Positions 1-39,780 of a stretch of 39,780 nt of DNA are shown one piece after another. Both the position numbers and the translations under genes were made by a program. This DNA comes from Baffinella frigidus (taxonomy: Eukaryota > Cryptophyceae > Cryptomonadales > Baffinellaceae). Below the pieces are notes generated by a model. The model saw only the letters and a list, made by a program, of their open reading frames with translations. It did not search any database and was not told the DNA's origin. Numbering within the stretch: position 1 is the first letter of the stretch; every line of letters begins with the position of its first letter. The stretch lies in contig MU646356.1 of NCBI GenBank assembly GCA_026770585.1, positions 370,819 through 410,598 on the forward strand, in the 5' to 3' direction.

Positions 1-73
1 GGAACAGCCCCGCCGGCAGGCTCGTGAACGCCCGCGTGACCGGTCACGCGGACGCCGAAGCCAACTGTCCGAG
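1..73 (+). CDS. Partial exon of an upstream gene, product unknown
   Basis: The frame starting at base 3 is open with GC-rich third codon positions and reads NSPAGRLVNARVTGHADAEA then NCP. It ends at CCGAG followed by the donor gtgact at 74. Another frame is also open, so the choice rests on codon use alike to the better exons of this window. Too short to assign a family. It would be the 3' part of an exon whose start lies outside the window. Confidence 0.35.
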
Positions 74-281
74 GTGACTGCCTTGCGTGTGCCACGCTGC
101 TGCTGTCGCGTGGCGCGCCCATGTCCGAAGCGGGTGGCACTCATCCCGTCAGGGATTTCACGCCTCCCCACACGTGTTTCTTGGGGGGCTCGTAGTATGC
201 CTTCCCGGGATTCTGCACGCGCGAGGAGGGTGGTAAGGAGTCAGGGGTCTGCTAGACAAGGACATTAAATTGGCAACCGCC

Positions 282-416
282 TAAATTCAGGGTAGTTGGG
301 CCTACGGTATTGACTGCGGTAGGCCGCAGGGCCGTTCTAGCGCGCCTACGATAAAATGTCAGAGGCCCTACGGCCTATCATGGTCAATACCGTAGTCGTC
401 AACTACCCTAATTTCA
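282..416. repeat. Short inverted-repeat (MITE-like) element
   Basis: The left end reads AAATTCAGGGTAGTTG with cctacggtattgac; the right end reads gtcaataccgtagt and caactaccctaattt, an imperfect inverted copy. No coding capacity. Related in style to the CCCTACGG-containing elements at 5950, 6968 and 8060. The surrounding 74-790 shows no other convincing gene. Confidence 0.5.
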
Positions 417-793
417 GCTCGTTGCCCTATAAACAAGCCCCCTTCAAGGTGAAGGGGTTGGGTGTATCCACGGGTGTACGAGAGAACATGCATACTGCCG
501 CCGAGCCACCTTGCGAGCGGCGAGGGTGTCGTCGACAGCAACCCATGGACGGGCAGGCAACTCAATACAGATGGTGCACTCGGTTCACCAGAGCCCAACC
601 AGTCGCAGCCGCCAGCACTCGTTCAGGCCAGCGCGAGAGACGCGGTCCCTAGCGATTTTCGCCGCACGACGCAAACGCACCACCAACATCATCATGTCTG
701 CGAGTATGCTACATGCTGTGCTTTTAAGAAGCCAGTAGAAATATGATGCTGTGTCTGAGAAGCTAGTGACACGAGAGGAGGTCTGATGTGCAC

Positions 794-868
794 CTGGGGA
801 AGCAGCGTGCCGACGACAGCCAGGCCGCCTCCAACAACTACCACGCCGCCCAGAATCGGCCCCCAGAT
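794..868 (-). CDS. Exon encoding a glycine/valine-rich membrane segment, gene unknown
   Basis: On the minus strand an acceptor (cttcgcag) opens an exact 25-codon exon, IWGPILGGVVVVGGG then LAVVGTLLPQ, closed by CAG and donor gtgcac. The segment is long enough for one transmembrane helix. Both borders keep phase 0. A pyrimidine-rich stretch precedes the acceptor. A further minus-strand open stretch with RLRRAAKIARDRVSRAG at about 590-700 could be a following exon, but the phase does not join cleanly. I do not recognise the family. Confidence 0.45.
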
Positions 869-1925
869 CTGCGAAGAGCCACACCGCACCTTCAGTGGTC
901 CGGCAGGTGGAGGGGCGAACCCGAGGCACGGGGGCAGAAGAGGGGTGTTGAGAAAAACGTAGGGGCTGGCGCTGCTGCAACATGCTCAAGCTGCTGCACT
1001 TTCGGCCCTGGGCCGCTCAAAATTACAACTCGAAATTCCAGCCCGTTCCCATCCCAGGCAACATAAGCTTCCGCTCCAAGCCACCATTCAGCTTCACAGC
1101 TGCACCCTCTCGCGTCCATCCCCCAGCGCCGCGCCCCCCCACTCGCCAGCTCGTCCGTGGCTTCGCGGTAGAGAGGAGGCAGGGCTGGGATGTACCCCGA
1201 CTTTGTCCGTGACGGCATCGCGGAATGCCCCAGAGGGCATGTCGGAAGGGGTCTCATTTGCGCCCTCGCCCGCGGTCCTGCGGGCACCAGGTTGTGCAGG
1301 TCAGCGCCGAGTTGTGCACCTGTGCGTTGTTGCGCTGCCGCTTCACGCCCTGCCCAGCCAAACTCCACTTCCTCTGGCTGGGCGAGCCCTACTCATCAGA
1401 GATCCAACTCGAGAAACTAAAGAAAATTGGAGGAGCGAGGGAAGTCCCTGCTCCCTAATGGCGCCAACGGTTCTGGAGGCTGGCGTCATTAGGGGGCAGG
1501 GACGTCCACGCCAGGCTATCAGCGTGTGGGCTGTCCGTGGTGCAGCCAGTGGTGGCGTCAACTGCGCGATCTCATCACACGAACAATCCTTTCTCACAAA
1601 AATCAAAAACAGCCTCTGGCCAGGTTGCAGCCGCGAGCCACTGCATCCTGACCCTGACAATCGAGGAGATGACCCCCCCCCCCCTGCCCTCTATGTTATT
1701 CTCCGACCCCCAGCAGCAACACCTCCGCCAGCAGTAGCAGCCCAACCAGGAGCCACTGAAGGAGGGGGGCTGTGATAAAATGGAACAAAAGGCAGCAGGG
1801 CCACGAAAAGTGCCAGCGCCAACGGGGGCGCCAGCGTCGTAAAAATCAGCAGGGGGTGTAGGGCAGCGGGGGGAGCCACAGACTGAAACTTCCGGGTGCG
1901 GTTCCCCTCGAGAACAGCAACTTAC
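869..1925 (-). other. Probable intron(s) of a minus-strand gene, with uncertain exons
   Basis: Several open minus-strand stretches occur here (for example about 950-1370, and a leucine-rich stretch near 1700-1850), but I could not chain them in consistent phase. Bases 1453-1512 form an inverted repeat around CCTAATGGCGCCAACGG. Bases 1485-1622 share a dispersed repeat with 4829-4970, including GCGATCTCA...CACACGAAC and ATCCTTTCTCACAAAA. Confidence 0.3.
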
Positions 1926-2022
1926 TTTTGTGTGACAAGCTGGGAGCGAAGCTTGTGATATTCTCGCATGTGTTCAAACATGATCGCGCCGGTCGCTCCA
2001 AGCAGACCTCCCCCCCAAAATC
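1926..2022 (-). CDS. Exon encoding a membrane segment plus basic helix, gene unknown
   Basis: The minus strand reads FWGGGLLGATGAIMF then EHMREYHKLRSQLVTQ between acceptor ccggag and a strong donor, gtaagt. It is 31 codons with phase 1 in and phase 2 out. A short glycine-rich hydrophobic stretch is followed by a charged amphipathic helix, as in small single-pass organelle or ER membrane proteins. It may belong to the same gene as the exon at 794-868. Family not recognised. Confidence 0.45.
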
Positions 2023-2539
2023 CTCCGGTTTAAGCCAGCATCAAGGCCCAGAAGCCCGACGATGCGCCGCCCCCCGCCAGACGAGTATTTTGGGATAGGT
2101 ATGACAAATTGAACCAAATCAAACCTCAAAACCCCCAAGAGGACCCACGTTTGGTGTGCATTTGAGCCGTTTTCCTCTTTGGGGTTTGATTTCGGACCCT
2201 CCCCGGAATCAACAACCATCAACGTTTTAAATCTTTATCTGGAGACTTGACTCAGGGTAACTAATATTTTCAAATCTAGAGTGCAAGAACGAAGAGATCT
2301 GACTCAACCTTGAGGGTTTCACTCTTCTGCCTTCAACCAATTTTGATAATGGGCTCAAAGTTGACAATTCGTCAACATTTGATGTTTTTATAATTATTGT
2401 GATTTTAGTGCAGTTTGTTTGCAGGGTTTTTGGGAGGTCCAAAAATGCAGGGAGATAGCCCGATAGAGACTCTATTTGGTAAATCATAATTTTAGCCAAC
2501 CTAACCGATTTTTCGACTTTTTCCATTATCAAAATTGAC

Positions 2540-3310
2540 ACGCAGCCAGCAGGGCCCCTTCCCAAATCCTGGGGAAATGGTGGGCGCCGATGCCCAACCC
2601 AGCTGCAGCTGCCGAGGCGGGGCGCTGCCGTGCGGATGTGGCCCTGCCTGTGCCAACGCAGTAGGTCCGATCCGGAGGCAGGCCGGTTGGTCGGGCCATG
2701 GCGACGCGGTAGTGGGTGGGAGGAATTGTTTTGGGCACCACAAAACCCCGACTGATTCCTGCCCCAAAGCCAGCGCCCGCATGGCGCGCAGGCACCAGCA
2801 GTGTGCACGCTCGGGCGTCCTGCACCATTGCAGGAGGGATTCGCTGGGTTGAACCGAAGGAAAGGTTGATTGCCACCCCGTGCGCTGAGGGAGCAGCGGG
2901 GTAGCACCTCCATCTGATCATCGAGTCGAAACGATCACAGCCGCTCTCAGCGCACTGGGGGTGCAGCGTAATTTCCTTTGGTTCAAACCGTTGAAACCAC
3001 GTTAGGAGTGCGGCGCATCCTCGCGGGGGCACTGATCTCGCTCCTGCGCGCTCTGCTGGCACAGTGTCGGGGCAGGCAGCGAACGCAGCCTGGAAAGTTC
3101 GTGCTTGGTGCTCACTGGAGGCGGCGGTCGAACTCCTGGCTGCCCAGTTTTGCGGGCAAACGGTGGGCAGGGATCTCGAGCCCACATCTGCTGGGCAACT
3201 TTTGGCCGCCACCAGTGCACAACCCCCCCCTTCCGCCCATTTTCGCCCGCACAAACCACCATTTCCGCAACATTTCAGGCCCCTTTTTGTAAAGCAAAAA
3301 GTTGACTGAC
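2540..3310. repeat. Large degenerate inverted repeat upstream of the Kre9-like gene
   Basis: The centre is clear: gttgaaccgaaggaaagg with tgcgctgagggagc near 2849-2897 is mirrored by gctctcagcgcac and cctttggttcaaac near 2943-2990. Weaker matches (ggaaatggtgg at about 2574 against its complement at about 3257) suggest arms out to about 2540 and 3310. Long minus-strand ORFs across it lack family signals and look like by-products. No gene is called in 2023-3422. Confidence 0.45.
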
Positions 3311-3422
3311 CAGTTTTGCAGCCTCTAGAAGACAAAAATTCGACGATCGAGTCACTGGGCTGTGTTGCAAGTGGGGAGAGTTCACTCGGGTGGGCTCCGA
3401 GCGGGGGTTCGCGAGGCGGACG

Positions 3423-6400
3423 ATGAACATGAAGGGGATACAGTCGATGCAGGCATCTCGCGCGATGAAGGGCGTGCAGAGCATGGCCAAGGGCGTCGGG
3501 GACGCGTTCACAGGAGGGCGCGATCTTCACCAGCTTCTGCACGCCCTCCACTCTACGGTTGTCGCGGTCGAGGCGTACTTCGCGCAGCCGTGCTTCGCCC
3601 GTGTGCTCCCCGTGGATCTCCGTTCGTGGGCCAACTCCCTGTGCGGGGAGGCGCGGGAGGCGCACGGCCGCCTCAGGTTCCTCCCCCGCTTCCTGTCACG
3701 CAAACCTTGTCGTCTGAGCATTTGCCTGAGGAAATCTCGCATCGTCCTAACCCACCAACGCTGGTGACTCGCCTTGCAGCTTGAGAATCGATCGGATGGA
3801 GAAAGATGGAGTGCGGGGAGCAGCGGAGTCGACCTTGCACGCCATGTCCTCCGCAGCAGGTGCCACGTCGAAAGATCCTCGCCCTTCCAATTGTTGGCGA
3901 ACATGCCCCACCGAGGAACTCCACCGTGAGACAGTCGGAACGAATCAAGGCAAGGAATGCTAGCAAGCACGGTTGTAGGCGAGGGCGTGAAACGGAGCTG
4001 CGGCGCGAGAAAGAAGGTGGGCGCACTGACGTCGCACATTGCGCACCCCAGGTGCAATCACGGGTATCGCGATGCTCGACGTGGGCAGGCACATCGCCGA
4101 CGAGCTCCTCCAGATGACGGGCGCCCTCAACGACATCCTCTCCCGGTCCGTGCCCCTGGCGTGTGCTTCGCTTTGCACAGGGGCATTTCCACAGTGAAGG
4201 TAGTATATACACAGCCGTCCACGGGGTGGATAGCTCCTTTTTTTGGTACGTCGGTAGCCTAATGGATAAGGCACCGGTCGTTAGGTTATGAGCCCTGAGT
4301 TCGAACCCCGGTTCGATCTGTCAAAAAGCCAAAAAGAAAGGAGACAGAAAAAGGGGCAAAAAGGGCCAAAAAGGGGGATCCGCATCTCTGGATGGAAAAG
4401 ACTTGGTGGACCGAAAGATCAAAATGGTGATCTCCAAAAAACCCTCATAACCCTCAGAGATTCGGAGGATTTTCCGGACAGGGACAATCGCGGAGGATTT
4501 TCCAACGATTTCAGACCAGTATCTGGCGGTTCTGGACTTTTCCTAAAAGGTTCGTATATATATTACCTTATCAGTTGTTCAGGATCAACTGGGGGGGTGG
4601 AGGGTAGTATATATACACAGCCGTCCACGGGGTGGATAGCTCCTCTTTTTGGTACGTCGGTAGCCTAATGGATAAGGCACCGGTCGTTACACAGCAAAGA
4701 TTCGGTTTTGGGAGCACTCACCAATCAAGGCTTGGCGCACAAAGAGTGGTATCTTTGCACTCGCGCCGACGCGTGGGCGCATTCCGCATGCCAGAAGTGG
4801 GGCGGTGGCCGTGCGTGTTGGGCGTGTCGGTCCTGGAGGCTGGCGCCATAAGGGGCCAGGGACGCCCTTATAGGCTACCTTTTTTTAACCTCAGTGGGCG
4901 GAGCAAGTGCGCGATCTCACATCACACGAACCATCCTTTCTCACAAAAGCAGAAATGCGCCTCTTGAGCCGTATGCCAGACGCGGGGTGGTGACCGTGCG
5001 CGGCGCGCGAGCAGGGCGACGCGGCTGGTGACGCTGACCAACGCCATGATGATGGAGCGCCTTGCGCTCAAGTGCGGCATCGAGGCTGCGCAGGTACCGC
5101 GCTCCCCTGTGGAGCACGCTGCCCTGCACTTCCCAAAACGCTAGCTTTGTCTCAGTTAAGTTGACTGACTGTTCTAAAGTTGACATGCTGGGTGTTTGGT
5201 CTAAATCCGTCAACTTCTAGCTCTGTCCCACTTCGATTTCGTCTCCCCATCAATTCGCCCCCCCCCCGAAATTTATCAGGTAAATTTCATGGGGGGGGTG
5301 TCAAAATTCATCTGAGAAATTGGGGGGGGGGGCGAATTGATGGGGAGACGAAATCGAAGTGGTACAGAGCTAGAACTTGGGAGCGAGAAAGAGCCCGGGC
5401 TCACCAAATTGGTGAGCCCGAATATAATGAGACCGAGCTAGATATTCGCCCTGCATCGCGTGGATAGGAAGATAAAGCGCATCGTGCCGGACATGATGCA
5501 CCGAGCCACACATCGAGTGCCGTTCACCCTAAACCCTCAGCTCTAAACCCTGTACCCTATACCCTAAACCCTAAACCCCAAGAACTAAACCCTAAACCCT
5601 AAACCCTAAACCAAAAATACTAAACCCTAGACCCTAAACCCTAAAATACACACTCTAAACCCTAAACTCCAACACAGAAAACCGAAAGCCCAAAACCCTA
5701 AACCCTAAACCCTAAACCCTAAACCCTAAACCCCACACCCCCAACCTCACGCCCACACCCCTAAACCCCACACCCCAAACCCCAAACTCCAGACTCCAAA
5801 CCCCAAACCCCAATCCCCAAACCCTAACGACAGATGCCGGTAGCGGAGGAGGTGTCACCGCAGCTCACGCGGTTCGAGGTCGAGAACGTCCACCCGCGCC
5901 TCTGGGTCCACCAGGTACCTCCCTACCTCCCTACTTCCATAATGGTGGACGACCTAATTCCGACGGCAACCTAATTCCGGCGGTGTGCATCACCCTACGG
6001 CATCGCATGCCGTAGCACCCTACGAAACGTCGGAATTAGGTAGACGCTGGAATTAGGTTGTCCGGCAATAGGGCGCAGGTGCTGCGGAAAAGAGCATGAA
6101 CCAAAGAGGCGGTGGTGCGGAAGACGGCAAGTTTTTCCCGTCGATGAGGAGAGAGAGGGCGACGGGGCATGTGCAAGACCACAGGCCCCGTCCTGTGCAA
6201 GACCACAGACCACAGGCCCCGCAGATTCAGCGTTGAGACAAGCCCGCTTTCTGGAACCCCGGCGTGTGTGTACGGAGTCCTGATCGCAATTGTGTTAAAT
6301 GGGGGGCCCGTTTAACCTAGGCAGAGCTAGAAAGAGCAGACAGAGCATGGGCCAACGCTAGAAAGAGCATGGGCCAACGCTAGAAAGAGCATGGGCCAAC

Positions 6401-9400
6401 GCTAGAAAGAGCATGGGCCAACGAGGCGCTGTCTCTCAGGTGGAGGGCGGCAACCCGTAGCCTTGTAATCCATAATACAAATCTCTTAACTTTTGGTGTG
6501 AAAAAGATCGGTCGACCCGACGCAGGCAGCGCTAGGAAGAGCATGGACCAAAGAGGCGGTGGTGCACCACGCCAGAATGAACGGAACACCCACTGTTGAC
6601 ATCTTTCAAGGGAAACCCCTTGAATACCCAAGTCAACCACGTCAGATCGTACGTGGATGCGGTGTCGGTTTCTCCAGATCATTATGGCGTGGCACGCAGG
6701 TGGAGGACGGGTGCATCGTGGCGGGAGACAAGATGCAGGTCTCGTGGGAGACGATCGGGAACGTGCCCCTCGTCAACGTCCGCCTCAAGAACTGCATGGG
6801 CGTCGAAACCTCCCGGTAACGCCTAATCATCGCTTCCTAATTGCGGCAGTACGTATCAACCTCCCTACGGAATGCCGGAATTAGAGGAACGTGCCCCTCG
6901 TCAACGTGCGCCTCAAGAAGTGCATGGGCGTCGAAACCTCCCGGTAAGGCCCCGGTGAGGGCGGGCGTCCTAATTCCGGCGTAAACCCAATTGCGGTGGG
7001 TTGTATCACCCTACGGTACTGCATACGGTAGCACCCTACGGAATGCCGGAATTAGGGGAACGTGCCGTTCGTGAACGTGCGCCGCAACCACGCCAGATTG
7101 CAGGTGGGGGTTGATTTTTTAAACCCCTATCAGGATAGGGTTTGCAACTTTTGAAAACCATTGCCTTCAGGGAAAATTGACTTTTGGCAACCCCTTCCAA
7201 GAATCTGGCGTGAAAGAAGTGCACGGGCGTCCAGACCTCCAGATAAAGCCATCAATTCAGGTTTGACAAATGAAGCTGGGAGCGACACTTTTGAAAGAAG
7301 GTGGGGGCTCTCTGGGAGGGCCCCGAGAGGGGCTTCAGAAAGTTGTCAGGTGCCAGGACCATGAAATCATAACCTGTTCGGTGTCTCTTCCTGGAAAGGA
7401 AGAGACACCGAACAGGTTATGATTTCGTGGCCTGCACGCATAACTAAGGGCGAATCTAGTTGGAGAGCGTCGTGAAATATATATGTGCCAGGTCAGAATT
7501 CACCTGTAGCGAGGCAGGGAGGTGGTAATGTGGTTTGCTTCGTCTGAAGGGAAATATATTCTGCGCGGGGAAAGCCAGGCTCGAGGATAGTGACGGTGCA
7601 GATGCCACGGCCACTTGGCACCCACCGGGGGCTTCACGCATACAGTCCATCCAAACGATGTGTACTAGAATCGTATCCATCGTTATGGATTCCAACGGAT
7701 TTTCCCCCGGATTTCCGGCGGGGGAGAAATTCGGCGCCTGCTGAGTGGGTAGAAGAATCTCTGGACCTGTACCGCAGGCCCCAACCTCCCGAGCCTCTCT
7801 GCAGGGGATTTTGTAAAGTCAGTCGACTATTATTCAACCCTGCTCCCGAACCCCGGCGCAGGGGAAAGACGGTACAGCGGTTGACAAAAGAGGAAGGGGA
7901 GACAAACATCTCGCCCGTCGAGACTACCATCCCCCTCGACTTTGTCCCGGTAAGCCCTAATTTCGGCCTCAACCTAATCCCGAAATTAAGCCAGCGCGGT
8001 CTGATCAAGAGTAAGGGTCGACACCCGAATCCATGCATCTACCTGTTTCCGGCGTTCTGTAGCACCCTACTGTGTTGCCTACGGTAGCACCCTACGGAAT
8101 TCCGGAAATCGGTTGATGCCGGAAGTATGGCGTCCACCCGTACTTGCGACCCGCCCGAATCACGCGGCAACCGTTCGTGTGGTTCCTAGCTCTGTCCCAG
8201 TAAATTTGGTCTCGCCATTATTTCGCCCCCCCTCCCCGAAAATTTCTCAGGTGAATTTCGACACCCCCCCATGAAATTTACCTACGAAATTTCGGGGGGG
8301 GCGAAATAATGGCAAGCCCAAATCTAAGTTGAACAGAGCTAGGGTTCGTGCTCGGTGCAAGCAAGCAAGCACCATACTTGCGCGGTGCGAGGAAGCAACC
8401 TGCGCCACATGCTCCCCCGGATACATTATTAGCAACTCCTCTAAGTTGCTTACCAGCTTGCACTACTGATCCAAATCTTTGCACACCCGCTCACCCGGCA
8501 CCTTCTCTCCTCCCAGGGCCCTTCTCCCAGGGCAAGTGCACAGTGGCGGTATGAGATTCCGCGCCGCCGCGGGTTCAGAGTCTGGACCTGCAGCGCGACT
8601 GCATCTTGATGTCACGCCGCATGCTCCCTCGTGATGCATTATCAGCTACTCATCCAAGTTTCTTGCCAGCGTGTTCCACTGATCCAAATCTGTGTACATC
8701 TTTTCGCCCCGCACCTGCCCTCCTCCCAAGGCAAGCACACAGTGGTGGTATCCGATCGCATCCTCCCTGCCTGGAAACCTCCTTCGTCCTGATGTACCAC
8801 TCGAGGCTGAAATAGGGCGCATTTTAAATATGGGGATGTAGACATTTGTACGAGTCGCGGGCAGGGCGTGGACACGTATTTGCTGGATATCCCGCAGATA
8901 CGTGCCGATCGCATCCTCCCTGCCTGGGAACCTCCTGTGTCTTGAGGGGAAGTAGGCATGCTTTGTGTGGAGGATGCGATTTTGAACCGCCGCAGTCTGA
9001 ACCTGTTGCTTGACTAGATCTTGATCTTTCTCTCTCGCGCGCGCGCTCTCTCTCTCTCTCGCTCTCGCTCTATCTCTCTTTCTCGCTCGCTCTCCCTCTC
9101 CCTCGCTCTCTCGCTCTCTCTCTTTCTCTCTCGCTCGCTCGCTCACTCCCCTCATCCCCTCCTCCCAGGGCAAGTACACAGTTGCGGTATCCGACCCCGC
9201 GAACAACATCCGGGGCATGACGTTCGTCTCGATCCTCCGGCCAATCTCGGTCGCGGACATCACCGACCCCCCTACAGGTGTTCCTCCTGCCCAAACACAC
9301 CTCCCGTGCGCCGGCATTGATGAGCGTAGGTCTAGGGCTCCTAAGGTTGAAGCAGCGTGTCCACGAGGGTGCCCCGGCGGTACCGGCATGACCGATCCGC

Positions 9401-12400
9401 CTACAGGTACGCGTCTATCACCTGCACGCACCTCCTCTGCGCCAACGCCGCTGCACCCTCCGTCACGGGGCCTCCCCTGGACCCTCAGGCCCCGGTCCCC
9501 TGGGAATCGACTACAGCTCCTTGACGCGTGTGCGTACTTGAGGCTCGACCGTGGTCGAGGTGCCAGGAGGTAGCCTTTGGGGTTTATGGTTTCGATCTCG
9601 GTGCTCTGACCTGACGGTTGCGTTCCCCCATGCGCGCCGGGACGGTTGGGGCGGTCGCAGTGAGGTCGGGCACCGAAAGCGAAACCCCAAACACTGAAGC
9701 CTCAAGTGCAACAGGGTTGGGGCGGTCGCTGGTCGGGGGGTGGCGCACCCCGACGTGGAACCGCGGCACCCCCCACCGCATCTGCTGGAAAATGCACCGC
9801 GGCAAATCCCAGGTTTCTTCCACGCGAGGCTCCCCATGCACACAGAATAAATGTCGCGTGTAAATGTGTGTAGTAATTTCGGGTGTTTGGTCACGTGGCC
9901 TGCACTCTTTCTGTGCAAGTTGGTGACCAATTGTCGACTGTGGGCGTGTTTCCTGGGCAATAATCCAATGATTGACTTAGAAATGTTTTCACAAGGGTAG
10001 CCTCGTGTGGGCCCCACCGCATCTGCTGGAAGATGCACCGTGGCACGTCCCAGGTCCGTTCCTGCACCCGAAACACGCAACACGAGACACGAAACCCGAA
10101 ATCCGAAACCCGGAACCCGAAACCCAGAACCCGGAACCCGAAAACCGAAACCCGAAACCCGAAACCCGAAACCCGAAACCCGAAAGTCTCGTGATTCGTG
10201 AGAGTAACAAAGAAGCAGAAACACGAAGACACAGCGGCGAGGCGCGCACCGCTGCCGAGCGAGGACGGGACATAATCTTGAAACCTTTTGCCTGAATCCA
10301 AGGAAATGGACTTTGAAGTTGAAAAAGCTGAGACCGGATTTCCGGCATGAGCTTTTTTTTTTGCGCCGAGTTCGCTCGACAGCGGACCGGGGCTGACCCA
10401 GTGGCGCTCGGCAGGTGGTTGTGGTGAGCCTGGCGATCGCAATGTCCGCGGAGGGATTCGATCGTCTCTTTGCCTGAACCACTTAGCAGCGACCGAGTTC
10501 CTTTCCTCCCGGATATCCGGGGGAACCGCGGTTAGAATTCCAGGGCAATGGATAAGATTCTAGCACAAATCGTTTAGATGGACTGTATCCGTGAAGCCCC
10601 CGGTGGCTGCTGAGTGAGGGCGTTGTTCGGCAGGTGATAGTGGTGAGCCTGGCGATCGCGATGTCCGCGGAGGGCCCCTGGCGAGGCGCGCACCGCTGCC
10701 AAGCGAGGACGGAACATATTTTTTTGAAAATTCACCTGAACCCAAGGAAAAGCACTTGTAAACTGAAAAATCTGACACCGGATTTCCGGCTGGAGCTTTT
10801 ATTCGTGTGCCGAGTTCGCTCGACAGCGGACCGGGGCTGACCCATCGGCGTTGGGCAGGTGATAGTGGTGAGCCTGGCGATCGCCACGTCCACGGAGGGA
10901 CCCTGGCGGATGCTGCGCGGAGCCTCGGAGCTCAAATTCAGAGCCCCGGATTTCAAGCCGCCGCCCGGATCCACCCCGTCGCAGACCATCCCGGTACAGC
11001 CACACAGCGGACTTCGAAGTGATGTTGAATAACCCCTGAGCGATAAGACCTGGGACCCTACGGAAGGCAACGCGTAGGGGCATAGGGGGGTTTCTACGGA
11101 TAAGGTAACGGAAAGGCTGCCCGACTTCAAGGCGCCGCCTGGATCCACCCCGTCGCAGACCATCTCGGTGAATCCCTAGATCTGCCTGAGTTTTGTTCTG
11201 GCTCGTCCTGAAGGCTTTATGTTCGCCCTTTTGTACTGGATTTCTGCTCTGAAATACTGTTAAGAACGGGTCAGAATCAAACCCAGACATAGCAAGAATT
11301 CGCAGCTAAATGCAGGCAAAGTTGTTTTTCTTTTAGAATCTGGCAACGACAATTAATAAGAAATTCTTTATTTTTGTATGACCCAATTGAGTTGTAACTT
11401 TCGTTGCCAGACCTGCCAGACCCCCCGCCCCTCGTTCCTAACAGCATCCCGATGCTGTGGTGTTTGCCACACAAGTGGGCTTCGAAAGAAATTTCGGCCA
11501 TGTCGGTTAATAAGTTGTCTTTGCACCGAGCATCCTTTTGGTAGTACCACGAAAATACGTGGGCCGATCTGCGAAGCCCACCGTGTGGTCGGGCCACAGC
11601 CCGCGGTAGAACCCTCTTGCCTGGGCCCTAAGAGTCTGGGGATACAGTCCCGTGCAGGATGACCGGTGTGACTTCACCACACGGGACTGTATCCCCAGAA
11701 TGAGTCGCCGACCTAATCGCGGCGAGTATTTATGATAAGCATGGTGCGGCAAAGAAATTTACTACCCAGATGGATCATACTAGTAATCTTAAAATCATTT
11801 GTGTACCAAAACAAATTACCGTCACATGTTTATCCAAAATACTCGTCCGGATGAGATCTGTGAATGCCGCGACCCGTGCAGGTCTCATTCGACAACCAGG
11901 CCAAGAATGAGTCGCAGATCGCTGAAATTCGGGTGGTGATAATTCAGGGATTGTTTATGTTTGTGTATTGTCATTTAGTTGTGCAAAGTATTCATTTTTT
12001 GATGCGTCCGAATTAAAATTGATGGCCGCTGAGTGCCGCGTCCCGTGCAGGTCTCATTCGACAACCAGGTGAATCAGGCAAGCGAGGGGGCCAAGACGTG
12101 GATGCCGAGCGAGGACCCTGCCACGCCGCAGTGGTGCGAAAAGTCACCAGACGCATCTCCGGTGCGCCAAAAGTCACCATAGTTATCTTGCGGGCCCCAC
12201 GCCACGTGCGCGGTCTCTCGAAGCCTCGCCTAGTGGCCATACGTCTCAAGGTAGTGAATTCACTGTAAAATCAGAGGATTTGTACCAGATTACGGCCTGG
12301 TCAAAAGACGCAGACGTATAGCCGCTAGAGCTACTGGAACGATCGCCTGGCATCCTGACGCCCGCCGTCTTGTTTTTCTTCTTTATTAATCGCATAGCAT

Positions 12401-15400
12401 TCTGAAACGTGATCAACTTAGTGCCCACCACCGCTCTCCATACCCGGAACCTGGCCGAACCTTGCTGGAAGCTACAGGCGAGCGTCTTGCGGAAAACCGA
12501 ACCCCTGAACCCGAAACCCGAAACCCTGAACCCGAAAACCGAAAACCTGAACCCTTAGCCTGAAACCCTCACCCCGAAACACGAAATCCTGAACCCTGAA
12601 TCTGCAGGCGAGCGCCTTGCTGGAACCCGAACCCCTGAACCCGAAACCCGAAACCCGAAACCCGAAACCCTGAACAATAACTCTGCAGGCGAGCGCGGTG
12701 CGGGAGGCGAGCGCAATGCCGGAGGCAGGAGCAGCGTCGGAAGAGGTAGCGCGACCCGGTTTCTGGTGTAGTGTTGAGGATTCAGGGGCCCCAACCTTTT
12801 GACAGAACAAGCTCCCCGCCGCAGGCGTTCCCTCAACCCGCAACCCGAAACCCAAAACCCGAAATCCTGAACCCGAGACCCTGCACCCGAAACCCGAAAT
12901 CCGAACGTGCGCACTGCCACACCCACTGCATCATCGACGTGAATTCACTAGTATGATCCACGTGTGTAGTAATTTTCTTACGCAGGAAAGGCATTATTTA
13001 GAACATTATCTCAGATAAAACTGGTAGCCACGCGGAGGGATATTTAGCCAAGTTGTACCACATTGGCTCTAACCAGTTGATGAACGCAGGATGTCCCGGT
13101 AGAGTGGGGGCAGCCGGCCGCAGAGGCGCGCGCGGCACCGGCGGGCGGGCCCGATCAAGAGTGGTACGGGGAGGACAACAACGGCAACGCGGCCGCGGTC
13201 CCGTCGATGGTGTCGTCGGCGGGCGCTGCTCTTTCGGGCGCGTTCTGGGGGGGGTGGAAGATGCCGGTGAGATACAATTTGTTTGAATCTCCTGACACAA
13301 TTCGGTACTTTCGGGAAATCTCCTAAATACAATTTCGGGAAATCTCCTATATACATTCGGTTCTATCTCGTAGATACATTTCGGTTGCTGTTTATCTTTG
13401 TGTCAAATCCGCTTTCCTTGGTGCGTCCATTCTTCCACCCCTGGGTTCAATCTCGAGAGAAACATCAAAAGCAGGACCAGGCACGCTACGCTACGTTGTG
13501 TGCTTTCCGGATGTGCGATCGTCCGCCTCGAGCGTTTCCAGTGGTGAGAGTTTAGGGAGAGGGTTTCGGGTATATCTGCGGGATGCTGCGGTGAGAGTTT
13601 CGGGTTTATCTACGTGCAGGCAGGTCGGTCCAAGATAATCTCGGTGATCAAGTGGATCCGGACAAGAGGATTGACACTCAAGAACTCTTTCTCTGCGTGC
13701 AGGGCGGGGCCGGCTCGCCAGGCCAAGCGTTACCCGCGCCCGAGAGACCGACCGGGCCTGTCATTTCTCTGCCGGAAGCTGAGCGCTGTCGTCATTTTAT
13801 TGTATTATTATTAATAACAATTGTATTATTATTGATAGTGATTTCTCGTGGCGAGCAGGGCACAGCGGGTTCGCCAGGCCAAGCGTTACCCGCGAGATGC
13901 TGAGCGCTGTGGCGTGCATGGTCGCCAGGCCAAGCCTTACCCACACACCCTTCTTGCAGGGTGGCGCGGGATCGCCAGGCCAAGCGTTACCCGCGCCCGG
14001 GAGACCCACCGAACCTGTCATTTCTCTGCCGGATGACTTTCACCTCTCCGACTCTCTCTGCCTTGATTGCAGGTCTGCCCCTCCCCCCCCCCCCCCCCCC
14101 CCCCCNNNNNNNNNNNNNNNNNNNNNNNNNNNNNNNNNNNNNNNNNNNNNNNNNNNNNNNNNNNNNNNNNNNNNNNNNNNNNNNNNNNNNNNNNNNNNNN
14201 NNNNNNNNNNNNNNNNNNNNNNNNNNNNNNNNNNNNNNNNNNNNNNNNNNNNNNNNNNNNNNNNNNNNNNNNNNNNGCCCTTGCCCTTACCCCTGCCTTG
14301 GCCCCAGCCCGCGGATATTCCCGCCTCGTCAGAAGTTGGAGACAGGGGCGGGCCTATCCCCGGACAGTACTCACACATGCTGAACACTGCTTTCTGTTGC
14401 GGCAGCTTCTGTTCAACTCGCTAACCACGTCAACTTTCTAAACACATCAACTTACTAACCACGTCAAGTTACTAACCACGCACCATGCGGTGTGTCGGCA
14501 GCTTCGACTGGCACGTGCCGATTGAGCTGGAGCCTGGGAAATACCTCTTCCGCATTTCTCCGGTAACCCCCGAACCTCTCCCCATCTTCCGCATTTCTCC
14601 ACTTCTTTCCCCCCGAACCTATCCGTTCCTTGTGAAGGGTGTAGGGTGTAGGGATCAGGGTGTTGAATATGTATCCACACCCAACTCCCACCGAGAATCA
14701 ACACCGTGGTGTGCTGCACCTGAAAATACCTCTTCCGTATTTCTCTGGTTCGTTCCCCTCAAAACTCTCCGTTCCTCTTGAGGGTGTAGGGTGTAGGGCG
14801 TAGAGTTCACGGTGTCGAATGTAGGGTGTGGGGTGTAGGGTGTAGGGTGTAGGGTGTAGGGTTGAGAGATGAGGGTGTCAACAGAACCTGCGCGGTGGAT
14901 GCTCAGTGCTGGAGGGACTCAAGAGGTAACTCGCCGGCGATTGGATCCACACCGAAAGTCAACACCACCGTGTGAAAGTCAACACCACCGTGTGCTACAC
15001 TTTTGCCGGAATGCGTCGTGAGTCGCAGCTTGGCGAGCGCACTGGCACCGTGCGAGGTTATGTGCTACTACCCCTTACGTGGCGATGAGGTCATGTTTCA
15101 CCTCCAGGGCGTAGGCCCCTTTAGGTCCTTTAGGTTTTAAATGCTCCCAACATAGCCCAACGACACGCCGTTCCGTAGAAGGGATCTGCAGAGCAAAGCA
15201 CTGCGTGGGCCCACGTAGAAGCGTAAGACACTGCTCGCCACAGCAGGGGTCGTTGTTTATGGTGGGGCGCCTGGCGAGACCACGCCAGGTCACAAGTCGC
15301 AATTTATCTCAAGTTAATTCGTGATTTCCCCCCCGGGAAAATTCATTCCTGGGCGCAATCATGTTTGGTTTGCACCAGTAAACCCCTTCAAAAGGAGGGA

Positions 15401-15869
15401 TCCTCAACCTTAAATTCTGACCTGTGACCTTGCGCGGGACAGGTGGGTGTTAACGGCTTCCGGCATTCGCGAGGAACTCCTGTGCTTTAGTCTTATCTCA
15501 GATAAACACTTTTAAAAGTCGTTTTCCTAAGTCAACTCCCCCACAAATCCGGCAACTTATGCGTACGGGCTCGCAGAGTAAAGCATAAGTTGACAGATTT
15601 GTGGGGGAGTTGACTTAGGAAAACGACTTTTAAAAGTGTTTATCTGAGATAAAGTCTGACGCGAGCGGCCGGCGAGCACAGGTGGGCGTGAATGGCGAAC
15701 CTCTGTCGCCGTGCGGGGCTACGTAAAGTTGTTTCTCGCGGTGAAGTTGTTTCTGACGCGGGGGGGCTGGCGAGCACAGGTGGGGGTTAACGGCGAAGGC
15801 GAGAAGCGGTACTCGGAGCGGGAGCAAGTCCTCCGCTCCCGCGAAAGCGGCTTTGTCACCATCGCATAG
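3423..15869 (+). CDS. Multi-exon protein with two Kre9/KNH1-like beta-sandwich modules
   Basis: Exons by frame continuity: 3423-3600, 4052-4145, 5015-5093, 5834-5914, 6700-6815, 7862-7949, 9169-9277, 10866-10993, 12051-12161, 12689-12745, 13126-13266, 13960-14072, 14502-14562, 15780-15869 (stop TAG), about 481 aa; 5834 starts with an in-frame ATG and could be an alternative start. The N-terminus is helical (IADELLQMTGALNDIL). Module 1 runs from FEVENVHPRLWVHQ through DKMQVSWETIGNVPLVNVRL and IPLDFVP to GKYTVAVSDPANN. This is the order of the Kre9/KNH1 domain: V-x-W-x-x-x-G-x-V strand, then VP, then GxYxIxVxD. Module 2 ends FDWHVPIELEPGKYLFRISP and SGFVTIA-stop. A Pro/Ala/Ser-rich linker lies between. 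In fungi the domain belongs to secreted beta-glucan assembly proteins; function here is unknown. No signal peptide or GPI signal is evident. Weak points: the first donor, the 10866 acceptor, the frame of 13960-14072, and the assembly gap. Confidence 0.6.
4199..4316 (+). mobile_element. tRNA-derived SINE-like element, copy 1
   Basis: It contains GTAGCCTAATGGATAAGGC, the D-arm/A-box form typical of tRNA-Arg, and 30 bases on GAGTTCGAACCCCGG, a B-box-like T arm. Acceptor and anticodon stems do not fold, so it is not a working tRNA. It is preceded by the unit GTAGTATATACACAGCCGTC, shared with copy 2. Lies in an intron of the Kre9-like gene. Confidence 0.45.
4603..4689 (+). mobile_element. tRNA-derived SINE-like element, copy 2 (truncated)
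   Basis: Nearly identical to copy 1 from the GTAGTATATA leader through the A-box-like GTAGCCTAATGGATAAGGC, but it stops at GGTCGTTA, so the B-box half is missing. The 400 bp spacing and shared leader suggest local duplication or a second insertion. Confidence 0.45.
5219..5372. mobile_element. AGCTCTGTCCCA inverted-repeat element, copy 1
   Basis: The ends tagctctgtccca and tggtacagagcta are inverted, followed inwards by cttcgatttcgtctcccc and its complement, then a poly-C/poly-G block. About 155 bp, non-coding, within an intron. A second copy is at 8188-8341. A separate perfect hairpin (cgggctcacc aaattggtgagcccg) follows at about 5396-5420. Confidence 0.6.
5525..5826. repeat. Interstitial telomere-like (CCCTAAA) tract
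   Basis: About 300 bp of CCCTAAA units mixed with CCCCAAA and CCCACACC variants. It ends seven bases before the acceptor of the exon at 5834, so the C-rich tract occupies the polypyrimidine and branch-point position of that intron. Confidence 0.85.
5950..6062. mobile_element. CCTAATTCCGGCG inverted-repeat element
   Basis: Left cctaattccgacggcaacctaattcc is mirrored by ggaattaggtagacgctggaattagg around the core caccctacggcatcgcatgccgtagcaccctacg. Related copies lie at 6823-6890, 6968-7056 and 7955-8108, all in introns of the Kre9-like gene. Confidence 0.6.
6326..6424 (+). repeat. 22-bp tandem repeat
   Basis: Four units of gctagaaagagcatgggccaac, the first interrupted by agacag. A related single unit is at about 6531-6563 (gctaggaagagcatggacca), and the flanking ccaaagaggcggtggtgc is also found at about 6102. 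Intronic. Confidence 0.8.
6752..7245 (+). repeat. Exon-tail echoes: about 60-bp coding end plus donor, three copies
   Basis: The end of exon 6700-6815 (GGGAACGTGCCCCTCGTCAA to ACCTCCCG|gtaacg) recurs at about 6888-6945 with only a few changes and its own donor gtaagg. A third copy at about 7058-7245 is split by another inverted-repeat element (CGCCAGATT...AATCTGGCG). The copies are separated by CCTAATTCCGGCG-type elements. Confidence 0.8.
7359..7430. repeat. Near-perfect 34-bp hairpin
   Basis: The arm ccatgaaatcataacctg...tctcttcct pairs with aggaagagacac...atgatttcgtgg across a 4-base loop (ggaa), with one mismatch. In an intron; no coding or promoter signal recognised. Confidence 0.85.
7955..8108. 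mobile_element. CCTAATTCCGG-family element, degenerate
   Basis: Begins just inside the donor of exon 7862-7949 with ccctaatttcggcctcaacctaat and ends gtagcaccctacggaattccgg. It shares the CACCCTACGG core with 5950-6062. Confidence 0.45.
8188..8341. mobile_element. AGCTCTGTCCCA inverted-repeat element, copy 2
   Basis: Ends ctagctctgtccca and gttgaacagagctag, with internal gccattatttcgcccccc mirrored by ggggggcgaaataatggc. Same layout and poly-C/poly-G block as 5219-5372; the two diverge enough to be separate insertions. Confidence 0.6.
8408..8790 (+). repeat. Tandem intron-end duplication with exon-start echoes
   Basis: Two roughly 200-bp units share catgctccc, ttgccagc, actgatccaaatct, then a pyrimidine tract and an echo of the next exon's start: CTCCCAGGGCAAGTGCACAG at about 8527 and CTCCCAAGGCAAGCACACAG at about 8714. 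The true exon border CTCCCAGGGCAAGTACACAG is at 9161-9180. The second echo has lost its acceptor AG|G context (CAAGG). Confidence 0.7.
9031..9150 (+). repeat. CT-rich microsatellite at a 3' splice site
   Basis: About 120 bp of (CT)n with interspersed CGCT, ending close to the acceptor at 9168. It forms an extreme polypyrimidine tract. Confidence 0.85.
9384..9412 (+). repeat. Donor-side echo of exon 9169-9277
   Basis: GCATGACCGATCCGCCTACA|GGTACG repeats the exon end CATCACCGACCCCCCTACAG|gtg at 9259-9280 with about three changes, and carries its own GT. Confidence 0.65.
10060..10190. repeat. CCCGAAA variant telomere-like tract
   Basis: Runs of CCCGAAA/CCCGGAA units. Read on the minus strand they give long pseudo-ORFs rich in GFRVSGFGF, which are repeat artefacts, not proteins. 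Confidence 0.85.
10236..10913 (+). repeat. About 230-bp intron-end unit repeated up to the exon at 10866
   Basis: The unit runs from gcgaggcgcgcaccgctgcc through ttccggc, cgctcgacagcggaccgggg and the echo GGTGAGCCTGGCGATCGC. Copies: 10236-10466, a partial copy at about 10614-10680, and 10681-10913, the last running into the real exon. Each copy carries a cag|GTG-like acceptor and the first 35-45 bp of the exon. Confidence 0.75.
11000..11116. mobile_element. CCACACAGCGGACTTCGAAG element, copy 1 (truncated)
   Basis: Starts ccacacagcggacttcgaag and contains ataacccctgagcgataag, ggcaacgcgtaggggca and ggataaggtaacgg. These match the complement of the full element at 16666-16827. The far terminal repeat is missing; it is followed directly by an echo of the exon end. 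Confidence 0.65.
11117..11166 (+). repeat. Donor-side echo of exon 10866-10993
   Basis: GACTTCAAGGCGCCGCCTGG, ATCCACCCCGTCGCAGACCA and TCTCG|gtgaat repeat the last 45 bp of the exon (GATTTCAAGCCGCCGCCCGG...) with about five changes and keep a GT donor. Confidence 0.8.
11635..11699. mobile_element. TCTGGGGATACAGTCCCGTG hairpin element
   Basis: Left end tctggggatacagtcccgtg and right end cacgggactgtatccccaga are perfect inverted repeats flanking caggatgaccggtgtgacttcac. Related pieces: 16015-16065, 16499-16535, 19406-19457 and 35282-35331. Confidence 0.7.
11873..11905 (+). repeat. Acceptor-side echo of exon 12051-12161
   Basis: CCCGTGCAG|GTCTCATTC then GACAACCAGG is identical to the exon border at 12042-12070 and lies 169 bp upstream. 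The sequence then diverges. Confidence 0.8.
12464..12905 (+). repeat. Telomere-like variants with acceptor-side echoes
   Basis: CCCGAAA/CCCTGAA tracts at about 12495-12680 and 12835-12905 alternate with echoes of exon start 12689 (CTCTGCAG|GCGAGCGCGG): CTACAGGCGAGCGTCTTG at about 12472 and CTGCAGGCGAGCGCCTTG at about 12602. Confidence 0.75.
13300..13390 (+). repeat. Short tandem repeat after exon 13126-13266
   Basis: Imperfect units of tttcgggaaatctcctaaatacaa. Bases 13391-13615 hold nothing further that I recognise. Confidence 0.6.
13695..13959 (+). repeat. Acceptor-side echoes of exon 13960-14072
   Basis: The start of the exon (GGTGGCGCGGGATCGCCAGG, then CCAAGCGTTACCCGCG) is echoed at about 13701-13780 (including the later tgtcatttctctgccgg), 13859-13893 and 13920-13943. 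Partial copies keep GCCAGGCCAAGC. A TATTATTATT-rich AT patch lies between at about 13797-13840. Confidence 0.7.
14077..14276. other. Poly-C run followed by assembly gap (N)
   Basis: A C homopolymer (about 14081-14105) runs into 171 N at 14106-14276. The true size is unknown, and an exon of the Kre9-like gene could be hidden here. Confidence 0.95.
14563..14870 (+). repeat. Donor-side echo and GGGTGTA tract
   Basis: The exon end GGGAAATACCTCTTCCGCAT then TTCTCCG|gtaacc (14536-14568) is echoed as GAAAATACCTCTTCCGTATT at about 14726 and more weakly as CATCTTCCGCATTTCTCC at about 14584. Runs of ggtgtagggtgtaggg follow at about 14637-14655 and 14780-14862. Confidence 0.7.
15430..15780 (+). repeat. 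Three acceptor echoes around a long inverted repeat
   Basis: CACAG|GTGGGGGTTAACGGC at the real final exon (15775-15794) is echoed as GACAGGTGGGTGTTAACGGC at about 15439 and CACAGGTGGGCGTGAATGGC at about 15677. Between the two echoes lies the inverted repeat 15493-15652. Confidence 0.75.
15493..15652. mobile_element. Near-perfect inverted repeat, arms about 67 bp
   Basis: ttatctcagataaacact...gtcaactcccccacaaatc is mirrored by gatttgtgggggagttgac...agtgtttatctgagataa. A nested hairpin caacttatgc/gcataagttg sits in the centre. Non-coding; arms almost identical, implying recent insertion or gene conversion. Confidence 0.85.
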
Positions 15870-15890
15870 CACCTGCCTCTCGACGTCGCA

Positions 15891-16011
15891 TACAGGGGTA
15901 CCTCGCTCATAAGAAACCGCCCCCCCCCCTCGGACCACCGTGGGGCCCTGGGCATAGGCCTACTGTAGGGTCCTAGGGGGGGCGGTTTCTTATGAGCGAG
16001 GTACCCCTGTA
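15891..16011. mobile_element. TACAGGGGTACCTCGCTCAT element, copy 1
   Basis: Termini tacaggggtacctcgctcat and atgagcgaggtacccctgta are perfect inverted repeats, continuing aagaaaccgcc/ggcggtttctt. The core is ccgtggggccctgggcataggcctactgtagggtcctagg. It begins 22 bp after the stop codon of the Kre9-like gene. Intact relatives: 16115-16235, 26317-26439 and 31961-32081. Confidence 0.8.
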
Positions 16012-16114
16012 GCACTCTGGGGATAAAATCCCGTGTAGGATGACCGGAGTGACTTTACACAGTAGCACCCGCCTCCGACGCCTTTCTCCGTCGACGGATT
16101 TGGAAAATTAAGCA

Positions 16115-16235
16115 TACAGGGGTGCCTCGCCCATAAAAAGGCGCCTCATCCTAGGACCCTACAGTAGGGCTACACCCAGGGCCCTATGGTGGTCCTAAGG
16201 GGGGTGCGCTTTGTCATGAGCGAGGTACCCCTGTA
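16115..16235. mobile_element. TACAGGGGTACCTCGCTCAT element, copy 2
   Basis: Termini tacaggggtgcctcgcccat and atgagcgaggtacccctgta. The core is gtagggctacacccagggccctatggtggtcc. More diverged than copy 1 and in the opposite internal orientation. Confidence 0.75.
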
Positions 16236-16330
16236 GCGCCTCCTGGCGACGCCGCTATGTACTCTCGGCCGCGTTGCTCCTCAGTCCCGCTGCGCTCCTC
16301 AGTGGGGGGGCGTGCGGCGCAGTAGCTGCT

Positions 16331-16430
16331 CCTTAAGTGGCGAGTAGGCGCATACCCCCCTACCGTAGGGCCCTAGGACCTGCCTAGGACCTCTTGCGGG
16401 TCAATTTTGACCCCCTCGCCACTGAAGGGA
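16331..16430. mobile_element. CTTAAGTGGCGAGTAGG element, copy 1
   Basis: Starts ccttaagtggcgagtagg and ends cctcgccactgaaggg. The core ctaccgtagggccctaggacctgcctaggacc resembles the core of the TACAGGGG family. Full relative: 26169-26274. Confidence 0.75.
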
Positions 16431-16665
16431 TACTGTACCCCATCCGGGGCGCGCTTCGCAGTACATGTAGCTAACCCGTACGGCGCGCTGGAGCGTTGCT
16501 GTGTAAAGTCACTCCGGCTGTTCCTGCACGGGCGTGGCCCATACACCAGAGTCTTCGCGCGCGAGGAGGTGTGTCAGGGCGCAGGATGTGAGGACCCGGG
16601 GCCGGGGAATTGGGCCCTTTCGTAAAGGAAGCAACCTAGTCAGGGGCTGCTCTTGAGGATGCATG

Positions 16666-16827
16666 CCACACGGCGGGCTTCGAAGGGATTGTCGGCCCAT
16701 TTTGATCTGAGTTTCCGTTACCTTATCCGTAGGAACCCCCCTGTGCCCCTACGGGTTGCCTACCGTAGGGTCCTAGGTCTTATCGCTTAGGTGTTATTCA
16801 CGAATTCCTTCAAAGTCCGCTGTGTGG
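16666..16827. mobile_element. CCACACAGCGGACTTCGAAG element, full copy
   Basis: Ends ccacacggcgggcttcgaag and cttcaaagtccgctgtgtgg, inverted. Inside: ccgttaccttatccgtagg, gcctaccgtagggtcctagg and ttatcgcttaggtgttattc. About 162 bp, non-coding. Relatives at 11000-11116 and 19857-19980. Confidence 0.75.
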
Positions 16828-16829
16828 TG

Positions 16830-16960
16830 CAGGGGTGCGAAGTTCCTACCTCGCGCACAAGAAACCGCGCCCCCCCCCTAGGACTACCGTAGGGCCCTAG
16901 GCATAGGCCTACTGTAGGGTCCTAGGGGGGGGGGGGTCCTATGAGCGAGGTACCCCTGTA
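16830..16960. mobile_element. TACAGGGGTACCTCGCTCAT element, copy 3 (left end damaged)
   Basis: The right end atgagcgaggtacccctgta is intact. The left end is broken (caggggtgcgaagttcctacctcgc). It directly abuts the element ending at 16827. Confidence 0.65.
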
Positions 16961-17167
16961 GGCGGGAGGGGTGTGGGCGCCTTGGTTTGAATTCAATCGG
17001 CGCTGTGTGACGGTTTCTGGTCTCATTCGTGGTACAAATTGCCACTTTATCCACGGCAAATAAACCGCATGTTCAAATAACCCGCTAACTCCACGGTGAG
17101 AAGCACGGGGGCCGTGAACGGCACAAGATCCCCTGAAGGAGGGAGAGAACGCGGCGTGGTTGGCAGC

Positions 17168-20100
17168 ATGGCAGCGAGAAGATCAACTGCGACCGCCGAT
17201 TCAGATTCCGCCAAGTCGGCAGTGGAGAAGACCGCCGCTGCCTCACCCGAGAAGCTCCCAGCGAAGAAGCGTGCCGCGGCCCCAACGAAACCCTCGCCGT
17301 CCGCGGCCGCAGAGAAGAGCACGGCTGGTGGAAGCGGGAGCAAGCCCGTGAAGCGCACCGAAAAGCAGGCCGCTGCGGCGGAGGAGGCCACAGAGGCGAC
17401 AGCGATGCCCAGCCCGCCTGCACGCGTGAACAAGCCCGAGGCGCGGAAAGCGCCCCCGGCCAAAGATAACAAGTTTCCGCTATGGATCGTGCTCGTTGGA
17501 GCGCTGGTCGTGGTCGGGGGCATGTGGATGTTGATGAGCGCGCCGGCGGGGGGGAAGGTCGGTGGGAAGGGGCCCGTGAAGAAGGACACGGTCAAGAGTG
17601 GAGCGATGCTGGAGCGCCGCGAGAAGCTCAAGGGGTCCGTGCCCTGGCCCAGATGCGTGAACACTGCGAGTTGCAAACGATGTTGCGCACGCAGCATGTG
17701 GCAGTGGTGGTGACGGTGCCTGCCGCCTGCATGGTTTTCGTGCACCAGGATGGAATCTCTACGAGGCACCGAGTTACACCCCTAGAACACACGCTTGGCA
17801 TGCCTAGAAGACACGGCACCTTGACACGCCTAGAACACACCGCAGGTTGCTCAAGAGCACCTTCATGGAGGGTGAGCAAGCGGTGGCCACCAAGATCGTC
17901 CGACAGGTGCGGCACCTCTCCGTGAATACCTTTGCAGGGGCGGGTTGGAGGGTGTAGGCTCTTGGACCTCGCAGGTGGGCGCGAGGGAGGTACCTGAAAG
18001 CATGAGAAACTCGCCAACGAACCCGTCCGCTCCGCATCCTCATCTTCATCCGCATCCTCCTCTTGTGGTGTGTCGCGGTTCGCACCTGTCGAGCGAACCG
18101 CGGAGACTCGGTTCAAGGCGGGAGCAACTCACGAGCCTACAGAATAGCTCCCGCTTCCATCCGCCGTTCCGCCGGCTGAAGGCGGGAGGACGTGTCCGGT
18201 GGGCCCGGGTGGGGCAGGTGCTGCAGCAGTTGGTCCAGGCGTGTTATCAGCCAAATAACATCTGGGCGGTACAGTACGTGGTGCTGCGCAACGGCAGGCA
18301 GCGCGAGGCGAATACGCTCAGTCCAATAACATCTCTCTCTGGGCGAGGAGGCTGGTGCTTCCCCGCATGATTTGACCAGCCTTTCACGTGTAGGTTCTGC
18401 TGGCTCCTCCTCCGCATCATCATCCGTGAGTGTGTTGCTAGACCTAGCAGGTGGCGACGGGATCACGTGCCCGCGACTCAAGGCGGAAGGACGTGTGCGG
18501 GGAGGCATTTCATCCAGGTCTGTCACTAGTCGAATAACATCTGAGCGGGTGCTTCATTCCCCCCCCCACACACACAGAGAACAATGTGTATTGGCGAATA
18601 ACAAGCCTGGATCAAAACGCAGGTGCTGCTCCGCAACGACAGGCAGCTCGATGCGAACACGCTCGGCCAAACAATCTCTCTCTGTGCGGGGGGGGGGGGG
18701 CTGCTGCATTTGATCCAGACGTGTCATGAGTCAGTAAACGCCTGTCTCTCTCTGGGCAGTACGGTAGGTCCTGCTGCGCAACGACAGGCGTGACGCGAAG
18801 ACGCTCGGCAAAATAACATCTCTCTCTGGGCGGGGGAGCGGGTTCTGCTGCGCAGGGTTTGACCAGCCTTTCACTGGTAGGTTCTGCTCCGCAACGACAG
18901 GCAGCGCGAAGCAAAGACGCTCACGCGCGCGGTGGTCTTCCTCTTTGCCGGTGGCGCCTTCAACGCTTACGAAAAGGTGTCCTCCCTCCACACCCGCGAG
19001 ACAAAGATTCAGTCCAGGATAGTTGTCACTAGTCGCAGCCTCACACGTGATTTAGAAAGCTGCGAAAAGTTTTCCTCCCTCAAAATGCTCGGTGCACAAC
19101 CCTGGATAGTTGCCACTGGTCGTTCCACACCTCCATGCCTCCCTACACACATCCACACATCCACGCATCCACAACTCCACAGACAGCTGCGAAAAGCTCC
19201 CCTCCCTCCAAATCCTCGGTGCACAGATTCAAACCTGGTTAGTTGCCACTGGTCGCACCCGCGTCACCACCCGGGATTTTTGGGGGGGGTTGATTGATTT
19301 AATTAGGATTCATAAGTAAAGTTACTTAGGATTCACAAGTAAAATTACTCGTGGTGGATCTCGCTGCACGCCCAAGAGACTTGCTGTGTGCGTCGAGTGC
19401 CGAAACTCTGGGGATACAGTCCCGTGTAGGATGGCCGGAGTGACTTCATCCCCAGAGACACGCGCGTCGATTCGCTGCCCTTTGCCCCTGCGGTGGTTCT
19501 GTCCCTTATTTTCCTCTGAACCCTTTTAATGAATTCTTTTCTGAGAGCGCCGCGTTTCCTGCGTCCTCACCCTACGAGAAAGGAAGAAAGCTTCACCCTT
19601 CGAGAAAGGAGAAAATCCTCGCCCTTCGAGAAATTAGGAAATCGTCCGGAGGGCTGAAGCACACCCCGCGTGTCTGCAGATGGAGCACGTGATCCAAAAG
19701 CACGTCCTCGGCGGGAGCCAGAAAGGTGCGCCTCTCTCAAACCCTAACCCGAACCCGAACCCGAACCCTTAGACCCTACACGCCACACCCTACACTCGAA
19801 CTGTGAACGCTACAGTAGTTCACTTGGAACTCTCTGCGACGCTTGACTACATTTCCCCACACAGCGGGCTGCGAAGGGAAAATACGTTCGTACAAAGGGA
19901 AAATATGTTCCCTGCCGTAGGGTCGTAGGTCTTATCGTTTAGGGGTTATTCGAAATCCCTTCGAGGTCCGCTGTGTGTGGCCTGCGACTCTGGACAACCT
20001 TTCCACAACAGCCTCATCCTGCCTCCCTGCTACACAGACCAGACAGTTAGTGTTTAGGGTTAACGTTTAGGTTTGGGGTTTGCGTATAGGATTCATGGTT

Positions 20101-22877
20101 CAGGGGTTTGGGTTCAGGGTTCAGGGATTAGGGTTCGCGACTGTGCGCCGCCGAGGGCCAGCAGAAGCACATAAATCGTGCAGCAAAGTGGATCGGCCGT
20201 ACCTGGCGCGTGGTCAGCGTACGGCACTAACACCTCAACAAACAACCTAAACCCTGCACCTTAAACCATAAACCCTAAAACCCTAAAACCATAAACCCTA
20301 AACCCTAAACCCTAAACCCTAAACCCTAAACCCTAAACCCTAAACCCTAAACCATAAACCCTAAACCCTAAACCCTAAACCCTAAACCCTAAACCCTAAA
20401 CCCTAAACCCTAAACCCTAAACCCTAAACCCTAAACCCTAAACCCTAAACCCTGAACCCTCAACCCCAAACCCCAAACCCCAAACCCCAAACCCAAACCA
20501 CAAACTCTAAACATCAAACATCAAACCCCAAACCCAAACCCAAAACCCAAAACCACGAACGGCAGGGCTCCTGGAACTGGCGTCGGGCGAAGAGGCGTTC
20601 GACTCGGTCAGCGACCCTACACCCTGCACCCCAAATTCTAAATTCTAAACCCTATACCCTAAACACTAAACCTTAAACCCTAAACCCCAAACACTAAACC
20701 CGAAACTCTTAACCCTGAACCCTAAACCCCAAACCCTAAACCCTAAAACCCTAAACCCTGGTGAGCAAACCTTTCCCCAAGACACCATCACTCACAAACC
20801 CCTCCGAATCTTTCCCCAAGAAACTACACAAAACCCTCTCCTCACCTTTCCCCAAGAAACCACACACAGCCCCCGCCTAACCTTTCCCCACGCCACCACA
20901 CACAACCCCCTCCTCACCTTTCCCCAAGACACCACGGACAACCCTCTCCTTCGCGCACGTCAACTCGCGCGCCGCCGCTGCCGTGTGCGTGAACACAACC
21001 CTTGCAAACACCAAGTTCGCCGAACTAATCCCACCGCGGTTATCCAAACAGCCGCAGTAATCCCACCTCGGTAATCCAAATGGGGGGGGCTGCACCACAC
21101 CCCCTGAAACGACCATCGCTGCAGTAATTCCACCGGGGGGCAGTCCTGGGTGCGTGGTGCGTGGTGTTTTGTATCACACTCGCATCGCCTCGCACTCCTA
21201 CCTACCTGGCTGCTGAAGAGATAGGCGCCAATCTGCGTCTGAGCTCGGCCTAACTGTGGGGGGGCGCAGCCTCCTTCTTCGTCTGTGTCTTCAATAACCT
21301 CGGCCTCCCCAAAAGTGATCAACTTGCTAACTAAGCACCGTTCGCATGCAGAGTTTGCGCGGCGCAGTCACTGAGCAGCTGAAATACTTCCCACCCTCAA
21401 CCCTAAACCAGAAACCCGAAACCCGAAACCCGAAATCCTGGAACATAGGGTCTGCGCGGCCGCGGACCCTATGTTGGCAGAGCAGCAGCCATCCTTCCCG
21501 CGCTCTATCATCACCCCCCTATATCCTCTGGGCCGCACCTGAGCCGCAGTCATCCCAACGGGGGAGGGTCATAGGGGCTAACTCCGGGGACGCATGCAGG
21601 CTCTGCGCGAGGCGGTGGCTTGCCAGCTGAAAGACTTCTCACCCTAAATCCTAAACCCTAAACCCTACACCCTACACCCTACACCCTACACCCTACACCC
21701 TACACCCTACACCCTACACCCTACACCCTACACCCTACACCTTGGACCCTAAACCCTAAACTCTAAACCCTAAACACTAAACCTTAAACCTTAAACCCTC
21801 AACCCTGGGACGCAGGGTCTGCGCGGGGCGGTGGCAGAGCAGCTGGAGAAGAACCCTCGCTCAGTGATCATCCTCCGAAACGTCGACCGCGCTGACCCCG
21901 AGATCGTAAGACCCTCCCCCCCACACACTGTGGACTATGGACCTTTTATCGAAAGTCAACTTACCCTGTGGGAAGTTAACTGTAAGGATTTTCGAACCAC
22001 GATCTCGGTGACCCCGAGATTGTGAGACCCCACCCACCCACGTAGAAGAGCTGGTCCATTGGAATCCCTCTTGGTCTTTTCTTCCCGCCAACAATCCCTC
22101 TTGCACTTTTCTTCCCGTGATGACTTGTGTTTTCAGGGTTTAAATCCTAAACTCGGATGGCTTGTGTTTTCAGGGTTTAAACCCTAAACTCTGATGACTG
22201 GTGTTTTCAGAGTTTACACCCTACACCCCAACACTAAACCCTGATACAGAAATACGAAACACTGAACATTGAACCCTAAACCTAAAACCTAAAACCTGAA
22301 ACCTAAAACCTAAAACCTAAACCCTGAACCCTCAACACCAGCTCTACGACCTGGAGGATGCGTTCGAGAACCAGGAGATCCAGGTGCCCTCAACCCTTGA
22401 CCCTAAACCCAAAACCCTAAACCACAAACCCCACACCCTAAACCCCAAACCCCAAACCACAAACCACAAACCACAAACCCTACACCCCAAACCCTACACC
22501 CCACACCCCACACCCCACACCCCACGTCCTAGACCCAAACAAACGCAAACAAACACAAACAAACACAAACACAAACACAAACACAAACACAAACACAAAC
22601 ACAAACACAAACACAAACACAAACAAACACAAACACAAACACAAACACAAACACAAACACAAACACAAACACAAACACAAACACAAACAAACACAAACAC
22701 AAACAAACAAACACAAAAAAAACCTAAACCATAAACCATAAACCTCACACCCAACCCTCAACAGCACGCGGGCAAGAGCATCGACTGCCGGCGCGCTGTC
22801 TTCATCCTCGAGACCAACCTCAACTCAGGTCCAGAGAGACAGAGACAGAGGGAGAGAGAGTGTGTGTGTGTGTGTGC

Positions 22878-22941
<64 letters not shown>

Positions 22942-22967
22942 AGAGACCAACCTCAACTCAGGTCCAG

Positions 22968-23000
<33 letters not shown>

Positions 23001-26000
23001 CGAACCTCAACTCAGGTTTATATGTGCCCTCAGCACATGTGATGTACATATACGTATATATACCCTCAGGTGGCGATGTTTGCGCTGGCCACGAGACCAC
23101 CCTCAACTCAGGTGCAGAAAGACACGTCAACGCATCACCACTTAAGTGGCCAGTAGGCTCATACGCCCTACCGTAGGGCCCTAGGACCTGCCTAGGACCT
23201 ATCGGGGGTCAATTTTAACATCAACTCAGGTCAGGCCGTTCTGCTTGCCTTCTTTATGACTCTCGATGCAGGTCCTAGATAGGCCCTTAAGCCTTGATGG
23301 CAATCCTCAACGCAGGTCTAGAAACAAACATCAACGCATTCTGTACATCTTCTTCTTCTCTGCTTTATTAATCTCACACAGGTCCTAAAAAATGGTAAAA
23401 CCCAACCTGAGGCGTTGAAGGACCTTTATTGTATCACTCAACTTAAAGGCTTTCTCAACTTAAGGATTTTTAGGATCCAATATTCCACTTTGGCATTCTA
23501 TGTATGCTGTTCCTTGGTCTAACACTACAGATGTCACCACCATACCTGTGCCACCTTCTTGACTTCTTCCAGGGGGGTCTCCCGCACGTGCGCAGGTTGG
23601 TTGTGATCAGTCAACCACGCCGGGTTGGATGATTTTGATCAGTCAACTGACCGGCGGGGGTTGGATGCGTGAAGAAAGACCGGGTGACTGACTCGCTTCC
23701 TGCGACTGTTGACAGTTGACTGATTGCTCTGCGATGGCCAACACGCGTCAGGCGCCCGAGGCAGGAGAGCCTGTATGGGAGGTGATCGATCGCACGTGCG
23801 GGAATGCGGTGGAGTTGTGGCGACTGTTGAGTGTTGACTCATCGCTCCATCTCCCGGGTGTAATCCTGCGGCGTCTGACTCGAATCAAGAGTAGCGGGGG
23901 TCGTGTCGGTAGCGCAACGATGCAACCATGTACGATGCACACGGAGCCGTCATGCCGAGCGGCATGACGCTCATCATTCGCTAAACGCACCTCTCTCTCT
24001 CTCTCGCTCTCTATGTTTCTCTCGCTCGCTCTCTCTCGCACACACACACACCACGCGCCACCCCCCTCCCCTGCGCGCGCGCCAGAACCTGAAGCATGTT
24101 GGCACGTCTCACACCAGGGCCTACGCTGATAACCTGTCCACCCTTGATTATCAGCGGTTAGCTCATAACCTGAAAACTACGGCAGCTGATATAACAAGCC
24201 TACGTGGGCAGGCGGGGAGGTGTCGGCCAAGGCCGTTCGTGCTGCCGCCTCGGTAACACCCCACCCCACCCCCTCTCCAACCGAGAATAAGGAATAGGGA
24301 GTTTTTTTGCGCTGGGACGGTTTGCGTCTGGGGTTGGAGGCAGGGGGGGGTGCGTCCGCTGAGCACGTTGCCCTTGTGTTAAGGGGGCTGAGGTTGGGGT
24401 TTTGAGGTGTGGGTTCGGGACTCCGGATTCAGGACTTAGGGTTTGGGTTTTGTCAGGCGTATAGCTCATACGGGTCCCCGGTATGAACAGAGAGTAGCGA
24501 ACAGAGAGTAGCGTTGGACCAGGCAGTGATGGCTGCCTCGCCTGCTTGGTGCAAGACTGCCCACCGATCCCTAGATTCGCACATTCGTGGTGGCCTGGTG
24601 GGGCACAAGAGTCAGGCGCGCTGACACTACGAGAAATCACTGGATGACAACCGACACCTTATCCCCGCCCATGTGGGCGGGGTCATAGAACATTCTAGAA
24701 CATTCTAATTGACTTTCCCCGTCAATTTCAAGATGAAACAAATCGAGTTTTCTCCGAAAGTAGTCACAAATTGTGAACTGACCGCTATTCCTTTTTTCGA
24801 TGCAGCGATTCCGCGTAGCAGGTGTGAGTGATGGCGCTGTGTTTTCAGCGTGTCTCTTCCCGGAGAGTCCCGGGTGCCTGCTACAGGGGTACCGCGCTTA
24901 TAAGAAACCACCCCCCACTAGGACCCTACAGTAGGACTACGCCTAGGGCCCTATGGTGGTCGTAGGGGAGGTGCGCTTTATTATCCCTAAAGTGGCGAGG
25001 CGGTCAAAATTGACCACCCAAAGGTCGTAGGAAGGTCCTAGGGCCCTACGGTAGGGTGTATGAGCCTACTCGCCACTCAGCGTATGGCATGATGGGGCAC
25101 AGGGGTTCAGGAGCTTGCAGTGCTAGGCAGGTCCCAGGGTCCTACCATAGGGTGTTTGAGCCTACTTGGCACTTAACGCATGGCATGGGGGGCTGCAGGG
25201 GTTCTGGAGCCGGCAGGCGTTCGTGGCCCGCGTGCGCGAGGCGGTCAACCCGAAACCTGAAACCCTAAGCCCTCAATCCCAAACCCTAAACCCTACACCC
25301 TACACCCTAATACCTAATACCTCATACCTAAACCCTAAACCCCAAACCCTAAACCCTAAACCCTAAACCCTAAACCCTAAACCCTAAACCCAAAACGCTG
25401 CACCCGAAACCCTGAACCTTGAACCCTAACCCCTAACCCCGAAACCCCAAACTCCAAGCCCGAAACCTGAAACACGAAACACGCAAACCGAAAACCGAAA
25501 ACCGAAACACGAAACACGAAACACAAAACACGAAACACGACACCCTGAACCCGAAATCCGAGACACGAAACACGAAACTCGAAACTCGAAACCCGAAACC
25601 CGAAACACGAAACACGAAAACCGAAAACCCAAACCCAAATACCGAAACCCGAAACCTGAAACACGAAAACCGAAAACCTAAACCCTACACCCTGAACCCT
25701 AAACCCTGAACCCTCAACACTAAACCCTAAACCCTAAACCCTAAACCCCAGGTGCCCTTCGAACACAACCCGGAGGAAGACGAAATGGGGTTTGGTGGTA
25801 TGGGGGGCATGGAGGGGATGGAGGACATGATGGCAGGAGGGATGGGGGGGATGGACGGTGGCGAAGGTGGTCTGAACCCTGAATCGTGAACCATGAAACC
25901 CTGAACTCTGAACCATGAACCCTGAAACTTGAAACCTGAAATCCTAAACCCTAAACCCTAAACCCTAAACCATACGAGCTCGCGCACCCTAAACCCTGAA

Positions 26001-26125
26001 CCCTAAACCCTACACCCGAAACCCGAAACCCGAAACTCGAGACCCGATACCCGAAACCCCAGACCCGAACCCCTAAACCCTAGACCCGAAACCCTCAAGG
26101 TGACTACGGCGGCGGGGATTACTGA
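17168..26125 (+). CDS. Membrane-anchored Clp/torsin-like pseudo-AAA+ protein
   Basis: Exons: 17168-17634, 17846-17906, 18881-18976, 19681-19726, 20566-20606, 21816-21905, 22342-22383, 22765-22828, 23765-23808 (tentative), 25199-25243, 25752-25866, 26100-26125 (TGA); about 378 aa, all phases joining. ATG at 17168 has context AGCATGGC. Residues 1-102 are a Lys/Ala/Ser-rich histone-H1-like tail. One membrane helix, about 103-123 (FPLWIVLVGALVVVGGMWML), predicts type II topology. Next comes a Clp-like module: FMEGEQAVATKIVRQVL in place of the IGQ-helix; AGGAFNAYEK (about 199-208) where Walker A GPTGVGKTE belongs, so GK[T/S] is lost; SVIILRNVDRADPEI, where Walker B DE is replaced by R258-N259; GKSIDCRRAVFILETNLN, matching Clp GRTVDFRNTVIVMTSN with the sensor-1 Asn kept; and SRQAFVARVREAVPF, matching Clp RPEFLNRIDEIVVF with the Arg kept. 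The Met/Gly-rich tail ends GGDYGGGDY. Its architecture recalls torsin activators such as LAP1, by inference only. Confidence 0.75.
18279..18925 (+). repeat. Four copies of an exon start (three decoys plus the real one)
   Basis: The start of exon 18881 (AG|GTTCTGCTCCGCAACGAC with AGGCAGCGCGAAGCAAAG) is echoed at about 18279-18319, 18621-18664 and 18766-18816; the last two keep an AG acceptor. Copies are linked by repeats of ataacatctctctctgggcg and gatccagacgtgtcatgag. Confidence 0.8.
19406..19457. mobile_element. CTGGGGATACAGTCCCGTG hairpin-family fragment
   Basis: ctctggggatacagtcccgtg then taggatggccggagtgacttc, closing with atccccagag. Same family as 11635-11699, with a shortened right arm. 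Intronic. Confidence 0.6.
19857..19980. mobile_element. CCACACAGCGGACTTCGAAG element, copy 3
   Basis: Ends ccacacagcgggctgcgaag and cttcgaggtccgctgtgtgtgg. Inside: gccgtagggtcgtaggtcttatcgtttaggggttattc. The middle is shorter than in 16666-16827. Confidence 0.7.
20040..20760. repeat. Interstitial telomere-like tract, mixed orientation
   Basis: 20040-20140 is G-rich (ttagggttaacg, gggttcagggttcaggg), whereas 20235-20560 and 20620-20757 are C-rich. The latter includes about 25 near-perfect CCCTAAA units at 20286-20450, the purest array in the window. The 41-bp exon 20566-20606 sits between two C-rich blocks. Confidence 0.9.
20761..20960 (+). repeat. About 40-bp tandem repeat
   Basis: Degenerate units of cctttccccaagacaccac followed by acacaaccctctcctca, at least five copies. 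The last runs into gcgcacgtcaactcgcgcg, which is open but not in a frame I could join to the gene. Confidence 0.7.
21343..21640 (+). repeat. Two decoy copies of an exon start upstream of the real exon
   Basis: Exon 21816 starts GCAG|GGTCTGCGCGGGGCGG, TGGCAGAGCAGCTGGA. Copies: GCAG|AGTTTGCGCGGCGCAG, TCACTGAGCAGCTGAA at about 21349, and GCAG|GCTCTGCGCGAGGCGG, TGGCTTGCCAGCTGAA at about 21599. Both keep the acceptor and about 36 coding bases, then dissolve into telomere-like repeats. Confidence 0.85.
21640..21805. repeat. Telomere-like tract with CCCTACA array
   Basis: CCCTAAA units flank about 12 near-perfect CCCTACA units (about 21663-21740), ending just before the acceptor at 21815. Confidence 0.9.
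22180..22735. repeat. Telomere-like and (ACAAAC)n tracts flanking a 42-bp exon
   Basis: CCCTAAA/AACCTAAA variants at 22200-22335 and 22390-22530, then (ACAAAC/ACAAACA)n at about 22545-22712. The exon 22342-22383 is embedded between them. Confidence 0.85.
22805..23340 (+). repeat. Donor-side echoes of exon 22765-22828, with microsatellites
   Basis: The exon end GAGACCAACCTCAACTCAG|GTCCAGA recurs at about 22944-22972, 23000-23019 and 23093-23116. Weaker copies (AACATCAACTCAGGTCAGG, CCTCAACGCAGGTCTAGAA) are at about 23217 and 23302. Between copies lie (TG)n at 22859-22897 and (AG)n at 22898-22940 and 22973-22999. Confidence 0.85.
23139..23219. mobile_element. CTTAAGTGGCCAGTAGG element, truncated
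   Basis: Starts acttaagtggccagtaggctc, with core ccctaccgtagggccctaggacc. It stops at gggggtcaattttaa without the right terminal repeat, and an exon-end echo follows. Confidence 0.65.
24882..25078. mobile_element. Chimera of TACAGGGG and CTTAAGTGG elements
   Basis: 24882-24983 is the left part of a TACAGGGG-family element (tacaggggtaccgcgcttat...) without its right end. It joins directly to 24984-25078, a complete CTTAAGTGG-family element in reverse (ccctaaagtggcgagg to cctactcgccactcag). A partial second copy of the latter is at 25126-25177. Confidence 0.65.
25250..26095. repeat. Telomere-like tracts around the penultimate exon
   Basis: CCCTAAA, CCCGAAA and ACACGAA variants fill 25250-25750 and 25870-26095 on both sides of exon 25752-25866. 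Confidence 0.9.
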
Positions 26126-26168
26126 TTTCTGAGTATGGCGGGCACTGAGAGACGTGGGGGTGGAAGCC

Positions 26169-26274
26169 TATCCCTTAAGTGGCCAGTAGGCTCATACGCC
26201 CTACCGTAGGGTCCTAGGACCTGCCTAGGACCTCTTGGCCGTCAAATTTGACGGCATGGCCACTTAAGGGATAG
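26169..26274. mobile_element. CTTAAGTGGCCAGTAGG element, intact
   Basis: Perfect termini tatcccttaagtggcc and ggccacttaagggata. The core is ccctaccgtagggtcctaggacctgcctaggacc. It lies 44 bp beyond the stop codon of the pseudo-AAA+ gene. Confidence 0.8.
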
Positions 26275-26316
26275 AGGAGGGGACAGAGGCAAGTGCACCG
26301 GGGGAAGTGCTTTCAC

Positions 26317-26439
26317 TACAGGGGGACCTCGCTCATAAGAAACCGCACACACACCCCAGGACCACCATAGGGCCCTAGGCATAGCCCTACTGTAGGGTCC
26401 TAGGGGGGAGCAGTATGTTATGCGCGAGGTACCCCTGTA
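26317..26439. mobile_element. TACAGGGGTACCTCGCTCAT element, copy 5
   Basis: Left tacagggggacctcgctcat, right atgcgcgaggtacccctgta. The core is ccaccatagggccctaggcatagccctactgtagggtcc. Confidence 0.75.
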
Positions 26440-26675
26440 AGCGGTTTCAAACCGGTTTCACACCGCTTGTCATCAGGTAGCGATGATCAGTAGAGCCGCG
26501 TAGGGAGTCTTTCTGACGCGTAGGTAGTATCTGAGAGCGCGACTTGACAGTAAAGGATCAGCACAGTCAAGGATGTGTGTTTACAGGTTTTGAGCCCTGT
26601 GCGATCCTGTGCTGCGTAGCTTCGCCAGGAAAAGTGTCCACACCATGTCAGGTCCTAGAGGTTCTTCGAGCTCCC

Positions 26676-26753
26676 ACCAGGGCCTGAGGTCCTAGGCTGG
26701 CCCTAGGGCCCTACGGTAGGGCGTATGAGCCTACTGGCCACTTAAGGGATAGG
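26676..26753. mobile_element. CTTAAGTGGCCAGTAGG element, right half
   Basis: gggccctacggtagggcgtatgagcctactggccacttaagggata is present; the left terminal repeat is absent. Confidence 0.6.
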
Positions 26754-26842
26754 CGGACACATCATGGTTTTTCAGAAAAACCATGCTTCTTTTCGGATCA
26801 CATCAACCCCGCCCACGGGGCTGTCTTCGTGGACTCTCTGAG

Positions 26843-26992
26843 AGGACCTAGGCCAGCTAGGCTAGGACGAGCCCGCCTCGGGATGGCATTGGAGCCATTG
26901 CTCCTATTCCAAGAGGCATCTGCCCGTTATAGAGCAATGGCTCCAATGCCATCCCGAGGCGGGCTCGTCCCAGCCTAGCTGGCCTAGGTCCT
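26843..26992. mobile_element. Inverted repeat with about 60-bp arms
   Basis: aggacctaggccagctagg...gcattggagccattgctc is mirrored by gagcaatggctccaatgc...cctagctggcctaggtcct, with a loop of about 30 bp. Related words (ggagccattgct, cccgaggcgggctc) recur near 29978 and 32735. Confidence 0.8.
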
Positions 26993-27105
26993 CACACTCT
27001 CTTTCACAGAGTGCACCTGCCGTGGTTAAGCAGAGCGACTGCTTCCTAGGCTGCTTTACAAGGGAGCGGTTCCTAGGTTGCTCGACTTGCGTGAAGCCTG
27101 GGGCG

Positions 27106-27252
27106 ATCTCATAGGAAAACGGTTTTAATTTAGAACTTTGTGGCAATGAAATTTACTACACAGAATGAGTTTTACTAGTAATATTAAAGCATTCGTGTAG
27201 TAATTTTCATTGAATCCAATGGTTTTAAATTAAAACCGTTTCCCTATGAGAT
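27106..27252. mobile_element. ATCTCATAGG inverted-repeat element
   Basis: atctcataggaaaacggttttaattta is mirrored by taaattaaaaccgtttccctatgagat; inside are aaatttactacac and gtgtagtaattttc. Related TAGTAATTT pieces occur at about 9867, 11755, 12950 and 32375. Confidence 0.75.
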
Positions 27253-27965
27253 CCCTCCTGCCGCATGTTCCCGCAGAGCCTGCCAAGAGAGTTGACCACC
27301 TGCGAGGTCCACTGAGTGACCACTAACATTATTCTCACCCGAAACGATGGGGGGGGCGCACGCGAGTTCACTGTGAGGTCCTCCATCAGTCTAGTTGTAC
27401 GCTGCTGTACTGATCCAGGTACACACCAGGTACACAGCACGCAGCCTGGTCAGTGACTCAGGTCGCGGCCTCTGCACTTTGCACAGCGTGACAGGGTGCC
27501 CACATGTGCGGCAGAAACTGCGCGGCCTTCTCGCTACGGAAATGTGATGTTCAAGGCCACGGCACTGTGTCACACCGCGCTGGCGACACTTGGGTAAACA
27601 CTTGCTCCTACAGCCGCGATCAAATAGTTGGTGACTAGTCGGGCGAACGGCAGCGGCAGCAGGGTGAGTCGCTCACCAGCGCAGCGCTTCCGGAGTGTAC
27701 ACCATTCAAGTCGTGTAGCTACACGCGCACCTCTCCGCAGCAGATAAGCTGTTGCCAGACGATCGGCACATGTGTGCAGGCCAGCATGACGTACATTTGC
27801 ACCAGGAGCTCCCTGCACCTCGCGGCGAGTGGAGCAGGCGACTTCGCTTCAGGGTTGCCGCGCATTGTGTGCTCAAGGGTTGTCAAGAGCGCGCGCGGAC
27901 GAAGGGGGGGGGGGAGGACAGGTAAAGGTATTTCTTTTTATTCACGATAGCTGTACATGAATGAC

Positions 27966-28592
27966 TCACGCTGCATCGCGCGTTCCGCCCAGGACGCCTC
28001 CCGCTTCGGCGTTGCAACCGTAACGTCTCAGCGGCAGACTTGCGCGGAGGGCCGATTCGTTGTTCCCGGGAGAGCTGGCGCGCAGGTAAGGGTCTGAGAT
28101 GCTCCGAGACACAAGATTGGGCGGGCGCGTGTAGTCCAGGCCCGCGGATCCTTCGAGTGGAGGTGCGTACCCACTCCTGACCATGCTTCGGAAGAAGACC
28201 GACTTCAGTGGAGCCAGGCGCAGCTCCTTGTCGGAGAGCCTTCGGGGCTTTGGCGGGGCCGTCTTGGATTCTCCCGACTCCTCTTCCTGCTTCACGCCGT
28301 GCAAGCTGGTGGACAAGCTGTGAGAGCTGTGCCTGCTGGAAGAGCTGTGCCTGCTGGAAGCGCTGCGCAAGCTGCGAGAGCGGCGCGTCAAGGCCTCAGA
28401 TAGGGCGTGGTCGTCCGGCTCTGGCGCTTCGTGCCCCATCTTGGCGCAAACCAGATGAGCGCGTACGGTCGCGCCCTTGTCGTGCCAGGACCCGCCCTCT
28501 TCCACGCAAGCCGGGGTGTCCTCCTCGATGCGCGGGTGCAGGCACGCGAACCACGTCCCGCCGCTCAGTTTGCGCGCCACCATGGTAGGCAT
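27966..28592 (-). CDS. Hypothetical protein with Ser/Arg-rich segment
   Basis: A single open frame of 208 codons from ATG 28592 (MPTMVARKLSGGTWFACLHP) to a stop at 27966, with GC-rich third positions and no repeat content. The N-terminal part has Cys/His/Trp residues (WFACLHP, EEGGSWHDKG, RAHLVCAKMGHE). The middle is Ser/Arg-rich (RRSRSLRSASSRHSSSSRHS). The C-terminal half is proline-rich and basic (PPKPRRLSDKELRLAPLKSV). Just upstream, a C-rich tract and ttgatcag form a possible acceptor at 28609, so this may be the last exon of a longer gene. Family not recognised. Confidence 0.55.
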   Translation of the reverse strand: MPTMVARKLSGGTWFACLHPRIEEDTPACVEEGGSWHDKGATVRAHLVCAKMGHEAPEPDDHALSEALTRRSRSLRSASSRHSSSSRHSSHSLSTSLHGVKQEEESGESKTAPPKPRRLSDKELRLAPLKSVFFRSMVRSGYAPPLEGSAGLDYTRPPNLVSRSISDPYLRASSPGNNESALRASLPLRRYGCNAEAGGVLGGTRDAA

Positions 28593-28636
28593 GCGTGCGA
28601 TCTGGTAGCTGATCAAGAATGGGGGGGGGGTCGTTT

Positions 28637-28720
28637 CTAAACGACTCCCCCAGTCCTCTAAAGAGGACTGGGGGACAGTCCTCTAAAGAGGACTGTCACA
28701 GACCTCTGAATATTTCCTAT
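28637..28720. repeat. Stacked hairpins
   Basis: cccccagtcctctaaagaggactggggg is followed by acagtcctctaaagaggactgt, two perfect stem-loops sharing the AGTCCTCT arm. They lie just upstream (minus sense) of the hypothetical gene. 28720-29250 holds nothing else I recognise. Confidence 0.75.
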
Positions 28721-29254
28721 TCAGGGGGGTTCAGGGGAGCAACTTAGAACCTTCTGGAAGGGTCGCTCCCCTGATGACTGACTTGAGGACTTTTTTGTGG
28801 GGACGCGTCGGCGTTTTGATGGCTCTAAGAGGGTCATCGCGGTTGGCGGGTAACTAACCGGTCGTCGGCAAGTTCAAAGTAAATTATTTGTGGGCAATTC
28901 CGGCAACTTTTGCCGATAGATATCAGGGAAAATAATAGAGAGACACAGGGCGCGTGCGTTCCCTCGCGTGATGACGCGACCGGGAACGAGATTTTTTTGA
29001 ATAATGAACGTTTTCAACACGTGAAGCCTGCTGACCTCCTTGTCGTGTTTTCGACTGTTCTCTTGATCGAATCTAGTCACAGGCGAATCCAGTCGGTTCG
29101 AACACAAGACAGGCAGCTCCGGGCCTGGAGGACCACGCTTGAGCCATTGTAAAATGGCTCAAGTGTGCCCACGCAAATCGGTGTCCAGGCATACATTTTA
29201 CGAAATCAACGGAAAAAAAAGTGACACTTAATTTTTTCTCTCTTTTTTTCCTGA

Positions 29255-29409
29255 CAATTTCATCTCGAAAGATAACTGAATCAGTTCCCTAATTAGACCT
29301 GTTCATTTAATTAGGAGGCCTAATTGAATCTACTATGCCCTTAGTAATTTCTCCTACTCAATCTCCTATCGAACAGGAACTGATTCAGTTATCTTCCGAG
29401 ATGAAATTG
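29255..29409. mobile_element. Inverted repeat with 34-bp arms
   Basis: caatttcatctcgaaagataactgaatcagttcc is mirrored by ggaactgattcagttatcttccgagatgaaattg with one or two mismatches. The inner part is AT-rich. Confidence 0.8.
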
Positions 29410-29589
29410 AGTGACTCCTTGAATGCCTCTCTCATCCTTCCTCCCTTTCATACATTTCGTTTTATTTGGACAGGATACAAGCGAGTCTGTCAGACGCGCC
29501 GACCCCGCCCCCCCTTGTCCTTTAGAGCCCACGATGCCGGCCCCAGTCATCTTCACCCGCCCCGCGTCCTTGTCTATCGTATCAAAGAG

Positions 29590-29637
<48 letters not shown>

Positions 29638-29671
29638 CCTTTCTCTCTCTCACTCTTTCTCTCTCTCTCTC

Positions 29672-29702
<31 letters not shown>
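29590..29702. repeat. (CT)n microsatellite
   Basis: About 110 bp of CT with scattered TTT and AT. Downstream, 29703-29920 is GC-rich and open in several frames, but no family or clear exon border is seen. Confidence 0.9.
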
Positions 29703-29920
29703 TGTATCATCGCATGGCCGGCGAGGACGGCCACAGACGGGAGACGCACTGCGGGGAAAACTCATCACAGCGGCCTCGCGGAGGCGCGCCTGCGGGGGGG
29801 GGGCCCCATGGGGCCCTCTGCATCTCAGGGGCCTCTCCGGCATAGTGGGTTCGACGAGGGGGGCAGGGGATGGCGCGCGGGACGGCCTCACGGCTGTGTG
29901 TAACGGAGTACTAGGACAGT

Positions 29921-30916
29921 AGGACTGTACTAGGCCGACACAGAGAGCGAGTACGCTCTAGGCCGCATGCCTACCCTCGGAGCCATTGCTTAGTTGAGTA
30001 ATCAATAGAGGGACCCTTTCGGGGGTTCCCTCATCCTGGGAATGGAGTAAAGGGGTCACTCTTGGAGGCCTGGCTCGGAGCGTACGCTTTAACACGCTTG
30101 CTCTATCCCTCCCTTACACTGGTGCGCTGACCGGGTCCCGAGAGGTCCTACTACCTAGAGCGCCGTCACAGTGCTCCTGCCCCAGAGCTTCGTTACACTG
30201 TGCTGCTGACAAGACAATTCGGAGGGGGGGCGGCAGAAGGGCCTTCCCGGCAGAGTGCGGTTGACATGGGGGGGGGGACAAGACAATTCTGAGATCAAGT
30301 AGGGGGAGAACGTTTCTGATTAGTCTGGTCCTGTACCTGATAATCAAAAACGGGATTCCAATAGATAAACCTCGGGAGCGGCCCCTTGGACCACAGCGGG
30401 CGGAGCCCAATGCTCACCTGGGAGTAAGGCAGACCCGATCTTTGCTTGGGGATGGCACGGGCTGACACCGACAATCGTGTCTTATAAACACGAAATCAAC
30501 GAAATCAGAATAGAACACAAAACAAAATCTGTCTTTGCCGAAAACGATGGTCGCTCCTGGTGGGGAGACGGGCGCTGGCATGCCTGCCCGTGATGCTTCG
30601 CAGCGTTCTACCCCCCCGAAATGATCCAAACACCTGCAGCGGTGAGGTTCGTGCCTTGCTTTGGGGCGTGCGGCGACAGTAGCGGGCGCTAGATTTTAAG
30701 GGCGGCCCGTCTGATTGAGCCGTCCTCGCGCCAGTTGTGCTGGGAGACACAGCCCCGGGGCGCGTCTTCCCCTGGTGCTGGAACTCGCGGTGAGCTGGCA
30801 ATGACATATGATCGAAACGCTGTCCCAGTCCCAGGGCCGGCGGAGGGCGCCCTTGGCCACCAGCCCGCCTGAAGCCGCAAATTCAAGGCAGCCACGAATT
30901 CGCCACCCGATGGACG
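29921..30916. other. Gene-poor stretch with diverged repeats
   Basis: It includes ccctttcgggggttccct and gctcggagc-type fragments of the inverted-repeat families, poly-G/C patches and no exon I can support. The ORFs have no protein-like features. Confidence 0.4.
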
Positions 30917-31165
30917 ATTGTGCCGTAGGGCGCACTTCACCCACTTAGGGATTGATACAGGAGCTGTATCACCACACGAGCCTTGCGCCACATCAGTCTC
31001 GGCGTGGGTGAAGTGCGCCCTATGGCACAATCCCACTTGTCCCGACGTTTTCGCAAGTCGCCACGCGGAAACGTCGGGTCGCGTGGGATTGTGCCGGAGG
31101 GCGCCCCCCGCCCACGCCGAAACTGATACAGGAGCTGTATCAGCACACGACACACGCTCTACATC
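30917..31165. mobile_element. Compound inverted repeats with GATACAGGAGCTGTATC core
   Basis: 30917-31033 is an inverted repeat (gattgtgccgtagggcgcac / gtgcgccctatggcacaatc). It is followed by a hairpin (cccgacgttttcg / cggaaacgtcggg) and then a second partial copy beginning gattgtgccggagggcgcc. Both copies carry the near-palindrome gatacaggagctgtatc. Confidence 0.7.
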
Positions 31166-31448
31166 GGGACCAGTGTAAGACTGACCTGAGAAAACAAGTA
31201 AGTTCACACGGAATTTGTATCAACTTTCCGAAATTTCGACTTTTGACTTGTGAACTTTTCAAAATAGCCAGATTTGGCTATTTTTACTACACGTCATTTT
31301 GCCCTCCACTCTTGCGTGGGAAAGACATCGGAAAAGAAATCCCTTGAAACACCATTTCCTGAATTCCTGATAGCTCCAGGAACATCCCCGGTGCGGCACC
31401 CTCCGCGGCACGTCACCTCTGAGGCAGGTGCTGTCGTGTGACACACTT

Positions 31449-31660
31449 GAACCCTAAACCCTAAACCCTGAACCCTGAACCCTTGACCCTTAACCCTTAA
31501 CCCTAAACCCTAAACCCTCAACCCTCAATCCTCAACCCTTAACCCTAGACCCCAAACCCTAAACCCTGAACCCTAAACCCAAAACCAAAAACCCTAAATC
31601 CTAAACCATACACCCACAGACCCTAAACCCTAAACCCTGAACCCTAAACCCTACACCCTA
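31449..31660. repeat. Telomere-like tract
   Basis: CCCTAAA/CCCTGAA/CCCTCAA units on the + strand, intergenic. Confidence 0.9.
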
Positions 31661-31803
31661 GGGTGGGGTTCCCTAAATCCAGAGGCGGGGTTCCCTAAAA
31701 CCTAAAGTGGGGGTTCCCAAACCCTGAGGAGGGTTTCCTTGAACCCTAAGGTGGGATTCCGTGAACCCTAAGGTGGGGTTCCCTAGGCCCTAAAATGGGG
31801 TTC
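31661..31803 (+). repeat. Minisatellite derived from the telomere-like unit
   Basis: About six degenerate units of ccctaaggtggggttc (also ccctaaagtgggggttc) follow directly on the CCCTAAA tract. This suggests a telomere unit fused to ggtggggttc and then amplified. Confidence 0.75.
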
Positions 31804-31960
31804 CTGAAGGCTGGTGGGCCGTGGAGACGCAGACTTTGGCGTCAGAAGTTGCAAGTTTGGCCACTTCAGGCAGAAGATAATGTCAAAAGTATGCGTTTCG
31901 AGCAATTCAATTAAATACCTGGCGGGATGAGATCGGAGGTCCCAACCTCGAGGCGGTGCG

Positions 31961-32081
31961 TACAGGGGTTCCTCGCTCAAAAGAAACTACCCTCTCGTGG
32001 GACCCTACAGTAGGTCTATGCCTAGGACCCTATGATGGTCTTAGTGGGCGGGGCGTTTTCTTGTGAGCGATGTACCCCTGT
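31961..32081. mobile_element. TACAGGGGTACCTCGCTCAT element, copy 6
   Basis: Left tacaggggttcctcgctca, right tgagcgatgtacccctgt. The core is ggaccctacagtaggtctatgcctagg. Confidence 0.7.
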
Positions 32082-32204
32082 GCGCGTTGGTTGGCGCAAT
32101 GACTCCACTGTGAAGACCGAGTCTAGCCCACATGTTTCCAACCAACCACCATTAAAACACTAGCGCCGTTCATGTACTTGGCACCGAAACATCATGACAG
32201 CCCA

Positions 32205-32573
32205 TAAAGGACGATAGTACATTCCATCAATGGATGGTACTATCGAAGCGATCACGGTAGGTTGGTGTGGGGACCGTTTCTAGGATGAGCCCGCTTGTAT
32301 TCAGGTTGAGCCCTATTAGTTTTATTGGGCCCGCGCATGGGAAAGTGGACTGGGAATGGCAAGTTGGAAACACGTGTAGTAATTTTGATTCCATTTTTTT
32401 GTCATCATTTCGAGGTCATGATCCGTTGAACTAAACGGAAATAGATCGTGCGACGCCCTCGGAGGATTCGGACAACGCGCATTCTCCGCCAATTTCAACA
32501 AAATCGAAAAAGCGGCGCCAACAACACTGAGGCCATGCCGAGAGCTCAGTATTGTTGGCGCCACATTTTCGAT
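32205..32573. repeat. Two hairpins
   Basis: 32211-32244: cgatagtacattccat/atggatggtactatcg. 32497-32573: cgaaaaagcggcgccaacaa/ttgttggcgccacattttcg around cactgaggccatgccgagagctcagta. No gene is supported in 32082-33340. Confidence 0.7.
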
Positions 32574-33347
32574 CGGACATCGCACGCTCATGTTATCCTC
32601 GGAGCGGTGTCCAAAAACGGCTCCAATGCCAGCCCCCAAAGTCCTCTAAGGGCCTTCAGAGGACTTTTGCTTAAGGCAGGCACGGATCATCACCCCTTTT
32701 ACAGCGGTGCCAGCCCCATCTAACATCTCCCCTTGGCCCGAGGCGGGCTCTTCCTAGACTTGGTCCTCACACAGTTGGGTAGGTTGTCTGAGTTCCGATG
32801 TTTACTCCAGAAGGCTTGTGCAGCCCTTCTAGGAGCTTACCCCAATTACAGTCGACCTATTGGCCCGAGGCGGGCCTTGACGGTTTAGGGTGTATAGTTT
32901 AGAATTGAGGGTTCAGGGTTTAATGGCTTGGGGGTCATGGTTGAGGTTTTGTTTGGAGTTTAGAGTGTCTACGGTTTGGGGTTTACGGGTTAGGATCTGG
33001 TTTGAGGGATGAGAGGTCGGGGTTGACTGATGAGGGCATAGGGTTTGAGAGACGAGCCCTGTCAGGAGCCGGGCAGGCATGAGTTCCAGACGACAAAACA
33101 GTAGCCACACTCTCAGCGTGAGTGATAATAGTGTGCAAGTGCTTGTTGTGCAAGTGCGTGGTTCCCAGTGGTACAAGCATCTGACTGTACACACCAAGAT
33201 CGTTTCCTAAAGTTGCGATGGGGCAAGGAAACTCCTGAACACAGGAGATCATTGGCCCTTCACGTCAGTTAACTAGAGGCTCGCGACCTGGCACATGGCC
33301 GAGGCTCGCTACCTGTCTGACCGAGTCTCATGTAATGTGAGGTTCCC

Positions 33348-34050
33348 TGAACACTAAACCCTCAACCCTCAACCCTGAACCCTGAATCCTGCACCCTAGA
33401 ACTTAAAACTAAACTCTGAACCCCACACCCTACACCCTACACCCTACACCCTAAACCCTGAACCCTAAACCCTACACCCTACACCCTAAACCCTAAACCC
33501 TAAACCCTAAACACTATACCCTAAACCCTAAACCCTAAACCCTCAACCCTCAACCCTCAACCCTCCACCCTCAACCCTCAACCCTAAACTCTAAACCCCA
33601 GACCCTAAACCCTGAACCGTTCATGGTATCTGGGCTAAAAGAAACTAGAACTTAGGATTGCAGACCGGACTTGGGCCCTTCGTTTTCTTAATTTAGCACC
33701 AGAGGTTTGACTAAACCATGCGTTTAGTCAACCCTTTGGTACTCATTTAGGGAAACAGTCACCGACCGATGTGATTCCGATGTGGTCGGTGTCGGTAAAT
33801 GCTGTGAAGACTTTCCTAGCGACGCTACGAACCCCTGAACCCTACACCCAGACCCCTGAGACCTCACCCATCAACCCTGAACCCTGAACCCTGAACCCTG
33901 AACCCTGAACCCTGAAAGCTGAACCATGAACCCTCCAGCCTACACCCTACACCCAACAACACCCAACCCCCTACACCCGAAACACTACACCCAAACCCCT
34001 GGACCCTGAAAGGTGAACCTCAACCCCAAATCCATAACCCTGAAGGGTTT
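33348..34050. repeat. Telomere-like tracts (C-rich strand) with one element
   Basis: CCCTAAA, CCCTACA, CCCTCAA and CCCTGAA arrays at 33348-33620 and 33830-34045. Bases 33636-33800 contain the paired gtttgactaaaccatgcgtttagtcaac and ccgaccgatgtg, related to the element at 35892-36075. Confidence 0.85.
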
Positions 34051-34370
34051 AGGGCTTTAGGGTTTAGGGTCAGGGTTTAGGGTTCAGGGTTTGGGTTTTG
34101 GGGTTTAGAGTTTGGGGTTCAGGGTTTAGGGTTTGGGGTTCAGGTTTCAGGGTTTGCTTGGGGTTTGGGGTTCAGACCTTCACGCGAGGGGGGTCAAGGA
34201 TGCCCACGAGACCGATTTAGGTCATGCCCTGGTTTGGGTTTAGGGCTCACAGTTCAGGGTTTAGGGTTTGGGGGTTGGGATTTAGGGTGCAGTGTTTAGG
34301 GTGGAGTGTTTAGTGTTTAGTGTTTAGAGTCGAGGGGTTCGGGTTTAGGGTTGCTCGAAGTCGACCAGGG
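34050..34370. repeat. Telomere-like tract, G-rich strand
   Basis: gggtttagggctttagggtttaggg and variants, in the opposite orientation to the tract ending at about 34045. The C-rich orientation returns at 34500-34660. Confidence 0.9.
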
Positions 34371-34660
34371 TCCAGGGTGTAAGGACCCGCTCGCCTTGAG
34401 GCTGAGGTTTAGGGATTAGGGGCGGGATGGGTGGACCTGCTCGACGTTCGGGTACGGGTACTTGGTAGGGCCCTGCGCTGGTGGCTACCGTAGGGCCCTA
34501 AGCCTTAAACCCTAAACCTTGAACCCCAGACCCTGATTACCCTGAACCCTAAAACCTAAACCCCAAACCCTCAACCCTCAACCCCAAACCCTCAACCCCA
34601 AACCCTTAACCCTAATTCCTAAACACTCAACCCTAAACCATCAACCCTAAAACCTAAAAC

Positions 34661-35124
34661 CGACCCAGAGATTTGATGTTTGTGAAGCAACCAGGTTGCT
34701 GGCGGCGATTTGTCCCGCCTGAAGTTTGTGCCCACTTGTCTCGTGTTCAGCGACAGGTGACGAGTAGGGAGACTGGGGTAGTTGAGAGCCACTCTCAGGT
34801 GCGAAAGTTGCTCTTGCTGTTGGATGTCCCGATTGGGCCTACATTTCTCTCCGGGAAAGCGTGCGAAATGGTGCATGTCCCCGTCACGAATCGATCGAAT
34901 ACGCTGATGCTGTTTTGTGCTAAAAATAAAACCGCGAAGCACGGGGAACACACACATACCTCACACACGTTCATTAGCGCGCCCTTTACTCAACACTCAC
35001 GTCCACGCTGCTTAGATACTCCGCGTGAACGCTACAATTACATGTACTGAAACGGATGGCATGCTTTTAGAGGGCCGGAGGTTCCGGTCAACTCTTTTGA
35101 GTGAATCTACTTTGGAGGCCTCAT
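34661..35124 (+). other. Unique sequence with an uncertain ORF
   Basis: Non-repetitive. The + strand is open over 34673-35050 (for example RKLLLLLDVPIGPTFLSG), but codon use is not GC3-rich and no splice or family signal supports it. Confidence 0.25.
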
Positions 35125-35572
35125 AACCAAGCATCCTTAGGTGCCCTTAGAGCCAAGATACCCATTCACCACGCCCTTACACCGCGTCCTTCACACCAAC
35201 GATGCCGCACACGCTCCTTACTTACACCGCGCCCCTCGCACCAACGCTCACAGCCCACGCGCCGTGCACGTACCGCGTCCACTGTGTAAAGTCACTTCGG
35301 CCATCCTACACGGGGCTGTATCCCCAGACGTCCTTCACACCAACGCCATGTGTGCGACGAGGCCTGCCCCACAGCCGCACCATCGTCAGAGCGGGCTTGC
35401 CTTTGCTTTCAACAGCAGCACACATGCAGACAAATATACACACCAGAACGCCTGTGATCGGGCTTGTGCTCGGAACATTGGCACGTGGTTGGGGAGGGGG
35501 ACAAGCTGGCACGGCACATAGTTGGGGAGGTGCGGGTATCTAGTCTCCAAGGGCACCTAAGGATGCAAGGTT
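35125..35572. mobile_element. About 450-bp element with 35-bp terminal inverted repeats
   Basis: The left end gcatccttaggtgcccttagag...gatacc is mirrored by ggtatctagtctccaagggcacctaaggatgc. Inside are repeats of acaccgcg(tcc/ccc) and caccaacg, plus a CTGTGTAAAGTCAC...ATCCCCAGA fragment at 35282-35331. No transposase ORF. Confidence 0.6.
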
Positions 35573-35644
35573 AGGAGGAACGTAGAGGGGGGGGCAACCG
35601 GCGACCATAGCGAGTGTCCCGACGACGACAAGACGGTGATAGAC

Positions 35645-35713
35645 CTTGGTCCCAGACTCGGAGCCGGAGCCGCCGTGGGACACGAAGTTTGCCACGTCCT
35701 TCGAGTCTTCGCT
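35645..35713 (-). CDS. Isolated exon, gene unknown
   Basis: After a (CT)n tract on the minus strand (35727-35806), the acceptor gtgtgcag opens SEDSKDVANFVSHGGSGSES then GTK, closed by donor gtctat; 23 codons, GC3-rich. Without that donor the frame runs on as VYHRLVVVGTLAMVAG, a possible membrane segment, to about 35570. Family not recognised. Confidence 0.4.
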
Positions 35714-35891
35714 CTGCACACGGGAGAGAGAGAGTGAGCGAGAAAGAGAGAGAGAGAGGGAGAGGGAGAGAGAGAGAGTGTGTGAGAGAGGCAGCGAGAG
35801 AGAGAGAGTTACAGTGACTGTGTGCGAGGGAACCACTCCGCACAGTCAGGGCCACCCAGAAAAGGGGGGGATACCGCGAGCCTGTCCTGCA

Positions 35892-36075
35892 GGGATATCT
35901 GGGTTGCAAGAACCCAGAACTTAAGAACCCGCGCCGGGTTTGGGGCTTGCTTGTTCTTAATTTAGAACCATAGGGTTGGCCAAATCTCGCGTTTAGTCAA
36001 CCCTCAGGTACTAATTTAAGAACACAGACACCGACCGAGGCTTGACCAAGGGTGTTCTTATAGCCCGGATATCCC
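35892..36075. mobile_element. GGATATCTGGGTTGCAAGAAC element
   Basis: Left ggatatctgggttgcaagaac, right gttcttatagcccggatatcc. Inside are gttcttaatttagaacc and tttagtcaaccctcaggtac, shared with 33660-33770. Confidence 0.6.
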
Positions 36076-36461
36076 CACCCCCCCCAGGACCACCCAGGTT
36101 TCTAGGAATGTGCAGGACCTTAATGATGGTGCCTGTCCTTTTTCGCGAGCAACCCCTAATGATCTTTGTGCACCTATAAAACGGTGGAGCCTCAGGGGCA
36201 AGAGGTGCGTGGAGAGAAAGTGTGTGCGTGGGCCGAGCTTCTCATCACGCGGGAGTCTGTACGCTACTTCTCACAGGTATCAGCTTGCTGCTCGCATCAT
36301 GCAGTGCATGGGTGTTTAAGAAACAATCTTGCGCTGAGATCTTCCAGGGGGGTTGCTTTAGTGTGGCCGACGACAACCCAAGTCTCACAACTGCCAGTGT
36401 TGTGTTGAACCTGAAATTGGCTGTGGGGTTGGGGGACAGTTTTTTGACCAGTGTTTTTGGT

Positions 36462-36600
36462 GGCTTTCAGGATGGAGGCTCAGAGCTCAAGATTGAGGTT
36501 CCAAGCTTCAGATCAGGATGGATGTTCCAGCGTTCCAGATAGAGGTTCCAGGCTTTAGGGTGGATATTTCAAGCCCCAGGATGGAAGTTCCAGCTCCTCA
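36462..36600 (+). repeat. Degenerate minisatellite of ggatggaggttccag units
   Basis: At least five imperfect units of about 25 bp (aggatggatgttccagcg, agatagaggttccaggct, aggatggaagttccagct). 36076-36460 shows nothing I can support as a gene. Confidence 0.65.
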
Positions 36601-36720
36601 ACCTTTGCTGAAACTGGTGTCTGCATGTCAAAACTGCCCCTACACCTAGTTTCATGGATCACCAAACTAAAAAAATAATTGGTGGCGTTCGCTGGAAATC
36701 GTCGGCTGCACTAGTGTGCC

Positions 36721-37866
36721 TCAGAAGGCGGGCTCGAGGTCTTTAAGGAGGTGGGTGCGTACCTCGTTGCGCTCTTTGGTAGTGCGGCGGCCAGCGTCGA
36801 GCGCACGCGGCACAATGACGAACCTGCAAAAACGCCTTCACTAGTCACGACCAGCGCTGTCCGCTCGTGCGCCGTTGCCATGCCACACGAAAACGTTGGT
36901 GTAGGATTGCGTCGAATAGAAAAGGACGTAGCACAAAGAGTTTCTCTTTTGGAAAACACAGTGCTGAGTTTCAGGTGGGCAGTGGGCAAAAAAAACGACT
37001 CCTCCTGGTGGGAGGACTGACCGATTGACCATGACACACGCCCAGGCCGCCGCGGCTGCCATACTGTCGAGTTCCAGCCCCGCGCGAGCGTAAGACATCC
37101 CCTGCGGCCACGTTGCAAATCATCCCCCCTAGCGCTGTCTCGCGCCGGCACGGCAGGAATCGAGAACCGGGAACCGTTGAAAGCGATGCGCGCGCTGGGA
37201 GATGGAGGGACCCCTGTCCCGTTTTCCTCCTTGCACTCCCGGGCGGGGGGTAGGACGTGGAGAGTTGGCTGGGGCGGGGGGTGTCTGGTCAAGATGCAAC
37301 GGGGTGTGGGGCGCACCAGGACAGCAGTGCACGCGATGGTCATCGTGTCGAAGTAGAGCTGCGTGATCTGCCGGGTCCACAGGGAGAACACCAGTCAGGA
37401 GGGGCGCGGCCCAACCATCGAGTCTGAAGTTGGAGGACCACAGGGCGGGGGTGGCAGCATCAATTTCCCGGGGTTTCCGCACTGGGTGGCCTCTCAGAAT
37501 CGAATCAGGCGAGAGCTTACCTGCATCATGATGGGGACGAATTTGGCGCGCCCCAGCCTGCATACCTCCAACATCAGAACATGTTAGGGCCCGCTTTCCT
37601 CGCCGAGTTTGGTGGAACTTTCCAGAAACGCTCTGATGTGTTTGCGGCATGAAGCTGTTTGCGGTATAAAGCTGCGAACACACCACGCCAGAACCCCGGT
37701 CGGTTTCGCGCAAGCGGTTGCGTGCCAGGTTGCGGCGACGAGAGGCGGGAGGGCCTTGCCGCTTGAAGAGGAATGGAGATTGGATGAAGAAGAACCACAC
37801 GGTGGTCCCGCAGATGGCAGCCGACGCCCCGACATCGAGCAGCCCGAGGAGACCGAGGGAGAGCAT
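36721..37866 (-). CDS. TMEM205/DUF4149-like small membrane protein
   Basis: Five exons: 37760-37866, 37521-37557, 37317-37367, 37022-37101 and 36721-36823 (stop TGA), all in phase, 125 aa. The first intron is GC-AG (AAGCG|gcaagg); the rest are GT-AG, all about 150-215 bp and free of telomere repeats. The start ATG at 37866 gives MLSLGLLGLLDVGASAAICG then TTVWFFFIQSPFLFKRLGR, matching the TMEM205/DUF4149 opening (helix, then F-x-x-SPxLFKxLGRxxF). Later helices are MMQITQLYFDTMTIACTAVL and MAAAAAWACVMVNRFVIVPR, and the end is RRTTKERNEVRTHLL, like the family's TTKxxKERxxxE motif. Likely a four-helix integral membrane protein; its biochemical role is unknown. Head-to-head with the CFAP70-like gene. 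Confidence 0.7.
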
Positions 37867-38118
37867 GCTTCGACAGTCGAAGGTTGAAAGGTCCAGGTTG
37901 TCGAGAGGCTACTCGAACTCGTCCAGCCTGGCAGTTGCGTCTGTCACAGAAGTCTGGACGCGACCAACTTTTTGCGACCCCATGGACAGTTCACACGAAA
38001 TTCGGAGTTGACTTACGGTGAAATGTGGGAGTTGATTTACGGCGAAATATTTAAACTGACGTCAGGGCGCGGCGCGCGCTAAGCGTTGCCGACAGTTCCT
38101 GCCCTACCTTGCGAAACC
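37867..38118. promoter_or_regulatory. Putative shared promoter between divergent genes
   Basis: Only 252 bp separate the start codons of the TMEM205-like (-) and CFAP70-like (+) genes. No TATA box is evident. A direct repeat gagttgacttacggtgaaa / gagttgatttacggcgaaat is at about 38005-38047. This assignment is inferred from geometry. Confidence 0.4.
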
Positions 38119-39780
38119 ATGGCGGATGCTGAGGGCGAGCCTGCTGCAGAGGAGGAGGTGCCATCGCCGCCCTAGCCTGTGAAGTCGGTCCGAGGGTGAT
38201 ACGACTGGAAATCGCGCGCTGTTCCCGGCGTGCCGCTGGCGGAGATCCAGCGGATCGGGGGAGGTTTTTGTGGGCGGAGCTAACGAGCTGACAAGGTGGT
38301 CCCAGCGCGAAATCACTGATGCCGCCGTGAATTTTGTGTTGCAGGTCGCTGCCCCTAAGGAGCCCGAGCTGCTGCTCCGCGTCAGCATCAAGGGTGAGTT
38401 CCCCTTTCACCCCGCCCTTTGTCAGGTTGGCGCCCCTATACGCGGGCGCCTGCTGCACACGCGCGAGACACGCAGCTGAAGGGAACGGCAATTGCAGGGA
38501 TCCGTGGCCTGCCTGCAGATGCAGAGCCGCTGGGGCTCACGTACAAGCTACCCGCGAACGAGTTCCACAAGGATCCAGAGGAGGGCGCAGAGCCGCTTGC
38601 GATCGCTGGCGAGGTCGAGAAGCTCGAAGCGGGAGGCGCAGAGCAGACATGGAACTTCGCGACGCAGCACCCTGTCCCTCTCCCCGGCGTGGCCGGGCAC
38701 GAGGTCATGCTCCGCAACTTCATCACCTCTCCTGCGGAGTTCAAGCTCACGGGGACGCTGGGCGGGGAGGAGCTCGACGCGGGCTTCTCGGTCCCGCTGG
38801 AGCAGCTGGTGTGGCTCCCGCCGCCGGACCCGGACGACGACTCCAAGAACAAGGGCTTCCCGTACATCGAAGGGTGGTTCCCGGTCGTGAAGGTGAAGGC
38901 GGTCGTGGAGGGCGGGGAGGCTGAGGCCGCGCCCGAGGTGGAGGGGGAGGAGGCAGCGGCGCCGGTGGAGAAGGAGGAGGAGCTCATTGAGGTCAGTCCC
39001 GAAATGCGCAGGATCGATGCGTGATGTCGTGGTGCGGTATCACCGAGGGAGTTTGGCTGATGCTGTGAGGCGGTGGTATCACAGCTCGTACCACCCCTCC
39101 CCTGGCGACCTGGCTCCACGGGGGAGCACATAGAGCTCCCATACAGCTCACGAGGAGTTCCCGACAGAAGAAATAGAGCGCATGCGGCCTCATGCGCGTA
39201 CCCTAGCGCTGATGCGGATTTCCCGGAACGACAGTGTCCAACTAATTTTGATTGGAAAAACATTTTGCTGTTAATCCACGATGAAAGGAACGCTACGACG
39301 CAGGTCTACGTGTCGATCGAGCTATCGGAGAACGTGTTTTCTCTCGAGACGTGCGCCGAGACCAACGTACTGACCTTCACGGTCGTCTCTCTCCACAACA
39401 TCCCTCTCGCGTGGACGCTCCCAGAGGTATCCACACAACCCCAAACCCTAAACCCTAAACCCTTAACCCTCAAGCCCCAACCCCCAACCCCCAAAACTAA
39501 AAGTCTAAACCCTAGACTCCAAACCCTAAACCCCTAAACAAGCAGGACGCGATTTTCAAAGTTTCAAACCGGCAGAGATTTTCACAGATTCTGACACCCG
39601 GAGGGATTCCTTACCGCAGGGTGACGAGGGCGGCGAAGGACACGCGTTCGCCTACTCCGCACGCTACGCGTTCCCGTCCGCGGCAGGCATGGTCAATCAG
39701 GTTGCGGAGCCGGGCATGATGCTCCCGGCCGCGCTGCCGCCTGCGGCGCCGGAGGCGGGGGAGGAGGGGGGGGAGGGGGC
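38119..39780 (+). CDS. CFAP70: CFAP70-like ciliary protein, N-terminal part (3' end outside window)
   Basis: Exons: 38119-38157 (MADAEGEPAAEEE), 38345-38393, 38498-38991, 39304-39426 and 39620 onward, all in phase, giving 288 residues. The first unit is C2-like (ELLLRVSIKGIRGLPADAEP, then LGLTYKLP), with FNFATQ-type strands (TWNFATQHPVPLPGVAGHE) and FSVPLEQLVWLPPPDPDDD. An acidic linker (about 160-190) follows, then a second beta unit (NVLTFTVVSLHNIPLAWTLP). This matches the N-terminus of CFAP70/TTC18, an axonemal central-apparatus or outer-dynein-associated protein with C-terminal TPR repeats that lie beyond the window. The TPR part cannot be checked, so another C2-plus-linker axonemal protein remains possible. 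The last intron contains a CCCTAAA tract (39430-39540). Confidence 0.6.

Follow-up and report, generated by a model that had tools for sequence, protein, structure and literature searches.

Partial copies of exon ends within long introns of the cryptophyte alga Baffinella frigidus suggest local duplication across exon borders

The lengthening of introns is mostly told as a story of transposon insertion. A stretch of 39,780 nucleotides from the cryptophyte alga Baffinella frigidus (the window) raises a different question, as the introns of two adjacent genes repeat the coding sequence that borders their own splice sites. We asked which process leaves a piece of an exon inside the neighbouring intron, whether exon edges are its particular target, and whether the pattern recurs in other genes of this genome.

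Gene models and border copies in the window

The exons of gene 1 between 3423 and 13266 are exactly those of the annotated protein P0001 (hypothetical protein T484DRAFT_1933209, partial), and their spliced translation is identical to it over 493 amino acids; P0003, the homologue from Guillardia theta, compares with P0001 at 46%. The end of the gene reads FDWHVPIELEPGKY..FVTIA* and by eye resembles the ends of P0003 and P0005; the intron separating exons 13960-14072 and 14502-14562 contains an N gap. A Pfam scan of P0001 and of positions 38398-39024 gave no match. The model of gene 2 is our own and covers the gene from 18881, leaving out earlier exons (from 17169). Its part up to 22828 matches AAA_2 (PF07724) with 28.6 bits against a cut-off of 27. 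Joining the exons interrupts the reading frame somewhere from 22828 to 25199, so that in this interval the model either lacks an exon or has a misplaced border.

Table 1 Exons, border copies and a hairpin element in the window.
Feature	Positions	Strand	Remark
Gene 1, exons 1-13	3423-13266	+	spliced translation equals P0001
Gene 1, exons 1-7	3423-3676, 3780-3859, 4052-4145, 5015-5093, 5834-5914, 6700-6815, 7862-7949	+	
Gene 1, exons 8-13	9169-9277, 9715-9812, 10859-10993, 12051-12161, 12689-12745, 13090-13266	+	
Gene 1, last exons (13960-15869)	13960-14072, 14502-14562, 15780-15869	+	past partial P0001; stop in last
Gene 2, AAA-type protein	18881-26125	+	AAA_2 PF07724 and AG/GT splice sites
Gene 2, exons used	18881-18976, 19680-19725, 20566-20606, 21816-21905, 22342-22383, 22765-22828, 25199-25243, 25752-25866, 26100-26125	+	
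Copy, end of exon 6700-6815 with donor	6886-6951	+	56/58 exonic bp identical (6886-6943)
Poorer copies, same end	7056-7087, 7214-7250	+	
Copy, start of exon 9169-9277 with AG	8519-8563	+	84% over 45 bp
Second copy, same start, AG changed to AA	8718-8755	+	89% over 38 bp
Weak copy, end of exon 9169-9277 with GT	9378-9406	+	24/30
Copy, end of exon 9715-9812 with donor	10012-10055	+	91% over 44 bp
Copy, intron end and start of exon 10859-10993 (intron part about 180 bp, exon part 42 bp)	10236-10456	+	84% over 223 columns to 10680-10900
Second copy, same start with AG	10625-10683	+	91.5% over 59 bp
Copy, end of exon 10859-10993 with donor	11120-11169	+	90% over 50 bp
Copy, acceptor and start of exon 12051-12161	11861-11900	+	95% over 40 bp; exon part 19/19
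Weak copy, acceptor and start of exon 12689-12745 (exon part from 12608)	12601-12625	+	24/37 bp, unbroken TCTGCAGGCGAGCGC
Copy, start of exon 13960-14072 with AG	13698-13776	+	90% over 79 bp; exon part 52/60
Further copies, same start	13851-13894, 13922-13942	+	
Copy, end of exon 14502-14562 with GT	14724-14749	+	92% over 26 bp; exon part 21/22
Weak copy, acceptor and start of exon 15780-15869	15655-15699	+	85% over 46 columns including intron side
Three copies, start of exon 18881-18976 (18274-18806)	18274-18320, 18621-18664, 18763-18806	+	self-BLAST
Intronic hairpin element	19855-19980	+	directly flanked by 21-bp imperfect direct repeat, non-exonic
Two copies, start of exon 21816-21905 (exon starts 21352, 21600)	21343-21619	+	each followed by telomere-like array
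Copy, end of exon 21816-21905 with GT	22000-22041	+	81% over 42 columns
Copies, end of exon 22765-22828 with GT	22943-22961, 22997-23017, 23089-23124	+	exon part 19/19 for donor 22828
Weak copy, intron end and start of exon 25199-25243	25028-25120	+	80% over 93 bp to 25124-25216

Self-BLAST of the window and exon-only Smith-Waterman tests agree that the border copies are real. Fourteen borders had been listed in the first-pass annotation, and all have copies. Ten of these are clear, among them the acceptor given as 10866, which the annotation places at 10859 (its copies lie at 10415 and 10634), and donor 10993 (43/48 in the exon-only Smith-Waterman test); acceptor 18881, which lies outside the exon-edge sets of the Smith-Waterman tests, is clear by window self-BLAST. 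The other four borders have weak copies only. Donor 9277 scores 26 against shuffle maxima of 23 and 25 in the exon-only test, and acceptor 12689 scores 23 against 21 and 20; its copy at 12608 shares TCTGCAG directly followed by GCGAGCGC and adjoins a telomere-like array. The exon part of acceptor 15780 scores 25 against 22 and 25, becoming clearer once the intron side is added, and that of acceptor 25199 does not by itself exceed the shuffle maximum. The list was incomplete, since donors 9812 and 21905 had been overlooked. By eye, exon 14502-14562 has a third copy of its end near 14585, lacking the GT, and the element between exon 10859-10993 and its downstream copy has a reverse complement near 16670-16840.

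Many long introns contain such copies, but the wording "almost every" proved too strong: under the annotated model a clear copy is present in 9 of 23 introns, and in 8 of the 13 that measure at least 690 bp. The Smith-Waterman test covered 42 exon edges in a gene model without the annotated exons 3780-3859 and 9715-9812. For 14 of them the highest score among 21 introns came from the edge's own, and 9/42 stood more than 6 above the top score of 50 shuffles; edges 3676 and 20606, with their own intron best, gained nothing over shuffles. Chance similarity is excluded by the shuffle test and by the comparison of own flanks with those of different families described below. A merged-haplotype artefact of assembly is unlikely, because most copies differ and sit in ordered arrays.

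Exon edges, which had been taken as the defining trait, are hardly preferred over introns by the duplication, and intron sequence is duplicated likewise. Against circular shifts, repeat families overlapped exons in 14 of 23 cases (9.05 expected, p 0.011), simple families in 6 of 12 (3.62 expected, p 0.085), and intervals 22 times (16.6 expected, p 0.14). At 36 bits, 9 of 47 exonic edges had copies, as did 7, 11 and 12 of 46 intronic tiles beside borders, some of which themselves contain border copies. The strong targeting of exon edges suggested by a first hand count was undone by the circular shifts and by this similar copy rate in intronic tiles. Tiles outside genes gave direct copies in 7/276 and inverted matches in 21/276 at the same threshold. 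Local direct repeats cover 21% of gene 1, 18% of gene 2, 2% of the downstream region (26126-39780) and 0% of the 5' flank; in the intergenic stretch 15900-17100 the coverage is 26% direct and 34% inverted.

Recurrence at other loci of the genome

Further loci were taken from the best 30 of 45 kinesin and the best 30 of 108 kinase matches, a selection that favours long exons. Profile searches with PF03028 and PF12774 yielded few matches (3 and 9). All locus counts include partly overlapping loci (L012, L014 and L018; L040, L047 and L048; L084-L090). Copies within 1.5 kb were found for 19 of 82 conserved coding stretches and for 16 of the 39 short ones; outside the window, 12 of the 16 positive short exons are from kinesins, several of them from one gene. 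Matches of at least 50 bits to the own flank were direct in 17/82 stretches and on the minus strand in 0/82, and different-family pairs gave 1/5336. At 40 bits the numbers were 19/82 direct and 1/82 inverted. The excess of similarity to adjacent over non-adjacent exons, on which the first-pass annotation had staked its reading, is present. Loci of minus-strand matches were kept unturned in this search and were turned for the hairpin, array, dinucleotide, deeper-homology and direction counts.

The repeats between flank and coding stretch are direct and local, as expected of tandem duplication. Among matches of at least 40 bits, 29/30 of those lying upstream carry the exon start and 21/22 of those lying downstream carry the exon end. 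In seven loci that were inspected, with units taken to adjoin if the match length equals or exceeds the offset, adjoining tandem units were found at L045 (1537-1870 and 1789-2123), L048 (1575-2080 and 1944-2449), L041 (1074-1344 and 1308-1548) and L030 (1594-1909 and 1847-2177); many other copy pairs have unrelated sequence in between. A pair with a long intron-side match spans the border at L087, as does the pair 10236-10456 and 10680-10900 in the window. Exon 3 of HSP70 has four copies with, by eye, common inner ends, and kinesin locus L047 (contig C506) may hold near-whole exon copies (107/114 bp). Direct-repeat coverage averages 6% around long exons (median 0), 32% around positive short exons and 18% in eight CT-rich loci.

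Origin of the copies

The tandem units, the border-spanning pairs and the presence of the pattern in other genes support the earlier proposal of recurrent intron growth by local duplication across exon-intron borders. The reading we prefer, with a probability of about 0.62, is that the introns of intron-rich genes lengthen as segments from some tens to some hundreds of bases long are duplicated again and again, locally and in tandem, after which the arrays enlarge and decay. A segment lying over an exon border would leave the exon whole: on the donor side the first copy would keep the exon and its GT, on the acceptor side the last copy would keep the AG and the exon, and the spare copy would end up within the intron, free of selection. 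The duplications may stem from the repair of staggered breaks by fill-in of the overhangs, with hairpin elements or telomere-like repeats sometimes joined in between the copies; both kinds of element lie between direct repeats more often than the null predicts (counts below). The arrays would then enlarge by unequal recombination; downstream of each of the three copies at 18274-18806 the sequence is by eye common to all, and such common inner ends, here and in HSP70 exon 3, suggest array growth. The intron side would be remodelled fast, and conservation of the exon would keep its copy recognisable. It counts against this proposal that direct repeats also occur outside introns, as the intergenic stretch and the CT-rich loci make plain.

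A possible but rather unlikely origin is insertion with a long target-site duplication, in which each copy pair would be the 20-80 bp target duplication of a hairpin or telomere-like filler at an exon border, tolerated since exon and splice site are rebuilt by the duplication. At L045 a hairpin lies exactly between 76-bp, 96% repeats of an exon edge, and the hairpin of the window sits between purely intronic repeats. Repeats anchored at the element occur at 8 of 104 hairpins (score at least 20; null 0.24%), and mammalian telomeric insertions with direct target duplication at staggered breaks are described in two reports (PMC7215372, PMC2246262). With a score of at least 40, direct repeats flank 11/104 hairpins (null 0.24%), about eight separate elements as loci overlap, and 93 of the 104 have none, so a long target duplication was rejected as a general rule for hairpin elements. 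Several pairs, moreover, are tandem with nothing between, and the identities at L045 (0.96 for the copy pair, 0.88 for the hairpin pair) suit a tandem unit equally; the hairpin there has ends TAGAACAG..CTCTA, with no GT/AG. Telomere-like arrays lie between direct repeats in 13/177 cases (null 0.7%), a count likewise inflated by overlapping loci. They are degenerate, frequent in introns and nearly all in the same orientation to the gene.

A process directed at the splice junction is doubtful. Breaks or insertions would then strike the junction, perhaps where RNA:DNA hybrids limited to the exon come to an end or by way of an introner-like element, and the copying would take in only exon sequence as far as the GT or AG. 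Copies end at splice sites of the window exons (those of gene 1 to 13266 annotated) 9 times against 1.26 expected, with 0 of 4000 shifts as high, and the intron-side match is at most 5 bp in 29 of 56 copies. Among 32 apparent ends at the splice site, related sequence follows deeper in the intron in 20, some of which may match other copies of the same edge, and in none of the remaining 12; therefore later remodelling explains many of these ends, not all. The coincidence of ends and these 12 cases are poorly explained by plain duplication and decay. Copies with a long intron-side match have an exonic identity of 0.926 (n=12) against 0.885 (n=32) for those without and look younger, so the younger copies do have intron homology. 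Nor is exon overlap itself enriched at the level of intervals, and no common motif was noticed at the inner ends, the elements between copies differing from case to case. We give equally little credence to a fuller version in which hybrid borders or a junction-seeking element guide duplication to splice junctions, introns grow edge-inward, and a sense CCCTAAA filler gives branch-point-like and pyrimidine-like 3' ends.

The splice dinucleotides were indeed carried along, GT or AG being intact in 52 of 56 copies from the window and the loci (93%, about 0.81 expected from identity), a set that leaves out 15780 and L041 offset 438 and a count that is not blind, the locus splice sites having been chosen by hand from a GT or AG close to the profile match while the copies could be seen. 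That the copies are alternative or regulatory splice sites under selection, as this retention might suggest, is very improbable given the stop that 10 of 11 decoys in gene 1 would bring if used, a P0001 annotation that uses no copy within its span, and exonic identities of 77 to 100%. Annotation and stops fit decoys, and the splice sites left in the introns are apparently unused. The window copies hold one border and stop within the exon, as first described; the idea that decoy use would be frame-dependent finds no support in gene 1, where those ten decoys would bring a stop regardless of length modulo 3. The first-pass interpretation as a whole is partly supported.

Known duplication processes and implications

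Small tandem duplications from break repair are reportedly treated by Vaughn and Bennetzen in 2014 and by Schiml in 2016. Here as in two further accounts, on the repair of breaks whose ends protrude (PMC5730883; Schimmel 2021, PMC8355091), the repeats are direct, sometimes with repeated rounds or inserts; unlike in those studies, the process would be read from diverged copies at exon borders of an alga, from sequence alone. Interstitial telomeric repeats that entered mammalian genomes at double-strand breaks are, in the two reports cited above, likewise telomere-like arrays in genes, some between direct target duplications; the arrays here differ in their degeneracy, intronic frequency and near-uniform orientation. 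Intron gain by tandem duplication also involves exonic sequence with splice signals, but the copy here sits within an intron that already exists and bears one of that intron's splice sites; in gene 1 of the window no new intron between two AGGT copies was found, the copies lying inside introns whose exons P0001 joins. Introners (Gozashti 2022, PMC9860276) are similarly elements with inverted repeats in introns of an aquatic protist; their insertion-site repeats of 3-9 bp were not seen in our clearest cases (76 bp at L045, 21 bp at window 19855). No copy in the window joins a whole exon, both splice sites and an open frame, as duplicated (mutually exclusive) exons do. Titles and abstracts listed from the open-licence literature, under partly narrow terms, held no account of such intron growth in cryptophytes.

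Many long introns of this cryptophyte alga hold old partial copies of neighbouring exon ends, splice site included, which suggests local duplication spilling over exon borders. Such a process would leave readable marks because the exon copy is held by selection while the other copy drifts, and therefore each border would be both a clock and a record of breakpoints. The same introns offer a natural test of how the spliceosome picks the right site among several candidates that are nearly identical and lie within a few hundred bases.

Exon-border copies in the two genes

Self-comparison of the window revealed that diverged direct repeats tie introns to the border of the neighbouring exon. Donor copies include the last 13–58 exonic bases with the GT, and acceptor copies the first 12–74 exonic bases, with an intact AG in most. 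The first-pass annotation had listed 14 exon borders with such copies; ten have clear copies, the remaining four (9277, 12689, 15780 and 25199) only weak ones, and borders 9812 and 21905, absent from that list, also have copies. With the annotated exons in the model, a clear copy was found in 9 of 23 introns, and in 8 of the 13 introns of at least 690 bp. When only exonic sequence was compared, the own intron was the most similar among 21 for 14 of 42 edges, two of which were no better than shuffles, and nine of the 42 scored more than 6 above the highest of 50 shuffles.

The window is part of contig C54 (370819–410598) of the 382 Mb genome. The gene 1 protein matched P0001 (hypothetical protein T484DRAFT_1933209, partial [Baffinella frigidus]), which is identical to the spliced exons 3423–13266 over all 493 amino acids; the source is therefore this cryptophyte alga, and the gene 1 exon borders up to 13266 are those of the public annotation. 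A Guillardia theta homologue (46%) also backs, by eye, the last gene 1 exons. The gene 2 exons are our own model. Its AAA part scored 28.6 bits with AAA_2 (cut-off 27), and the joined frame is broken before exon 25199, so the border there is less sure. One gene 1 intron holds an assembly gap of 171 N (14106–14276) that is preceded by a C run.

The splice dinucleotide (GT or AG) is unchanged in 52 of 56 copies, thus these decoy splice sites are not purged. If they were used in gene 1, 10 of 11 decoys would lead to a stop.

Copy ends and the splice junction

With expectations taken from shifts of the exon mask around the gene, 14 of 23 repeat families touch an exon in its true position (9.05 expected, p 0.011), as do 6 of 12 simple families (3.62 expected, p 0.085) and 22 single intervals (16.6 expected, p 0.14). 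This small excess needs no targeting, since exon copies stay readable longer than intron copies. Nine intervals end 0–6 bp past an exon edge (1.26 expected), a number reached in none of 4000 shifts. The median exonic match is 42 bp, whereas on the intron side 29 of the 56 copies match over no more than 5 bp. Among the 32 copies whose intron-side match is at most 8 bp, related sequence, unequally displaced, occurs farther into the two flanks in 20 and is absent in 12. Exonic identity is 0.885 in these 32 copies vs 0.926 in 12 copies with a long match, and by this comparison the former appear somewhat older. We conclude that remodelling adjacent to the splice site accounts for many of the copies ending at the junction; a junction-directed step, though less likely, may also be part of the process.

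Repeat structure and intervening elements

Adjoining tandem units were found in sampled loci L045 (1537–1870 vs 1789–2123) and L048 (1575–2080 vs 1944–2449), and likewise in L041 and L030. At exon 18881 and in an HSP70 gene, common sequence past the copied exon start points to arrays that would have grown later. Direct-repeat coverage is 21% in gene 1 and 18% in gene 2, but only 2% across the 13.7 kb downstream and nil in the 5′ flank. Repeats are not restricted to introns, as the stretch between the genes (26% direct, 34% inverted coverage) and eight CT-rich loci (18% direct) are also repeat-covered. Short repeated elements of several families, some with terminal inverted repeats, lie in introns and between the genes. 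Within one intron, 4196–4283 and 4600–4689 form a 90-column repeat (96%) that is tRNA-like by eye and is possibly a tRNA-derived short element.

Repeated elements and telomere-like arrays
Feature	Positions	Evidence
Repeated-element family	5944–6040, 6960–7056, 8041–8135	self-comparison, hairpin scan
Repeated-element family	15899–16012, 16847–16961	self-comparison, hairpin scan
Repeated-element family	23141–23219, 26174–26252	self-comparison, hairpin scan
Telomere-like arrays in window introns	e.g. 5561–5829, 20232–20499, 25326–25472; also loci L009–L090	

Hairpin elements lie between direct repeats in 11 of 104 cases (0.24% for mismatched flanks) and telomere-like arrays in 13 of 177 (0.7%), counts in which overlapping loci sometimes enter one element repeatedly. 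In L045, 76-bp repeats, made up of 23 intronic and 53 exonic bases, directly abut both ends of a 115-bp hairpin; the hairpin may have arisen by insertion or as a tandem unit, an older adjacent unit being compatible with either.

In and around genes, the sense strand of the telomere-like arrays almost always carries CCCTAAA or its variants. Sense vs antisense counts, which include overlapping loci, were 184 vs 9 in short-exon loci, 87 vs 15 in long-exon loci, 17 vs 1 in the window genes, and 2 vs 4 in CT-rich loci, counted there without a known gene strand. An antisense array would give TTTAG acceptor-like sites, a sense array CTAAAC branch-point-like sites.

Recurrence across the genome and known systems

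Using five Pfam families to find exons, we sampled 82 loci, each a conserved coding stretch flanked by at most 1.5 kb in each direction; kinesin loci were the best 30 of 45 matches and kinase loci the best 30 of 108. A direct match in the own flanks reached at least 40 bits in 19 of 82 loci and at least 50 bits in 17, vs 23 and 1 of 5336 different-family pairs and 1 and 0 of 82 on the minus strand. Positives comprised 16 of 39 coding stretches of up to 200 bp and 3 of 43 longer ones. Kinesins weigh heavily among the short positives (kinesin 12/20, dynein 2/10, chaperonin 1/8, kinase 1/1), which leaves the frequency in ordinary genes uncertain. With loci turned to the gene strand, 29 of 30 upstream matches were closer to the exon start; downstream, 21 of 22 were closer to the exon end.

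From a sixth family, HSP70 (17 matches), one gene was picked before its sequence was seen (contig C226; L091 1–2821). The start of its exon 3 is copied four times upstream as a module of about 60 bp, acceptor plus exon start, and by eye three of the copies stop at one common exonic base; exon 2 of this gene showed no clear copy. Contig C709 carries two whole-profile HSP70 matches (130108–131931 and 132798–134621) about 0.9 kb apart; each lies in a single open frame, and the two score equally and are oppositely oriented.

Tandem duplications are reported to arise in mammalian cells from breaks with protruding ends (PMC5730883, PMC8355091), and the target can be duplicated when telomeric repeats are inserted at staggered breaks (PMC7215372, PMC2246262). 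New introns are created both in intron gain by tandem duplication (PMC2891723) and by introners (PMC9860276), unlike the B. frigidus copies. The B. frigidus case is best filed as a variant of tandem duplication, regarded here as one that builds long introns.
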